Source of the DNA: a virus
Length of the DNA: 52,582 nucleotides
Direction: 5' to 3' (one strand)
IMG/VR virus record: IMGVR_UViG_3300013006_001903
Location: 1-52,582 of that record
Below are positions 1 to 52,582 of this stretch, in pieces. The notes beneath the pieces were generated by a model, which was not told where the DNA came from, did not search any database, and saw only the letters and a list, made by a program, of their open reading frames with translations. Position 1 is the first letter of the stretch; each line of letters opens with the position of its first letter. A program made the position numbers and the translations under genes.

Positions 1-314
1 ACCATTTCATCGTACCGCATTTTGTTGCTGACTGTGGTACATTTAGGGAATGCATCATAATCTAGGCCCCAAAAAATTTCATTGACATACATTTTAGCCA
101 CACGCAAGGGTGTTTCAGTAAGACTATCGTCAGTGAGATCTAGTCCTAGACTCAGCATTATCTCTTCAAACAGTTTTTCAATTACACCAATCTTGCTTTT
201 GCGATCAATGTATTGGCCTGTCTCTTTAACCGGAGTTTCTACTCCGCATTTCAATAGGTGTTCGTGAATCTCACGGCCCAATTCAGGGTCAGTTTTAGTT
301 TTGTTATATGACAT
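1..314 (-). CDS. folE: GTP cyclohydrolase I, N-terminal part (cut by left edge)
   Basis: The reverse strand reads 104 codons from an ATG at 314 to the window edge. The N-terminal helix is followed by a stretch of the type IEKLFEEIMLSLGLD, then TETPLRVAKMY and a WGLDYDAFP-like segment, the FolE pattern in which a T-P-x-R-V-A motif precedes the catalytic domain. The zinc and GTP-binding part lies outside the window. FolE converts GTP to dihydroneopterin triphosphate, the first step of folate and of 7-deazaguanine (queuosine-type) synthesis; phages often carry it for base modification. A purine-rich site (AAGGAAGG) precedes the ATG. A NATAAATA site lies 57 bases further upstream. Confidence 0.85.
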   Translation of the reverse strand, partial: MSYNKTKTDPELGREIHEHLLKCGVETPVKETGQYIDRKSKIGVIEKLFEEIMLSLGLDLTDDSLTETPLRVAKMYVNEIFWGLDYDAFPKCTTVSNKMRYDEM

Positions 315-371
315 AGGTTCCTTCCTTACACGGATTTTGATTCGAGTTTGCTACCTTTATGCAGCTGAAAT

Positions 372-379
372 TATTTATT
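372..379 (-). promoter_or_regulatory. NATAAATA late-type promoter for folE
   Basis: Reverse-strand AATAAATA, 57 bases before the folE start and followed by a ribosome-binding site. Matches the T4-type late -10 element; inferred from motif and position only. Confidence 0.45.
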
Positions 380-470
380 GGTTTACAAAACATGCAAGTT
401 TATTTTTGATACCTAAGTATACACTGAACTTGCTGTAGTGTCAAGTTTCTAATCATCTATTTCGGCAAAA

Positions 471-497
471 GAGACATTGTGAATTTCACAATGCCTC
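471..497 (-). terminator. Hairpin terminator after the rubredoxin gene
   Basis: Inverted repeat: GAG, one mismatch, CATTGTG, five-base loop, CACAATG, CTC. It lies about 30 bases beyond the rubredoxin stop. On the reverse strand it is followed by CTTTTG; on the forward strand a T-rich run also follows, so it could act both ways. It probably ends the desaturase/rubrerythrin transcript. Confidence 0.55.
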
Positions 498-525
498 TTG
501 TTTTTCGACCAATTAAATTGGAACA

Positions 526-663
526 TTATTGTTCTACGGCATCGTAATCCTGTTTGCCGCAACCGCACTCTGGACAAAGAAAGTCGTCACCTAGTTCTTC
601 CCACTTTCCTTCTGTTTCTTCATTGTGGATGTGGCCACAAACAATGCAATGATATTCAGTCAT
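526..663 (-). CDS. Small rubredoxin (split rubrerythrin domain)
   Basis: A 45-residue reading frame. It has CIVCGHIHN near the N terminus (Cys6, Cys9) and CPECGCGK near the C terminus (Cys30, Cys33), the two CxxC knuckles that hold one iron in rubredoxins. It is shorter than a free rubredoxin (about 53 residues) and equals the C-terminal rubredoxin domain of classical rubrerythrin. Its ATG lies inside the end of the rubrerythrin gene (8-base overlap), so the two are co-translated. Likely role: one-electron transfer to the partner diiron protein, or possibly to the desaturases encoded just upstream in the transcript (inference). Confidence 0.85.
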   Translation of the reverse strand: MTEYHCIVCGHIHNEETEGKWEELGDDFLCPECGCGKQDYDAVEQ

Positions 664-1117
664 GATGTAGTAAAATCTCCAGTTGTTGTTGATAAGCAGC
701 CGCATGACGTTCTTCTACTCGTTTAAGAGCAGCAAAACGTTTTTCTGCTTTCTTTAGAACTTCAATAAATTGCAATGCATGTTCTTCAGATTCTTTAATC
801 TGTTCTCTTGCAATTGCTAATGCTTTAACATCTTGTTCATGTTCAGCAATGGTTTCAAACTGTGGATACATTTCGGTGTATTCATAAGTCTCGCCAGCAA
901 TGGCTTTTTCGAGACATTCTTTGGTAGAAGGTTTACCGATAAGCAATTCCAGATGCCCCCAGGCATGTTTGATTTCTTGATCAGCAGTATGTTCGAAATG
1001 TTGAGCAATATCTTCATGCCCTTCTTCACGAGCAATACGAGCAAAGTATCGGTATTTGATATGTGCCATTGACTCGCCGGCCAACGCACTCTCTAGATTT
1101 TTCAGTGTAGCTGACAT
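656..1117 (-). CDS. Rubrerythrin (diiron four-helix domain)
   Basis: 153 residues with the rubrerythrin layout: E-S-M-A-H-I-K-Y early, F-E-H-T-A-D-Q-E-I-K-H in helix 2 (ExxH), then AIAGETYEYTEMYP and E-S-E-E-H-A helices supplying the remaining Glu/His iron ligands. Classical rubrerythrin is about 190 residues and ends in a rubredoxin domain; here that domain is a separate gene. The family reduces hydrogen peroxide. It starts after AAGGAG. Only 54 bases separate it from the stop of the last desaturase on the same strand, so it is probably in the same transcript. Removal of peroxide made by uncoupled desaturase turnover would fit. Confidence 0.88.
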   Translation of the reverse strand: MSATLKNLESALAGESMAHIKYRYFARIAREEGHEDIAQHFEHTADQEIKHAWGHLELLIGKPSTKECLEKAIAGETYEYTEMYPQFETIAEHEQDVKALAIAREQIKESEEHALQFIEVLKKAEKRFAALKRVEERHAAAYQQQLEILLHHD

Positions 1118-1171
1118 ATATTTCTCCTTATTTAGTTGTCACATGATATACTACTTTAATGAAAAAATGTA

Positions 1172-1990
1172 TCATTTTGATTGATATTTTTTAAAATTAT
1201 TAAAATTTAAAGTTAATATGCTTAAGATACCTATTATTATTCCCGGAATGTCGATTTCCCACCACTTGTTACCCATGTACCAAGAATTTGGAATCTTATG
1301 ATGGTTTTGGTGCCATCCGTCAAACGCAAAATATCCCCAGAATAAGTTATTATTAGATTCGTCATTGAGTTGTACTGTTCTATAATTTTCTAAATTGTTA
1401 TGCGGACTGTGAAGTTTAGAATTTAAATAATTTTTTATCAAAACAACAAGAGCTATTCCGGGCATCCAAGTTGTCAAGAACCAATTAACAGAAGTTGTCA
1501 TGATTATAAGGAACCATGTACTGGCAGTTATAAAAAGACCGTATCTACTAAAAAATATTTGAATCCTATCATTGAGTAAGTCGTAAGCATATTTTAAACT
1601 AAAATTATGATAGGGATATAGGAATTGTATTTTCCACCTGTTTAAATATAATGGAGAATGGGGGTCTAATTTGGTATCTGCAAACTTATGATGTAATCTA
1701 TGTTGTGCAGAAAATACAATAGAATTGCCTAATAGACTTTGATTAGCAATCCATAGTCCTATTATATCAAGCCATCTAGGAGCGTGCCATGATTTATGTG
1801 CGAACCTTCTATGATGAAATAGTTGTTCTGCACACCCAACTAGATAATATACACTAAAAATTTTCCAGTATTCTGTCCAGGGCAATGACACAAGGGCGTA
1901 TGCTAGACAAATGTAGGAGAATATAGATGCAATTAATACTATAGGTCTATGAAAATTTATAAAATTTTCAATTTTTTTAAATTGATTCAT
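1172..1990 (-). CDS. Membrane fatty-acid desaturase 1 (FADS family)
   Basis: 272 residues with the three histidine boxes of acyl-CoA/ACP delta-9-type desaturases: HRRFAH (60-65), QHRLHH (96-101) followed by ADTKLDPHSP, and WHQNHH (226-231). Four or more hydrophobic helices flank the boxes. The boxes bind a diiron centre that introduces a double bond into an acyl chain at the inner-membrane face; some relatives make triple bonds. Distal end of the 9-kb operon; its start overlaps the PLP gene stop by four bases. All iron ligands look intact, so it should be active. Regiochemistry and substrate cannot be read from sequence. Confidence 0.93.
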   Translation of the reverse strand: MNQFKKIENFINFHRPIVLIASIFSYICLAYALVSLPWTEYWKIFSVYYLVGCAEQLFHHRRFAHKSWHAPRWLDIIGLWIANQSLLGNSIVFSAQHRLHHKFADTKLDPHSPLYLNRWKIQFLYPYHNFSLKYAYDLLNDRIQIFFSRYGLFITASTWFLIIMTTSVNWFLTTWMPGIALVVLIKNYLNSKLHSPHNNLENYRTVQLNDESNNNLFWGYFAFDGWHQNHHKIPNSWYMGNKWWEIDIPGIIIGILSILTLNFNNFKKYQSK

Positions 1991-2811
1991 CGTAGAAAAT
2001 CAGTAATACAAATTCTATTTACACTGCCTTTTTTATAAAAGTTGTATGCTGGATCAGAGGTAGTGGCCAAATAAATTACATCGGACGGGGTTAGTCCATG
2101 TGTTTTACAAAATAATTCTTGTTGATGTCTATGTTTTTTATACAAATAATCTAAACTAAAATTTTTAAATAACTCAATTGTTAATTTTAAATTATTGCTA
2201 TTAAAATAAAGGTTTCTTAACAATCCACCTAGTGGTATAGATGGTGTTCTCTTAAAAACATACCCAATCCTAAGTTCCGATAGTCCAAACATTTTACTTA
2301 ACCCAACATATACTGTATTAATATTTTTGTTTATTTCTATTTTTTCTATACGACATGATCCTATGTATGCACAGTCTAATGCAATGTCTTCGTGAGTGTT
2401 TATTATTTCATTCCAGTCACTTATGTAATTTCCGTCAATACTACTTGGATTTGTGATATACAACATGTCTCCGGTGTTATAATTTATATTCTTAGGTAAG
2501 TTTAACTGTAGCCAATCATATTCTCCGTCAAATGTTTTTATTGTTTTATTTCTACATTCTACAGCTAATGTATTTAAACCGTCAGTAATTCCGTTGACTG
2601 GATACATAAAAGGAAATTCGCTTAGATCTATAATCGGCAAAAAATATTTAACTATTGATTCCTTTGTATCTCTAAGTAATTGGTGCTTGGTTTCTATATT
2701 TTCTTCAACCAAGTAGTTTTTTAAAATAAACTCCCGGACAACGTGTTTTATGTCTGCATCGAGATACGCTGTTATTTTTCTGCTTTTAGGTAATTGATCA
2801 ATTAGTGTCAT
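1987..2811 (-). CDS. Short PLP-dependent aminotransferase-like protein
   Basis: 274 residues. A fold-type I aminotransferase pattern is visible: PVNGITDGLNTL (cofactor phosphate pocket), a YITNPSSIDGNYI segment, an Asp-Cys-Ala-Tyr strand, then V-G-L-S-K-M-F-G-L-S-E-L-R-I-G-Y, where Lys would form the Schiff base and Arg bind a carboxylate. Class I/II aminotransferases are usually 350-400 residues; this one lacks much of the C-terminal small domain. It sits between two desaturases with four-base overlaps on both sides, so it belongs to the same pathway. It may add an amine to the acyl product or feed an amino-acid head group. Exact reaction unknown. Confidence 0.65.
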   Translation of the reverse strand: MTLIDQLPKSRKITAYLDADIKHVVREFILKNYLVEENIETKHQLLRDTKESIVKYFLPIIDLSEFPFMYPVNGITDGLNTLAVECRNKTIKTFDGEYDWLQLNLPKNINYNTGDMLYITNPSSIDGNYISDWNEIINTHEDIALDCAYIGSCRIEKIEINKNINTVYVGLSKMFGLSELRIGYVFKRTPSIPLGGLLRNLYFNSNNLKLTIELFKNFSLDYLYKKHRHQQELFCKTHGLTPSDVIYLATTSDPAYNFYKKGSVNRICITDFLR

Positions 2812-3533
2812 TTAGCTAATCTTAAAAATATACACAAGGGTTTTAAAAATTTTCCAGGATCGGAGTCGCTACTTTTATAAGGGTGATCGTGATGATTTTT
2901 ATGATAATCTGCTAGAGAAAACCATGCCCATATGTAATTATTGTAGGGTCTTTTCTTTATAGGATCATGCTCAAAAATTGAATTAGAAATTTGTTCAAGC
3001 ATGAATACTAATCCCGATGCCATAATTAGTCCCAATGCTACATCTATAGAAATTAACGATATAATCAATATTGTACACCATATTATGTAAGTCTTATTTC
3101 TATGTAAAAAATAAAGGAATTTATAATCATCTTCTGGATAATCTTTAATTAAAGATTGATATCTAAGTATAATATTATCTATATTATACATCCATCCTAT
3201 AAAACACCGAAATACCCCGTTAGCTGGTCCAAAGTAATCTTTTTCTGTATCAGCGTATCGATGATGATACCTATGACTTAGTGTAAAGCCTAATATATCT
3301 CCTTTAAGGACAAATAAGAATATAAACCCGATAGTGTTTTCGGCGATTCTTGTGAGAATAAATTGTTTATGAGCAATTGCTCTGTGGGCTAAATTATATG
3401 CAAATAGGTAGCTTAAAATGTAAAAAATTATGCATGACACAATAGTTAGTTGTGATATGTCTACAAATATAGGGGACAATATTGTTATCAGCAATATCGG
3501 AATTATAACTAAAAATTTATATAAATTTCCCAT
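2808..3533 (-). CDS. Membrane fatty-acid desaturase 2 (shortest, variant box 2)
   Basis: 241 residues, the shortest of the set. Boxes: HRAIAH (50-55), SHRYHH (86-91), YHKNHH (near 210-215). After box 2 the usual ADTEKDPHSP becomes ADTEKDYFGP, losing the His-Ser-Pro that all but the tandem pair retain; the active-site entrance may differ. The C terminus ends soon after box 3. It begins one base past the ACP stop and overlaps the PLP gene by four bases. Same diiron chemistry expected, with a possibly altered substrate or product such as a triple bond (inference). Confidence 0.9.
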   Translation of the reverse strand: MGNLYKFLVIIPILLITILSPIFVDISQLTIVSCIIFYILSYLFAYNLAHRAIAHKQFILTRIAENTIGFIFLFVLKGDILGFTLSHRYHHRYADTEKDYFGPANGVFRCFIGWMYNIDNIILRYQSLIKDYPEDDYKFLYFLHRNKTYIIWCTILIISLISIDVALGLIMASGLVFMLEQISNSIFEHDPIKKRPYNNYIWAWFSLADYHKNHHDHPYKSSDSDPGKFLKPLCIFLRLAK

Positions 3534-3534
3534 T

Positions 3535-3777
3535 TTACTTTTTTATCAATTCGTCAACAGCATTAGCTAATCCCCCTAGGGTTCTAACTCCGTCTAATCT
3601 ATCTTCAGGAATGAGAATTTTAAATTCATCTTCAATGAGCATTACCATTTCCATTGCGTCTAAACTGTCTCCTCCGAGATCATCGATAATGTGAGTAGTG
3701 CCGCTCATTTCAATTTTTGATTTCTTGAAATGCTTTTTAGCGATGCTGACTACTTTATTTAAAGTTTCTGTTTCCAT
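3535..3777 (-). CDS. Stand-alone acyl carrier protein
   Basis: 80 residues, acidic, with the phosphopantetheine site G-G-D-S-L-D (Ser38) and the helix AMEMVMLIEDEF typical of type II ACPs. This is the only carrier protein in the window. It lies between desaturases 2 and 3 and overlaps the end of the latter by 23 bases. The sequence differs from housekeeping AcpP (no DSLDTVEL helix), so I infer a dedicated carrier, as JamC is for the desaturase/acetylenase JamB. AcpS at 11670-12002 could activate it. Confidence 0.93.
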   Translation of the reverse strand: METETLNKVVSIAKKHFKKSKIEMSGTTHIIDDLGGDSLDAMEMVMLIEDEFKILIPEDRLDGVRTLGGLANAVDELIKK

Positions 3778-4543
3778 TTTTAAAATCCTTTGAAATAAGT
3801 TTTCCTAATAGTCCTTCTAAATCTAATTCCCACCATTTGTTTGTTAAAATTAGCTTTGAAGGATCTGCATGATGATTATTGTGCCAACCAAAACCTAAAG
3901 TAATAATACCTAATATTACATTATTTTGACTAGATTCAGATGTGTTATAATTTCTGTAATTTCCCGGAAAGTTACTTAAATGTAAAATAGTATTTACAGT
4001 CCCTAACCTCACATGCTCAATAATATATGCTATCAGGTATCCGTACAGTATATCTAAATTTATCAGGTAAAGCAACCCCATAAAGATTAAATTTATAAAA
4101 ATAAAATTTTTAGTTGTAAAATTGATTGCATCATCTCTTGATGCCTTAACAAGATTGATTACGCTAGCTCGATCTTCAAAAATACTTTCTATTCTTGTTT
4201 TATTCAAACTCCAGAAATAGAATGCTTGTAAGAAACCGTTTTTAGGACTATGTATATCGCTAGCAGTATCAGTGTGTCTATGATGGTGCCGGTGTTGAAC
4301 CTGCCAATATGCTGTGCTACTATATGCGCTAATAGTTGCCCAGAATGCTAAAATCCAATGTGTAAATCTATTCACACTGAATTGGTTATGTGCGAAGTAT
4401 CTATGACCTGCTGTACCATTCCCAAATGCTATCAACAGCCACACTAAAAATATGAATATTTTTTCTTCTATTAAAAATGCTGACACTACACCTAAAATAG
4501 TAAGTGTTACATTAAAAACGATATATTGTAGAGTTTTTGGCAT
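3755..4543 (-). CDS. Membrane fatty-acid desaturase 3
   Basis: 262 residues. Boxes: HRYFAH (47-52), QHRHHH (83-88) followed by TDTASDIHSP, and WHNNHH in the C-terminal third, with the NTSESSQNN stretch before it that is common in this family. Hydrophobic helices lie at about 8-28 and 30-45, with two more between boxes 2 and 3. It ends inside the ACP gene and starts inside the end of desaturase 4, so translation is coupled. All metal ligands are present. Diverged from its neighbours, so not a recent duplicate. Confidence 0.93.
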   Translation of the reverse strand: MPKTLQYIVFNVTLTILGVVSAFLIEEKIFIFLVWLLIAFGNGTAGHRYFAHNQFSVNRFTHWILAFWATISAYSSTAYWQVQHRHHHRHTDTASDIHSPKNGFLQAFYFWSLNKTRIESIFEDRASVINLVKASRDDAINFTTKNFIFINLIFMGLLYLINLDILYGYLIAYIIEHVRLGTVNTILHLSNFPGNYRNYNTSESSQNNVILGIITLGFGWHNNHHADPSKLILTNKWWELDLEGLLGKLISKDFKNGNRNFK

Positions 4544-5324
4544 CTTTAACTATAAAAAATTTATCAACAAACCAAGCACAAATATCAAACTCCCCTTTAT
4601 TAAAGGCTTGATTGTACTTGGTAGGATCATGATGATGATTGTTATGGTAACCTTCTCCTAGGCTTCCCCATGCCATGAAATGATTATTATGACTGTTATC
4701 AGGAGTATTGTAAGTCCTATAACTTCCTGGAATTTTTAAATGATCTAGTCCTACAACTGCTAAATTTGCAGCAAGATGATAATGGCCGGCAGGTAACAAG
4801 AAGCCGAATAAAAATAACTTCCAATCTATTAATAATGTAACTATTGCAATAACATACCAAAATTTAAAATAATGTCGTTCAATGAACACCAGTGTAGGAT
4901 CTTTCATTAAATCTTTTATACGAAATTCGACACCTTTTTTTGCAAACCACTTATATCCTCTAAATTCCCACGCACCTGTAATAGTATGCCAGAAGCTAGT
5001 AACTGGGCTATGTGTATCTTTCTCAGTATCTGCAAACAGGTGATGATGACGATGGTTCATTGCATAAACTATAGGACTTTTAGATGCCAACAGGATTGTC
5101 CAATAAGAAAGAAGCTTATGTTTAAACAATGTTGTCTGGAAACTTCTGTGAGTGAAGTATCTATGAAATGCAATATTGTTTCCAATTACTTTATTAAATT
5201 GTGCTATAAAATATGAAACCCAGAATAACGTCCAATCGTTTATTGATATGCAATACCACATACTAAGGGGAATACTCAACCAAGCTGCTGAAAGTAGTAT
5301 TCTATGTTTCCATTCTGTTTTCAT
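4512..5324 (-). CDS. Membrane fatty-acid desaturase 4
   Basis: 270 residues. Boxes: HRYFTH (54-59), NHRHHH (90-95) with ADTEKDTHSP, and YHNNHH followed by HDPTKY. The membrane helices match delta-9-type desaturases. It overlaps desaturase 3 by 32 bases and desaturase 5 by four bases. It resembles desaturase 6 in the NTxDxxxNxHFxxWxxLGEGxHNNHH region, suggesting common descent. Intact diiron ligands imply an active enzyme. Confidence 0.93.
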   Translation of the reverse strand: MKTEWKHRILLSAAWLSIPLSMWYCISINDWTLFWVSYFIAQFNKVIGNNIAFHRYFTHRSFQTTLFKHKLLSYWTILLASKSPIVYAMNHRHHHLFADTEKDTHSPVTSFWHTITGAWEFRGYKWFAKKGVEFRIKDLMKDPTLVFIERHYFKFWYVIAIVTLLIDWKLFLFGFLLPAGHYHLAANLAVVGLDHLKIPGSYRTYNTPDNSHNNHFMAWGSLGEGYHNNHHHDPTKYNQAFNKGEFDICAWFVDKFFIVKDAKNSTIYRF

Positions 5325-6055
5325 TTTTTTAGAAATTTAATAATTTGGTAAGATGGATCAACTTCAGACCATTTGTTTTTAAGATTTGCGTTGCCTGGAT
5401 TTATGTGATGATTCTTGTGGAGGGTGCTTCCTCCGGATAAAAATGCTAACCACGTTATATTTATAGCGGTATATTCTCCATCTACTGCTTTATGTAGCAG
5501 TGAGTTGATTAACATCTCTGAATGAAATGTTAAGATCATAGCAGCCAACAACGACATTCCAATAGGTGGACTGATAAGAAATACTAATACCAATGATGAA
5601 AGTACAAAGTGTTTACATAGTTTTTCTATCTTGATTAATTGAGTATCTTTCAAGTAATCTCTTATAACGAAAATAGGAACATCCATTGGCTTCAGTAACC
5701 ATCCAAAATATGAAACATAAAATCCCTTACTGGGAGAGTGTGGGTCTAAAGAAGTATCACTGTGAGCATGATGATATCTGTGTATCCTGGACCAAGTGAT
5801 AGGACCTCCCATCAATCCAAAACATCCTATTACTGCTAGTGCATACTTTATGGCGTTGTTCTTAGGTTCCCACGACTTATGTGAAAACAGTTTATGAAAT
5901 CCTGCCTGTATGCCTGCCCAATATATTAGTATATAGAATATTAAAAAATAAAAAATATTAATACCGATAAAAGGCAATAGTATCAAAAATAAAATCTGTA
6001 ATGGAAGATTGAATTTAAGATAATATGATCTAGATACATCTGCTAAAGAGTTCAT
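5321..6055 (-). CDS. Membrane fatty-acid desaturase 5 (diverged)
   Basis: 244 residues. Boxes: HKLFSH (54-59; Lys replaces the usual Arg), IHRYHH (91-96) with SDTSLDPHSP, and LHKNHH followed by INPGNANL. The asparagine-rich stretch normally preceding box 3 is replaced by a TAINITWLAFLSGGSTL-type segment. Four-base overlaps on both sides keep it in the operon. One of the more diverged copies; iron ligands complete. Confidence 0.92.
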   Translation of the reverse strand: MNSLADVSRSYYLKFNLPLQILFLILLPFIGINIFYFLIFYILIYWAGIQAGFHKLFSHKSWEPKNNAIKYALAVIGCFGLMGGPITWSRIHRYHHAHSDTSLDPHSPSKGFYVSYFGWLLKPMDVPIFVIRDYLKDTQLIKIEKLCKHFVLSSLVLVFLISPPIGMSLLAAMILTFHSEMLINSLLHKAVDGEYTAINITWLAFLSGGSTLHKNHHINPGNANLKNKWSEVDPSYQIIKFLKK

Positions 6056-6819
6056 TTTAAAAACTTGTCAATTATTACAGCACTCATATCCCATTCCCAA
6101 GCCTTCTTAGTAAATGCAAAATTATATTCACTTGGTTTAGCATGATGATTATTATGCAACCCTTCTCCTAATGTTAACCAGTTCCAGAAATGACTATTAA
6201 CAGTTTCATCATTGGTATTAAAATTTCTGTATCCTTGACTTGGTAGGTGTAGGGGTAGACTTAATACAGCAGAGCTCCACCAACTAAATCCAGCAGGTAT
6301 CATATAACAAAACAGAACAAGGTTAATATCAATTGCGGCAAGTATCAATATATATGATAATATCACCAACAAATAATATTTGTGTAACTTAATTAGAAAA
6401 GGATTCTTAAGAAGATCTTTGATCATGCCTAACGGTACTACCTTTGTAGGATTATCTTTATACCAGTGCCAGAAACTTCTCCAATATCCTATTTCGTGAG
6501 GACTGTGTAAATCTTTTCCTCTATCGCTATTAAGATGGTGATATCTATGTACTGAGACATATTGTAGGGTTGTTCCGGTGGTACTTAATACAGCCAACAC
6601 CGCTACAATCTTTTCTTTCCATGCTGGCATTTTAAAACTTCTATGTGTGAAATATCTATGTTGTCCAATGCTTGCTCCTACTTTGCTAATCAACAATACT
6701 GCAAATACTAAAGATAGATAGTATTCTATACTTGCGAGATATGTGAGGTATATTAAACCAGGTAATACAGCCCATGTGTTAATCTGCTGTAATGTTCTCA
6801 GTATTACTATGTTATTCAT
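6052..6819 (-). CDS. Membrane fatty-acid desaturase 6
   Basis: 255 residues. Boxes: HRYFTH (54-59), VHRYHH (90-95) with NSDRGKDLHSP, and LHNNHH followed by AKPSEY. Hydrophobic helices at about 19-45 and between boxes 2 and 3. The N-terminal half and the region before box 3 are close in style to desaturase 4. Overlaps both neighbours by four bases. Complete ligand set; acyl-chain desaturation at the membrane expected. Confidence 0.93.
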   Translation of the reverse strand: MNNIVILRTLQQINTWAVLPGLIYLTYLASIEYYLSLVFAVLLISKVGASIGQHRYFTHRSFKMPAWKEKIVAVLAVLSTTGTTLQYVSVHRYHHLNSDRGKDLHSPHEIGYWRSFWHWYKDNPTKVVPLGMIKDLLKNPFLIKLHKYYLLVILSYILILAAIDINLVLFCYMIPAGFSWWSSAVLSLPLHLPSQGYRNFNTNDETVNSHFWNWLTLGEGLHNNHHAKPSEYNFAFTKKAWEWDMSAVIIDKFLK

Positions 6820-7577
6820 GATTTTTTCATAAAAAGTTTTTCGATGATTATTGCAGGAAAGTCAAATTGACCTTTCTCTGTTACATATGAGTAAGATCCT
6901 GCATTAGCATGATGCTGATTATGATATCCTTCATTCCATGTAAACCACTTTAAGAATGTATTGTTGCTGCTTTTATCATCAGTATTAAACGGTCGTGTAC
7001 CATATTCTGGCCTATGTCCTAATACATTTACTAAACCTGCGGCTATAAAATTATGTATAACCATATAACTTAGTAACCAGCCAGTTAGTGTAGGTCCTAG
7101 GATAACTAATGATAATACAAGCAAGAGTGTGTTTACTTTAAAATAATGTTTATGCATCCATTTATGCACAGGGTCCCTAATTAGATCTGACACAAATTTA
7201 TTCTCAATAGCATACTTTTCATTTCGAACATAGAACGTAACTTTCCACCAAGGTCGTGTTATATGAGGATCTTTATCTGTATCTGCATATGCATGGTGTT
7301 GTCGATGCACTCCTGTGTATGTTATACTAGTTCCGTACAGTAAGGGTGTAGCAAACGCATGTAGTATATATTCTTTCCACCTTGATGTTTTAAAACTCTT
7401 ATGACACCACAGTCGATGTAATGCTACTTCGTTGCCTACTGCGTTAAAGATTTTTGCAATGATCATACCTAGCAATAGCATAGGAAAACTAAAATTAGTG
7501 ATAAGAGTAAACAATAAAATAGTAAAATGAATGCCAAGCAATAACATTAGTTTATGGTGAAAGGTTAAATTTTTCAT
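6816..7577 (-). CDS. Membrane fatty-acid desaturase 7 (tandem pair, copy A)
   Basis: 253 residues. Boxes: HRLWCH (54-59), VHRQHH (90-95) with ADTDKDPHITRPWWK, and YHNQHH followed by ANAGSY. The HRLW form of box 1 is closest to classical acyl-CoA delta-9 desaturases. It is plainly a paralogue of the next gene: both share DPHITRPWWK, FYVRNE, RDPVHxWxHK and VLGHRPEYG. The pair shows an in-place tandem duplication; the two overlap by 26 bases. The HSP after box 2 is replaced by HIT in both copies. Confidence 0.94.
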   Translation of the reverse strand: MKNLTFHHKLMLLLGIHFTILLFTLITNFSFPMLLLGMIIAKIFNAVGNEVALHRLWCHKSFKTSRWKEYILHAFATPLLYGTSITYTGVHRQHHAYADTDKDPHITRPWWKVTFYVRNEKYAIENKFVSDLIRDPVHKWMHKHYFKVNTLLLVLSLVILGPTLTGWLLSYMVIHNFIAAGLVNVLGHRPEYGTRPFNTDDKSSNNTFLKWFTWNEGYHNQHHANAGSYSYVTEKGQFDFPAIIIEKLFMKKS

Positions 7578-8376
7578 CTTTTTTCCAAATAAATTTTACA
7601 ATTTTCTTTTGTTCTTTTTTCATAAACAATAGATAGATTATCCATGCACCAACATCTAAGTTAGTTTTCTTTGTCATAAATGACCACGAATTAGGATTTG
7701 CATGATGATGATTATGCAACCCCTCATTAAGGCTGAATAGTTGTACTATCCAATTATTTGCACTCTGGTCATCAGTTGCAAATGGACGTGATCCGTATTC
7801 AGGCCGATGTCCTAATACATTTAGTACACCGGCAGCAATAAAACTATGAATGACTATGTAACTTAATATCCATCCAGTCCATACCGGACCTAGTGCCAGC
7901 AAGAAGGTTATTAATAAGATGCTGTTAATTTTCCAATAATTTTTATGTATCCATCTATGTACAGGATCTCTAACTAAGTCTTTAACAAACTTAGATTCAA
8001 TTTCGTAATCCTCATTTCTGACATAGAATACTACTTTCCACCAAGGTCGTGTTATATGAGGATCGCGATCAGTATCACTGTATGCATGATGTTGCCTGTG
8101 AACTCCGGCATAGGTTATACTAGTGCCGTATAACAAAGGTGTTGAAAATATGTGCAATACATATTCTTTCCATCTGTCTGTTTGATACGACCTATGAGCC
8201 CATAATCGATGTAAGCCAGCTTCATTGCCTATCAAATGCCAAATCTTATGTACTAAAAACATTGTTAAAAAAATAGTCCAATCCCAATGAAATACTAATA
8301 CCCATGCATAGAGTAACAGGTGTATGCTTAGTAGTAGCATTAATTTGTTATGAAAAGTTAATTTTTGTGTGAACAT
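7552..8376 (-). CDS. Membrane fatty-acid desaturase 8 (tandem pair, copy B)
   Basis: 274 residues. Boxes: HRLWAH (56-61), VHRQHH (92-97) with SDTDRDPHITRP, and LHNHHH followed by ANPNSW. It has about 20 extra, basic C-terminal residues (KKEQKKIVKFIWKKDEK) that copy A lacks. The shared blocks with desaturase 7 identify it as a duplicate, but many substitutions show the copies have been kept and diverged, which argues for two distinct steps. Confidence 0.94.
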   Translation of the reverse strand: MFTQKLTFHNKLMLLLSIHLLLYAWVLVFHWDWTIFLTMFLVHKIWHLIGNEAGLHRLWAHRSYQTDRWKEYVLHIFSTPLLYGTSITYAGVHRQHHAYSDTDRDPHITRPWWKVVFYVRNEDYEIESKFVKDLVRDPVHRWIHKNYWKINSILLITFLLALGPVWTGWILSYIVIHSFIAAGVLNVLGHRPEYGSRPFATDDQSANNWIVQLFSLNEGLHNHHHANPNSWSFMTKKTNLDVGAWIIYLLFMKKEQKKIVKFIWKKDEKFNLSP

Positions 8377-8388
8377 TTAAAATATACT

Positions 8389-9549
8389 TTATGTTTTATC
8401 TACTCTGATTCCCCCACTAACTCCCCCAAACCCAAAACTTAATTTTGCAAAATTTAATGTTTCTTTATAAATTGGATTCTTTAAGACAATGGTATGCTTA
8501 CAATCAACTGTGTTGTCAGTGCCAGAAGTATACGGGATCCAACCTTGATTTAATCCTGCTAACGAATACGCCAGTTCAATTCCGGCGGAACTAGACATAG
8601 TATGTCCCACGGACCCCTTTAATCCATAAATGTATGTTTCATAGGGCAGGGAATCTAGAGCTAATATCTCTGCTTCATCGCCTACTTTAGTTGCAGTAAT
8701 GTGACAGTTAATCGAATCAAGTTTAATGTTATTATTGTCTGTAATTTCGTTTAGCAAGAACTTCCCTGCAGAACCGTCTGGGCTAGGTGCAGTTAAATTA
8801 TAATAGTCGTTATATAGACTAATTTTTCCAATAGTCCCAAGATTTTTTCTAACATTATTTTCTTTAGTTAAAATGTAACAAGCGACTCCTTCACCTAATG
8901 CCATTCCGGATCTGTTAACATCGAACGGCTTTACTGATTCCTTAGTACATACTCCCATGCTATTAAAAATATAAGTAGTGTAAGGATGTGTTGCACAGTC
9001 AACACCAAACACTAATACTGCTTCGCATTGATTTGAATTTAAAAACTTTTCAGCAATATCAAACGCTGTTATAAACGCACTACACGCTTGATTAATCATA
9101 AAGCTAGGACCTGTAAGACCAAGATGCCTACTTACAGTTGTACATATAGAACTTTGTGTTACTGTTGCTCCCCAACGAGGGCTAATCATTCTTTTTTCTG
9201 CAAATAGTGCTTTCCAAACCATGCCGCCTGTTTCTTGAGACCCTTGTAAGGTTACTCCTATTACAGGTGTATTTTTTGGTAGGTCCATCCCCTCCACACA
9301 TCTTCCTGCAGCTAGTACAGCTAACTTAATTGCACGGGGCATATTAGATTCTAGATAATTTAATTTTTCTAATTCTAAATCTAAGTCATCATCCGTTAAT
9401 GGAATATCAAATTTTGGAAGTCCTGTTAAAGGTGCATTTTCGTGCCTTGTAAAATTAGCAGAATTACCTTTTAGATAATTTTCAATGCAATTACTATAAC
9501 TAGTTCCATTAGCATCTAAGAGTTCAACATTGTTAATTACAGTTTTCAT
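8389..9549 (-). CDS. Beta-ketoacyl-ACP synthase (KS), stand-alone
   Basis: 386 residues of thiolase fold. Catalytic residues are visible: Cys156 in NQACSAFITAF, His283 in CHITATKVGDEAE (family form HGTGTxxGDxxE), Lys311 and His316 in GLKGSVGHTMSSSAG. So the Cys-His-His triad is present, although the first His motif is altered to HITAT. It should condense malonyl-ACP with an acyl chain, or act as an acyl transferase. No partner ketoreductase, dehydratase or acyltransferase is nearby. The gene overlaps the first desaturase by four bases and is the second gene of the operon. Confidence 0.92.
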   Translation of the reverse strand: MKTVINNVELLDANGTSYSNCIENYLKGNSANFTRHENAPLTGLPKFDIPLTDDDLDLELEKLNYLESNMPRAIKLAVLAAGRCVEGMDLPKNTPVIGVTLQGSQETGGMVWKALFAEKRMISPRWGATVTQSSICTTVSRHLGLTGPSFMINQACSAFITAFDIAEKFLNSNQCEAVLVFGVDCATHPYTTYIFNSMGVCTKESVKPFDVNRSGMALGEGVACYILTKENNVRKNLGTIGKISLYNDYYNLTAPSPDGSAGKFLLNEITDNNNIKLDSINCHITATKVGDEAEILALDSLPYETYIYGLKGSVGHTMSSSAGIELAYSLAGLNQGWIPYTSGTDNTVDCKHTIVLKNPIYKETLNFAKLSFGFGGVSGGIRVDKT

Positions 9550-10322
9550 TTTTTAACCATTCTAATAAACCATGAAGGTGGATCAATTTCCCACCACTTC
9601 TCACCTTGTTTCGACTGATAAGGACGAGTGTGATGATTATTATGCCATCCTTCTCCTAAACTCATAATATTTGCAATCCAGCTATTCTTAGCTGTGTCAT
9701 TAACCTGATGATTTATATAACCGTGTATATGTCCAAATACTGTAACTGCCGCTACTCCATTCAAACAACCAGTAGCCGGCATGGCGTATGCAAAAATTAC
9801 TAACCAGGGATTGATTAACAATAACAGTATAACATAAACAAAGATAACTTTAAAGTAATGTTTGTGCAAAAATACAATCAATGGATCTTTTATCACATCG
9901 CGAATCAACTTCTTGCTAATATCAGCTCTTTTCCAGTCGTATGTATATGCTTTCCACCAACCTATATGACGAGGAGAATGCGGATCCTTTTCAGTATCGG
10001 CATGTTGATGATGGTACCTATGTAATGCTACCCAACTAATGATGGATCCTAATGTAGCAAGTGTACCAATTACTGCTAATAATACTTCTACAGATCTGTA
10101 AGTCTTATATGTTCGATGGCTAAAATATCTATGATAGCCGGCGTTTGCCCCGATAACTCCAAAAATTAAAAACGATATGATAAATGTGGAAAAGTAACCT
10201 ATACTAAAATCAACAATAAGGTAACAAATGCCTATGATAGACAACAGGATGTTAACTAACTGTAGAGATTTAATTTGTGTATTGAAGTTTTGGTTTGAGA
10301 AAAAAGAAAACATATGTGTCAT
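9546..10322 (-). CDS. Membrane fatty-acid desaturase 9 (first gene of operon)
   Basis: 258 residues. Boxes: HRYFSH (64-69), LHRYHH (100-105) with ADTEKDPHSP, and WHNNHH followed by TRPYQS. The C terminus has the EKWWEIDPPSW motif seen in several copies. The first three residues (MTH) precede a second possible start at 10313; I keep 10322 because of its spacing from the promoter-like AATAAATA at 10341-10348. First gene of the long reverse-strand operon, followed by the ketosynthase with a four-base overlap. Confidence 0.94.
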   Translation of the reverse strand: MTHMFSFFSNQNFNTQIKSLQLVNILLSIIGICYLIVDFSIGYFSTFIISFLIFGVIGANAGYHRYFSHRTYKTYRSVEVLLAVIGTLATLGSIISWVALHRYHHQHADTEKDPHSPRHIGWWKAYTYDWKRADISKKLIRDVIKDPLIVFLHKHYFKVIFVYVILLLLINPWLVIFAYAMPATGCLNGVAAVTVFGHIHGYINHQVNDTAKNSWIANIMSLGEGWHNNHHTRPYQSKQGEKWWEIDPPSWFIRMVKK

Positions 10323-10340
10323 ACTCTTCAGTGTAGCACA

Positions 10341-10348
10341 TATTTATT
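10341..10348 (-). promoter_or_regulatory. NATAAATA late-type promoter of the desaturase operon
   Basis: Reverse-strand AATAAATA, 18 bases before the start of desaturase 9 and in the only non-coding gap upstream of the operon. It would drive the whole block down to the rubredoxin. Motif-based inference. Confidence 0.5.
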
Positions 10349-10369
10349 AGCAATTTTCTGGTTAAGAAA

Positions 10370-11299
10370 TTAAGTAGGGTGTAATAATTCTCTAACTAGT
10401 TCTTCGTAGATACTCCAACCTGGGGGTTGCAAAGAAAACTCAACAAAGGTATCTGTCGATTCTGTAAAGGGAGAAGAGTTGATTTCACCTAAAACCCAAC
10501 CATTGTCAGTTTCTAAAAAATCAATGCCTGCATGTTTTAAATTATATAGTTTACATATCTTTTTAGATATTTTAATTAGACTAGAGTCTACAGTTTTACT
10601 AATATCGTATGCCTTAGTTTGAGTGATAGTGTTCTCGTAGTTAAATTTCCAGTGAACTTCACTTCGTCTAAGGAAGGCTCTAATCATTTCGCCATTTAGC
10701 ATCTGTATACGTACACAATCAGAAAATTTATTATTTTTTGATACAAACTCTTGTACAAAGAAATCTTCGTAAGAATCTCCTAATGGAGACCTAGAGTTTA
10801 TTAGAGAGATCATAGAATACAAATCGCAAAATTCTAATAGATTTTTGATTAGATAGTGACCTTGTCCTAATCCGCTATTGGGAACTTTTACTACACAAGG
10901 ATATCCTATTTCTTGTTCAACTAATTTGGCAATATTTCCCGTCATGTTGTTTGTAGGACCTGCTAATGTGTTTAGATCCATATTTTTAGGAACTGGTATT
11001 CCTATATTGCCACAGTCAATCGCAGATAAAAATTTGTCATCTGCTCTTGCTGAATCTCTAACATGGTTGATAACATGTACACCCTTTGACTCTAATATAG
11101 TTAAAAATCTAAAATGCGACATGTTTACAGGACCCATCATGTTAAAAACTGCAATGGGAATCTTTTTGTTAAATTGCACACCGGGCGTTACTGGTGTAAC
11201 TTCTACTCCAAATTTCTGTCCGGCTTTTTTCCAGTCTTCCATTTCGCTAAGTCTATAGGGAAATACAGTTTGAGGTACATTAAAAGAAAGATAAATCAT
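10370..11299 (-). CDS. ATP-grasp ligase (RimK-like)
   Basis: 309 residues. ATP-grasp features: PCVVKVPNSGLGQGHYL (flexible ATP-binding loop), DFFVQEFV, then CVRIQMLNGEMIRAFLRRS and a metal-binding end, AGIDFLETDNGWVLGEINSSP, with Asp, Glu and Asn in the expected places. Such enzymes join a carboxylate, via an acyl-phosphate, to an amine or thiol. RimK relatives add amino acids to peptides or build amide bonds. It lies just upstream of the desaturase operon on the same strand and could link an acyl chain to an amine head group. Substrate unknown. Confidence 0.85.
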   Translation of the reverse strand: MIYLSFNVPQTVFPYRLSEMEDWKKAGQKFGVEVTPVTPGVQFNKKIPIAVFNMMGPVNMSHFRFLTILESKGVHVINHVRDSARADDKFLSAIDCGNIGIPVPKNMDLNTLAGPTNNMTGNIAKLVEQEIGYPCVVKVPNSGLGQGHYLIKNLLEFCDLYSMISLINSRSPLGDSYEDFFVQEFVSKNNKFSDCVRIQMLNGEMIRAFLRRSEVHWKFNYENTITQTKAYDISKTVDSSLIKISKKICKLYNLKHAGIDFLETDNGWVLGEINSSPFTESTDTFVEFSLQPPGWSIYEELVRELLHPT

Positions 11300-11311
11300 G
11301 AAATTTTAATA

Positions 11312-11686
11312 TTATGGAGTATCGATAGGTACTTCGACACCTTCTGTTGCCAAATATATATCCGCCGGATGTACAATAATTCCAACAGAATTACAGTATT
11401 CTTGTCTTGTTACAAGCCAAGAACTCACAATAGGATCAGCTGACCAATTTGCAAAGTCAACAGGATCAACACCGTGATATAGACTGTTGTGGTATAGGGT
11501 CAAGCCGTCTTCACTTTCTGCCCATTCCTCTGATAATTTTCCTTGGCTTATGTAAGTAAGGTTATAGTATTCTTTTACATATTCTGGTATAACAGTAGTC
11601 CACCAGGGAATATTTACATTAGGTCTATCATATTTCCTAATAACCCTAAGATGAGGTGTTGACAATGTTTTAAATTGCATGGTCAT
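11312..11686 (-). CDS. Uncharacterised 124-residue protein
   Basis: No family recognised. The protein is Trp- and Tyr-rich (IPWWTTVIPEY, KLSEEWAESEDGLTLYHNSLYHG, FANWSADPIVSSWLVTRQEY), soluble, with no signal or membrane segment. It starts after a good ribosome-binding site (AGGGGAG) and overlaps the end of acpS by 17 bases. A NATAAATA site 25 bases upstream may give it its own transcript. It sits among acyl-carrier genes and may bind or modify their product; this rests on position alone. Confidence 0.7.
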   Translation of the reverse strand: MTMQFKTLSTPHLRVIRKYDRPNVNIPWWTTVIPEYVKEYYNLTYISQGKLSEEWAESEDGLTLYHNSLYHGVDPVDFANWSADPIVSSWLVTRQEYCNSVGIIVHPADIYLATEGVEVPIDTP

Positions 11687-12002
11687 AATTTCTCCCCTGA
11701 AAATGTAACGTATTTATTGCAACAGCTACGCAATATTCGCGTTCGTGACTAATGCTGACGTATAGGTTAGGGTGTTCGAATACATAAGGCGCACCGTTTG
11801 TATGATTTAAGATAGAAAACTTTTTTGAACTATTTGTTAATTTAAATATAGCTTCTTTTGCAGCCCACCTACTGGCAATATATTGTAGATGATTCTTGCT
11901 CTTCTTTAATTCTGCTTTTTCAGATTCCGTCAATATCTTTTTTGACCAGAGGTTTATATTTTTTTTAAACCTGTTAATTTTAACTATATCGATACCAATC
12001 AT
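11670..12002 (-). CDS. acpS: Holo-ACP synthase (phosphopantetheinyl transferase)
   Basis: 110 residues. The AcpS motifs are in order: M-I-G-I-D-I-V-K-I-N-R-F at the N terminus (first metal-binding Asp), W-A-A-K-E-A-I-F-K in the middle (catalytic Glu and Lys), and V-S-I-S-H-E-R-E-Y-C-V-A-V-A near residue 85. It transfers 4'-phosphopantetheine from CoA to the serine of an ACP. Length is slightly below the usual 120-126. The only carrier in the window is the ACP at 3535-3777, its obvious client. Its presence suggests the host enzyme does not load this ACP efficiently. Confidence 0.93.
   Translation of the reverse strand: MIGIDIVKINRFKKNINLWSKKILTESEKAELKKSKNHLQYIASRWAAKEAIFKLTNSSKKFSILNHTNGAPYVFEHPNLYVSISHEREYCVAVAINTLHFQGRNYDHAI
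11711..11718 (-). promoter_or_regulatory. NATAAATA late-type promoter inside acpS 3' end
   Basis: Reverse-strand AATAAATA, 25 bases before the start of the 124-residue gene (11312-11686), with AGGGGAG in between. Confidence 0.4.
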
Positions 12003-12003
12003 T

Positions 12004-12588
12004 TTAATTATAAACCATTTTTGATTTTGAAAATTGTATTACCACAATTGTTTTTTCATTTAGTCCATCCATACCAGCTAACAACTTTTTAAAACCTAAA
12101 TATTTAGATTTAGTATGGGGTTCTAAAATTTCAACCTCAGATGTCATATACTGGGGAAATTCTTCTAGCATTGCATCCTTTACTCTTTTCCATGTATACG
12201 AAAATCTGGTTACAAGAAATCCTGTGTAAATATTTTTACTTTCTGCAATCTCTATACATTTTTGCATAACAGTATTAAAATTTAAAGGTTGCTGTGTTCT
12301 CTTAGAAAATAACTGATCAGAATCTTCATATAGGAATAAAGGACTCCACGCTGGTATTGCTTCCCAAAATAGCATTACGCAAAATGCTAACAACTTTTTC
12401 TCTGCGTTTCGAACTCCTACAATGTGCATATTATAGTTTTCTAAAAATATTTTTTCAATAAGATCAAGTGCTCTGCGCTGTAACCCAGTTGCTACTGTAT
12501 CAACTCCGTAAATATACTGATGCTTTTTAACCAAACGAATGAGATCCGGTAAGTCTTCTTCAGTACATAGATAAGCTTCTCGTTGCAT
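12004..12588 (-). CDS. GNAT-like acyltransferase
   Basis: 194 residues. The N-terminal REAYLCTEEDLPDLIRLVKKHQ helix, a LLAFCVMLFWEAIPAW beta-strand pair and a central IEIAESKNIYTGFLVTR segment resemble the GNAT fold, but the acetyl-CoA loop (Q/R-x-x-G-x-G/A) is not clear. It ends one base before the acpS start. Similar proteins occur in this cluster at 15175-15750 and 17696-18298. GNAT proteins move acyl groups from CoA or ACP to amines; here it could use the ACP-bound acyl chain (inference). Divergent from the Rieske gene. Confidence 0.6.
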   Translation of the reverse strand: MQREAYLCTEEDLPDLIRLVKKHQYIYGVDTVATGLQRRALDLIEKIFLENYNMHIVGVRNAEKKLLAFCVMLFWEAIPAWSPLFLYEDSDQLFSKRTQQPLNFNTVMQKCIEIAESKNIYTGFLVTRFSYTWKRVKDAMLEEFPQYMTSEVEILEPHTKSKYLGFKKLLAGMDGLNEKTIVVIQFSKSKMVYN

Positions 12589-12594
12589 ATAAAA

Positions 12595-12602
12595 TATTTA
12601 TG
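12595..12602 (-). promoter_or_regulatory. NATAAATA site abutting the GNAT start
   Basis: Reverse-strand CATAAATA, followed by TTTTAT and the ATG at 12588. If used like a T4 late promoter, the transcript would begin at or next to the start codon. Confidence 0.4.
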
Positions 12603-12618
12603 TGCTACAATAATGCTT

Positions 12619-12626
12619 TATAAATA
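12619..12626 (+). promoter_or_regulatory. NATAAATA site abutting the Rieske gene start
   Basis: Forward-strand TATAAATA, an exact match to the T4 late consensus, followed by TTTT and ATG at 12631. It forms a back-to-back pair with the reverse site at 12595-12602. A near-leaderless transcript is implied. Confidence 0.45.
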
Positions 12627-12630
12627 TTTT

Positions 12631-13470
12631 ATGTTTGATAAACCTCCAAAGATTTTTGCACATGTTAGTGCATTGCATGACAAAAATTTTGTAGTACCTG
12701 AATATATTTTAAATAAACAGGACGACACTGTAAATTTGTTTCATAGATTTTGTCCGCACAGAATGTATCCGTTAGCAGAGCCCGGCTTCCACGTTGAAGA
12801 GATTACCTGCAAGTTTCATGGCTTACAATGGGATAAAAACGGTATCCCAATTAACAATTCAAAAAAATTAAATTGTGGAACTGCAACTGTTGGTCGATCA
12901 GGATTGGTATTTAAAGATTTTATAGAACCAGATCATCGATGGGTTGATGATCTAGAAAAAGAAACAACACTGGTATATAGTCATTCTCTTCAAGGTAAGA
13001 GCGAAGGAAGCTGGCTATGGCTTATGGATGCCGAGGCTGATTACTTACATGTACAAAAGAATGGAATTCATCCACGGCTTTCAGAACAGATTGATTTAGA
13101 TAATACTGTTATGGATCAGGGTGACGGATGGATATTCCAAGAACACACCCCCGGCTGGTGGTCAATTTATATCTATCCTTATACCTTTGTTGAGCATAAG
13201 AACGGATGCTTGTCGGTAAACACTATTATCCCTGCAGACAAAAACACAGAATGGAAATTTGAATGGATCACACAATTTTATTATGCTCCTAATGTTTCAC
13301 ATAGCGATCGTACTGAATTTGAAACATTAGAAACTGTGTTTAAGGAAGATGTTGCTGCAATTGAAAAGATAAAAACAAAATTCTTTCCTGTTATCGAATC
13401 ACAATCAAAATACGAGCAGCATTGTATACATTGGGGAAAGTGGGTCCAAGAACACTTAATTAAGGATTAA
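12631..13470 (+). CDS. Rieske non-heme iron oxygenase
   Basis: 280 residues from the ATG at 12631; in-frame starts at 12613 (ATG) and 12583 (TTG) are possible, but the former lies just upstream of the TATAAATA element and lacks a ribosome-binding site. The Rieske [2Fe-2S] ligands are C41-P-H43 and C60-K-F-H63. The catalytic iron motif is D137-x2-H140-x6-H147; the usual His-His spacing is four, so this site is slightly unusual. Such enzymes hydroxylate or desaturate with O2, and some relatives cyclise natural products. The reductase is not in the window. The 3' end overlaps the convergent PP-loop gene by 15 bases. Confidence 0.85.
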   Translation: MFDKPPKIFAHVSALHDKNFVVPEYILNKQDDTVNLFHRFCPHRMYPLAEPGFHVEEITCKFHGLQWDKNGIPINNSKKLNCGTATVGRSGLVFKDFIEPDHRWVDDLEKETTLVYSHSLQGKSEGSWLWLMDAEADYLHVQKNGIHPRLSEQIDLDNTVMDQGDGWIFQEHTPGWWSIYIYPYTFVEHKNGCLSVNTIIPADKNTEWKFEWITQFYYAPNVSHSDRTEFETLETVFKEDVAAIEKIKTKFFPVIESQSKYEQHCIHWGKWVQEHLIKD

Positions 13471-14376
13471 CTTTCTTAATTCTTCTTCAGTGTATTCGTA
13501 GTGAGTATTAGATGCTTGATCCATATATGTTGTCTGAAAGTGAATCATAAAATCTGGACGAGTTACTATAGGATCTCCGTCTGCACCTTCGTATCCTACT
13601 AATTTTATTTTATCTTGTACATCGGGCCAAATACTCCTATGGATAGCAGACCTGCTACTCCATGAACTAATCTTTCCCGGGATTTCGTCGTTGAGTAATT
13701 TTTTAACTAACGGTACTTCATTGTACGACAATAATAATTCGGGTGTATATTCATACCAATCTCCTATTGCTATTCTACCAATTGATTTAGCATAAGTAGA
13801 ACACGAGTATCCGTCTTCGTTTAAAATTAATCTCCATGTAGATTTCTTACTAAAATCTTTATTTGCATCCCTGCGCCAGTACGGTTCACCGTCGCAAAAA
13901 ACTGGAATATTATCAAGGTAATCGAACCATGCGAGTCTTGCTATTCTTCCTGCTCTTGGAATTAGGGTCTTTTGAAATAAATCAAAGGCATCGTTTTCAA
14001 AAAATTTTTGTAAATTAAAATCTATTATTTTATAATTAATGTTTAGATCTTTACAGAGGGCAACGGCACAATTCACATCTCGAATATTATAATTATTCTC
14101 TAATCTAAAAATAAATGTATTGTGTTTAATTCCTACAGCATGAAATGTTCGCACAACCATTTCGCTGTCAACTCCACCTGATAACATTACATCAAATGGT
14201 TCATTATACGAATCTCGCATAATCCGGGCATTATTAAATAATGCATCTCTATAAGAAGGAAGATTTTTATCTATTTGTTTATTAAAATGAATTTTAAAAA
14301 TAGAATTTGAATCAGACTTTTTGCCATATTCTACAGCATCAAAACTGTAGCTCATCCATTGATTGTGTCGTTCCAT
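13456..14376 (-). CDS. Asparagine-synthetase-like ATP pyrophosphatase (PP-loop)
   Basis: 306 residues. The PP-loop S-G-G-V-D-S lies at 66-71 in a FDVMLSGGVDSEMVV strand-loop-helix, the ATP-binding signature of the asparagine synthetase C-terminal domain. No N-terminal glutaminase Cys2 is present, so ammonia or another amine would come from elsewhere. Such enzymes activate a carboxylate as acyl-AMP and form an amide; beta-lactam synthetase is a relative. The C terminus is Tyr/Glu-rich (HYEYTEEELRKL). Adjacent to desaturases 10 and 11, hence a candidate for closing or amidating the acyl product. Confidence 0.8.
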   Translation of the reverse strand: MERHNQWMSYSFDAVEYGKKSDSNSIFKIHFNKQIDKNLPSYRDALFNNARIMRDSYNEPFDVMLSGGVDSEMVVRTFHAVGIKHNTFIFRLENNYNIRDVNCAVALCKDLNINYKIIDFNLQKFFENDAFDLFQKTLIPRAGRIARLAWFDYLDNIPVFCDGEPYWRRDANKDFSKKSTWRLILNEDGYSCSTYAKSIGRIAIGDWYEYTPELLLSYNEVPLVKKLLNDEIPGKISSWSSRSAIHRSIWPDVQDKIKLVGYEGADGDPIVTRPDFMIHFQTTYMDQASNTHYEYTEEELRKLILN

Positions 14377-14396
14377 TAGTTGGTTCTAATTATTCA

Positions 14397-15194
14397 TTAA
14401 ATTTTAATTAGTTTAATTACAAGTGCTGAAATATCAATTTCCCACCACTTATCTCCAAAGTTAAATCTCTTAGGATATCGATGGTGATTATTATGCCATG
14501 CTTCGCCCCAACTAGGAATAGCCCATAACCAGTTATTAGTACTTTGATCATTTAGTGAATGCGACCTATATCCGCCCAGCCAATTTGGTTTGTGACCTAC
14601 ATAGTTAACGACATTGCTCATAATAGCAGTTATTGCAGCCGGCATCCAATGGAAAAATACCATCAACCAAAATCCCCCAATTAAAAATAGTACAAGGCTA
14701 TAAGTTGCAATAATAAGAAAATAATATCTGTGTAAGAATTGTTGATATCTGTCAGTTACTAATGCTCTCATTCTCCATTTTGTATCCTTGTCAACTTCGC
14801 TTATATAATCCATCATAAAGATTTTTACACCTTTATATAACGGACTATGCGGGTCGTTGGGCTTATCACTCTTTAAGTGATGGTTGATATGAATAGCTAC
14901 CCATGCAAGTGGACTACCAGTTCCTGCAAAACATCCTAATAACGAAAATAATTTAGTTAGCCAAGGAAATGTTTTATAACTGTTATGCGTCATTTGCCTA
15001 TGATATGTTACTACAATTCCGAGACATCCATAGATAAAATAGCCTAACAAAATTAACGATAGTTCAGTTGTACCGATACCGTAGATATATGTACCTAATA
15101 TTGATCCTACTAATGTTGTAATTAAAAATATCTGTGCGCCAGCAGTGCTGCTTGAAAAATAATTCTTCATGAAATTATTTAGTATGCGGATCAT
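14397..15194 (-). CDS. Membrane fatty-acid desaturase 10
   Basis: 265 residues. Boxes: HRQMTH (65-70), IHINHH (101-106; Ile replaces the usual Arg) with KSDKPNDPHSP, and WHNNHH followed by RYPKRF. It ends with the DKWWEIDISAL motif shared with desaturases 1, 3 and 9. The modified first and second boxes keep every histidine. Its start overlaps a GNAT-like gene by 20 bases, forming a second short desaturase operon (16499 to 14397). Confidence 0.92.
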   Translation of the reverse strand: MIRILNNFMKNYFSSSTAGAQIFLITTLVGSILGTYIYGIGTTELSLILLGYFIYGCLGIVVTYHRQMTHNSYKTFPWLTKLFSLLGCFAGTGSPLAWVAIHINHHLKSDKPNDPHSPLYKGVKIFMMDYISEVDKDTKWRMRALVTDRYQQFLHRYYFLIIATYSLVLFLIGGFWLMVFFHWMPAAITAIMSNVVNYVGHKPNWLGGYRSHSLNDQSTNNWLWAIPSWGEAWHNNHHRYPKRFNFGDKWWEIDISALVIKLIKI

Positions 15195-15750
15195 ACCCTT
15201 TAAGTTTTCTAGCTTTTATAACAATGTTATCTGGTTTTAATTCTTGTCCCATTAATCTCCAATACAATTCATATTGAGGTTTTGTATTCGCCGGAACAAC
15301 GTCTAAAGTTATTAAATCGTACCTTCCATTAAAACCCCAAGGGTTCTTTTTCCACTGGCGTTCATATACACGCTCTAAACGTTCTGCAATGCAGTAAAAA
15401 TACTGAAAGTAGCCTTTTTCTTCAGCCATTTCAAATGCATATTTAAACAATAACCCAAATTCGGGTCTACTAAAACTAAAGCGCTCTTTAAACACAGTAG
15501 TAAATAATCCTGTTATTGCCCAAAATTTTCCGCGCATTTTACTTTCATAAAAACCAATGCTGACCCAGCTAACTAAGTTGTTATTTTCAAAATATCCAAT
15601 ACTTATTAAGTTATCCGAATCTTTCATTAGTTGACGACACTTCTCGGTAGATACTGGCCGAGTACCGCCCACTTTTTTATTCGATAATGCAATTCTAACG
15701 CATTCATCGGTGTACTCGGGCCCAAGTATTTGAACACCAGTAGTTATCAT
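15175..15750 (-). CDS. GNAT-like acyltransferase between desaturases
   Basis: 191 residues. N-terminal GPEYTDECVRIALSNKK helix, then DNLISIGYFENNNLVSWVSIGF, a beta-hairpin typical of GNAT folds, and a FKYAFEMAEEKGYFQYFYCIAERLERVYE helix. A canonical acetyl-CoA loop is not obvious, so the donor could be another thioester. It overlaps desaturase 11 by four bases and desaturase 10 by 20, so all three are co-translated. A role in moving or trapping the unsaturated acyl chain is possible. Confidence 0.6.
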   Translation of the reverse strand: MITTGVQILGPEYTDECVRIALSNKKVGGTRPVSTEKCRQLMKDSDNLISIGYFENNNLVSWVSIGFYESKMRGKFWAITGLFTTVFKERFSFSRPEFGLLFKYAFEMAEEKGYFQYFYCIAERLERVYERQWKKNPWGFNGRYDLITLDVVPANTKPQYELYWRLMGQELKPDNIVIKARKLKGYDPHTK

Positions 15751-16499
15751 TTTTTAATTAAGTTGATAATAGCTGCTGCTGGATCTATTTCAAAAGATTT
15801 AATCTTGTGGCTTATTAATGCAGGATTCTTATGATGATTATTGTGCCACGCATCGCCCATTATGAAAGGAAACAAAAATACATTATTAGTGCTGTTATCA
15901 TTAGTTTCAAAATTTCTATAACCAAATGTATGACCGAAATAGTTAAACGAATTTTGAGAAACCTGTACTAACACCACAGGCAATGCCCACAAAAAATACA
16001 GTAGTTGAATATCAACAATTGCCAAAAGCAAAATATAAAAAAATACATATAGTAGATAATGTTTGTTAAGGTTAAGTTGCTCTTCTGTCATCAAATCCTT
16101 GACAAGAAATTTATTAATCTTATCACTATGATTAGTGAGATGTTTCAAGCCAAATAATTTAAATCCTAAATTTTTTGGGCTGTGCGGATCTTTATCTGTG
16201 TCGCTAAATCCGTGATGTAGTCTATGAATGTATACCCAACCGATCGGGCTACCTCTGCACATGATTACGCTGACAAACGTAAACAACTTTTTTATTATAC
16301 CGTATCTAAATTCAAAACTCTTATGTGAATAATATCTGTGCAGGGTAATGCTTATGCCTACTATATTAAAAATATAGAACACTAACACTGTAGATGTTAT
16401 AGATAAGGCAGTAAAGTCTACACCGAAGAACCCAATAATTGTAATTATTATTGCAAGTAATTGTAATTTTGATACAGCAGAGGAACTGGCAGAGAACAT
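15747..16499 (-). CDS. Membrane fatty-acid desaturase 11
   Basis: 250 residues. Boxes: HRYYSH (54-59), IHRLHH (91-96) with SDTDKDPHSP, and WHNNHH followed by KNPALI. Four predicted membrane helices. It leads a three-gene unit with a GNAT-like gene and desaturase 10. An exact TATAAATA lies five bases before its ATG, so the unit can be expressed apart from the main operon. All ligands intact. Confidence 0.93.
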   Translation of the reverse strand: MFSASSSAVSKLQLLAIIITIIGFFGVDFTALSITSTVLVFYIFNIVGISITLHRYYSHKSFEFRYGIIKKLFTFVSVIMCRGSPIGWVYIHRLHHGFSDTDKDPHSPKNLGFKLFGLKHLTNHSDKINKFLVKDLMTEEQLNLNKHYLLYVFFYILLLAIVDIQLLYFLWALPVVLVQVSQNSFNYFGHTFGYRNFETNDNSTNNVFLFPFIMGDAWHNNHHKNPALISHKIKSFEIDPAAAIINLIKK

Positions 16500-16504
16500 A
16501 GAGA

Positions 16505-16512
16505 TATTTATA
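16505..16512 (-). promoter_or_regulatory. NATAAATA site abutting desaturase 11
   Basis: Reverse-strand TATAAATA followed by TCTCT and the ATG at 16499. It overlaps the stop codon of the upstream oxygenase gene. Confidence 0.45.
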
Positions 16513-17062
16513 TTACGTCATTTTCGTTTAATAAGAATATAGGATTAGGATAGAATCCTAATGTTAGTGCTATTCTAGGAACAACTTTTTCATCTATATG
16601 TACCGTATGAGCTTCGCTTACTCTTAGTACTGTGGCCTGTGTTAACTCAATACGATCAGCTAATTCGTAGTCATCGTTAGACACTCGATAGCTAATAATT
16701 CCTGTATCTGGGTTTTTCCATTTAGTAGTTATTACATTTTTGTAAAATTCAGTATAAGTATTATTGCAGTTTAATAATGGTATGTTTATTCTTGCTAATG
16801 GGTAACTAGTATCTTTATGTATTGCAGTATGTGTTGCTTTATACATTACATATACTGCCGCCCGTATACACTGTAAATCTAATTCTTTAAAAGATTTTTT
16901 AATTTCTGGAACCTGCTCTAAAAAATCTGCAAGTCTTAATTCATAAAAACTTGCAGCAGGCCGTTGTCTATAAAATATTTCAGGAATTTGTTTGACATAA
17001 TTTAAACTATGATTTACAATTTCATCATAGTATGATATGTTAATTTTCTTATAGTATAACAT
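16508..17062 (-). CDS. 2-oxoglutarate/Fe(II)-type oxygenase fold
   Basis: 184 residues. The double-stranded beta-helix signature is visible: IHKDTSYPLARINIPLLN supplies H-x-D, VLRVSEAHTVHIDEKVVPRIALTLGF supplies the distal His and an Arg that binds 2-oxoglutarate. Length matches the small oxygenases common in cyanophages. It probably hydroxylates a small molecule, protein or sugar; substrate unknown. The last 11 codons occur again as a decayed copy at 17087-17118, showing that this gene type was duplicated here. Confidence 0.75.
   Translation of the reverse strand: MLYYKKINISYYDEIVNHSLNYVKQIPEIFYRQRPAASFYELRLADFLEQVPEIKKSFKELDLQCIRAAVYVMYKATHTAIHKDTSYPLARINIPLLNCNNTYTEFYKNVITTKWKNPDTGIISYRVSNDDYELADRIELTQATVLRVSEAHTVHIDEKVVPRIALTLGFYPNPIFLLNENDVI
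16512..16543 (-). repeat. Direct repeat R1, copy in oxygenase 3' end
   Basis: 32 bases at the 3' end of the oxygenase gene, coding PIFLLNENDVI. They match 17087-17118 at 30 of 32 positions by eye. Confidence 0.8.
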
Positions 17063-17086
17063 CAGATAGTATACAAAAATATTTAG

Positions 17087-17118
17087 ATTACGTGATTTAC
17101 GTTTAATAAGAATATAGG
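17087..17118 (-). pseudogene. Decayed tail of a duplicated oxygenase gene
   Basis: In the non-coding gap between two oxygenase genes. The reverse strand reads PIFLLNVNHVI and then a stop, the same frame and stop position as the end of the upstream-numbered gene (PIFLLNENDVI). Only the last 11 codons survive, so this is a remnant of a lost paralogue. Confidence 0.75.
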
Positions 17119-17143
17119 TAGTAATATTCTTTAACCAACTGTT

Positions 17144-17680
17144 TTATCTACTTATTATATAAGGTGAAAGTTTCTCTAATATATTAGTTTTCACAGTTGA
17201 TCGTATACTTACACACCAGCGTCCTTTATCAGGACTGTAATTATGAACTGAATGTGGTATGTCTGTTCTTACAAGACATAATCCTTTAATTTCGATTTCT
17301 TCTATAACCTCAACTTGATCTGAACTATAGAAAAAATACGGAGTATTAGCAGTAGTCATTGACATCTTAGGTATACTTCCTTTTTTAATCGAGTACCATT
17401 TCATAACAGAATTGGAACTTCCCCAGGCATAATTAATAGCCCAGCCGCCTGCAAGATTGTCTACATGGATATGTGTTGAGTTAGCAGGATGCCCATAAAA
17501 TAAATTAACAAATAACGGAATATCTAGGGGTGATAAGAAATCGATCATTTCAGGTGATAGTATATCTCCCTTATTAGGAAATTTATGAGTTAACCAACCT
17601 TCTCCCGAAGTGTAATTGTTTTGTTTAAAATTTTCAGCAATTACCGGTTTGTTAAAATTAATTGGATAGTAGTTGTTCAT
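17144..17680 (-). CDS. 2-oxoglutarate/Fe(II)-type oxygenase fold
   Basis: 178 residues. H-x-D appears in HPANSTHIHVDNLAGGW, the distal His in RTDIPHSVHNY and the 2-oxoglutarate Arg in RWCVSIRS. The WSxKKGSIPKMSM segment is typical of phage oxygenases of this size. It starts eight bases after an exact TATAAATA shared back-to-back with the forward gene at 17696. Its C-terminal coding sequence recurs as a decayed copy at 18901-18984. Substrate unknown. Confidence 0.72.
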   Translation of the reverse strand: MNNYYPINFNKPVIAENFKQNNYTSGEGWLTHKFPNKGDILSPEMIDFLSPLDIPLFVNLFYGHPANSTHIHVDNLAGGWAINYAWGSSNSVMKWYSIKKGSIPKMSMTTANTPYFFYSSDQVEVIEEIEIKGLCLVRTDIPHSVHNYSPDKGRWCVSIRSTVKTNILEKLSPYIISR

Positions 17681-17688
17681 TAGTTAAA

Positions 17689-17696
17689 TATTTATA
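17689..17696 (-). promoter_or_regulatory. NATAAATA site between divergent genes
   Basis: Reverse-strand TATAAATA, eight bases before the ATG at 17680. The whole gap between the two divergent starts is only 15 bases. Confidence 0.45.
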
Positions 17697-18298
17697 TGAC
17701 ATACCAAGTAGTATCTTTCTACTCATTAACTCCAAACGAAAAACAAAATTTTTATATGTTTTGTAAGGAGCAATCAACTGAAGTATCGAAACCTGCTGCA
17801 ATAAACATGTGGCACGATGATTGGATAATGCACAACTATACCTTACCGTATGTGCTAGAAATAGGTTTACGGTTTCAAAAACCACTGGGAGATTTTAACA
17901 TAATAATGTTAGATTCTAATTTTGTAGCCTGTGGTGGTATATATCAAAGTGAATTTTGCAGTGATATTGCTATTGCAGGATGCAGGACCTGGGTGTCAAA
18001 AGAATTTAGAAACAACAATCTAATAAGAGATTGGTTGCTTCCTGCTCAGAAACAATGGAGCATAGATAACAATTATAAAATGGTATGTCTGTCTTTCAAT
18101 GAGTATAATAGAAATATTATTAATACATTTAAAAGGACAAGATTGGGAGAGAACAGATTGCCCAGGCAGCAGTATCACTTATTTTATAATAATTTTAATG
18201 AGGTTGATTTCCCTGTGACAATACAGTACACTAAGCAATGGATTATCTATGAAAAATTAGATTCCACTTTTAATTTCGATTGGACTACTATCAAATGA
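17696..18298 (+). CDS. GNAT-like acyltransferase
   Basis: 200 residues. N-terminal helix, a FNIIMLDSNFVACGGIYQSEF beta-hairpin, then IAIAGCRTWVSKEFRNNNLIRDWLLPAQKQW, where the strand and following helix resemble the acetyl-CoA site of GNAT proteins. It then reads YNRNIINTFKRTRLGENR, the fold's late helix. Co-transcribed with the downstream oxygenase through an ATGA overlap. It may acylate the substrate hydroxylated by that enzyme (inference). Confidence 0.6.
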   Translation: MTYQVVSFYSLTPNEKQNFYMFCKEQSTEVSKPAAINMWHDDWIMHNYTLPYVLEIGLRFQKPLGDFNIIMLDSNFVACGGIYQSEFCSDIAIAGCRTWVSKEFRNNNLIRDWLLPAQKQWSIDNNYKMVCLSFNEYNRNIINTFKRTRLGENRLPRQQYHLFYNNFNEVDFPVTIQYTKQWIIYEKLDSTFNFDWTTIK

Positions 18299-18900
18299 TT
18301 CCCGTATCAGTACCATTAATTTTTCCTAAGGTTGAACCCAATGACTGGGAAACCTGGAATAAAGTGTGGGAAAAAAATAAACAATATGTTACAAAATCAT
18401 CACAGACAAAAAATATAGGACAAGTTCATTGGTTGGGGTTTGACATTTATGTTAAACCAGGTGTAGATGCAACTGATATTCTGCCATACTTATGCAAGAA
18501 TGTGAACTGTCCTGAACTATTTCCGTCGCTGTTTGATAACTTAGATAAACTACCCATTGAAGTGCATGTAGTTCGGGTGTTGCAAAGTTTTAGTAAGGTC
18601 TATGCTCATCGAGATTTTGCATCAAGGACGGGATATAATTCAATAAGAAGTTTATTAATTGACAACAATCCAACACAAACTTGGTGGTATGAGGATGACA
18701 ATGCCAATAAGCATTATCTAAAATTACCGGAAGATACTAACACATGGTGGTATGATGATGCAACAGTAAAACACGGGACTGATTTTAATCCTCAATACAA
18801 AAAACAACTAATTATGTACCAGGGATTAGTTAAAGACTCTTTAAAATCTGCATTAACAGATAGTATACAAAAATATTCAGATTATGTCATTTACATTTAA
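18295..18900 (+). CDS. 2-oxoglutarate/Fe(II)-type oxygenase fold
   Basis: 201 residues from the ATG that overlaps the previous stop (ATGA); an in-frame ATG at 18280 is less likely. H-x-D lies in VYAHRDFASRTGYNS, the distal His in DDATVKHGTDF, with basic residues after it. The pattern is like aspartyl/asparaginyl hydroxylase folds. A duplicated TWWY(E/D)D motif (two copies about 25 residues apart) is unusual. Substrate unknown. Confidence 0.68.
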   Translation: MIPVSVPLIFPKVEPNDWETWNKVWEKNKQYVTKSSQTKNIGQVHWLGFDIYVKPGVDATDILPYLCKNVNCPELFPSLFDNLDKLPIEVHVVRVLQSFSKVYAHRDFASRTGYNSIRSLLIDNNPTQTWWYEDDNANKHYLKLPEDTNTWWYDDATVKHGTDFNPQYKKQLIMYQGLVKDSLKSALTDSIQKYSDYVIYI

Positions 18901-18984
18901 TAGTGATATTTTAAGACAACTGCCTCATCTACCTATTATATAATGTGAAAGTTTTTCTAATATATTAGTTTTTACATGCGATCA
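18901..18984 (-). pseudogene. Decayed tail of a second duplicated oxygenase gene
   Basis: About 80% identical by eye to 17119-17203. The reverse strand reads SHVKTNILEKLSHYIIGR and then a stop, against STVKTNILEKLSPYIISR at the end of the intact gene. Upstream, the copy switches to unrelated sequence (KYHYEGWHEGADRM in another frame), so it is a chimeric scar. The gap 18901-19037 holds nothing else. Confidence 0.75.
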
Positions 18985-19037
18985 GCGCCTTCGTGCCATC
19001 CTTCGTAATGATACTTATCTAATTAAAATTTTTCAAT

Positions 19038-19790
19038 TTAGTATTCGCTACCATCTCGACTGTTGTATTTTTTATCTGGATCAAAATGACCCCAGGTTTC
19101 GTATCCGGGTTCTCCCGGCACAACTCGTTTTCCTACAAACCAATTACCGATATGATTGATTATTTTACGACCACGATAGTTTCTAACATTGGCAGAAAGA
19201 CGTCCATAATGGTCCAGCAGCACCTTGCCAATCATACCTTCGTTTAGATTGAAATTGTAGTAGTCATGATAGGGTATGTGTGTTATGTCCAGTGCATATA
19301 AACTGGCCATTGGACTAAAGATTGTACTTTCTTTTCTGTATCTAAAATTTTTATAGATTAGATCGTCAGCAGCCGGTGCTGGATCAGTTTCGTGCTGATA
19401 CCATGCCTGCCTGGCCAATTGCACCTGACTGATTGTAGGATCTTTTTGTAATAGCTCTATCAGATCAGTAACCAGTACAGGTTCTAGGATTTCTACATCG
19501 TCCTCTTGGTGGAACACATAATCATAGTTTCTATCTTTGATTAGATTCCAAAATTCTGTCCAGGTAGCACTGAGGCCTAAATTTTCCCTATGAAAATGAA
19601 CTTCTTTATATCCATGCAAATTGACCAACCCGTTTAGCAGGTTATCGTTGCGTGTTTTAGGAAAGTCGTCAAAGAAAATTTTATCTACTTCACAGCCATA
19701 AAAGTTCAAATTGCTCTGTGCTCTCAGTGTAGGTATCAAATATTCTAGTCGATTGGTTGAAAATATAACTTGACAAATTCTATAGGTCAT
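19038..19790 (-). CDS. GT-A type glycosyltransferase (GT2-like)
   Basis: 250 residues. N-terminal VIFSTNRLEYLIPTLRAQ and the acidic metal site YVFHQEDDVEIL (DxD type) mark a GT-A nucleotide-sugar transferase; the FSPMASLYALD segment and a late HIGNWFVGKR follow. It probably adds a sugar to a glycan or protein in the cytoplasm. Its start overlaps the preceding oxygenase by four bases, making an oxygenase-glycosyltransferase pair. Confidence 0.7.
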   Translation of the reverse strand: MTYRICQVIFSTNRLEYLIPTLRAQSNLNFYGCEVDKIFFDDFPKTRNDNLLNGLVNLHGYKEVHFHRENLGLSATWTEFWNLIKDRNYDYVFHQEDDVEILEPVLVTDLIELLQKDPTISQVQLARQAWYQHETDPAPAADDLIYKNFRYRKESTIFSPMASLYALDITHIPYHDYYNFNLNEGMIGKVLLDHYGRLSANVRNYRGRKIINHIGNWFVGKRVVPGEPGYETWGHFDPDKKYNSRDGSEY

Positions 19791-20338
19791 TGGTGCTGCC
19801 CAGTATTAAAGAAAAATGTTTGAAACAGTCGACCATTATCTTTATTGTCACCGAAGTAGTCTAAACTGGCATGGAACAGATCTCCACGATACAATATAAG
19901 CCTGTTATATTTGTTGCCTATACGATCAAATAAGTCCCATTTGGTATAATCATAACCTTCATGGTCTTTGGTCTGTCTACTGTGCTCTCCGGTGGCCTTG
20001 TGCCTGTAAAGGCCAGTCCCTCCTGTGTAGGGAGCATCAGGTGTTAGATAGCAAACTCCTGCCCAGGTATTGTAATGATCACTGTGAATCCAGGTTCGAT
20101 CATTAGCCGTAGCAATTTGAAATGCTCCGGTATAGCCAGTGTTTTCAAACCATTCAGTAACAGGCCCAACAGTCTGCATCCAATAGCTGATACAGTTTTT
20201 AACGTCATCTGGTAGATAAGGTTTGGTTCTTAATCCGGGAAAGTTGCCACTGACTGAAAACTCTTGTGCAAGAGCATAAGTTCGAACTGCATCGGGGTCT
20301 GTGTAAAAATCATCGATGATCATCAACTGCAGATTCAT
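19787..20338 (-). CDS. Prolyl-hydroxylase-like oxygenase (DUF6445 type)
   Basis: 183 residues from the ATG at 20338, which shares a base with the upstream stop; a longer frame to 20389 is less likely. MIIDDFYTDPDAVRTYAL opens the protein, as in DUF6445. H-x-D is in TWIHSDHYNTWAGVCYLTP, the distal His in YRGDLFHASLDYFG and the Arg in GRLFQTFFFN. It should be a 2-oxoglutarate-dependent hydroxylase. Neighbours are sugar transferases, so a glycan or glycoprotein target is plausible. Confidence 0.8.
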   Translation of the reverse strand: MNLQLMIIDDFYTDPDAVRTYALAQEFSVSGNFPGLRTKPYLPDDVKNCISYWMQTVGPVTEWFENTGYTGAFQIATANDRTWIHSDHYNTWAGVCYLTPDAPYTGGTGLYRHKATGEHSRQTKDHEGYDYTKWDLFDRIGNKYNRLILYRGDLFHASLDYFGDNKDNGRLFQTFFFNTGQHQ

Positions 20339-21099
20339 CAGTACCTCAAGAAATTTCCATTTGATCCGTCCCATCCATAGACTATCCACGGCATTTCTAC
20401 AATATCCGACTCAAACTGACGAGTAAAATAGTACAGCAGGGTTTCTACGTCATAGCTTATACTTGAGGGGTTTGAACAAAATTCTGATATGACTCGGTAG
20501 ATGTCGATCATTTGATCATGATAGGCTTGACTCCACCCATAGAGCACACTGCAATATTGATACAGTTTATTATCACCTTGTAGCTGTCGACGATCAACCA
20601 TGGCATAAGGCCAGTTCTCGTTCCATTCAAATTTCAAAGGTGCTTTAAAAAACAGTCCTCCATGTTCCACATGATCAAAAAATTCAATGCTGAAATGGCT
20701 GTCTATCAAATATCTGCCACTGAATTTGAAAAAATAGTCATATGGTTCAAGGTCTTTGCGGAACTTGGTTAGGAATGAATAGATCAACAGTTGTTCACAA
20801 TAGCTCTTGTTGGCGTGTGTAGTTACTGTTTCGAATATTTCTGGAATCAATTCTTTGATACTGACATAGACCAAATTTTTCTGATAGGACAATAGGCTGC
20901 GATATACCGCATAGTTTTCACTGATGTCTAACAGAAACAAAGTGGTTTCACTATCACCGGCCTGATCCCAACTGGCCAAGGTGGCCACCGTTTGTCTAAA
21001 TCTTTCTTCACTGACAAAATGGCTGCGAACAGGGCTATAAGTCAATGGATGATTGTTGTTAACGTCAATGGCACTGGTAATGATGATGGCTTTTTTCAT
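20338..21099 (-). CDS. Uncharacterised protein, likely glycosyltransferase
   Basis: 253 residues. N-terminal KKAIIITSAIDV strand, a central YDYFFKFSGRYLID segment and MVDRRQLQG; these resemble GT-A-type proteins of phage glycan clusters, but no clear DxD is seen. Overlaps the GT4 gene by four bases and the DUF6445 oxygenase by one. Function inferred from fold hints and company only. Confidence 0.5.
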   Translation of the reverse strand: MKKAIIITSAIDVNNNHPLTYSPVRSHFVSEERFRQTVATLASWDQAGDSETTLFLLDISENYAVYRSLLSYQKNLVYVSIKELIPEIFETVTTHANKSYCEQLLIYSFLTKFRKDLEPYDYFFKFSGRYLIDSHFSIEFFDHVEHGGLFFKAPLKFEWNENWPYAMVDRRQLQGDNKLYQYCSVLYGWSQAYHDQMIDIYRVISEFCSNPSSISYDVETLLYYFTRQFESDIVEMPWIVYGWDGSNGNFLRY

Positions 21100-22121
21100 G
21101 GTCTGTAGAAGTCTGCTGCCTTTATTTTTGTAAAGTATTCATGAAACTGATCATGCACTACCTCTTCAGAATAGTTATCCATTGCCCATTGACGGCAGTC
21201 TTCGGATTTGATTGAACTGATATTTTCTAAGGCTCTCACAAAGTCACGCATTTCTCTACAGCGAAATCCAGTAACTCCATTGACCACCGTGTCGGCAAAT
21301 CCGCCCCAATCTGTAGTAATAGCTGGAGTGCCGCTGAAATAGCCTTCAACTACCATGTTACCGAATGGTTCAACATAGTAGGTTGGTCCAATAACGGCCG
21401 TGGCATCACGCATAAGGCTACGTCTTTGATCTACGTTACAGGAACCTACGCAGGTGACATGAGAAGGTGTATTGGTATAACCTAAATCTTTGAGTTCACC
21501 CGGCCCGGCTATGATCAGACGATGTCCGCTTCGCTCTGTAGCCTGTATGGCCACATTGATGCCTTTGTTTTCGATCACTCGACCAAAGCACAAGACATAG
21601 TCTTTTTTGTCTTTGGAAAATTCAAATTCGCTGGGAGTAAATGCATTGGGGATAACAGTATCATACCAACTGGGGGTCATCAGCAGATCTTTGTGCCCGT
21701 AGTACATGTGCATTTGGGCGTAGCTGGTAAATGCTCTAAAGGGAGCAAATATGGCCTTGACATCATAGCCAATGCTAGGCTCTACAATCGATAGGTCAGA
21801 ATTGGCATAGGCCGCTTCTCGATTTTCCCAACCATGGAAGCACATGATAAAATCTTTGGGACGTTTTCTTTGTGCAATTTCTTCTCCTGCCCGTTGATTA
21901 TACAATCTAACATTGGTGTTATGATCATTGTAGATCTCAGGGAGGCAGACAACAGTTTCACAAGGAACACTGCTGCCTGCTATACCATAGTGAACGCAGT
22001 CCCATCCTAGCCGTTGCATGTTCTCTACAAATTTGATTATGGCAACAGCAAAGGCGTCTATTCGTAAATCAATATGTACCGGTTTACTAGGATTACTGAG
22101 TATGTGCAGAGTAGAAGTCAT
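21096..22121 (-). CDS. Glycosyltransferase family 4
   Basis: 341 residues. GT-B fold: ending of domain 1 around MTPSWYDTVIPNAFTP; domain 2 has YVLCFGRVIENKGINVAIQA, RLIIAGPGE and the donor-site run YVEPFGNMVVEGYFSGTPAITTDWGGFAD (E-x7-E motif), then VNGVTGFR. These bind a nucleotide sugar. First gene of the glycosylation run that ends at 19038. Two bases separate it from the small gene upstream. Confidence 0.85.
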   Translation of the reverse strand: MTSTLHILSNPSKPVHIDLRIDAFAVAIIKFVENMQRLGWDCVHYGIAGSSVPCETVVCLPEIYNDHNTNVRLYNQRAGEEIAQRKRPKDFIMCFHGWENREAAYANSDLSIVEPSIGYDVKAIFAPFRAFTSYAQMHMYYGHKDLLMTPSWYDTVIPNAFTPSEFEFSKDKKDYVLCFGRVIENKGINVAIQATERSGHRLIIAGPGELKDLGYTNTPSHVTCVGSCNVDQRRSLMRDATAVIGPTYYVEPFGNMVVEGYFSGTPAITTDWGGFADTVVNGVTGFRCREMRDFVRALENISSIKSEDCRQWAMDNYSEEVVHDQFHEYFTKIKAADFYRP

Positions 22122-22122
22122 G

Positions 22123-22305
22123 TTAGACTGAACGCCACTCTACTCTACCATGTTGGTCAATTTTGGCAATACTGGTCATGCGTTGAATTTCAATGTAGGT
22201 CCTCTGTTCAGTCACAATAGATCCTCCTCTCTTAAGGAAATCCTTGACTGTAAGATCTGCAGTTTTATTCAATGGTTCAAATTTTTTAAATTTTACTTCT
22301 TGCAT
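22123..22305 (-). CDS. Small uncharacterised protein (60 residues)
   Basis: Starts after a strong ribosome-binding site (GAGGGGAG). Basic, no membrane segment; VKFKKFEPLNK, KDFLKRGGSI and IDQHGRVEW are its visible segments. It precedes the GT4 gene by two bases. No family recognised. Confidence 0.6.
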   Translation of the reverse strand: MQEVKFKKFEPLNKTADLTVKDFLKRGGSIVTEQRTYIEIQRMTSIAKIDQHGRVEWRSV

Positions 22306-22326
22306 GACTCACTCCCCTCGATGAAG

Positions 22327-22551
22327 TTATCGTACCTTTCTTAGGTACTCGATGCCAAACTGACGTTGTTGTAGTTCTAATAGTGCAGAAACACTGGCAC
22401 TGGTATGCACTTCGTTGTGTCGGTCTCTTCGAGCAATTTCTCTGGCTCGTGCTGCGGTAGCAATGATCATTTCAAATTTGTTGCCGCCTGCATTGCGAAC
22501 ACATAGTTCTGTATCAAGACTGGGACCACGACTGAGTTTGGCTTTTTTCAC
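22327..22551 (-). CDS. rpoZ: RNA polymerase omega-subunit-like protein
   Basis: 74 residues with a GTG start after AGGA. The core NKFEMIIATAARAREIARR matches the omega signature N-(R/K)-F-E-L-x-x-x-A-x-x-R-A-R-x-(L/I). Bacterial omega chaperones the beta' subunit, so a mobile-element copy could bind host polymerase. The C-terminal half (VHTSASVSALLELQQRQFG) resembles the region after the omega core. Lies four bases after the parvulin stop. Symbol tentative: the chromosomal rpoZ context (spoT, gmk) is absent. Confidence 0.7.
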   Translation of the reverse strand: MKKAKLSRGPSLDTELCVRNAGGNKFEMIIATAARAREIARRDRHNEVHTSASVSALLELQQRQFGIEYLRKVR

Positions 22552-22555
22552 TGTA

Positions 22556-22825
22556 TTATCCTGTGCGTTGAATTAGATGATAACCAAATTGGGTTTGTAC
22601 TGGATCGCTAACACTGCCGATGTTGAGAGCGTAAGTGGCCTCTTCAAATGACTTGACCATTCGTCCAGGTCCAAACTGGCCAAGACTTCCACCATTAGCC
22701 TTGCTGGGACATTGACTATGTTGCCTAGCCAATGCTGCAAAATCAGCACCTGCACGAACCTGCTCTAACAGACTTTGAGCCTGTTCTTGACTTGTTACCA
22801 AAATATGACTTGCTTCTACTAACAT
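22556..22825 (-). CDS. ppiC: Parvulin peptidyl-prolyl isomerase
   Basis: 89 residues, the size of E. coli PpiC. Parvulin features in order: E-A-S-H-I-L-V near the N terminus, LLEQVRAGADFAALARQHS, CPSKANGGSLGQF, G-x-M-V-K-S-F-E-E, and TQFGYHLIQ at the end, including the two active-site His. No signal peptide, so cytoplasmic. It speeds proline isomerisation during folding. First gene of the unit rpoZ-like, small gene, glycosyltransferases. Starts after AAGGA. Confidence 0.92.
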   Translation of the reverse strand: MLVEASHILVTSQEQAQSLLEQVRAGADFAALARQHSQCPSKANGGSLGQFGPGRMVKSFEEATYALNIGSVSDPVQTQFGYHLIQRTG

Positions 22826-22842
22826 TATTTTCCTTAGTTAAA

Positions 22843-22916
22843 TGGAGCGGGGTACGAGAATCGAACTCGTGACTTCAGCTTGGAAGGCTGAGGTAATACC
22901 ATTTTACGAACCCCGC
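22843..22916 (-). tRNA. tRNA-Gly(TCC)
   Basis: Full cloverleaf: acceptor GCGGGGT/ACCCCGC, anticodon loop CTTCCAA, T-arm ACGAG-TTCGATT-CTCGT, discriminator T and encoded CCA. Confidence 0.95.
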
Positions 22917-22971
22917 ATTATAAAAGAACTTTGCCCTAGTAACTATGTTACCAAAGTAAAGCCGTGTTATC

Positions 22972-23045
22972 TGGTGCCCCTTGACAGAATCGAACTGCCA
23001 ATTGATGATTACAAATCAACTGTTATACCATTTAACTAAAAGGGC
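22972..23045 (-). tRNA. tRNA-Thr(TGT)
   Basis: Acceptor GCCCTTT pairs AAGGGGC, anticodon loop TTTGTAA, T-arm GGCAG/CTGTC, A then encoded CCA. The anticodon stem has one T-T mismatch. Confidence 0.88.
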
Positions 23046-23111
23046 AAACTTTTTAAAGTGCTTTTATTATATATGCTTTCCTGCTGCCTGTCAAGAAGTT
23101 TTTTGATATTG

Positions 23112-23205
23112 TGTAGCCGGTAGGTTTCGAACCTACAAAGGCTATGTCTATGACTTCGCCCCGTCCTGCCTATGCAGAGGTCTCCCATATTCCGCTCACG
23201 GCTAC
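23112..23205 (-). tRNA. Class II tRNA-like gene, anticodon unresolved
   Basis: Acceptor GTAGCCG/CGGCTAC and T-arm GTAGG-TTCGAAA-CCTAC are perfect, and the D region GCGGAATATGGGAGAC resembles tRNA-Leu. The middle folds as CTGC-ATAG-GCAG rather than a standard seven-base anticodon loop, and CCA is not encoded. It may be a degenerate or non-standard tRNA. Confidence 0.55.
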
Positions 23206-23274
23206 ATTGTTTAATTATACACTCTTATAGATCAATAACAAGAATTATTTTAATAAACTTAGGGTTAGTTGGTG

Positions 23275-24792
23275 TTATTGATTTTTTTGTAACTTTTTTA
23301 TACTATAAGAATCAATGAACGGTTGAATTTCCTTCATTAATGGAAATGTACTAGGTTTTTTCTGAGATAAGATTAAATTCCAATCTTCTACTTTTCTTTT
23401 ATTTTTCATTTCATACCAAGACAAGCACCAAGAATCGGGCCTAAATTTAGGTACTATGGTATCCTGGATTTTGTCAGCGATTGCTTTTGCTTGAAAAATA
23501 TTCATGGTATCATGTTCCCATAACATTTCTTGTTTACCTGCCCAACCACCTTCTTTCCAATTGAAATACGCCCAAGCATTAGCAAATCTGTTTGCGTCAG
23601 CTTCTCCTAAAGAGCGTAATCCATACTTTTGAAGATTTTTACTAAATTTACTACTGTTAGTATAGTCGTCTTTATTATCAATTTCGACCACAAGGGGAAA
23701 TATAACAATTCCTTCATCCTGCCAATTTTCTGTTAACCAGCTTATAGTATCATCCCAATTTTTTTGAGTGTCAAATGGTAACCCTACTATAAGGCTGATT
23801 GTACCTCGATACGGTTGTTGCTTTGATTTAAAATAATCTTTAGTTTTTAAAATTAAATTTTTTACCTTTTCGGGATCAAGGCCCTTACCAATTATCTTCC
23901 CGCTTTGATGATTAAATGTTTCGATTCCGTAATATTGTCCTCCGAAATTCATCCTAGCTAATTCTTCTATCATGTTTGGTTGTGATAATAAATCTGCTCT
24001 AATAAATCCGCTGAAGAATGGTTTAAAATCTAAACGTTCTACAACATTTGCAAATTTGGTAATTTTTTCAATACGATCATTAAAAGTTTCGTCAGCAACA
24101 TAGTATCTGTTGATACCAAAATTATCGTAATTGTATCTCATCTCATATTCAAAATTTTCTGCTGCCCTCGATGTGTCCTCTTTTAGACCCAAAACTGGAA
24201 AGTTACAAAATGCACAGCTGAATTTACACCCTCTTGAAAATTCTACAGTTAACCATTCCCAAGGTTCTAAAAAATCTCTCTTCTCCATTATGATAGAATA
24301 ATCCCCTAAATTATATGCAGGATAAGATTCGAGGGATTTAATTACCTTTCTTTTTCCAAAATGCTTCGCTGAGAAGGTAATACCAGAGAGGTTGTTTGTT
24401 TCTAATTTTCTTACAATAGCCAACATGGCCTCTTCACCGTAACTATCCACCCAAATATCTATGTTCGTAGCAAAACTTTGCAAGACTTGTTGCCCGCCTG
24501 AAATTATTTTTATATGGGGATAATTCATTTTCAACCAAGTAGTAAATTGTGTCATTGAATCATTCCAAAAGCCAAAGAAAATGCTAAACCCAAAAAACAC
24601 AGTGGTTGATTTGACACTTTTTTTTACAAATTCTTGAAGAAAAAGTAATTTCCAATGGGCAGCAAAATCTACTACTTCTACATCTATATCTTGTTTCCTT
24701 AAAAAGGTTGCTATTCTATGAGCACCGCTGCTTCTTTCCCAAGGATTTGCCCTTAATGCAAATATTAATCCGTGGGCCACTGAACCCCCCAT
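23275..24792 (-). CDS. B12-binding-type radical SAM protein
   Basis: 505 residues. The N-terminal 150 residues form a Rossmann-like domain (TTVFFGFSIFFGFWND, IKIISGGQQ) as in cobalamin-binding radical SAM enzymes, though the cobalamin DxHxxG motif is not evident. The radical SAM core follows, with the [4Fe-4S] motif C-K-F-S-C-A-F-C (CxxxCxxC) near residue 190, then ADETFNDR, GQYYGIETFN and SLIVGLPFDT. The C-terminal region is rich in Trp and Lys. Some such enzymes methylate or cyclise peptides and natural products. Its start overlaps the neighbouring oxygenase gene by 28 bases, suggesting a shared substrate. Confidence 0.82.
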   Translation of the reverse strand: MGGSVAHGLIFALRANPWERSSGAHRIATFLRKQDIDVEVVDFAAHWKLLFLQEFVKKSVKSTTVFFGFSIFFGFWNDSMTQFTTWLKMNYPHIKIISGGQQVLQSFATNIDIWVDSYGEEAMLAIVRKLETNNLSGITFSAKHFGKRKVIKSLESYPAYNLGDYSIIMEKRDFLEPWEWLTVEFSRGCKFSCAFCNFPVLGLKEDTSRAAENFEYEMRYNYDNFGINRYYVADETFNDRIEKITKFANVVERLDFKPFFSGFIRADLLSQPNMIEELARMNFGGQYYGIETFNHQSGKIIGKGLDPEKVKNLILKTKDYFKSKQQPYRGTISLIVGLPFDTQKNWDDTISWLTENWQDEGIVIFPLVVEIDNKDDYTNSSKFSKNLQKYGLRSLGEADANRFANAWAYFNWKEGGWAGKQEMLWEHDTMNIFQAKAIADKIQDTIVPKFRPDSWCLSWYEMKNKRKVEDWNLILSQKKPSTFPLMKEIQPFIDSYSIKKLQKNQ

Positions 24793-25367
24793 AGCCCTAC
24801 TCTTAAGGATTCTTGGTTTTCAACTGAATGGATTTGTGAGAAATTCAACCAGTGCCAGGCATTTTCCTCTAGGCAATGATCATCGACTTCTATTAGTTTC
24901 GAATAAGGTATTGCTCGGTTAGTTTCTATTTTTAGATGTTTATGTTCATCTTTTATCTGGTACCATTTTGTACGAACATTTGACCCTCCTGATTTAAGCA
25001 GGCACTGGACTCCTGAACCTCGATGATTTGGATCATCAACATGAGGTGCCACAAAAGTACTTCCTGTTACTATTTGTATAGTATAGTAATTATAAGTTTC
25101 CAGTCCGGGAAATTTTTTATATAACTTTACAAGTTCCGAACTTAACTCGGGAGGACTAAGGTAAAAACCTACACCTCCAGTTTTTTCTATAAACAATTCT
25201 TCTGGGTCAAGGTATGAAATACTATTTTTATCTTGACTGCCGTAACTACCATGCCAGAGACTAGGTTGATCGCCATTTGCAACAGATTGTTCTGCAATTT
25301 TAATTAATTCATTTTTTAAGTCTTCTGGTACAGGCGGTATGTCATTTCGTTTTTCATAATAGATCAT
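24765..25367 (-). CDS. 2-oxoglutarate/Fe(II)-type oxygenase fold
   Basis: 200 residues. H-x-D in VAPHVDDPNHRGSG, distal His in WLNFSQIHSVEN and Arg in LRVGLWG; a central VQCLLKSGG strand. Preceded by a GATAAATA site. Translation is coupled to the radical SAM gene by a 28-base overlap, so the two may modify the same peptide or small molecule. Substrate unknown. Confidence 0.7.
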   Translation of the reverse strand: MIYYEKRNDIPPVPEDLKNELIKIAEQSVANGDQPSLWHGSYGSQDKNSISYLDPEELFIEKTGGVGFYLSPPELSSELVKLYKKFPGLETYNYYTIQIVTGSTFVAPHVDDPNHRGSGVQCLLKSGGSNVRTKWYQIKDEHKHLKIETNRAIPYSKLIEVDDHCLEENAWHWLNFSQIHSVENQESLRVGLWGVQWPTD

Positions 25368-25391
25368 AAATTTTATCTCGATATTATTGGT

Positions 25392-25399
25392 TATTTATC
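25392..25399 (-). promoter_or_regulatory. NATAAATA late-type promoter
   Basis: Reverse-strand GATAAATA, 24 bases before the oxygenase start at 25367; drives the oxygenase/radical SAM pair. Confidence 0.4.
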
Positions 25400-25450
25400 T
25401 TCTAAAAAACGTCTTATTTGAACATATTTTTCGAAATCTTGCCCGCTCGG

Positions 25451-25942
25451 TTATATACAACCCATTAAATGTAATCTAGGTATGTTTGAAAAATTACAAA
25501 AACTATGCATTTTAGTAGTGTCTACGGTATATACAAGACCTAAAGGAAGATGTACAATTTTTGGAATATCTGGAAATATAAACAAACAACTTGGATTAGT
25601 GATTAACGGGATATGCACACGTTTAGATTTGTCCATGTGTATACTGTAACAAGAAAATGAATTTATCCACATTAATCTAGTTCTATATAGCTTAAATTGA
25701 TTAATTATATCTTCAAATACGGTATTTTGAAATAATGGATTGATTTCACAGTATTCCTTTTCATATCTAAATTTTTTTAATGATCCAACTGCACTAGAAG
25801 AGGGATCTTCTCCTAAGGCATATTGCAGCCCACACTGCATTCCTTTTACACTTTTTTCTGGCCAATCAATTTTTGATTCTAAATTATTATATTCATTTAG
25901 AATTTTTAAATGATTGATATTAGAAATTATTGAAACTGTCAT
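25451..25942 (-). CDS. 2-oxoglutarate/Fe(II)-type oxygenase fold (aspartyl hydroxylase-like)
   Basis: 163 residues. The beta-helix core is seen in SFSCYSIHMDKSKRVHIPLITNP (H-x-D) and TKMHSFCNFSNIPRLHLMG (distal His and Arg). The R-V-H-I-P-L strand is typical of the aspartyl/asparaginyl hydroxylase group. Short, and no extra domain. 20 bases downstream of the methyltransferase gene on the same strand. Substrate unknown. Confidence 0.65.
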   Translation of the reverse strand: MTVSIISNINHLKILNEYNNLESKIDWPEKSVKGMQCGLQYALGEDPSSSAVGSLKKFRYEKEYCEINPLFQNTVFEDIINQFKLYRTRLMWINSFSCYSIHMDKSKRVHIPLITNPSCLFIFPDIPKIVHLPLGLVYTVDTTKMHSFCNFSNIPRLHLMGCI

Positions 25943-25962
25943 TTAATATTATCGAACTTATC

Positions 25963-26619
25963 TTAGGATTGTTTAACTTTTTGAAAGATTGCCCATCCAA
26001 AATTATGATTTATTTCTATTAATTTATAATTATAATGAGGCACAATCAAGTCACAAACCATTTTAACTTGTTCTGTTTTTTGTTGAATAGGACTACTATT
26101 TGCATACATAGGAATACTCAATATGTCATTTCCAAAAGAAGATATACTTGTATTTACAGTCCAGTATAAATCATCAAAAATTATAACGCCGCCTTCATCT
26201 AACAAAATATCTATTAATATAAATGCAAGAGTAGTAGATTCGAATGTGTGTGCCCCATCTATATAACAAAAATCAAATCTTTGAGAGCCTAATTTAATTA
26301 ATTTTGCTAGATCCCATGTATACCCCTCTTTAGTAATTACAGGATTTATATATTCCTTTAAAGAAAACTCATCAATTAAATTATAAATTCTAGGTATTAG
26401 TTTTTCTGACCATGCCACATCAAATGTAGTTAATTTTCCAAATCCTTGTTCTTCAAGGATAGCACCCAAATAGATTGAGCTTTTTCCATGAAAATGACCT
26501 AATTCACATAAATTTTTAAATTTATTTTTGTGAATGATATCTCTCATAAACAATGCTTGTTCATGAGTCATATAACGAAGATTTGAATATTTTTTAGTTA
26601 TTTCACTTATTTTAAGCAT
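25963..26619 (-). CDS. Class I SAM-dependent methyltransferase
   Basis: 218 residues. SAM-binding motif I is LCELGHFHGKSSIYLG, motif II LTTFDVAW, then FDFCYIDGAHTFESTTLAF and GGVIIFDDLYW, the pattern of the Methyltransf_24 group, which includes sugar O-methyltransferases such as CmcI/MycE relatives. Asp in YIDGAH and the IIFDDL run fit metal-dependent members. Sits beside an oxygenase and a tRNA. Confidence 0.82.
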   Translation of the reverse strand: MLKISEITKKYSNLRYMTHEQALFMRDIIHKNKFKNLCELGHFHGKSSIYLGAILEEQGFGKLTTFDVAWSEKLIPRIYNLIDEFSLKEYINPVITKEGYTWDLAKLIKLGSQRFDFCYIDGAHTFESTTLAFILIDILLDEGGVIIFDDLYWTVNTSISSFGNDILSIPMYANSSPIQQKTEQVKMVCDLIVPHYNYKLIEINHNFGWAIFQKVKQS

Positions 26620-26637
26620 ACATTATTTAACTTTTAG

Positions 26638-26712
26638 AAGTACGGGTGAGATTCGAACTCACGGTTTTACGGATTTGCAATCCGACCCATTGGACCACTC
26701 TGGCACCGTACT
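26638..26712 (-). tRNA. tRNA-Cys(GCA)
   Basis: Acceptor AGTACGG/CCGTACT, anticodon loop TTGCAAA, T-arm GTGAG-TTCGAAT-CTCAC. No encoded CCA. Confidence 0.9.
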
Positions 26713-26733
26713 AGAAACTTTGAAAAATCAATA

Positions 26734-27219
26734 TTACTTTATATTCGCAAACTCTATCATACTTATTCTAGGATTTTCTAACCAGTGCTCAATAGAGCTA
26801 ATAACTTGTTTATATGGTATAGGTTTACGATCTATATAATTTTCTAAATAGCCCATTTTAAGCAATAGCATAGCCATTGACGTCTGGCTTCTATAATCTT
26901 TATGAGTTTTTTCTATTTGAAATTTTTCAACATAATATGGATTACCAGTTTGCCAATAATCTGCGCCCATAGAACTAGATGTTACAATCATAGTATCTTT
27001 AAATAATTTTTTAATAAAATCACACTGAGTTGTTCCAACATGTGCATTATTAAAAAATAAATCACAGGTTTTTGCTATGTCTATAATTTGTTCTAATTTT
27101 TCAGGAATACAAAATTCATTAGATCTTGATAAGCCGATTACCTCATGATTAGTTTTATCAAAATGAGTATAGATGGCTTTACCTAAGCCACTGGTATGAC
27201 CTGTTATTGCAATTTTCAT
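26734..27219 (-). CDS. Short-chain dehydrogenase-like NAD(P)-binding protein
   Basis: 161 residues from the ATG at 27219, preferred over the upstream in-frame ATG at 27279 because the nucleotide-binding strand MKIAITGHTSGLGKAI should be N-terminal and a NATAAATA site lies between. TGHTSGLG is the SDR cofactor loop; LFFNNAHVGT is the N-N-A-x motif; IVTSSSMGA holds the catalytic Ser, and YYVEKFQIEK resembles the Y-x-x-x-K motif. About 80 residues shorter than typical SDRs. Confidence 0.75.
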   Translation of the reverse strand: MKIAITGHTSGLGKAIYTHFDKTNHEVIGLSRSNEFCIPEKLEQIIDIAKTCDLFFNNAHVGTTQCDFIKKLFKDTMIVTSSSMGADYWQTGNPYYVEKFQIEKTHKDYRSQTSMAMLLLKMGYLENYIDRKPIPYKQVISSIEHWLENPRISMIEFANIK

Positions 27220-27236
27220 ATGTTTTGAACCGAATT

Positions 27237-27244
27237 TATTTATT
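27237..27244 (-). promoter_or_regulatory. NATAAATA late-type promoter
   Basis: Reverse-strand AATAAATA, 17 bases before the short-chain dehydrogenase start at 27219; it helps fix that start. Confidence 0.4.
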
Positions 27245-27294
27245 AATATAAATCTACATAAAAATTTTGATGGGGTCACCTAACCTTAAATCTA

Positions 27295-27302
27295 AATAAA
27301 TA
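27295..27302 (+). promoter_or_regulatory. NATAAATA site abutting an oxygenase start
   Basis: Forward-strand AATAAATA, five bases before ATG 27308. Another near-leaderless arrangement. Confidence 0.4.
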
Positions 27303-27307
27303 TTGAT

Positions 27308-27871
27308 ATGCAACAATATTTTTGTCATTTTTCTAAATTAGATAACATAAAATGGACTGAATACTTTTTAAAAATATTCATACCAGAATATAAATTTTAT
27401 GATGACCTTAAAAAGTCTGCATATAATTATGTATTCTACGAAAACAAATATCAATATCCCGGAGTAACATTACTTAGCAATGAATTACAGAAAAAATATA
27501 ATTTTCCACCAATAGAATATTTTATGATATTCAAACATACTGAGAACCAACTAATCCACTCAGACGGTTTAGAAGTTCTAAGAAATGCTAGCTTTAATCT
27601 ACCTCTGATGGGCTACGAAGGTACTAGCATGAATTTTTATAAAAAGAAAGATTTAAATATTGAATACAATATAAGAAATGCCAACTATTATAATATCGAA
27701 GATTTAATTTTTATAGATGAACTTGCAGGAGGAAACGAATGGGTTCTAGTAGATACTTCGGTTCCGCATAATATAGTATCTGTAAACACTGAAGCACCCA
27801 GGATAACCGTTTGTTTTAGATTTATGGGTAATCCGACATTTAACGATCTAGTTAAAAATGCAAAATTATAA
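27308..27871 (+). CDS. 2-oxoglutarate/Fe(II)-type oxygenase fold
   Basis: 187 residues. H-x-D analogue in NQLIHSDGLEVLRNASFNLPL (His-Ser-Asp), distal His in VDTSVPHNIVS, and Arg in APRITVCFRFMG. Similar in length and layout to the oxygenase at 16508-17062, including a MNFYK segment between the first and last strands. One of few forward-strand genes; it stands alone. Substrate unknown. Confidence 0.7.
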   Translation: MQQYFCHFSKLDNIKWTEYFLKIFIPEYKFYDDLKKSAYNYVFYENKYQYPGVTLLSNELQKKYNFPPIEYFMIFKHTENQLIHSDGLEVLRNASFNLPLMGYEGTSMNFYKKKDLNIEYNIRNANYYNIEDLIFIDELAGGNEWVLVDTSVPHNIVSVNTEAPRITVCFRFMGNPTFNDLVKNAKL

Positions 27872-27889
27872 ATGTCATTTTAAATAATA

Positions 27890-28249
27890 TCATGCTTGCC
27901 GAGCTAAAAAATACTCTTTGTATGAGTCGCAAGCAAATGCATTTTTAACACTTTGTTTGACTGTTTCTAAGTCAAATTGTTTACAACTAAAAACATCTAA
28001 ATAAATGTGTCCTAAACTATCAACAAAATGTGCAACTATACTACTGGTGACAATAATTTGTATAACAGTAAATCCTGCTTTATCTATTAAATTTTCAGCT
28101 GTGTATTCAATGTGAGGTTCACCAATTGGTTGCATGTCAATATCGCGAACTAACTGTTTTATCCATTTATTAACATTATTATAATCAGACATTAGTGTTT
28201 GATCACAATTACTACAATCTAAAATTAAATGATAACCCCAATAACTCAT
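27890..28249 (-). CDS. speD: S-adenosylmethionine decarboxylase-like (SpeD)
   Basis: 119 residues from the ATG at 28249 (upstream in-frame starts at 28267 and 28282 would run close to a tRNA). MSYWGYHLILDC at the N terminus and TSSIVAHFVDSLGHIYLDVFSCKQFD correspond to the proenzyme region of SpeD, where cleavage before a Ser makes the pyruvoyl cofactor; the His after it and the Cys in FSCK match. The product, decarboxylated SAM, feeds spermidine synthesis. Similar genes are known in cyanophages. Confidence 0.75.
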   Translation of the reverse strand: MSYWGYHLILDCSNCDQTLMSDYNNVNKWIKQLVRDIDMQPIGEPHIEYTAENLIDKAGFTVIQIIVTSSIVAHFVDSLGHIYLDVFSCKQFDLETVKQSVKNAFACDSYKEYFLARQA

Positions 28250-28285
28250 ATTCTGGTATGCTACCATTGCATTATACCCCATTTT

Positions 28286-28380
28286 TGGTAGTAGACTAGG
28301 GATTCGAACCCTACCGTTCCAGCCCATCTGACCAGTCTCCAGAGTTTATAAGTCTCCGCCGCGCACCAGCGCCGTCTACC
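28286..28380 (-). tRNA. Class II tRNA, isotype uncertain
   Basis: Acceptor GGTAGAC/GTCTACT (one G-T), T-arm TAGGG-TTCGAAT-CCCTA, encoded ACCA end. D-arm is a tight GCGC-TGGT-GCGC hairpin, and the anticodon arm GGAGA-CTTATAA-ACTCT has one mismatch, giving TAT if the loop is seven bases. That anticodon does not suit the long variable arm. Confidence 0.65.
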
Positions 28381-28393
28381 ATTTTTTCAACTT

Positions 28394-28467
28394 TGGCTCC
28401 GGTGGAGAGAATCGAACTCCCACAGGCAGATTTGGAGGCTGCCGTACTACCACTATACTACACCGGA
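28394..28467 (-). tRNA. tRNA-Trp(CCA)
   Basis: Acceptor TCCGGTG/CACCGGA, anticodon loop CTCCAAA, discriminator G, encoded CCA. One mismatch closes the anticodon stem. Confidence 0.88.
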
Positions 28468-28474
28468 ATAAACC

Positions 28475-28549
28475 TGGCGATCCTGCGGGGAATCAAACCC
28501 CGATATCCGACTAGACAGGCCGGTATAATAATCACTATATGACAGGACC
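28475..28549 (-). tRNA. tRNA-Asp(GTC)
   Basis: Acceptor GGTCCTG/CAGGATC (one G-T), anticodon arm CCGGC-CTGTCTA-GTCGG, G then encoded CCA. Confidence 0.92.
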
Positions 28550-28555
28550 TAAACT

Positions 28556-28643
28556 TGGTGGAGGCTCTCCGATTCGAACAGAGAAGGCACTAAGACAACG
28601 AATTTACAGTCCGCCCCCGATACCATTACGGGACTAAGCCTCC
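28556..28643 (-). tRNA. tRNA-Tyr(GTA)
   Basis: Class II: acceptor GGAGGCT/AGCCTCC, anticodon loop CTGTAAA, long variable arm, A then encoded CCA. Confidence 0.92.
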
Positions 28644-28913
28644 ATATTGAAACACGCTTTTTAGTTCTTTCGACCTCTCCGCGTCCGGTAAAGGTAATGT
28701 GCTTGAATATGGTGTCAGTGTTGCTGACTAAGGAATCCCGACGCCCAGTGCTAAGAGAACACCTATTCGTCACCCTACTCTTACCATATTGAAGCACACT
28801 AAACCTAATGTGTTTGAATATGGTGTCACTCTCCTGACCACTTTTAACGGATGGGGTAGAGCCTTGAGTGACGTGTCTTAGACAGGCTTTATTCCTGGTT
28901 ACGTAACCATATT
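28644..28913 (-). repeat. Inverted/direct repeat region between tRNA genes
   Basis: No credible gene in these 270 bases. A 14-15 base element (CCATATTgAArCAC) occurs four times in alternating orientation, near 28642, 28698, 28784 and 28811. It forms two large hairpins, the second with a 10-base loop. The last parts extend to a 34-base direct repeat (TAATGTGYTTGAATATGGTGTCA and following), with copies starting near 28691 and 28805. A palindrome TGGTTACGTAACCA lies near 28896. Could be tRNA-precursor processing structures or a duplicated small RNA. Confidence 0.7.
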
Positions 28914-28998
<85 letters not shown>

Positions 28999-29011
28999 AA
29001 ATATATACTTA

Positions 29012-29100
29012 TGGTGCCCGGGGCCGGAATCGAACCGGCATGCCGTTTTAGTGGCGGCAGATTTTAAGTCTGCTGTGTCTACCGATTTCACCACCCGGGC
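29012..29100 (-). tRNA. tRNA-Leu(TAA)
   Basis: Class II: acceptor GCCCGGG/CCCGGGC, anticodon arm GCAGA-CTTAAAA-TCTGC, A then encoded CCA. Confidence 0.95.
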
Positions 29101-29201
29101 AATTAACAACAATAATTTTTAAAGAACAACTGCTAACTAAGTATCTATTATATGACAGCGATCTTGTGTTGTCAATAGCCTGTGGCTAATATAGCACATA
29201 T

Positions 29202-29387
29202 TTAATCTACTGCAAGATCAGGTTCATCGCGTCCAGGTTTTTGTTTGACTTTGACTTTGACCTTGCTGGCAAGATCTGCTGCCACCATTAGCTTTTTCAA
29301 TTCGCTTTTGTTAGGATGATTGGCCATGGCAATCATGGTTTTTAGTTCTTTGGGCATACGATATGCCGATGTTGGTTTGTTTGACAT
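29202..29387 (-). CDS. Small basic uncharacterised protein (61 residues)
   Basis: SAYRMPKELKTMIAMANHPNK at the start and a lysine/valine run (KVKVKVKQK) near the end; acidic tail. No clear ribosome-binding site. Lies between tRNA-Leu and tRNA-Ser. Possible nucleic-acid-binding protein; no family recognised. Confidence 0.55.
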   Translation of the reverse strand: MSNKPTSAYRMPKELKTMIAMANHPNKSELKKLMVAADLASKVKVKVKQKPGRDEPDLAVD

Positions 29388-29409
29388 AATTCTTAAATGT
29401 TTTTGTTAT

Positions 29410-29501
29410 TGGCGGAAGCGGAGGGATTCGAACCCTCGGACCGAGTTTCCTCGGTCCGCAGTTTAGCAAACTGCTGATTTAAGCCACTCATCCACACTTC
29501 C
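29410..29501 (-). tRNA. tRNA-Ser(GCT)
   Basis: Class II: acceptor GGAAGTG with 3' side ending CGCTTCC, anticodon arm GCAGT-TTGCTAA-ACTGC, long variable stem GGACCGAG/CTCGGTCC, G then encoded CCA. Confidence 0.95.
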
Positions 29502-29547
29502 ATGTTCTAATTATATATTCCTGTGTCTCTGTTGTCAATCATTATTT

Positions 29548-29621
29548 TGGTGCCTCGTGACAGAATCGAACTGCCGAAACCGCCGTGTAAAGACGGAGTT
29601 ATACCATTTAACTAACGAGGC
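29548..29621 (-). tRNA. tRNA-Val(TAC)
   Basis: Acceptor GCCTCGT/ACGAGGC, anticodon arm CCGTC-TTTACAC-GGCGG, T-arm GGCAG/CTGTC, A then encoded CCA. Confidence 0.94.
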
Positions 29622-30109
29622 TTTTTATATAAAATATGATCACCGACTATCTTGGCCCATTTCTCACAATTCTGTTCAGTAATACGAAAGTCATAAACTT
29701 CAGGTGGAACAAACATACGGTTAGTATCCTCGTACCGTCCAGAATCAATAGTATCCATCCAAATGGTCCAATCTGCTTTAAAGTTCTCTCGCATTTCTGT
29801 CAGCGGAGCAATAAAGTCGCAGATAGCATAATCGCCAGTAGATTCTAATGCGAATCTGGCCATACGAATACTTTGTCTAATGCGTCCTTCTTGACTAAAA
29901 TCCCAATCATTGTATTGCTGCCGAATATCATTGGCATTGAACCAATTTACTGTTGAACGATAATGTGTTGGCGGAATTTCCATGCTGATCATTCTTTCAT
30001 ACGGAATAGTGTTGATATTGCTGTTTTCTTCAAGATAAGTTTTTAATGCACGGGCCATAAATGTTTTTCCTGACCCAGGTAACCCCATGATTAAGATTTT
30101 TTGTGGCAT
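29612..30109 (-). CDS. Adenylylsulfate (APS) kinase-like protein
   Basis: 165 residues from the ATG at 30109, which follows AAAGGA; a longer frame to 30160 overlaps the upstream gene. Walker A is GLPGSGKT (9-16). NANDIRQQYNDWDFSQEGRIRQSIRMARFA matches the APS kinase region N-A-D-x-(I/V)-R and the following Arg-rich helix; ICDFIAPLTEMRENF matches its late strand. APS kinase makes PAPS, the sulfate donor. The neighbouring sulfotransferase-like gene is the natural user. The 3' end runs into tRNA-Val by about ten bases. Confidence 0.8.
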   Translation of the reverse strand: MPQKILIMGLPGSGKTFMARALKTYLEENSNINTIPYERMISMEIPPTHYRSTVNWFNANDIRQQYNDWDFSQEGRIRQSIRMARFALESTGDYAICDFIAPLTEMRENFKADWTIWMDTIDSGRYEDTNRMFVPPEVYDFRITEQNCEKWAKIVGDHILYKKPR

Positions 30110-30119
30110 ATTTTTCCTT

Positions 30120-30746
30120 TTAATTTTGAAAAAATGATTTAGGATCCGCTTCGAGGCCATTAGACATAGATTTTATTTCTTCCCAATTTTTAATCCATTG
30201 TGGATATGTTCCCGGATTTTTTACAATAAGAGGATCTAAAATAGGTTTTGTTATTTTTAAATTTAATTTATTTAGAATTGCATCGTAGTTTAATTTATCA
30301 TCAGAGTCTAACATGTCGTCGTAGTCTATGATTGTAATTTTTTCAAGAGATTCTTTCGTAAAATATTGATAAAAATTTTTAGCACTATCATAATAGTTCA
30401 TAAATTTTAAAGGGTCTAGATAAAACGGAACAATTTCAAAATTTAATAAATCTCTCGGTGTTAGATGCCATTTTTTTATATAAGGTTGAATACACCAACT
30501 CAACGCAGAATTAACTACATTTCTAATACTTAATATAATTTTAGTGTTTTCGTTTTTTAATTTTATAATTTCTTTCGTATGAGAGTGATAAATGGTATAT
30601 GGTTCAATTGATTTAACTTCTGACTCTGGCAAGGTTTTTAAAAATATGCGATTCTCCTGTAAATAAAAATACTTTAAAAGCGTTACAATATAATAGCTTC
30701 CGGTCCTTCCAGGACCTAATACTATATAAGAATTAATAGGAAGCAT
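30120..30746 (-). CDS. Sulfotransferase-like protein
   Basis: 208 residues. The N-terminal YIVLGPGRTGSYYIVTLL resembles the PAPS 5'-phosphosulfate loop, and KIILSIRNVVNSALSW the 3'-phosphate binding segment (R-N-x-x-x-x-x-x-S) of sulfotransferases. The rest is Tyr/Lys-rich with no membrane segment. It lies next to an APS kinase, so a two-gene sulfation cassette is likely, with a surface glycan as acceptor (inference). Confidence 0.72.
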   Translation of the reverse strand: MLPINSYIVLGPGRTGSYYIVTLLKYFYLQENRIFLKTLPESEVKSIEPYTIYHSHTKEIIKLKNENTKIILSIRNVVNSALSWCIQPYIKKWHLTPRDLLNFEIVPFYLDPLKFMNYYDSAKNFYQYFTKESLEKITIIDYDDMLDSDDKLNYDAILNKLNLKITKPILDPLIVKNPGTYPQWIKNWEEIKSMSNGLEADPKSFFQN

Positions 30747-31732
30747 TATTTAATATTATCGTAATACAGATCTAGAACTTTATAAATTTCTTCAGTGACT
30801 GTCTGTTTGACATTTTGATGTTGATCGATTGACTCGCACAATTGAAAGAATGCATTGCTATGAAAGCAATAGTGTCCGGCCATGGAGACCTTAGCATCAT
30901 CATCACCGTTGATGTGCCACTTACGCCATTTGTTACTGGCCAGCACAATGTTTGCATAATCAGTAGTGTCTATATCAAATTCTTTGGCTAGATTTAAAAC
31001 TGTTTTAGTTTCAATAACTCCCAGCTGTGGTGCAATGTTTAAGGCATGTACTCCTATTCTGGCTCTTAATTGAATCTGTTCAGCGGTCAGATAATCAGCA
31101 TTATGTTCTTTGAGCCTGATGCCGGCCTGATTGGCAATAGCCACCAATTGCTCGACCATATCAAATTTAACTTCACCTACCTGCCGATCTTCCATGACCA
31201 AGCTGCCAGTTTGTGCTACCACAAACTGCATGTTGGGAAACTGCTTGGCAAATTTGATTGAGTCACTGTACTTGGATATGCTAGTTTCTATACCTATGTT
31301 TTCTTCAGTGCCGAATTCGAAGGCGATATTAGGATTTAACTTTAGGCAAAAATCTATTAGCTTTTCTGCTACTTTATAGGTATTTTGACATCTTGAAGTA
31401 TCGATATGTATGAGGTCAAATCCATTTTCAATGTCTGCTGCTATGGTTTTCTTTGTGGCTTCAACTGCAGAATTCAAATCTAGAGATTTTTCACTGTCTA
31501 AGAAATACGGTCCGCAATGATCTCTACAAATTTTAGTATACTGCGATTTAACTGGATTTATTCTTTGAGCAAACTGCTCAGTGGTCATTACATACCCACT
31601 ATCTCTGTCTATCTGATTGCGACTGGCAATCAACATTAATGGTCTAGACTTGTCAGCAGAGTAAGACACTATGGCATCAATTATGGTGCCGCTCATAGGG
31701 CCAAACCCTAATCTGAAGTTATTCAAGTCCAT
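30746..31732 (-). CDS. Class II aldolase-like (GatZ/KbaZ type) protein
   Basis: 328 residues. FRLGFGPMSGTIIDAIVSYS and LMLIASRNQIDRDSGYVMTTEQFA resemble the non-catalytic subunit of D-tagatose-1,6-bisphosphate aldolase. FDLIHIDTSRCQN, IAFEFGTEENIGIE and QFVVAQTGSLVMEDRQVGEV follow the TIM-barrel order of that family. No catalytic GatY partner is present, so its job is probably different: making or cutting a phosphosugar for the glycan pathway. Overlaps the KdsC-like gene by 14 bases and the sulfotransferase by one. Confidence 0.75.
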   Translation of the reverse strand: MDLNNFRLGFGPMSGTIIDAIVSYSADKSRPLMLIASRNQIDRDSGYVMTTEQFAQRINPVKSQYTKICRDHCGPYFLDSEKSLDLNSAVEATKKTIAADIENGFDLIHIDTSRCQNTYKVAEKLIDFCLKLNPNIAFEFGTEENIGIETSISKYSDSIKFAKQFPNMQFVVAQTGSLVMEDRQVGEVKFDMVEQLVAIANQAGIRLKEHNADYLTAEQIQLRARIGVHALNIAPQLGVIETKTVLNLAKEFDIDTTDYANIVLASNKWRKWHINGDDDAKVSMAGHYCFHSNAFFQLCESIDQHQNVKQTVTEEIYKVLDLYYDNIK

Positions 31733-32195
31733 TAATCACTCTCTCTAGGTATAGGCAAGCATCTAGCACAGCACCACTTCCGCCAGGATTAGGAGTGACA
31801 TATTTGGCCACCTGTTTGGCTTCGATGCGAGCATTGGCCGGAGCGATTCCTACTTTGACTCTGGCCAGTATAGGAGCATCATTATAGCCATCAGCTATAA
31901 AGGCCGTAGTTTCAAAATCACAATTGCGTTCAAACCACCCCATTCTGTCTTCCTCACTGACCAATTGCAGTTGACTGGGATCATATTTCCAATCGGTTAC
32001 AATTCTGGCATAGGTAATGTCCCATCCTGTGTAATCAGCCGTGATAAAGGTAATATCATTTAGATATTTTTTAATGATTTTAAATCCATCCTTATCGTGA
32101 GCACCAAATACTTTGAAAATTTTACCTGCACTGCTGTATAAAATATGTCCTGTATTGAGCACCCCATCGACATCTAGTACCAGTTTATTGATCAT
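31719..32195 (-). CDS. KdsC-like HAD phosphatase
   Basis: 158 residues. HAD motif I is L-D-V-D-G-V-L-N; GAHDKDGFKIIKK and IADGYNDAPILARVKVGIAPANA match the KdsC group (motif IV GxxxND). KdsC removes phosphate from Kdo-8-phosphate; relatives act on other nonulosonic acid phosphates and on acylneuraminate. The neighbouring aldolase-like and nucleotidyltransferase genes fit a modified acidic sugar. Start overlaps the AroE-like stop (ATGA). Confidence 0.85.
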   Translation of the reverse strand: MINKLVLDVDGVLNTGHILYSSAGKIFKVFGAHDKDGFKIIKKYLNDITFITADYTGWDITYARIVTDWKYDPSQLQLVSEEDRMGWFERNCDFETTAFIADGYNDAPILARVKVGIAPANARIEAKQVAKYVTPNPGGSGAVLDACLYLERVINGLE

Positions 32196-32911
32196 GATCT
32201 AGCACCTGCGATTAATTTATATTGCGACGGGGCTACTTCGAGTCCTGTATATAATTTGTATTGTTTCATAAATTGATATTGATAAAATTTTTGGCCACTG
32301 ATATAGGTTATTTGATTAGCCTGTTGGGATAATTGTCCAGGTTTAATGGCCAAGTCTACGACTAATGCTGTTTGATTTGATAACCGTTCCAAGGGGCTTG
32401 AGCTGTCTACGGTTCCTATAGCTGTGCAATTTATTATGACATTGCAATTTTGATGACGTTCGTTCCAATTACCTAAACTCCTACTGATTGCAATAACTTT
32501 TTGATATTTATTAATGGCCAAATGTTTCAGAAACATTTTACCTATACAGCCATTACCTAACACCAGTATTTTGTCATCGTGGTTGATATGTTTGCAGACA
32601 TCTTCTACTCCTGCTAGATCAGTATTATAACCGAAGAATTTGTCATCTGCAATCACAATGGTATTACAACTGTCATATTCTGATACTGAAGAATCCTGGT
32701 GATCGAGATATTTGATAACCTTTTGTTTAAAAGGCATACTGATGCTGATCCCTGAACAATTTCTAGACTGTTCTAATGTTTCTTGAAAGGTATCAACTGT
32801 TGCTGCTAATGGCACATATTCAGCAGCAATGCCATTGGCCTTAAAAAATTCAGTATAGAAATATTGTCCTTGTTGACCCGGAAACTGACTTATACTTACG
32901 TATTTTTTCAT
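32192..32911 (-). CDS. Shikimate dehydrogenase (AroE)-like protein
   Basis: 239 residues. GISISMPFKQKVIKYLD holds the catalytic Lys, FGYNTDLAGVED the catalytic Asp, and ILVLGNGCIGKMFLKHL the NADP-binding loop (normally GAGG, here GNGC); IINCTAIGT is the N-x-T motif. Shorter than the usual 270 residues. The N-terminal shikimate pocket S-x-S is SISQFPG, only partly conserved, so the substrate may be another cyclitol or keto-sugar. Placement in a sugar operon supports that. Confidence 0.78.
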   Translation of the reverse strand: MKKYVSISQFPGQQGQYFYTEFFKANGIAAEYVPLAATVDTFQETLEQSRNCSGISISMPFKQKVIKYLDHQDSSVSEYDSCNTIVIADDKFFGYNTDLAGVEDVCKHINHDDKILVLGNGCIGKMFLKHLAINKYQKVIAISRSLGNWNERHQNCNVIINCTAIGTVDSSSPLERLSNQTALVVDLAIKPGQLSQQANQITYISGQKFYQYQFMKQYKLYTGLEVAPSQYKLIAGARS

Positions 32912-33237
32912 TGTTTGTAAGCAGATACTTTGGAAATTTTTCCTTCTTGATCAAAGGTGATCACATCTATGACCTTGATAGTAACACTGCTATTGACAAT
33001 TACTGATATTTGTGCGAATACTGTGTTATCAGTTTCTGCCAATACTCCAACGTCGACGGTGATGGTTTCTACACTGTTGAATATTTTTTGATTGGCAACA
33101 ACTACTTGACTAATTCCTTTTGCTGATATTTCCCAATCTGTTAATTCTACATCTTGAGAAAACATCTGTTCAAGCAGATCTATTCGCTTGTTGCTGAAAT
33201 TTTCAAAGTACTGTTTGATCAATGCAACTTTGTTCAT
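32908..33237 (-). CDS. SnoaL/NTF2-like small protein
   Basis: 109 residues. MNKVALIKQYFENFSNKRIDLLEQMFSQDVELTDWE is the N-terminal helix-turn typical of the NTF2/SnoaL cone fold; later strands (VFAQISVIV, VIDVITFDQEGKISKVSAYK) match. Some family members are isomerases or cyclases, others only bind. Overlaps the AroE-like gene by four bases. Confidence 0.72.
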   Translation of the reverse strand: MNKVALIKQYFENFSNKRIDLLEQMFSQDVELTDWEISAKGISQVVVANQKIFNSVETITVDVGVLAETDNTVFAQISVIVNSSVTIKVIDVITFDQEGKISKVSAYKQ

Positions 33238-34766
33238 AACTCTAATTCCTCAAATAATTTAATACCTAAATACCATAGCAATTGATCAAATGGTGGAGTA
33301 TGTAATGGAGACATGTTCCAGAATATGATAGGTATCAAAGTGCGTACTTTGGTATAAGACCATCCTTTGTTGATAATAAATTGCTTTAATTTATCAATGT
33401 AGATGCCACTGTTTTCTATACCGGGTACGCTCAAAGAAACATCGCCGTTGTCAACGGTGACAGTAAAATTATTATTTTTAATGTCACTGTAATTGATGAT
33501 AAAACCGCCCATTAGTTTGGCTAGGTCGTAATAGATATCACCAATTTCAACTATATCTGCAAATTCATGTCGCCAGTCGATTACCTTAAATTTATTATCA
33601 TTAGAAATAATCACATTGTCAAATTGCAGATCACCATGCATGTATCCCGGTAAGGTAGTGTTAGTCAACAGCGACCAATCAATGTTGTTGAGGTAATAGC
33701 TAAACTCACGAACAGCAACACCATCAACAGTTTTGGCAGAAGGAAGGTTGGGATATTTTTCTAAAAATTTATTAATACGACCCAATGTTTTGATTTTATA
33801 AAAATTATCAGTGGCCTGTGTAATATCTGTCTGCAATTGATGAACCCATACCTCTTGGTCTAACCATTGCAGCAGATCTTCAAATACAGCCGGATCATTA
33901 TGTTCGTATAAGGTAGTGCCAGTGAAATAGTCATAGGCAATCCATTGACCGCTGCTGTCTACATGATTAGGGTATACGCTGGGATTGGTTTGAGATTTGA
34001 TATATTTCTTTTGTGCAACGGTCGAGTCCTTCCACCATTTTACTACACGGTTATTGCAGATGTAGGTAATTTCATCTGGTTTGGTAAAGTTGTATTTTTG
34101 ACTCTGTTGAACAGCATCAGTATAAATTTTTGCATTACCAAAATCTAACCAGGTGTCTAGTGTTTCAATTCTACTGCCTAAGGGAATTGTCCAAATAATT
34201 TCAGGACTGGGATGGTTATACAATTTGTCCTTAAATTGTTGCCAGTCGTGTATATACATTACTCCTGTTAATGCTAGCCAGCTACTATCGACTGATTCTT
34301 TGAATTTCATACTGACAATTCGATCATTAACAACTTCGAACATGGTATATTCATGACTGATATCAGCATCGACCTTGGTCACAAAATAAGAGTTCTCAGT
34401 TCTTACCTGACTGACAATATCTTGATTGTAATAAGTATCGCAGGGTATATACCAAAATGGCCCATCAATTTTAGGTAACAGATGTTTGACCGTGAACCCT
34501 GGACCTGTGTGTGGACCAGTCCACTCGCTTATAGGAATAAATTCTATATCTCGATCACTGTAGGCTAGTGTGCAGAAATCACAAACCTGTTGAGCATTAT
34601 ATCCTACAGGGATAAAAAATTTTGTATCAGCAGGAAATTGATCAATTATATGTGCCAGTACTGGCTTATCTAAGTAAGGCAGCAGAGATTTATTTAGGTG
34701 TTTACCGATCTCTCCAGTTCGACTGCCTATACCTGCGGTAGGAATGACCACAGTGTGTTTATTCAT
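33234..34766 (-). CDS. Sugar nucleotidyltransferase fused to a choline-kinase-like domain
   Basis: 510 residues from the ATG at 34766, chosen because VVIPTAGIGSRTGE must lie near the N terminus. Residues about 1-230 are a nucleotidyltransferase with K-S-L-L-P-Y-L-D-K-P-V-L (NTP/metal loop) and IDGPFWYIPCDTYY. Residues about 250-510 carry the phosphotransferase signature HGDLQFDNVII (Brenner loop) and KVIDWRHE with YDLAKL. The fusion could phosphorylate and then activate a sugar or alditol, as in licC/licA or FKP-like pathways. Overlaps the cupin gene by eight bases. Confidence 0.85.
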   Translation of the reverse strand: MNKHTVVIPTAGIGSRTGEIGKHLNKSLLPYLDKPVLAHIIDQFPADTKFFIPVGYNAQQVCDFCTLAYSDRDIEFIPISEWTGPHTGPGFTVKHLLPKIDGPFWYIPCDTYYNQDIVSQVRTENSYFVTKVDADISHEYTMFEVVNDRIVSMKFKESVDSSWLALTGVMYIHDWQQFKDKLYNHPSPEIIWTIPLGSRIETLDTWLDFGNAKIYTDAVQQSQKYNFTKPDEITYICNNRVVKWWKDSTVAQKKYIKSQTNPSVYPNHVDSSGQWIAYDYFTGTTLYEHNDPAVFEDLLQWLDQEVWVHQLQTDITQATDNFYKIKTLGRINKFLEKYPNLPSAKTVDGVAVREFSYYLNNIDWSLLTNTTLPGYMHGDLQFDNVIISNDNKFKVIDWRHEFADIVEIGDIYYDLAKLMGGFIINYSDIKNNNFTVTVDNGDVSLSVPGIENSGIYIDKLKQFIINKGWSYTKVRTLIPIIFWNMSPLHTPPFDQLLWYLGIKLFEELEL

Positions 34767-35226
34767 GTTCGTAGCTGATTCTACCATGAGTTCGACCACC
34801 GTCGTCTTGTAATCGTATCACATCGTCAAGTTCGGTGGTACTGGTTTCCATAAATTCTAAATCAGTAGTGGCTATTACTCGATGCACATAACCGGGAGCA
34901 ACATCAAAGACCACACCTTCGTGCAATTCTATTACGTCAAAGGTCAATTCGTAATCTTCAACCTGCTTACTGGTCATACCTTGTTCAAGGAATTTGGCAA
35001 TGTCTAACGGCTCTTTGCTGCGATGCAGAACACCTGTGCCACTGAGAACATAGTTGGTCTCATATTTTTGTTCATGTACCTGTAGACTGGTTCTATTGCC
35101 TTGACGGAATAGAATTCTTTTTGATGCATAAGGTGTTCTTACACCATCGGCAATCCACATTTCGTGTCCCCAGTGCTTTTTGACCATTTTTATACTTAGG
35201 CCACTGTTTGTAAATTTTTCTGTCAT
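34759..35226 (-). CDS. Cupin, mannose-6-phosphate isomerase type II-like
   Basis: 155 residues from 35226 (an ATG at 35235 is possible). KKHWGHEMWIADG, KRILFRQGNRTSLQVHEQKYETNYVLSGTG and VAPGYVHRVIATTD give the cupin strands with metal ligands His, Glu and His. Type II isomerases and sugar epimerases share this fold. It sits between the RmlB-like dehydratase and the nucleotidyltransferase, so a sugar-phosphate isomerase is plausible. Confidence 0.75.
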   Translation of the reverse strand: MTEKFTNSGLSIKMVKKHWGHEMWIADGVRTPYASKRILFRQGNRTSLQVHEQKYETNYVLSGTGVLHRSKEPLDIAKFLEQGMTSKQVEDYELTFDVIELHEGVVFDVAPGYVHRVIATTDLEFMETSTTELDDVIRLQDDGGRTHGRISYEHE

Positions 35227-35228
35227 TT

Positions 35229-36167
35229 TTACCATACAAAGTTATTTTGATAATATTCCACAATTCTGGCCAATTCCAGATCAAAATTTGCTGTTGCTTT
35301 CCAACCTAATTTTTGCAATTTAGAATCGTCAATTGAATAGCGTACATCTTGTCCAGGACGACTCCAGCTTAGATCAATGTAGTTGTCATAGTTGTCTGAA
35401 CCAGTATGCATCTTAATTATTTTACGGGCAATGGATATATTACTATCTTCATAATTTCCGCTAATGTTAAAAATTTCTCCAGTAACTCCGCTTTCTACAA
35501 TAGTAGTGATGGCATTGGCGGTGTCACTGACATGCAACCAAGTACGTCGAGGTAATCCTCTTTCATGTAAAGGAATGCGGCGACCAATAGTTAGGCTTTT
35601 AACAGCTTTAGGGATCAGCTTTTCTACATATTGGCCAATACCATAATTGTTAGTAGGACGTACAATAACCCAGGGAATATCGTGTGTTCTGGCCCAAGCA
35701 CTGATCAACATGTCGGCAGCGGCCTTAGTTGCCGAATAAGGATTACTAGGTTTCAGCATGTCAGTTTCTGTATGACTGCCTTCTACAATATCTCCATAAA
35801 CTTCGTCAGTAGAAAAATGCAAGAATGTAGGAACCTTGAACTTGTTCTTTTTAAGATTCTGCAAAAGGTTATGAACACCATTGATATTGCTGCGAAGAAA
35901 CACTTCGCTACCACTGATAGAGTTATCTACATGACTTTCTGCGGCTGTATTGATTACATAGTCGCAATCTAAAATGTAATCAATATCATTGATATCTTTT
36001 TTAATATATTTAAATTTAGGATAAGCTAATAGCTCTGGCAAAAATTGAATATTTGCGGCATAAGTTTCTTTATCAACACCTACAACATACCACCCTAAAT
36101 CTAAACATCTTTTGGTTACATGATAACCGATAAATCCCAAACATCCTGTGACATAAACAACTTTCAT
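35229..36167 (-). CDS. NDP-sugar 4,6-dehydratase (RmlB-like)
   Basis: 312 residues, extended SDR. Cofactor loop YVTGCLGFIGYHVT, catalytic LHFSTDEVYGDI with Asp-Glu, and Y-S-A-T-K as YxxxK; IVRPTNNYG and GLPRRTWLHVSD are typical of dTDP-glucose 4,6-dehydratase. It would make a 4-keto-6-deoxy sugar nucleotide, the precursor for the RmlC-like and RfbH-like enzymes downstream. Overlaps the next SDR gene by four bases. Confidence 0.88.
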   Translation of the reverse strand: MKVVYVTGCLGFIGYHVTKRCLDLGWYVVGVDKETYAANIQFLPELLAYPKFKYIKKDINDIDYILDCDYVINTAAESHVDNSISGSEVFLRSNINGVHNLLQNLKKNKFKVPTFLHFSTDEVYGDIVEGSHTETDMLKPSNPYSATKAAADMLISAWARTHDIPWVIVRPTNNYGIGQYVEKLIPKAVKSLTIGRRIPLHERGLPRRTWLHVSDTANAITTIVESGVTGEIFNISGNYEDSNISIARKIIKMHTGSDNYDNYIDLSWSRPGQDVRYSIDDSKLQKLGWKATANFDLELARIVEYYQNNFVW

Positions 36168-36970
36168 CGATAATTCCTTAGTCCTTGTTCAACGCCAATC
36201 ATATCAAATTTATAACTTTCTAGCCTACTGCTATTTCCAGTTAGGTCGCATTCATTATACCCGGCAATAGAGATTTTATCTCTAGCAAGACCTAAATGAT
36301 CACACAGATGATACGCTAGTTCGCTTAGACGATATTTATAGGGGTATACCATGTTGATGTCTCGGTGTTGAGCATTGCCCTCTAGTATACATTTGATCAT
36401 AGGCATAATATCTGGTAGGTACATGTAGTCTAGAAATTGATCGTTATTGATCACAACCTGGTACTGGTTGAGTACTCGTTTAAAGAATCTTCGATCACTT
36501 TCAGTTTCATGAAACACACCAAACAATCGCAAATTGTAGAAGCTTTCAGTATCTCTGATCACTCTGGCAATTAGATTCTTGGCATATCCATAACTGGTAG
36601 TAGGCAAGTGATTGATAAATTCTTCTTCATGCACCAATGAATTGTTTCTGTTTAGATCAAATTCATAGGCTGTTCCAAGATTTATCAAGGACTGAAACCG
36701 ATGTTTTTGCAACCAAAGATTTCTAAACATTAGCAGTCCATCTGACAAATAGACTGGATCGATACTAAACAGCACTTCTCTACCAGTTAATGCACAATGT
36801 ATCACAGCATCGACCTGGTTATTGTCGAACCATTTTTCTACATCAGCTGTATTTTGTAAATCCAATTCTTGGTGGGATGGAGTTAACACTTCATATATGT
36901 TGGATAATGCACTGGCAATAAACCCACCGACGTACCCTCGTCCACCTGTAACTAATACTCGTTTAATCAT
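36164..36970 (-). CDS. NAD-dependent sugar epimerase/reductase (SDR)
   Basis: 268 residues from the ATG at 36970. VLVTGGRGYVGGFIAS is the NAD loop; the catalytic part has NLGTAYEFD and TTSYGYAKNLIAR (YxxxK). The C-terminal half is less conserved. Probably a 4-ketoreductase or epimerase finishing a deoxysugar. It starts within the end of the GT17 gene (eight-base overlap). Confidence 0.82.
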   Translation of the reverse strand: MIKRVLVTGGRGYVGGFIASALSNIYEVLTPSHQELDLQNTADVEKWFDNNQVDAVIHCALTGREVLFSIDPVYLSDGLLMFRNLWLQKHRFQSLINLGTAYEFDLNRNNSLVHEEEFINHLPTTSYGYAKNLIARVIRDTESFYNLRLFGVFHETESDRRFFKRVLNQYQVVINNDQFLDYMYLPDIMPMIKCILEGNAQHRDINMVYPYKYRLSELAYHLCDHLGLARDKISIAGYNECDLTGNSSRLESYKFDMIGVEQGLRNYR

Positions 36971-37724
36971 ATTTAGGAAGATAATTTTTAATGTTTTCGA
37001 CAGCATTTGAAACAATTAGATGCTGCCATTTTTCTTGATTTTCTATTACGCTTTTGGGAAAATATTCATCTACAACAACAGGTAAAAATGACTCATGAGA
37101 CTGTGTCAACTCTTTATCGAGATTAGAAAAATTCCATCCTGCATTTTGTATACTCATTTTTTTGATGTCTTTAAACTGTTCGGATATATTGGCCGTAAAC
37201 CAGCTGCGTAGATCCCTCATTTGTTGTGGAGTAGGAATCTTACCTTTAGTTGCAGCCATAGTACCAATGTCATATCCTAGAGGTTCTTTTTGCCAATAAT
37301 TTAATTTTGCACAAAAAACAGGTTGTCTACACACCCATAAGAATCTATCAGGGGAATCGTCATATCTTACTAGATCAAATGTGCTGGGTCTAATGAGTTC
37401 GCAACAATCAGATATAAAAATAACATCGTTGCTATCTGCTGACTGAAATCCTCTTGACAATGCGTTCATTAGATGATGCTCTCTTCCTTTTTCATCTGAA
37501 AACTCTGGCATGTCATCAACCTTAATATAGACAATTTTGTCATGATATTTAGAATATCTTCCCCAGTTTTCTTCTAGAATGAAGGGCCTAGCATTACCTT
37601 GAAAATCGGTATTTGCCTCGGCAATAACAAAATAGTCCACATGATCATATTGTTCTTCTAGGCGTAGTTCTAACAGGTCTAATTCATTAAAAAATGTAAA
37701 GCAGTCATAGATTTTTCTTGTCAT
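36963..37724 (-). CDS. Glycosyltransferase family 17, copy A
   Basis: 253 residues. KIYDCFTFFNELDLLELRLEEQ, YFVIAEANTDFQGN, KIVYIKVDDMP and IFISDCCELIRPSTFDL are the GT17 signature (beta-1,4-mannosyl-glycoprotein N-acetylglucosaminyltransferase family). The usual D-x-D-E, present in copy B as SDCDEVL, is here SDCCELI, so the metal site differs. Preceded by AATAAATA at 37787-37794. Paralogue of the next gene upstream. Confidence 0.88.
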   Translation of the reverse strand: MTRKIYDCFTFFNELDLLELRLEEQYDHVDYFVIAEANTDFQGNARPFILEENWGRYSKYHDKIVYIKVDDMPEFSDEKGREHHLMNALSRGFQSADSNDVIFISDCCELIRPSTFDLVRYDDSPDRFLWVCRQPVFCAKLNYWQKEPLGYDIGTMAATKGKIPTPQQMRDLRSWFTANISEQFKDIKKMSIQNAGWNFSNLDKELTQSHESFLPVVVDEYFPKSVIENQEKWQHLIVSNAVENIKNYLPKYD

Positions 37725-37786
37725 TTTTTACTCCATGGTGTATGTTAACATATACTTATCTAAATGATCAATGTTATTTAGGCCCA

Positions 37787-37794
37787 TATTTATT
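37787..37794 (-). promoter_or_regulatory. NATAAATA late-type promoter
   Basis: Reverse-strand AATAAATA at the 3' end of GT17 copy B, 62 bases before copy A. Confidence 0.35.
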
Positions 37795-38662
37795 TGTAAA
37801 TTTCATCTAAATCTAATGAAGGAACATAATTTCTTATGCTGATACTAGCATTAGGTATGATAGAATCCTTCCAGCGATTCAAATTGTTTAGCACGGTTTT
37901 TGGAAAATATTCATCTATTTCAACATATTCAAATCTTTCAGGAGTATTTGATTCAAAGAATATTTTTTCTGCAATATTTTTCTCTACATCTAAATTGTTA
38001 ACATAATGCTGTGCTTCTGTATGAGAGAAGCTCATTAGCTTTTCAGCGGCATTTTTAGTATCACCAAAGAATGTAAAATGCCACCCCGAGTGCTGAATTG
38101 TGCAGACATCATTGCTATTAAAATCCCAAGGTTGGGCAAATGCCCACCCTATAATGTTATTTCGAAGACTTTGAAAATCTTTAAAATCTCTCTTGACAAT
38201 AGCTATTGGATTTACATGGTATGACTTTGGTACAACCATAAGATAATTTAATTTATATAAAAATGCAGGAAGTCTGCACATCCAAAATTTATGAGTTAGG
38301 TCGTTGCGTAAAATATCAAGGGTTCTTGGCCTCAGTACTTCGTCGCAATCACTTAATAATATAACATCGTTATCGTCTGCACCAACTATACCTCTAACAA
38401 GTGAGTTTCGTTGGTGGAATTCTCTTGCCCAGGCATTGTTGCCTGAAGGCATGTCGTCTACTTTAATGTATATTATTTTATCGTGGAACGGTTTAAATCT
38501 TTCCCAGTTGTCCTCTAGATTGTATCTTTTTGGAATTCCAGTGAATGTAGTGTTTGCTTCTGCAATTACAAAGTAATCAGCAGCATTGTAACACTCAGTT
38601 AATCTTAATTCTAATAGATCAAGCTCGTTAAAAAATGTAAAGCAGTCGTATACTTTTCTCAT
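37790..38662 (-). CDS. Glycosyltransferase family 17, copy B
   Basis: 290 residues. Same motifs as copy A: KVYDCFTFFNELDLLELRLTE, YFVIAEANTTFTG, KIIYIKVDDMPSG, and ILLSDCDEVLRPRTLDI with the intact acidic metal site. The two copies share a conserved opening and the end motif DEYFPKxV, showing duplication. Transfers a sugar, in the known family GlcNAc, to a glycan. Overlaps the GT34-like gene by four bases. Confidence 0.9.
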   Translation of the reverse strand: MRKVYDCFTFFNELDLLELRLTECYNAADYFVIAEANTTFTGIPKRYNLEDNWERFKPFHDKIIYIKVDDMPSGNNAWAREFHQRNSLVRGIVGADDNDVILLSDCDEVLRPRTLDILRNDLTHKFWMCRLPAFLYKLNYLMVVPKSYHVNPIAIVKRDFKDFQSLRNNIIGWAFAQPWDFNSNDVCTIQHSGWHFTFFGDTKNAAEKLMSFSHTEAQHYVNNLDVEKNIAEKIFFESNTPERFEYVEIDEYFPKTVLNNLNRWKDSIIPNASISIRNYVPSLDLDEIYK

Positions 38663-39318
38663 TTTATTATCCGTGGAACGTAATATGGGATTTGCCTGTT
38701 TAATCTTGTTTCTAAACTAGAACCGGGCCAGTGTATTAAAAAATCTCCCGGCTCCCACCAAGATCTATTACCAAACTTATCAACCCATCCTGGTTCTGGT
38801 TGATGTTGATTTGGCCAGCAATCGTGAGAATTAATTAGATATTGAGGTATAATTTTAGTTATAGCTTTCCACTCGGGTATATCATAACTTTCAATCATTG
38901 CCTGTTGTTCTAAAAAATGGTGAGTTGCATATCTAGGAAATACTTCAATCAGATAGTCTAGGTAACTACGACCTTCGGGACTATTTCTAAAGAAACAACT
39001 ATCGTTATTCATACCATTGCCATCTGTAGCAACAATAAAATGATAGTCGTTATCAGTTAATGATTCTAGTTTGATATTAAAGTTAGTGACCAGAGTATCA
39101 CATCCTACCCACCAAAACCATTCTACTTCAGGATTAAGTTCCATCATACTTTTGATAAAATATAATTTATCATAACTCCACTGTAAATTTGGATCGTGCC
39201 CTTCTGTTTTACAGTATGCAAGATACCCATGCCTGTCTGCATATTCTTCTTTGTTAGTCCATGTCCAATCTGCTAACGCTTTATAGTTAGGAGTATGAGA
39301 TGAAATTATTGCGTACAT
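38659..39318 (-). CDS. GT34-like galactosyl/mannosyl transferase, copy A
   Basis: 219 residues. ALADWTWTNKEEYADRHGYLAYCKTEG and VEWFWWVGCDTLVTNF match the GMA12/MNN10 (GT34) layout; the acidic metal-site residues are GCDTL. LEQQAMIESY and GDFLIHWPG complete the pattern. A paralogue lies at 42767-43429. Soluble, so it acts in the cytoplasm rather than the Golgi as in yeast relatives. Confidence 0.82.
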   Translation of the reverse strand: MYAIISSHTPNYKALADWTWTNKEEYADRHGYLAYCKTEGHDPNLQWSYDKLYFIKSMMELNPEVEWFWWVGCDTLVTNFNIKLESLTDNDYHFIVATDGNGMNNDSCFFRNSPEGRSYLDYLIEVFPRYATHHFLEQQAMIESYDIPEWKAITKIIPQYLINSHDCWPNQHQPEPGWVDKFGNRSWWEPGDFLIHWPGSSLETRLNRQIPYYVPRIIK

Positions 39319-39327
39319 TCTAATTCC

Positions 39328-40269
39328 TTATAACCAGTGTTGATTTTTTAAATACCAATGAACTGTTTCTTCTAATCTTGTTAAGAACGGTTTAGGTTCA
39401 GTCCATCCTAAATCATAAAGTTTTTTAGGATCTATTGAAAAACATAGATCATGTCCGGGTCTATCTATTGGTATTAGCTTGTATTTTAATTTTTTTCCAA
39501 TGATGTTGGCTATTGCTAGGGCAAAATCTAAATTGTTTATAAATTTAGCACCTGCACTATTCCATTTTTCACACAATTGATTTTGATTTGTTAGAACAAA
39601 TCTAGTATGACTTGCTACATCTCCTGCATAGAACCATCTTCGACCACCTATTACATTATTGCTTACATGTATGTCAAGTTCTTCATCGGTTAAAACTTTT
39701 TTAATTATGATAACAGGTAACCTATTTGATTGACATCTAGAACCAAAAGTATTGTTTATATGAAAAATACTTACGGGTATATTAAATGATTTAGAATAGG
39801 CCAAGCATAGTTCTTCGCCTGCTGCCTTAGTAGCAGCATATGGACTATTACTGTTATAAGCATCATATTCTCCACTGTCAGATCCAATGGCAATTGGCCC
39901 AAAAACTTCACTAGAACTATAATAAACAAATCTTTTTAGGGTTAGTTTTCTTGATAGTTCTAATAGATGTGCTGTTCCTAGTACATTGTCGTTTACTGAC
40001 AGTATGGGATTATTTAAACTATCCGCAGCACTTGGATTCCCCCCAGCATGTAATATTATATCTACATCCATTAGCTGGTCTGCAATACTGTCAAGTGGAT
40101 ATCTTATATCATGTTCTATGATTTTAATTTTGTCAATATTCTCTTCTAATCTTGACAGATTTTTAGAATCGGGACGAACAAGACAAATTAGTTCATGATC
40201 ATTTATAAATTCTTGAACTAGGTAATGTCCTATAAATCCGGTGCCTCCGGTTATTAAAACTCTCTTCAT
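39328..40269 (-). CDS. NAD-dependent sugar epimerase/dehydratase (extended SDR)
   Basis: 313 residues. VLITGGTGFIGHYLVQEF (cofactor), FVYYSSSEVFGP (catalytic Ser with Glu), SPYAATKAAGEEL (YxxxK), SIFHINNTFGS, and DVASHTRFVL. Close to GDP-mannose or UDP-glucose 4-epimerase/4,6-dehydratase families. A possible source of the CDP- or dTDP-4-keto sugar used by RfbH. Starts four bases inside the TPP beta gene. Confidence 0.87.
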   Translation of the reverse strand: MKRVLITGGTGFIGHYLVQEFINDHELICLVRPDSKNLSRLEENIDKIKIIEHDIRYPLDSIADQLMDVDIILHAGGNPSAADSLNNPILSVNDNVLGTAHLLELSRKLTLKRFVYYSSSEVFGPIAIGSDSGEYDAYNSNSPYAATKAAGEELCLAYSKSFNIPVSIFHINNTFGSRCQSNRLPVIIIKKVLTDEELDIHVSNNVIGGRRWFYAGDVASHTRFVLTNQNQLCEKWNSAGAKFINNLDFALAIANIIGKKLKYKLIPIDRPGHDLCFSIDPKKLYDLGWTEPKPFLTRLEETVHWYLKNQHWL

Positions 40270-40802
40270 TTGCCGTAGTCTGGGAACTCGACAACAATGG
40301 TACTGCGTCCATCTGTTCTATTGTAGGCCTTTTGATATGCAGGCATAATATTTTGAATGTTGTTACATTCAATAACCTCGATGGTTTTGCACATCAATCG
40401 AAATGCGTGTGAAAAATTACCCTTATGTTGATCTTGGGGATCAACTGGAAACTGAGATCCGACTGCTACTCGAATAATGACTTTTGGGGTACAACCATCG
40501 CCCATAAGCATCATCTTATCTAAGTGATTGACAATTTGATCAGTAGCACACAATAAGAAATTCCAGCGTGGGACTACACTAACAGGAACAAATCCATTAA
40601 GTGCAAGTCCTGTACTGATGCCAATTTGTAAATTTTCAGCAACGGGCAATTCTAATTTTTTAGAATCAGGAACTTCGACTAGACTATCATAACAGCCTGT
40701 GCCACCATAACGGACAGCCTGGCCTAGGAAAATTGTATCTGCTTGTTCGCCGAGCCAATTCATTGCTCGTTTCAGTTCATCATTATAAAGTTTAGTAGTC
40801 AT
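40266..40802 (-). CDS. Thiamine-diphosphate enzyme, beta (pyrimidine) subunit
   Basis: 178 residues. LELPVAENLQIGISTGLALNGFVPVSVV carries the catalytic Glu of E1-beta and transketolase pyrimidine domains; VAVGSQFPVDPQDQHKG matches the loop that follows. It lacks the C-terminal domain of full E1-beta (about 330 residues). Shares a base with the alpha gene, so a heterotetramer is likely. Makes an active aldehyde on thiamine for transfer to a keto sugar (inference). Confidence 0.82.
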   Translation of the reverse strand: MTTKLYNDELKRAMNWLGEQADTIFLGQAVRYGGTGCYDSLVEVPDSKKLELPVAENLQIGISTGLALNGFVPVSVVPRWNFLLCATDQIVNHLDKMMLMGDGCTPKVIIRVAVGSQFPVDPQDQHKGNFSHAFRLMCKTIEVIECNNIQNIMPAYQKAYNRTDGRSTIVVEFPDYGK

Positions 40803-41425
40803 TAAAATTGCACCCTTACACCAGCTCCGGCATGTGGGTATTTTTCGTTCTTATATTTGTAGTAGATCAATTTTGAACCTTCATACCATGATGTATTTTG
40901 TACAGGTAGATACCATTTTTCTCCTCCCCACACTTCGTTGGTTGGAGTCATAACACTAAGCCCATTATCTTCTACAATAAAGGTAATGGGTAGATCTTGT
41001 GCAATAGCGTATCTGTATGCTTCACTCCAGGCACCGGTCTCGGCACTCATATCTCCAGTCCAGCACCACACTTTCTCGCCAGTTCCTTTTAGCTTGGCTG
41101 CCAATGCAAGTCCTGTGGCAATGCTGGGAATACCTCCTACTATACTAGAGCATACTATTTTGTATTCGGGCAAATTCATAACCATGCTTTTGCCCTGTAT
41201 GATCTTTTCTTTCAGATATTCTGGCGGAACGCCTTTCAGCAGTGCCTGATAATGATTTCTCCATGTGCAACAGACCCAATCATTTTCAACATCTATTTTT
41301 TTAAAAATTTCAATGAGCTGATCCTCGTTGCCTGAATAAAGATGAATCGGTGCTCGAATTTGTGCGGCATTGAATAGAGCACCGATCTCGGACTCAAAGT
41401 TAACTAACCCTTCTTTGGTAATCAC
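40802..41425 (-). CDS. Thiamine-diphosphate enzyme, alpha subunit
   Basis: 207 residues. The thiamine motif G-D-M begins at 124 and ends in E-D-N at 152-154 (GDx about 25-30 N); WRNHYQALLKGV matches the R-x-H-x-x-x-L region of E1-alpha, and SIVGGIPSIATGLALAAKL the preceding G-rich helix. About 100 residues shorter than E1-alpha. The analogous split pair AviB1/AviB2 adds a two-carbon branch to a deoxysugar in avilamycin; that is my favoured role, next to RfbH. Confidence 0.83.
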   Translation of the reverse strand: MITKEGLVNFESEIGALFNAAQIRAPIHLYSGNEDQLIEIFKKIDVENDWVCCTWRNHYQALLKGVPPEYLKEKIIQGKSMVMNLPEYKIVCSSIVGGIPSIATGLALAAKLKGTGEKVWCWTGDMSAETGAWSEAYRYAIAQDLPITFIVEDNGLSVMTPTNEVWGGEKWYLPVQNTSWYEGSKLIYYKYKNEKYPHAGAGVRVQF

Positions 41426-41434
41426 GGCAGACCC

Positions 41435-42757
41435 TTAGGAAACAAAAAGGCTCATAAACCCATCAACCTTTTCTCCAATGTAGGCAATCTGCTGAGGAGT
41501 AATCACCGGACTGGTTCCATGGAAGAAAGTGTTTTTCATAACATGAGTGGCTACCGGGAAATTGTCTCGAGCATCAGCAGGCTTCATCAAGTGACTGTAT
41601 GCAGGCTGCAACATGATATTGCCAGCAAAATATGGACGAGTTTGAATTAGATTTTCCTCTAGGTAGTCAACAATGTCATTGCGTTTGAAAGGTGCATCCT
41701 TTCTAATGGTCAGTGGGAAAGCAAACCAACTGGGATCTGCCTTGGCTCTAGCCCGAGGCAAGTGGAAAAACTCTTCGTATTTTTCATAGATACTAAACAG
41801 CAATTTGTAGTTGCGACGTCGTAGAGCATGAATTTCATCCAGCTTCTCTAATTGAATCAATCCCATAGCACTTTGCATTTCAATTGGTTTAAGGTTATAG
41901 CCAATCTCATCATAGACATACTTGTGATCAAAGATCTCTCCTGGCATTTCAGGAATCCATTCTGAGAATCTCTGTTTACAAGTTCCGTTCTTAAGTTTGT
42001 TGGCATCTGGTCCAATGCAGTAGCAACCACGACCCCACTCACGGAAGCTGCGTAGAATAACTTCCTGTGCAGGGGTTTTACAAGCAACAAATCCACCTTC
42101 TCCCATGGTCATATGATGTGCTGGATAGAAACTGCATGACGCCATTTCTCCATGGCTACCTAACGGTTTGCCATCATAGGTTGACCCTAGTGCATCACAA
42201 CAATCTTCTAACAGAATAAGATCATAGGCCTTGACCAATTGCATAAGCCTATCCATATCTGGACTATTGCCTAGCACGTGAGCAAATGTGATAACCTTAA
42301 TGTCTGGATTGGCCTGTAGCACCTGTTCGACCTGATCTACATCTAGGTTCAGGGTATCTAGCTCAATGTCTACAAACACAGGAGTAAACCCCACCTGTAG
42401 AGTAGGATTAAGTGTAGTAGGAAAACCTGCAATGGGCATCAGTACCTTAGTACCTTTTGGCAAATGATATCCACGCTTGCTGGTTAAACTAGACATCATC
42501 AGTAGGTTAGCACTAGATCCTGAATTGGTCAATACCCCATGATTCTTGTTAAATTGTTGTGGGAATTTTTGCTCGAACCTCATGCTCTTATTGCCCATGA
42601 CTAACCAGCCACCTAACAGGGTTTCGGCTGCGGCTACAATTTCTTCTGACGAAAAATAAGGTCCAGCATAGTTAACAAAGTCCTTGCCCGGTATCCAGGT
42701 TTTGCCGGCGTCTCTCTGTTCGACAAATTGTTTGATTTGATCTAAAATTTCTTTCAT
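41435..42757 (-). CDS. rfbH: CDP-6-deoxyhexulose 3-dehydratase (RfbH/E1)
   Basis: 440 residues, the expected length. DegT/AHBA fold with LLEDCCDALGSTYDGK. In place of the Schiff-base Lys it has His (H214-H215 in FYPAHHMTMGEGG), the hallmark of E1. Cys245, Cys247 and Cys260 (GRGCYC and GTC) are candidate [2Fe-2S] ligands; E1 uses four. The enzyme removes the 3-hydroxyl of a 4-keto-6-deoxy NDP-sugar with PMP. It directly precedes the thiamine-enzyme genes. The E3 reductase is not in the window. Confidence 0.93.
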   Translation of the reverse strand: MKEILDQIKQFVEQRDAGKTWIPGKDFVNYAGPYFSSEEIVAAAETLLGGWLVMGNKSMRFEQKFPQQFNKNHGVLTNSGSSANLLMMSSLTSKRGYHLPKGTKVLMPIAGFPTTLNPTLQVGFTPVFVDIELDTLNLDVDQVEQVLQANPDIKVITFAHVLGNSPDMDRLMQLVKAYDLILLEDCCDALGSTYDGKPLGSHGEMASCSFYPAHHMTMGEGGFVACKTPAQEVILRSFREWGRGCYCIGPDANKLKNGTCKQRFSEWIPEMPGEIFDHKYVYDEIGYNLKPIEMQSAMGLIQLEKLDEIHALRRRNYKLLFSIYEKYEEFFHLPRARAKADPSWFAFPLTIRKDAPFKRNDIVDYLEENLIQTRPYFAGNIMLQPAYSHLMKPADARDNFPVATHVMKNTFFHGTSPVITPQQIAYIGEKVDGFMSLFVS

Positions 42758-42766
42758 GTAATTCTC

Positions 42767-43429
42767 TTATTTAGGTACGATATGTCTGACCAGTCCCATA
42801 AATTGGGATATAACGTCTAGCTTAGGAACAAAACTGCCAGCAACATGCAGAAGGAAATCTCCAGGTGCCCATTGTCCGTCGTTACCGGTTTTATCAATAG
42901 TGCTTCTATAGATATTCCAATATAACTGTTTGTACAAGAAACTGTTGAAAGTTTTTTGTGGAACAATTTTAAACAGATGACCAAATTTATCCATGTTATC
43001 GATCATGGCCTGTTGTTCCCAAAACATGTGATCATTATATTTCGGAGCCAAAGTCCAAATATATTCAAAAAATTCTCTGCTTTCTTTTGAATTTTTTAGC
43101 ATAAAACTATCGGCATTGATATCATTAATATCTTTGGCCATAATAATATGATAGTCTTCGTCGATAAAACTTTCTAGCTTAATGTAAAAATTGGTGATCA
43201 GTGTATCTGTTCCGGCCCAATATAGCCAATCGTATTCTGGGTGCTCATTCATGATATCTAGCATGAATTTGATTTTTTCGTAACTGACTACATATTGAAA
43301 ACCTTCAGTTTTAATATGATAGGGGTATCCCCAATGTTCACAATAGAGTTTTTTATTTTGTGTCCAAGTAAGATCAGCTAATTTTTGATAGTTCTGATCC
43401 CATGCTTGGCACATGGCAATTGTTGTCAT
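42767..43429 (-). CDS. GT34-like transferase, copy B
   Basis: 220 residues, paralogue of 38659-39318: LADLTWTQNKKLYCEHWGYPYHIKTEGF, YDWLYWAGTDTLITNFYIKLES and EQQAMIDNMD match. Metal-site acids are GTDTL. Ends with QWAPGDFLLHVAG. Overlaps the FkbM gene by four bases. Together the two copies bracket the sugar-building genes. Confidence 0.82.
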   Translation of the reverse strand: MTTIAMCQAWDQNYQKLADLTWTQNKKLYCEHWGYPYHIKTEGFQYVVSYEKIKFMLDIMNEHPEYDWLYWAGTDTLITNFYIKLESFIDEDYHIIMAKDINDINADSFMLKNSKESREFFEYIWTLAPKYNDHMFWEQQAMIDNMDKFGHLFKIVPQKTFNSFLYKQLYWNIYRSTIDKTGNDGQWAPGDFLLHVAGSFVPKLDVISQFMGLVRHIVPK

Positions 43430-44205
43430 AGTGTTCCTTGATTTGATAATTTCATTTGTTTAAAAAGTGTTAGCATTGGCTCTCGATCATTTGGAGTTAG
43501 GTAATATGTATATTCATCCGGAAACGCTTTGCAACAATGATGAGTGCATTCGTAATCTGCGTTTTTAAATTTCTTTAATAGATCAATGCACTCTTTATAG
43601 TATAGACCCGTTGAGCTAATAGTCAACAGATTTTTATCAAAGTAATCCGGATGAATCCACCAATCTTCAAACGATTCAGTATCATTAATTTTGTGAGGTG
43701 AAGCAAGATTGGCAGTTAACAATTTAATATCGCTGAATAGTCTTACAAAACCTAGATCTTCTAATATTTTTCTAGAAGCATCTCTAAATATCTCGTTATG
43801 AATAAAAAATTCATGTTCAAATGTAACTGCTTTAAATTTTACTCCAGCAGCAATAATATTTTGTAACGCTTGAACTGTAGCTGACCCTTCTACATCTAGA
43901 GATATATAGTCAATAATTTGTCCTGCTGGAACATTGTTTTTTAGATATTCTATAAATTGAATTGAAGTAACATCTAATTGTACAAAAGGGGAAGTTCGAT
44001 TAGTACTCCAAGAGTATAAATTCTCACTATCAGTGAGATCAAACCCAACACCGGACCATCCAAACTGTTTTTCTAAAGTGTAGGAATTGCTTCCACCAAT
44101 TGGATGCCAACAACTTACATCTAAAAAAGTGCCATTGGTCTTATGATCAAACAGATTTAATATAAATTCGTCTTGTTGCTCTAGTGAATAAAACTCTATA
44201 GTCAT
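43426..44205 (-). CDS. FkbM-family methyltransferase
   Basis: 259 residues. GTFLDVSCWHPIGGSNSYTLEKQFGWSGVGFD is the SAM-binding motif I/II with the FkbM-style long gap; IIDYISLDVEGSATVQAL matches the family's D-V-E-G motif. FkbM proteins O-methylate sugars or polyketides. Likely caps a hydroxyl on the surface glycan. Overlaps the RmlC-like gene by four bases. Confidence 0.87.
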   Translation of the reverse strand: MTIEFYSLEQQDEFILNLFDHKTNGTFLDVSCWHPIGGSNSYTLEKQFGWSGVGFDLTDSENLYSWSTNRTSPFVQLDVTSIQFIEYLKNNVPAGQIIDYISLDVEGSATVQALQNIIAAGVKFKAVTFEHEFFIHNEIFRDASRKILEDLGFVRLFSDIKLLTANLASPHKINDTESFEDWWIHPDYFDKNLLTISSTGLYYKECIDLLKKFKNADYECTHHCCKAFPDEYTYYLTPNDREPMLTLFKQMKLSNQGTL

Positions 44206-44762
44206 AGTATTTCTTGAAATTTATAAGCATCGTCCCAGCTAGGATGGACTTGATCTCTGTCACTGATCATTGGACCTTCTAGAATATTCCATTCAATATT
44301 CAATGTTGGATCATTATACATTACACCACACTCGGTATCTTTGTTATAGTAGTTGTCCAGTTTATATCCTACAAATGTTTCAGGATGTAGAGTAACAAAC
44401 CCGTGATAAAATCCTCGTGGAATGTAGATAAATTTTGGATCATCACTGTTTATTATGATACTGCAGGTTTGTCCATATGTAGGGCTGTTAACTCTAGCAT
44501 CGATCAATACATCTTGAATACTGCCGCGTAGCACAGTAACCAACTTGGCCTGAGGCTGGTCGTTGGTCTGGGCATGCATCCCTCTTATGGTGCCTACATG
44601 AGTACTGCTACTCCAATAATCAAAAATAAATTTATTGGTAATACCTGCGTCATCTAACCAAGTTTGTCTAAAGATCTCAGTAAACCATCCTCGGTTATCG
44701 TAGAGTTTTTGTAACCGAAAAACTTTAGCGTCGGTAAGGGGTAAATCTTCTACAGTAATCAT
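44202..44762 (-). CDS. rmlC: dTDP-4-keto-6-deoxyhexose 3,5-epimerase-like (RmlC)
   Basis: 186 residues from the ATG at 44762, two bases after the upstream stop. RGWFTEIFRQTW, HVGTIRGMHAQ (catalytic His), KLVTVLRGSIQDVLIDAR, SPTYG and FIYIPRGFYHGF are the RmlC signature in order. Epimerises C3 and/or C5 of the 4-keto sugar made by the RmlB-like enzyme. Because RfbH removes the 3-hydroxyl in the same cluster, C5-only epimerisation is possible. Confidence 0.88.
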   Translation of the reverse strand: MITVEDLPLTDAKVFRLQKLYDNRGWFTEIFRQTWLDDAGITNKFIFDYWSSSTHVGTIRGMHAQTNDQPQAKLVTVLRGSIQDVLIDARVNSPTYGQTCSIIINSDDPKFIYIPRGFYHGFVTLHPETFVGYKLDNYYNKDTECGVMYNDPTLNIEWNILEGPMISDRDQVHPSWDDAYKFQEIL

Positions 44763-44763
44763 T

Positions 44764-45585
44764 TTAAAAATAGTTTCCATTAACACGGGGGAACCATACA
44801 TCACCCCATCCATGCGGGCTACGAAATGCTTCCCAATCCTTTCTGGTCTCGCTCCAAAAAGTTTTTCCTAGTCCAATAGCTATAGCCATGATTGGACTTT
44901 GATTGGCAATAACCATTTCACTGCCCTGTATAATACGTGCCATTTCCAACATGTCGGTAACAGGTTTATAAGGAACCTTACATTTGAATTGCTGGTTAAA
45001 GGTATCGCATTCTTCCTGGGTACCGAGAAATACAGCAACTTGATCTAATCCTTCATTGACCCACTTTACCCACATCTCAGGCATAGGATCACTTCCTCGG
45101 AGATACCTACCTGTTCTATTGATCACAACAGGTCTCCCAGGAATACAAATTGGCTCCATTGGATCAAGCCAAGGATCGATAATTAATTCTTTTCGATATT
45201 TTTTAATATCTAAACCGCAGACCATTCCGTAACATTCAGTTTGATTACCTTGCCAGGCTTCGGTTCGAGTTTGTGGGCTATTCGGACGAGTGGTAAATTT
45301 GTAATGGGTTCCGAGATCATAATCAACAGTTTCATTACGCCAAACATCCAGTTTGTGAACATAACTTTGATGATCCAATAACGGAAATAAAAAGTCTAAA
45401 TCTTTTTGTGTATAACGGCCGGAATGTATTCCAGCATTGACCACTCCAAAAGCATTCCAAGCCACTTCATTCATAGCGTTGAGCTTGATATAAACATCCC
45501 CTCCCCCTAGCAGTTTTACAGCAACCATGCTGTATACAGTGTCCCCAAACGTGCCGGGATGACAGAACGATAGTTTTTTATCCAT
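44764..45585 (-). CDS. GT9-like glycosyltransferase
   Basis: 273 residues. FCHPGTFGDTVYSMVAVKLL is the GT9/heptosyltransferase-like N terminus (G-x-x-G-D). PVVINRTGRYLRG and a late MVIANQSPIMAIAIGLGKTFW segment match the donor-binding domain. Metal-independent family. It starts after AAAGGA, behind a AATAAATA site. Probably builds the phage- or host-directed glycan. Confidence 0.72.
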   Translation of the reverse strand: MDKKLSFCHPGTFGDTVYSMVAVKLLGGGDVYIKLNAMNEVAWNAFGVVNAGIHSGRYTQKDLDFLFPLLDHQSYVHKLDVWRNETVDYDLGTHYKFTTRPNSPQTRTEAWQGNQTECYGMVCGLDIKKYRKELIIDPWLDPMEPICIPGRPVVINRTGRYLRGSDPMPEMWVKWVNEGLDQVAVFLGTQEECDTFNQQFKCKVPYKPVTDMLEMARIIQGSEMVIANQSPIMAIAIGLGKTFWSETRKDWEAFRSPHGWGDVWFPRVNGNYF

Positions 45586-45604
45586 GGGATTCCTTTAAGT
45601 CTAT

Positions 45605-45612
45605 TATTTATT
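45605..45612 (-). promoter_or_regulatory. NATAAATA late-type promoter
   Basis: Reverse-strand AATAAATA, 19 bases before the GT9-like start, with AAAGGA between: a textbook late-promoter layout. It may also drive the long run of sugar genes below it. A palindrome CAGGATC-A-GATCCTG at about 45646-45660 may end the upstream transcript. Confidence 0.5.
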
Positions 45613-45677
45613 TTATTAAGTATGCAGATAATTGCATAATGATACAGGATCAGATCCTGCAAAGTCAACTGTTATTA

Positions 45678-46499
45678 TTAGGACCATCTACCAAATTCTG
45701 GATACCAATTTTCTTGTGGAGCGGGAGCCACAAAAGGAGTATGTGCAGGAGGCTCAGTGTATTCCGCGTGAGTTTTGACCCATTTTCCGTTTTGACGCAT
45801 TACCACTTCGAAATCAGTCATCGGCCAGACCAGTCCCTTGTGCATCAATGCCCGTTGCATCAAATGTTCTGGATTCCATGGAGTACCGGTTTGAAATGCC
45901 CAATCAAAGTCATCTACAGCATCACAGTAGGTGGTAATAGCATCACTGGTTCCTATAGCATATACATCACTAAATTGCGGATGATTGGCTCTTCGTTCAT
46001 TTTTAGGAATAAGGATAGCATTAGGATGTGCTGTTAATGCTCGACCGATCATTCTTAAATTTAATGCGTGACTGAGGCTTAGGTCTGGCCTACTTCGTAT
46101 AACCAAATCATACTTGCCCTCAACAGCTTCTCGATTGACTCGCAATTGATTGCACATTTTCAAACTTTGAAATTGATGCCAGCAGCCTAGAGATGTAAGT
46201 ATGTAAAAAGGAGGATAATCTCGAGGCATAGGTGGAACATCGGCAGCATTTATGATAGAGCAATCAGCAATACTGTGTCTGTTATCGCATATGCTAAGTA
46301 GCTTTTCTTCTAAATATTGCTTGGCCTCTTGAGCTGTTTGAGCCGTCCAACTGGGTGGTATTCTTCGATCATCCGAGCTGCGTCGATCCCATGCAGATAC
46401 AAACCAATCAATTTTATCAAATTCTTGATAATTTTCAATTTGTTTGTCAAAGTCTTGGCAGAATCGAAATTCGCCGCTAATTAGTATGGCCACTTTCAT
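45678..46499 (-). CDS. Uncharacterised glycosyltransferase-like protein
   Basis: 273 residues. KVAILISGEFRFCQDF at the start, IDWFVSAWDRR, and GKYDLVIRSRPDLSL resemble a family of viral and bacterial surface-sugar proteins with a GT-A-like fold. NHPQFSDVYAIGTSDAI and PEHLMQRAL follow, as in that group. Proline-rich end (PPAHTPFVAPAPQ). Acceptor unknown. Confidence 0.6.
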   Translation of the reverse strand: MKVAILISGEFRFCQDFDKQIENYQEFDKIDWFVSAWDRRSSDDRRIPPSWTAQTAQEAKQYLEEKLLSICDNRHSIADCSIINAADVPPMPRDYPPFYILTSLGCWHQFQSLKMCNQLRVNREAVEGKYDLVIRSRPDLSLSHALNLRMIGRALTAHPNAILIPKNERRANHPQFSDVYAIGTSDAITTYCDAVDDFDWAFQTGTPWNPEHLMQRALMHKGLVWPMTDFEVVMRQNGKWVKTHAEYTEPPAHTPFVAPAPQENWYPEFGRWS

Positions 46500-46583
46500 T
46501 GGTAAATTCCTGGTTGAATTATTTAACTGTCTATGTTACAATGGTTAAATATTATAGCATACTTTAACTAAAACACAATACCT

Positions 46584-47315
46584 ATGAAAACACTTTTATT
46601 TTGTACATCATACTCAAACGATATGGATAGATGGAACGGGCTCTTTGGCAGATGGATTACTGCCATTGAAAACAGTAATTTAGAAATAGATCAAATTTTA
46701 TTGATCGACGACGGTAGCAGTATTCTTCCTAATTGGGACGGAATTGAAATTGTCAATGAAGGAGAACTCCCTGATCAGGTTCCGGAAAGTAGAGGAGTCA
46801 TTTATCATTTTAACAAAAACTTAGGGCATAACCCACCGATGAAACCAGGCGATCCTGCTATTGACAGTCCAGGTTGGCATCGAAGTTTTATGTTTGCTGC
46901 TGAATGGGCGGAAAAATATGGTTTTGAAAAAATTCTTCATATTGAATCAGATGCCTTTTTAATCTCAGAAAGAATCCAGCAGTACGTAAATGACCTTTCA
47001 TCTGGTTGGACAACCTTTTGGTGTCCTCGACACAAGTTCCCTGAAAACAATATTCAAATCATAGCTGGATCTAGTGTTCAAGATTTTATTGATTGGAAAA
47101 ATAAAAAAGAAGATTATAATACAGTGTACAAAGGCACATACCCTGAATTCTATGTTCCCTATACCAACATAGTTAAAGACTTCTTTGGAGATCGATGGGG
47201 TGAATTTGCTCCTGGTATGGCCGCAGTACCTGATCCAAATTGCCAACCTGGTGTACCTCTAGATGCAGACTTTGTGTGTCAAGTAAGAGCAGAAAGCCCT
47301 TGTTGGTGGGTATAA
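46584..47315 (+). CDS. GT-A-like glycosyltransferase
   Basis: 243 residues. TLLFCTSYSNDMDRWNGLFGRW, QILLIDDGSSILPNW, and KILHIESDAFLIS (acidic metal site) identify a GT-A nucleotide-sugar transferase. First of the forward-strand block. Upstream gap 46500-46583 holds GTTAAATATTAT but no exact NATAAATA. Confidence 0.7.
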   Translation: MKTLLFCTSYSNDMDRWNGLFGRWITAIENSNLEIDQILLIDDGSSILPNWDGIEIVNEGELPDQVPESRGVIYHFNKNLGHNPPMKPGDPAIDSPGWHRSFMFAAEWAEKYGFEKILHIESDAFLISERIQQYVNDLSSGWTTFWCPRHKFPENNIQIIAGSSVQDFIDWKNKKEDYNTVYKGTYPEFYVPYTNIVKDFFGDRWGEFAPGMAAVPDPNCQPGVPLDADFVCQVRAESPCWWV

Positions 47316-47352
47316 CAGTAATATCTACACCATAGTAATTCCTGTTGGCACT

Positions 47353-47360
47353 TATAAATA
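47353..47360 (+). promoter_or_regulatory. NATAAATA late promoter of the lysis-like cassette
   Basis: Exact TATAAATA, followed after eight bases by AGGGGG and the ATG at 47379: complete late-promoter plus ribosome-binding-site layout. Confidence 0.6.
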
Positions 47361-47378
47361 GTGTTAACAGGGGGTACT

Positions 47379-47660
47379 ATGGAGTCTGATTTTTTTAAAT
47401 TAATCGCCGAGTTAGGATTTCCTATCGCGGCTGCCTGTGCCTCAGGATACTTTGTTTTCCTTACTATCAAGTTTATTCTAGCTGGTGTAACCAGTAGTGT
47501 CAATGGTATGAACAGTATTGTTCGTGGGCTTGATGCTAGAATTGATACCATGACTGATGAATTGCAACGACTAGATGTTAAAATTAGTCTAGCAATCGGA
47601 GTTGACCCGGACTACGAACGTGTGGCCAGAGCCGAGCTTAAAGATCATAGGAAAGATTAG
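47379..47660 (+). CDS. Small membrane protein with coiled coil, holin-like, copy A
   Basis: 93 residues from the ATG at 47379 (an in-frame GTG at 47361 follows the promoter directly and lacks a binding site). One membrane segment (GFPIAAACASGYFVFLTIKFILA) near the N terminus, then RIDTMTDELQRLDVKI, an amphipathic coiled coil, and a charged tail. The layout resembles BhlA/UviB holin-like proteins. It is a paralogue of the next gene. Holin function inferred from topology and from the following lipoprotein gene. Confidence 0.6.
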   Translation: MESDFFKLIAELGFPIAAACASGYFVFLTIKFILAGVTSSVNGMNSIVRGLDARIDTMTDELQRLDVKISLAIGVDPDYERVARAELKDHRKD

Positions 47661-47661
47661 C

Positions 47662-47958
47662 ATGGAAAATATTATAGAAATGGTCAACAGATTTGGGTTT
47701 CCTATCGTAGCAGCAGTAGGCCTCAGTGGCATGACTTACTATGTATGGTCCTGGGTAACAAAAGAAATCAAGCCTGTACTCAGTGAAGCCAATACTACAC
47801 TGGTTGCACTAATTGATCGCATTCGCATGTTGGATAATGATCTCATCCGGCTGGATCAAAAGGTACATACTGTATTACAATTACGTAGAATAGTATTAGA
47901 ATTAGAGAGAACTGATGCATACGAACAAATTAATCAAAAAGGTGAAAACAAAGAATGA
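47662..47958 (+). CDS. Small membrane protein with coiled coil, holin-like, copy B
   Basis: 98 residues from ATG 47662, after AGGAAAG and one base past the previous stop. Membrane segment RFGFPIVAAVGLSGMTYYVWSW, then ALIDRIRMLDNDLIRLDQKV coiled coil. Shares GFPI-A and the RI-x-x-L-D-x-x-L-x-R-L-D spacing with copy A. Tandem holin/antiholin-like pairs occur in phages. Overlaps the lipoprotein gene by four bases. Confidence 0.6.
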   Translation: MENIIEMVNRFGFPIVAAVGLSGMTYYVWSWVTKEIKPVLSEANTTLVALIDRIRMLDNDLIRLDQKVHTVLQLRRIVLELERTDAYEQINQKGENKE

Positions 47959-48308
47959 AAAAAATTATATTTGTTGCAATATTAATCACTTTAACTGGAT
48001 GTAGTACCGTACAAAAGTATTGGCCTAGAGATCATGACCCAGTAGCATTTCAATTATTGGTAAATGTTGACATTGCTGTGGAACGAATTGACTGTGAGCA
48101 TCCAGACTGGGCAGTTACAGTGCAAACAACAGAACAGTTGGCAAAAAATGCCAAGTGGCGTGAAGATCCGCAAGCAGAAAATCTCAAAGGACTGCATCAA
48201 CATGCAGTAAAAATGAGTTCAAGCGGCAACAAAACCTTTTGCGAGTTTGGTAAAAAGACCGCACAACAGAGAATCAACGCTGTTAAATCAGCATGGGCAG
48301 GGAGATAA
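47955..48308 (+). CDS. Small lipoprotein (possible spanin component)
   Basis: 117 residues. Type II signal peptide: MKKIIFVAILITLTG-C with lipobox LTGC, Cys16 as lipid site. Mature part has two more Cys and a Lys/Gln-rich C terminus; no known domain. Downstream of two holin-like genes, it may be an outer-membrane spanin subunit, or a host-envelope lipoprotein. Export and lipidation are well supported; function is not. Confidence 0.7.
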   Translation: MKKIIFVAILITLTGCSTVQKYWPRDHDPVAFQLLVNVDIAVERIDCEHPDWAVTVQTTEQLAKNAKWREDPQAENLKGLHQHAVKMSSSGNKTFCEFGKKTAQQRINAVKSAWAGR

Positions 48309-48310
48309 AA

Positions 48311-48499
48311 ATGCATCCACTAGAACAAGAAATTCATAACATTGAAACAGCGTATCGTGCAGGGCAGCTCAGTCTTGACGAACGCAACTATTTACTGAGC
48401 GAAATCAGAGATATTCGAGCCGCTCAAGAATGTGCAGGTAATGAAGAATTATTCAGATACATTGTACAGGCCTGTAATGCAATTGCTGCTGTGGCTTAA
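48311..48499 (+). CDS. Small uncharacterised protein (62 residues)
   Basis: From the ATG at 48311 after GGGAGA. Helical, acidic: LEQEIHNIETAYRAGQL, LDERNYLLSEIRDIR. No membrane segment. Last gene of the forward cassette; similar small helical proteins close phage late operons. Confidence 0.65.
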   Translation: MHPLEQEIHNIETAYRAGQLSLDERNYLLSEIRDIRAAQECAGNEELFRYIVQACNAIAAVA

Positions 48500-48511
48500 T
48501 TATTAAGTCGT

Positions 48512-48925
48512 TTACGAGGCCAACTTAATTAGTTGGCGATTAGACTGCCACCAGGGATTAACCCCTTTTGGTATTGAGGCAGGATCAATAATATCATTTA
48601 CTTCGTCGCCATCTCTTAGGGCATGAATACAGTAACATACTGTGTTATCTTCAGTGGATGTAAAATTGTGTACATGATCTTTTTCAATATATATCATGCT
48701 AGGAGCGGTGTAATGAGTCACCTGCCCGTTGACATCAACATCCACACTGCCCGCAGCCAATAAAGTTGTGTGATCGTGCCTATGGAGGTGTGCAACATTT
48801 TTGCATCCTTTTTTTGGATAGTTGATCTGTTTGATATAGACATTAGCTACACAAGTAATTGTAACAATTGTAGTATCTTCTGCGTCACGATCTTTTTGAT
48901 TTTTAGCAATTGTAAAAACTTCCAT
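48512..48925 (-). CDS. Cupin-domain protein
   Basis: 137 residues from ATG 48925 (AGGGGA nine bases upstream; a longer frame to 48985 reads through the hairpin and is unlikely). NVAHLHRHDHTTLLAAGSVDVDVNG and YIEKDHVHNFTSTED give the two cupin motifs with His ligands. A single-domain metal-binding cupin: dioxygenase, isomerase or sensor. It may have its own promoter (GATATAATAG, near 48941). Confidence 0.75.
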   Translation of the reverse strand: MEVFTIAKNQKDRDAEDTTIVTITCVANVYIKQINYPKKGCKNVAHLHRHDHTTLLAAGSVDVDVNGQVTHYTAPSMIYIEKDHVHNFTSTEDNTVCYCIHALRDGDEVNDIIDPASIPKGVNPWWQSNRQLIKLAS

Positions 48926-48958
48926 GTTACGGTCCCCTATTATATCTATATTTAATAG

Positions 48959-48980
48959 GAAAGGGCCCAAAGGCCCTTTC
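48959..48980 (-). terminator. Rho-independent-type hairpin after the porin gene
   Basis: Perfect nine-base stem GAAAGGGCC/GGCCCTTTC with a CAAA loop, 16 bases beyond the porin stop. No long T run on the reverse strand, so it may work as a stability element. Confidence 0.6.
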
Positions 48981-48996
48981 ACCATTCTAATGGTTG

Positions 48997-49551
48997 TTAG
49001 AATGATCTAGTATAAGCAAAGTTAACGCTATGATTGAAACTGTCACCACGAACTTGGTCATAACGAACACCAACACTATCCTTCTTGGTTACAGCATAGC
49101 TAACACCAGCACGGGCAGTATGAGTAGTGTCAAGATTACCATTGTCACCAAATCCATTGCGGAAACGATAACCTACTTTACCACTTAGTTTGTTGGTAAA
49201 ATTGTATACAACGCCTGGCTCAACACTGTAGTACGCAAAGTTAGCACCATTGGTGAATTTCTCACCAACTGCTACACGAGTATATGCACTTACTGGCCCA
49301 ACTGGACGAGTACCAGTAATACCAGCTTCGAGCCTGTCGCTCAATGCTTTAGTACCATCTTGTTGATAAGCAGTAAAACCAACGTCAGCAGTAAAAGTTT
49401 TGTTGATTGACTCTTTTACGCTGAGTTCATAGTTTGTGCTGTCACGAGCACCACGTTCGCCTGTTTGAACTTGGCCTTCGATGGTTACGCTAGCAGCACT
49501 AGCTAGTCCAGTAACAGCCACGAGTGCTGCGGTAACTAAAACTTTCTTCAT
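48997..49551 (-). CDS. Outer-membrane beta-barrel protein
   Basis: 184 residues. Sec signal peptide MKKVLVTAALVAVTGLASAA with an A-x-A cut site near residue 19. The mature part alternates hydrophobic and polar residues in strands (YELSVKES, YTRVAVGEK, LSGKVGYRFRNG, ARAGVSYAV) and ends in FAYTRSF, a C-terminal aromatic as required for barrel assembly. About eight strands. Strong AAAAGGAGA site and a sigma70-like promoter (49581-49609). Might alter the host surface, for instance to exclude other phages (inference). Confidence 0.85.
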   Translation of the reverse strand: MKKVLVTAALVAVTGLASAASVTIEGQVQTGERGARDSTNYELSVKESINKTFTADVGFTAYQQDGTKALSDRLEAGITGTRPVGPVSAYTRVAVGEKFTNGANFAYYSVEPGVVYNFTNKLSGKVGYRFRNGFGDNGNLDTTHTARAGVSYAVTKKDSVGVRYDQVRGDSFNHSVNFAYTRSF

Positions 49552-49580
49552 ATGATTATCTCCTTTTAAAAGTCTTACAT

Positions 49581-49609
49581 ATTATATATGCATATTATTA
49601 TAAGGTCAA
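49581..49609 (-). promoter_or_regulatory. Sigma70-like promoter of the beta-barrel gene
   Basis: Reverse strand: TTGACC, 17-base spacer, TATAAT, then about 30 bases to the ATG. Near-consensus -35/-10 with ideal spacing, unlike the NATAAATA sites elsewhere. Confidence 0.75.
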
Positions 49610-49635
49610 TAGATTTTTTTACCAACAATAAAATC

Positions 49636-49643
49636 TATAAATA
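49636..49643 (+). promoter_or_regulatory. NATAAATA late-type promoter of the Mpo1-like gene
   Basis: Exact TATAAATA, followed by AAAAGGA and ATG at 49661. Lies back-to-back with the sigma70-like promoter of the divergent beta-barrel gene. Confidence 0.6.
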
Positions 49644-49660
49644 TTACAAAAGGATTATAT

Positions 49661-50287
49661 ATGACCGAAATTGCTATACCTTCTATTAGAGAAACACTAC
49701 GCATCCAACGTTGGGACGATCATAGATATTATCATCACAGTAGAATCAACCAATTCCTACATTTGATTTCGGCTACTAGTTTCCTAGTAGCGTATGTGTA
49801 CTTGTTCATCAACCCTGTGATCAGTTCTTACATTGCTTGGTTCATTGCCATGACCACACGCCAAATTGGGCATTTCTTTTTTGAACCTGATGGGTATGAT
49901 GAATACAATAAGGCCACATTTGAATATAAAGAAAAAATCAAAGTAGGTTTCAATTTGAAACGTAAGCGGGTGTTGCTGGCATGTTGGGCAGCAGTTCCTA
50001 TTTTAGCGTATTTCGATGCCGAACTTTTTAACTTTATCATGCCCGATGCTAGCCCAGATACACTGTTTAATCGTATTGGGTGGGGCTGGCTATGGTTGGG
50101 CGTAGCAGGTGTGGTGTTTAGAATGATTCAGCTTACTGCTATTGAAAGTCGCCGCACCGCTATTACTTGGTGTATTAAAATTGTTACAGATCCATTTCAC
50201 GACGTGATTATCTATCGTAACAGTTGGTTATATTTGTTGCGGGGCCAGTTAATTGACCCCGACTTAAGACAAGACTACGAAGACTGA
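49661..50287 (+). CDS. Mpo1-like integral membrane protein
   Basis: 208 residues with about four membrane segments. H-H-S-R-I-N-Q-F-L-H and T-R-Q-I-G-H-F-F-F-E-P correspond to the two histidine motifs of the Mpo1/DUF962 family; Mpo1 is an iron-dependent dioxygenase of 2-hydroxy fatty acids in yeast. A third patch, DPFHD, follows. If the assignment holds, this is another lipid-oxidising enzyme in the window. Its 3' end overlaps the convergent sensor gene by 13 bases. Confidence 0.6.
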   Translation: MTEIAIPSIRETLRIQRWDDHRYYHHSRINQFLHLISATSFLVAYVYLFINPVISSYIAWFIAMTTRQIGHFFFEPDGYDEYNKATFEYKEKIKVGFNLKRKRVLLACWAAVPILAYFDAELFNFIMPDASPDTLFNRIGWGWLWLGVAGVVFRMIQLTAIESRRTAITWCIKIVTDPFHDVIIYRNSWLYLLRGQLIDPDLRQDYED

Positions 50288-51054
50288 TTGTCTGTAACCT
50301 TAGGTGCCGGTGGTTTTCTTTTTCTAACCGGCTTCTTTGCTGGCAATTGTTTAACTGGTTTGTTTGGTGCAATAGTTTCTTTCGAATGTTGAATAAAAAT
50401 CATCAACATCAGTAAAGCAAGATTAATGACAATGATTAAAATCCAAGCAATAGTCATGGATTTTTTATAGGCATTGTCTAATCGATTATGCACCGCATTA
50501 TAAAACTCATTTGCAGTATTCATAACCAATGATTTATGTTTTTGATAATCTTCGCCAAACATGGCCATTTCTGCTTGAACTGCTAGAATTCCCAGCCGTT
50601 CAGCATGTGCTTCTGGTTCTTTTTCGGCCTTATAATCTTCAATGTACTTGAATGCTTTTATTTCAAGTTTGGCCAATTCATTGCTGAGTTGTTCTGATTT
50701 AAGTATTAAATCCAATTCAGGCTGTTCAAACCCAACTGACTTTACTTTCTCTTTGAATGATTTTTGCAGTCCATCTTCATTGGCAATTTCACCATTGCGA
50801 ATTTGTAGAACTTTTTCAAATTCAGTTTTCCATTTGTCATTTTTTGTTGTTACATAATATCTAGCGTAGGCAGTGAGGTCATCGGAACTTTTAGACATTT
50901 CCTTTGCAACTTTTCTTGCATTGTCTAGTTGTGCAAGTTGGGATTCGGCGGTTTTAAATACTGTGAGCAATGCTAGAGAAGAAGCAAAAATTAGCCCACC
51001 TAAAATAAAAGGTAATTTTTTATATTCAAACACTCGATTTAGTAATGCGATCAT
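50275..51054 (-). CDS. Orphan four-helix-bundle sensor-like protein (no signalling domain)
   Basis: 259 residues from ATG 51054, whose ATGA overlaps the previous stop. Membrane helix at about 15-35, then LTAYARYYVTTKNDKWKTEF and RNGEIANEDGLQKSFKEK, LKSEQLSNELAKLEIKAF, patterns of the four-helix periplasmic sensor of chemoreceptors and hybrid kinases. A second membrane helix (WILIIVINLALLMLMIFI) lies at about 200-220. It stops after a Lys/Pro-rich tail, with no HAMP, methyl-accepting or kinase part. May bind host sensors or act as a tethered ligand binder (inference). Confidence 0.65.
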   Translation of the reverse strand: MIALLNRVFEYKKLPFILGGLIFASSLALLTVFKTAESQLAQLDNARKVAKEMSKSSDDLTAYARYYVTTKNDKWKTEFEKVLQIRNGEIANEDGLQKSFKEKVKSVGFEQPELDLILKSEQLSNELAKLEIKAFKYIEDYKAEKEPEAHAERLGILAVQAEMAMFGEDYQKHKSLVMNTANEFYNAVHNRLDNAYKKSMTIAWILIIVINLALLMLMIFIQHSKETIAPNKPVKQLPAKKPVRKRKPPAPKVTDNQSS

Positions 51055-51227
51055 GTGACTGACTTCCATAGAAAAGAAAATATCTGTTTGACTTCAGCTT
51101 GATAATTAGTTAACAATATCAACAGAATACCTAGACCTGCAGTATGTGCTTTTTTATCAGTCTGGGGAGGAGGTGGCGGCGGAGTCTCGGATACATGGGT
51201 ACGTCGATGAGTATGTCTAGTTGGCAT
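51051..51227 (-). CDS. Small proline-rich membrane protein (58 residues)
   Basis: His/Arg/Thr-rich start, a run of six prolines (SETPPPPPPQTDKK), one short hydrophobic segment (AGLGILLILL) and a charged end. Its ATG at 51227 follows TATAAATA and purine-rich AGGA. Coupled by ATGA to the sensor-like gene. No family recognised. Confidence 0.65.
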   Translation of the reverse strand: MPTRHTHRRTHVSETPPPPPPQTDKKAHTAGLGILLILLTNYQAEVKQIFSFLWKSVT

Positions 51228-51272
51228 ATATTGATAGTCCTAATAATACAAAGCTCCTATTATTTACAAGGA

Positions 51273-51280
51273 TATTTATA
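51273..51280 (-). promoter_or_regulatory. NATAAATA late-type promoter
   Basis: Reverse-strand exact TATAAATA, 45 bases before the small proline-rich gene; AGGAGC and AGGA lie in the leader. Confidence 0.5.
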
Positions 51281-52285
51281 TTACTTATCTACAAGGTTAT
51301 CTCTAAAGATACGCCAGCATTCTGCCCATGACCAACGTAGACTGGCTTCTTCTACACGCACACGATCCAATCTCAAGCATTGGTCTATGGCGACTTTCAA
51401 GTCTTCATCCATATAACCGGTAATACCTTGGTCAATAACATCTCGAGGCCCAGTCACAGGATATGCTGCTACAGGTGTACCACAGGCCATGGCTTCGATC
51501 ATTACAATACCAAATGTATCCCAACAACTGGGAAACACAAAAACATCAGCATCGGCGTAATACTTGGCCAATTCTGCTCCACGCTTTATGCCAACAAATT
51601 CAACATCTGGATATTCACGCTCCATGCGACGGCGACATGGCCCATCACCCACTACTATTTTGGTAGCACCCGGGTATTCTAATCTACAAAACACATCCAA
51701 ATTCTTTTCTTTGCTGACACGCCCTACACTCAACAATATAGGCTGTGACAGTTCTGTGGCGGTTCTACTACTGCTGCCAAATACTGTGCGATCTACACCG
51801 CGAGTCCATGGTTTAATATCAGTTCTAAATCCACGGCTGGCCAAATCATCTACTATGCTTTGTGTTGTAGTTAGTACACGACCACTGTGTTTATGGAACC
51901 AACGTAGATAACGATAACTCCAATCTGTGGGTATCCCTGCGATTTTGTTTATGGCTTCAGGGAAACGAGTATGGTACGATGTATTGTAACACCACCCCCA
52001 ATAATCCATCCAGCAACGAGCAGCAAAGCCTACTGGACCTTCTGTGGCAATGTGTATGTGGTCGGGGTTTACTTTTTCAATAATCCTGCCAATGCCCCAC
52101 GTCCAACTAAGTTTGATTTCACTATAGCCAGGACAGGGAATATTAACAAACTGCCGGGGATCAAGATAAACAAAATCATACCCATCACGCTCAGCAAGGA
52201 CTTCCAAGTTGTGAAATGTTGTAACAACGCCATTGACTTGTGCAGGTTCATTATCGGTTATTATCAGTACTGTCTTCATTTCCAC
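51281..52285 (-). CDS. Glycosyltransferase family 4 (mannosyltransferase-like)
   Basis: 334 residues. N-terminal VLIITDNEPAQVNGVVTTFHNL (the G-V-V-T-T substrate loop), then HIHIATEGPVGFAA and YHTRFPE, as in GT4 alpha-mannosyl/glycolipid transferases. Domain 2: LLSVGRVSKEKNLDVF, KIVVGDGP, and FVFPSCWDTFGIVMIEAMACGTPVAAY with the E-x7-E site. Overlaps the phosphatase gene by 35 bases; this pair is also found together in Gram-negative genomes. Acts on a lipid or glycan at the inner membrane. Confidence 0.88.
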   Translation of the reverse strand: MEMKTVLIITDNEPAQVNGVVTTFHNLEVLAERDGYDFVYLDPRQFVNIPCPGYSEIKLSWTWGIGRIIEKVNPDHIHIATEGPVGFAARCWMDYWGWCYNTSYHTRFPEAINKIAGIPTDWSYRYLRWFHKHSGRVLTTTQSIVDDLASRGFRTDIKPWTRGVDRTVFGSSSRTATELSQPILLSVGRVSKEKNLDVFCRLEYPGATKIVVGDGPCRRRMEREYPDVEFVGIKRGAELAKYYADADVFVFPSCWDTFGIVMIEAMACGTPVAAYPVTGPRDVIDQGITGYMDEDLKVAIDQCLRLDRVRVEEASLRWSWAECWRIFRDNLVDK

Positions 52286-52582
52286 GCACCTCTGACCAAG
52301 TTATAATTTCCCATCGCCCGTCCCAGTGTTCTACCAATGCTGTGCAACTTTCGCACCAATCACCGTCATTCATATAGGTAACACCTTCAACTTCTTTGAT
52401 TTCGGCCTTGTGAATATGGCCACAGATTACTCCATCGTAGCCTTTCTTTTTGCAATAACTGGCTAGATTTTGCTCAAACTGAAACATAAAGTCTACCGCT
52501 TTTTTGACACGGTGCTTAAGGTACAGGCTAAGGCTCCAGTAGCCAAAACCAAAACGGTGACGAATCCAATTGAATTTAGTAT
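52251..52582 (-). CDS. LpxH-like calcineurin phosphoesterase, C-terminal part (cut by right edge)
   Basis: The open frame runs from the window edge to 52251. It reads FGFGYWSLSLYLKHRVKKAVDF, then GVICGHIHKAEI (the G-H-x-H metal motif), TYMNDGDWCESCTAL, which is the C-terminal half of UDP-2,3-diacylglucosamine pyrophosphatase-like enzymes. The N-terminal D-x-H and GNHD motifs lie outside. Relatives act on lipid A precursors; paired here with a GT4 transferase, a lipid-linked sugar substrate is plausible. Confidence 0.85.
   Translation of the reverse strand, partial: TKFNWIRHRFGFGYWSLSLYLKHRVKKAVDFMFQFEQNLASYCKKKGYDGVICGHIHKAEIKEVEGVTYMNDGDWCESCTALVEHWDGRWEIITWSEVRGNEDSTDNNR

Follow-up and report, generated by a model that had tools for sequence, protein, structure and literature searches.

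A phage gene cassette of nine divergent desaturases with its own acyl carrier protein and ketosynthase, and its possible role in multiple desaturation of an acyl chain

Our analysis of the 52,582-nucleotide virus record IMGVR_UViG_3300013006_001903 (the window), a segment of a large tailed phage, revealed a minus-strand cassette of approximately 10 kb (positions 1172 to 11299). Its 13 genes encode nine membrane desaturases, an acyl carrier protein (ACP), a ketosynthase, and two enzymes that a previous sequence-only reading had left unnamed, a PLP enzyme and an ATP-grasp ligase (Table 1). Together with the genes for a holo-ACP synthase (AcpS) and a GNAT-like protein (11670 to 12588), the cassette is a self-contained, horizontally exchanged unit. 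We consider, with moderate confidence, that it encodes the multiple desaturation of an acyl chain that derives from the host and is tethered to the ACP, yielding one specialised, multiply unsaturated product during infection.

Table 1. Features of the desaturase cassette and its surroundings in the window
Feature	Position	Strand	Evidence
Desaturase 1 (last cassette gene)	1172..1990	-	nine His and Asn kept; orthologues G001 27416 (92%), L150 3022 (65%)
Compact PLP fold-type I enzyme, aminotransferase/HisC-like	1987..2811	-	TIGR01141 hisC 1.9e-5; conserved K173, D146, N121, R266
Desaturase 2	2808..3533	-	orthologues in G001, L150; PF00487 below cut-off
ACP, Ser38 in GDSLD	3535..3777	-	PF00550 3e-11; conserved in cassettes and desaturase-ACP pairs
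Desaturase 3, 23-nt overlap with ACP gene	3755..4543	-	PF00487 5e-16
Desaturase 4	4512..5324	-	PF00487 6e-11; G002 counterpart 86% identical
Desaturase 5	5321..6055	-	PF00487 1e-12
Desaturase 6	6052..6819	-	PF00487 1e-13
Desaturase 7	6816..7577	-	PF00487 4e-18
Desaturase 8, nearest paralogue desaturase 7 (about 62%)	7552..8376	-	sequence comparison
Beta-ketoacyl-ACP synthase, KAS II/FabF type	8389..9549	-	PF00109 2e-20; C156, H283, K311, H316
Desaturase 9	9546..10322	-	PF00487 1e-15
ATP-grasp ligase, RimK/LysX/ArgX-like (first cassette gene)	10370..11299	-	TIGR00768 5e-22, TIGR02144 6e-19, both below cut-off; PDB 3vpb 5.5e-7
Exchangeable block common to G001	1143..11307		blastn, 89% identity; G001 has two additional genes
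Small protein recurring beside these islands	11312..11686	-	gene neighbourhoods
Holo-ACP synthase AcpS	11670..12002	-	PF01648 2.8e-14; adjoins cassette in G001, G002 too
Probable GNAT-fold acyltransferase, adjoins AcpS	12004..12588	-	model pLDDT 52; GNAT matches, best E 1.4e-5
Desaturase, second island, outside cassette	14397..15194	-	groups with desaturases of phages without ACP/ketosynthase
Desaturase, second island, outside cassette	15747..16499	-	groups with desaturases of phages without ACP/ketosynthase

Copies of the cassette occur in three further virus contigs (G001, G002, and L150); all cassette records are metagenomic fragments. The window matches G001 in the same order over the exchangeable block, with almost no match outside it, and this confinement of the similarity between differing flanks indicates that the cassette behaves as an exchangeable unit. 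G002 carries the ACP, ketosynthase, ATP-grasp, and AcpS genes and seven orthologous desaturases in the order of the window, and L150 repeats the cassette end (desaturase-desaturase-ACP-desaturase-PLP enzyme-desaturase). Across all 13 cassette genes, dN/dS ranged from 0.019 to 0.105, the ketosynthase being lowest, and all are thus under purifying selection. Because its genes reappear in conserved order elsewhere among the virus contigs and under such selection, the cassette constitutes one unit, in agreement with the earlier proposal that the ACP, ketosynthase, and desaturases belong together. When viral sequences were scanned with the ketosynthase, the ATP-grasp protein, desaturase 4, and the ferritin-like proteins, solely the sister contigs G001 and G002 were recovered. 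The ferritin-like di-iron genes lie between desaturases 7 and 8 in both sister cassettes and are absent from that of the window. Their proteins possess the complete E/ExxH/E/ExxH ligand set, and the best, albeit weak, matches of a structural model were aldehyde-deformylating oxygenases (ADO) and R2, tentatively suggesting soluble, ADO-like enzymes. As these genes are missing from the window, and the PLP gene and two desaturases from G002, the product may vary.

Alignment confirmed that eleven minus-strand genes of the window retain all three histidine boxes, as had been read from the sequence. Residues H60, H65, H97, H100, H101, H194, N214, H227, H230, and H231 (numbering of desaturase 1) were invariant in 11 of 11 proteins, each of which thereby displays the HxxxxH, HxxHH, H, HxxHH pattern of nine histidine ligands typical of stearoyl-CoA-type membrane desaturases. 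Nine of them scored above the cut-off of the Pfam FA_desaturase model (PF00487) and desaturase 2 below it; for desaturase 1 no Pfam match was found, and its match to NCBIfam DesA_fam_desat lay under the model cut-off. The concentration of eleven desaturases is far beyond chance. Most desaturase-bearing viral loci found contain a single one, and 274 whole gammaproteobacterial genomes yielded up to nine PF00487 matches each, with no more than nine candidates scored in many of them, so that the true maximum may be higher. However, the eleven do not form one array, as originally proposed, but two evolutionarily separate sets of nine and two. The two genes at 14397 and 15747 form an island of their own, found again in phages that lack an ACP or ketosynthase; its content illustrates that such phages gather many metabolic genes. 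In a phylogenetic tree, the nine cassette desaturases were deeply divergent, and each paired with its counterpart in another phage, not with its neighbour, which argues for distinct, fixed roles. Sampled bacterial desaturases formed a clade apart, and the tested viral single desaturases fell outside the cassette groups. As to the operon, neighbouring genes between 1172 and 10322 overlap by 4 to 32 nt or are separated by 1 to 12 nt; the single operon of nine desaturase genes described previously holds, and its translational coupling is suggested by these overlaps and short gaps.

The predicted ACP, AcpS, and ketosynthase with Cys156, His283, and His316 were likewise recovered by profile searches. 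The ACP contains a DSL motif, and the overlap of its gene with that of desaturase 3 provides the pairing of a desaturase with a dedicated ACP that is also a feature of JamABC. In the ketosynthase, the Cys-His-His triad and the lysine characteristic of KAS II were invariant in three relatives, and the best PDB matches were KAS II (FabF) enzymes. Its score of 98 bits against the NCBIfam equivalog TIGR03150 (cut-off of 494) points to a divergent FabF subfamily, and its PfaA match was far under the cut-off. The protein is 99% identical to its counterpart in G001 and 71% identical to that in G002. AcpS lies outside the block common to G001 and adjoins the cassette in all three cassettes that reach this end (window, G001, and G002), and the gene at 12004, probably encoding a GNAT-fold acyltransferase as judged from a structural model, accompanies it in each. 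The catalytic residues of the PLP enzyme listed in Table 1 were conserved in 4 phage sequences, and its gene overlaps a desaturase gene, in pelagiphages likewise. In PDB searches with this enzyme, matches to low-complexity repeat proteins were judged spurious, leaving HisC (1h1c) as the sole sensible one. Despite its low E value, the ATP-grasp protein reached 78.6 of the 143 bits set as the curated RimK/LysX cut-off of TIGR00768 and can thus be assigned to the superfamily but not to the subfamily. Genes resembling 11312 occur near these islands, including in phages without an ACP (L052 and L053).

Simpler relatives show that the system does not stand alone. An overlapping or adjacent desaturase-ACP pair is present in about ten other phage contigs (L139-L142, L151, L162, L163, L167, L172, and L174), in one case 3 kb from a baseplate gene. 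These pairs resemble the cassette in this arrangement and, at times, in the presence of AcpS, but they comprise one or two desaturases and no adjoining ketosynthase, and their desaturases adjoin a radical SAM gene and a 205-amino-acid gene of unassigned family (A12). Neither Pfam nor PDB matches were found for A12, and we did not assign it as a GNAT, its similarity to the GNAT-like 12004 family being weak. A ketosynthase of the L172 contig (G015 179107) was not counted with the pair, as it lies 50 kb from the ACP, beside a heme oxygenase. In Pelagibacter phage Mosig EXVC030M and L189-L191, homologues of the desaturase gene at 1172 and the PLP gene at 1987 likewise overlap (36 to 38% identity for the PLP enzyme); unlike the cassette, the Mosig pair includes a single desaturase, and no ACP match occurred in 30.6 kb around it. 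Among genome contigs, a profile scan with the ketosynthase alignment found no relatives, whereas a scan with desaturase 9 kept 80 loci. The sequence-only reading had allowed that close homologues might prove to be ordinary desaturases of one bacterial genus; instead, the best bacterial desaturases were 28 to 38% identical and spread over many phyla, within a sample limited by the search pattern. The joint occurrence of ACP, ketosynthase, and desaturases suggested for examination was found in other virus contigs and in none of the 80 loci kept.

We found no described system of this composition. Like the cassette, JamABC of the jamaicamide pathway and its bacterial relatives encode a membrane di-iron desaturase with a dedicated ACP, and by analogy the cassette would act on a carrier-bound chain. 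JamABC, however, comprises the acyl-AMP ligase JamA and one desaturase, whereas the phage cassette lacks JamA and has nine desaturases plus a ketosynthase, an ATP-grasp ligase, and a PLP enzyme. The earlier remark that no acyl-AMP ligase is present was substantiated by the absence of PF00501 from the window and the G001, G002, and L150 contigs, all of them fragments, and the cassette can accordingly be classed neither as JamABC nor as a polyyne cluster. Thioesterase and dehydratase families, also reported missing, were not found among the window ORFs scanned, nor was rubredoxin, and in place of a ketoreductase the short-chain dehydrogenase-type matches were epimerase-like. PUFA synthases (pfa) are multidomain KS-AT-ACP-KR-DH proteins that form double bonds anaerobically; the cassette ketosynthase and ACP, in contrast, stand alone. 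In polyyne clusters (caryoynencin, protegencin, cepacin, and collimonin), an ACP and several desaturases are likewise needed jointly, and the seven core genes include an acyl-AMP ligase, three desaturases, a thioesterase, and rubredoxin (PMC8406139). The cassette differs in that ligase, thioesterase, and rubredoxin were undetected, the desaturases are three times as numerous, and the ketosynthase and ATP-grasp ligase fall outside this core.

We infer a pathway in which phage AcpS would convert the phage ACP to holo-ACP, and the FabF-type ketosynthase would accept the acyl chain of a host acyl-ACP for condensation with malonyl carried by the phage ACP, host enzymes completing the elongation cycle. 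Taking the chain from host acyl-ACP would make an acyl-AMP ligase unnecessary. The nine membrane di-iron desaturases would then act in turn on the ACP-bound chain, joined in sister phages by the soluble ADO-like enzymes, and introduce several double and possibly triple bonds. In the last step, the chain may be passed to an amine or carboxylate acceptor and leave as an amide or acid. Three enzymes are candidates for this release, namely the ATP-grasp ligase, the PLP enzyme, and the GNAT-like acyltransferase. The ketosynthase could have another role.

Remodelling of membranes, in which the desaturases act on host phospholipid chains or on acyl-ACP feeding glycerolipid acyltransferases while the ACP and ketosynthase boost supply, would increase fluidity, as has been suggested for desaturases of cyanophages and Arctic phages, and be in line with the phage desaturases described to date, each a lone gene attributed to membrane lipids (PMC7300359). 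As far as those accounts extend, the cyanophage (Roitman 2018, cited therein) and Arctic vFAD desaturases share PF00487 and aquatic tailed phages with the cassette but are single genes without an ACP or ketosynthase (PMC7300359). The cassette enzymes do match the PF00487 family of lipid desaturases, and most phages found have just one; nevertheless, nine divergent, individually conserved enzymes far exceed the needs of fluidity control, the dedicated ACP, ketosynthase, ligase, and adjoining AcpS would be left unaccounted for, and the recurrent desaturase-ACP pairing counts against this explanation, which we regard as unlikely. Lipidation appears doubtful, too: here the GNAT-like or ATP-grasp enzyme would move the ACP-bound chain onto a phage or host peptide or protein, perhaps of the 11312 type. 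The occurrence of a GNAT-like gene beside AcpS in three contigs, the action of RimK/LysX-type ATP-grasps on protein or carrier-protein termini, and the nearby small proteins are consistent with it, but these small proteins also accompany phages lacking an ACP, and the GNAT assignment comes from a low-confidence model.

Capture of a bacterial polyyne or alkyne cluster, with JamB/CayB/PgnE-type acetylenases working on the ACP and a free polyyne acid as the end product, seems improbable. An ACP and several desaturases on one transcript do resemble JamBC and the polyyne triad (PMC8406139), and nine desaturations could yield several triple bonds; yet this explanation is opposed by the AMP-binding enzyme missing from all four fragmentary cassette contigs, the thioesterase and rubredoxin not found among the scanned ORFs, the separate clade of sampled bacterial desaturases, and the two enzymes outside the polyyne core. 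Finally, the second island might be taken as a sign of chance hoarding or decay of unrelated auxiliary genes, but hoarding and an assembly artefact were rejected on the G001 block match and the low dN/dS of every gene, and with the same gene order in four contigs and unbroken frames they are scarcely credible.

Phage auxiliary genes usually supplement single host reactions. Here, the phage seems to possess a biosynthetic line of several steps, and in the sampling to date its desaturases cluster with those of other phages and not with bacterial ones. As a guess, the phage might benefit from a bioactive lipid or a compound that acts on membranes, rather than from a mere adjustment of fluidity. 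More tentatively than ACP-tethered desaturation as such, we propose a complete virus-encoded dehydrogenation line, in which one ACP would pass through nine position-specific desaturases to give a polyene, polyyne, or lipid amide used in infection, the module being exchanged between phages and the desaturase-ACP pairs representing its evolutionary starting point. The graded series from one such pair to the full cassette would offer a view of how a pathway is assembled, and the cassette would supply nine distinct desaturases of acyl-ACP (or of lipids), possibly acting at different positions. If true, viruses of aquatic bacteria would be producers of specialised lipids or small molecules in their own right, through a virus-encoded fatty-acyl specialised-metabolite pathway exchanged among phages as a module.

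Eleven desaturases with one ACP, one ketosynthase (KS) and one holo-ACP synthase (AcpS) had been described as a single array by the sequence-only reading of this window, which is an IMG/VR-type virus record of 52,582 bases with a GC content of 36% and eight tRNA genes. All of the positions given for these genes proved correct and the eleven desaturases are present, but they do not form one array. In trees, desaturases 14397 and 15747 cluster with those of four phage loci (L028, L045, L052 and L053) whose surroundings contain no ACP/KS cassette, and therefore the eleven resolve into nine in the cassette (1172-11299, minus strand) plus two in a second island. This island, which shares Rieske, asparagine-synthase-like and small oxygenase-like genes with the surroundings of the four loci, also recurs without the cassette in L142 and L172/L186. 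Alignment of the eleven showed nine His and one Asn to be invariant at only 21-28% overall identity to the first, and since this is the ligand set of stearoyl-CoA-type di-iron desaturases, none looks dead.

The gene junctions from 10322 to 1172 are overlaps of 4, 23, 26 or 32 nt or gaps of 1-12 nt. Two genes of this operon that had been left unnamed encode an ATP-grasp ligase and a compact PLP enzyme; in the latter, four phage copies retain Lys173 along with further typical residues. The KS (8389-9549) matches KAS II structures and its C156, H283, K311 and H316 are retained in three relatives; its score falls far under the NCBIfam cut-offs, and it thus represents a divergent subfamily. The gene at 12004, whose family adjoins AcpS in all three contigs covering that end, is probably GNAT-like, as suggested by a low-confidence model and by its position. 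A rubrerythrin-type protein (656-1117), not present in the sister cassettes, is encoded right outside the cassette end.

Coordinates of features in the window (W) and in comparison loci (L) or contigs (G)
Feature	Location	Remarks
ATP-grasp ligase, RimK/LysX/ArgX group	W 10370-11299	profile and structure matches
Compact PLP fold-type I enzyme	W 1987-2811	hisC profile 1.9e-5
Probable GNAT-like gene	W 12004-12588	predicted model pLDDT 52, all matches GNATs; adjoins AcpS
Second island	W 12583-18900	Rieske, asparagine-synthase-like, two desaturases, conserved ~190-aa gene at 15175, small oxygenase-like genes
tRNA genes (Gly, Thr, Cys, Trp, Leu x2, Ser, Val)	W 22843-29621	eight, spread over ~7 kb
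Ferritin-like di-iron family	L005 13818-15626; L007 10714-12046, 14293-15207	full 2-His/4-carboxylate set
A12, 205-aa protein	L151 10215-10844; L139 7285-7914; L162 8538-9143; L163 8582-9205; L167 702-1331; L172 6640-7260; L174 6354-6986	
Pelagiphage pair	L003 14941-16354; L189; L190; L191	desaturase overlapping compact PLP enzyme, then oxygenase-like genes
Small-protein family	W 11312-11686; L005/L006 (G001 39409-40124); L007 6036-6757; L052 14672; L053 7048; L142 6918; L151 10902	
TctC-type periplasmic binding proteins	L139 6013-6909; L045 5511-6422; L052; L053	phage-carried, at times several per contig

BLASTN aligned W 1143-7577 and 7584-11307 to the sister contig G001 (IMGVR_UViG_3300034093_001553) at 89% identity, with hardly any match elsewhere; the cassette therefore behaves as an exchanged block with sharp ends. 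The second sister, G002 (IMGVR_UViG_3300027712_001262, 112.9 kb), carries the ACP, KS, ATP-grasp and AcpS genes and seven desaturases orthologous to those of the window, with order kept and 50-86% protein identity, and L150 (IMGVR_UViG_3300034280_001203) has the downstream end (des-des-ACP-des-PLP-des). Both sisters are phage, because they contain baseplate wedge initiator, tail fibre and ribonucleotide reductase families. Between the window and G001, dN/dS was 0.019 for KS, 0.022 for desaturase 4 (4512-5324), 0.054 for ACP and at most 0.105 in all 13 cassette genes; codon comparison indicates that the whole set of nine desaturases is maintained, not just a core.

Amid the desaturase genes of both sisters, 300-aa proteins are inserted. 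Four sequences, which are 21-24% identical to the first (88% in one pair), have E70, E99xxH102, E154 and E184xxH187 in common, and this is the 2-His/4-carboxylate set of di-iron ligands known from acyl-ACP desaturases, aldehyde-deformylating oxygenases and R2. The best matches of a predicted model (pLDDT 72) were aldehyde-deformylating oxygenases, none better than E 5.7e-3. This new ferritin-like family turned up solely in the cassettes of the two sisters and is lost from the window.

Scans for ACP and AcpS revealed overlapping or adjoining desaturase and ACP genes in phage contigs L139-L142, L151, L156, L162, L163, L167, L172 and L174, with AcpS also present in L139-L142 and L167 and the L163 pair 3 kb away from a baseplate wedge gene. 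In the tree, seven of the paired desaturases make up a separate clade. The conserved gene A12, which had no match in Pfam or PDB, precedes or follows the paired desaturases in seven phage contigs, where it adjoins the ACP and lies near a radical SAM gene. In pelagiphages (Mosig, L189-L191), a desaturase gene and a PLP gene overlap, and the pair is homologous to W 1172/1987. The window's cassette seems to combine such units with KS and ATP-grasp genes. Beside these islands, many phages encode a protein of ~100-125 aa that bears an RPNxxVPFW-like motif and may be a substrate or an accessory protein. A B12-binding-type radical SAM protein lies at W 23275-24792, its family also occurring in L052, L053, L143 and L172, and a second, unrelated FabF-like ketosynthase, encoded in a phage genome (L184 6622-7848; contig G015, 193 kb), neighbours heme oxygenase, ClpS-like and Hsp20-like genes.

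In the trees, each cassette desaturase pairs with a counterpart from another phage, the nine are set apart by long internal branches, and the sampled bacterial desaturases form one separate clade; deep placements are unsure, as the bacterial sample, picked by sequence pattern, includes no JamB or polyyne sequences for reference and some viral rows sit on long branches. Best identities to this pattern-found sample were 28-38%. A comparable array was absent from every bacterial locus fetched, and in 274 gammaproteobacterial genomes the highest number of PF00487 matches per whole genome was at least nine, scoring being capped at nine.

A TctC receptor gene (PF03401, scoring above cut-off) is present in related phage contigs that have these islands. 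Such genes are typical of Burkholderiales and other Pseudomonadota, which is a lead on the host rather than an assignment for the window. A long sugar-gene run at W 32192-45585 (nucleotide-sugar epimerases, dTDP-sugar isomerase, aminotransferase, GT17 and GT34 glycosyltransferases, and a split transketolase-like pair) likely serves glycan synthesis, and W 49661-50287 weakly matches, below cut-off, an Mpo1-like 2-hydroxy fatty acid dioxygenase.

The desaturases so far described from phages are lipid desaturases that occur singly (PMC7300359). A membrane-lipid role is the main rival explanation for the desaturases studied here; however, the dedicated ACP, KS and ligase and the adjacent AcpS speak against it. 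Polyyne clusters require an acyl-AMP ligase, an ACP, three desaturases, a thioesterase and rubredoxin (PMC8406139), whereas no acyl-AMP ligase was found in any of the four cassette contigs and the window ORFs scanned included no member of a thioesterase or rubredoxin family. The cassette is therefore not classed as a polyyne cluster; it may work similarly. We found no system with this gene composition in the open-access papers searched. In the ACP-based pathway that we propose, the KS would take a host acyl chain, with malonyl on the phage ACP, the ACP-held chain would be desaturated serially, and the ATP-grasp ligase, the GNAT-like 12004 protein or the PLP enzyme would release it; the chain source and step order are what we infer, as are a product and its benefit to the phage.
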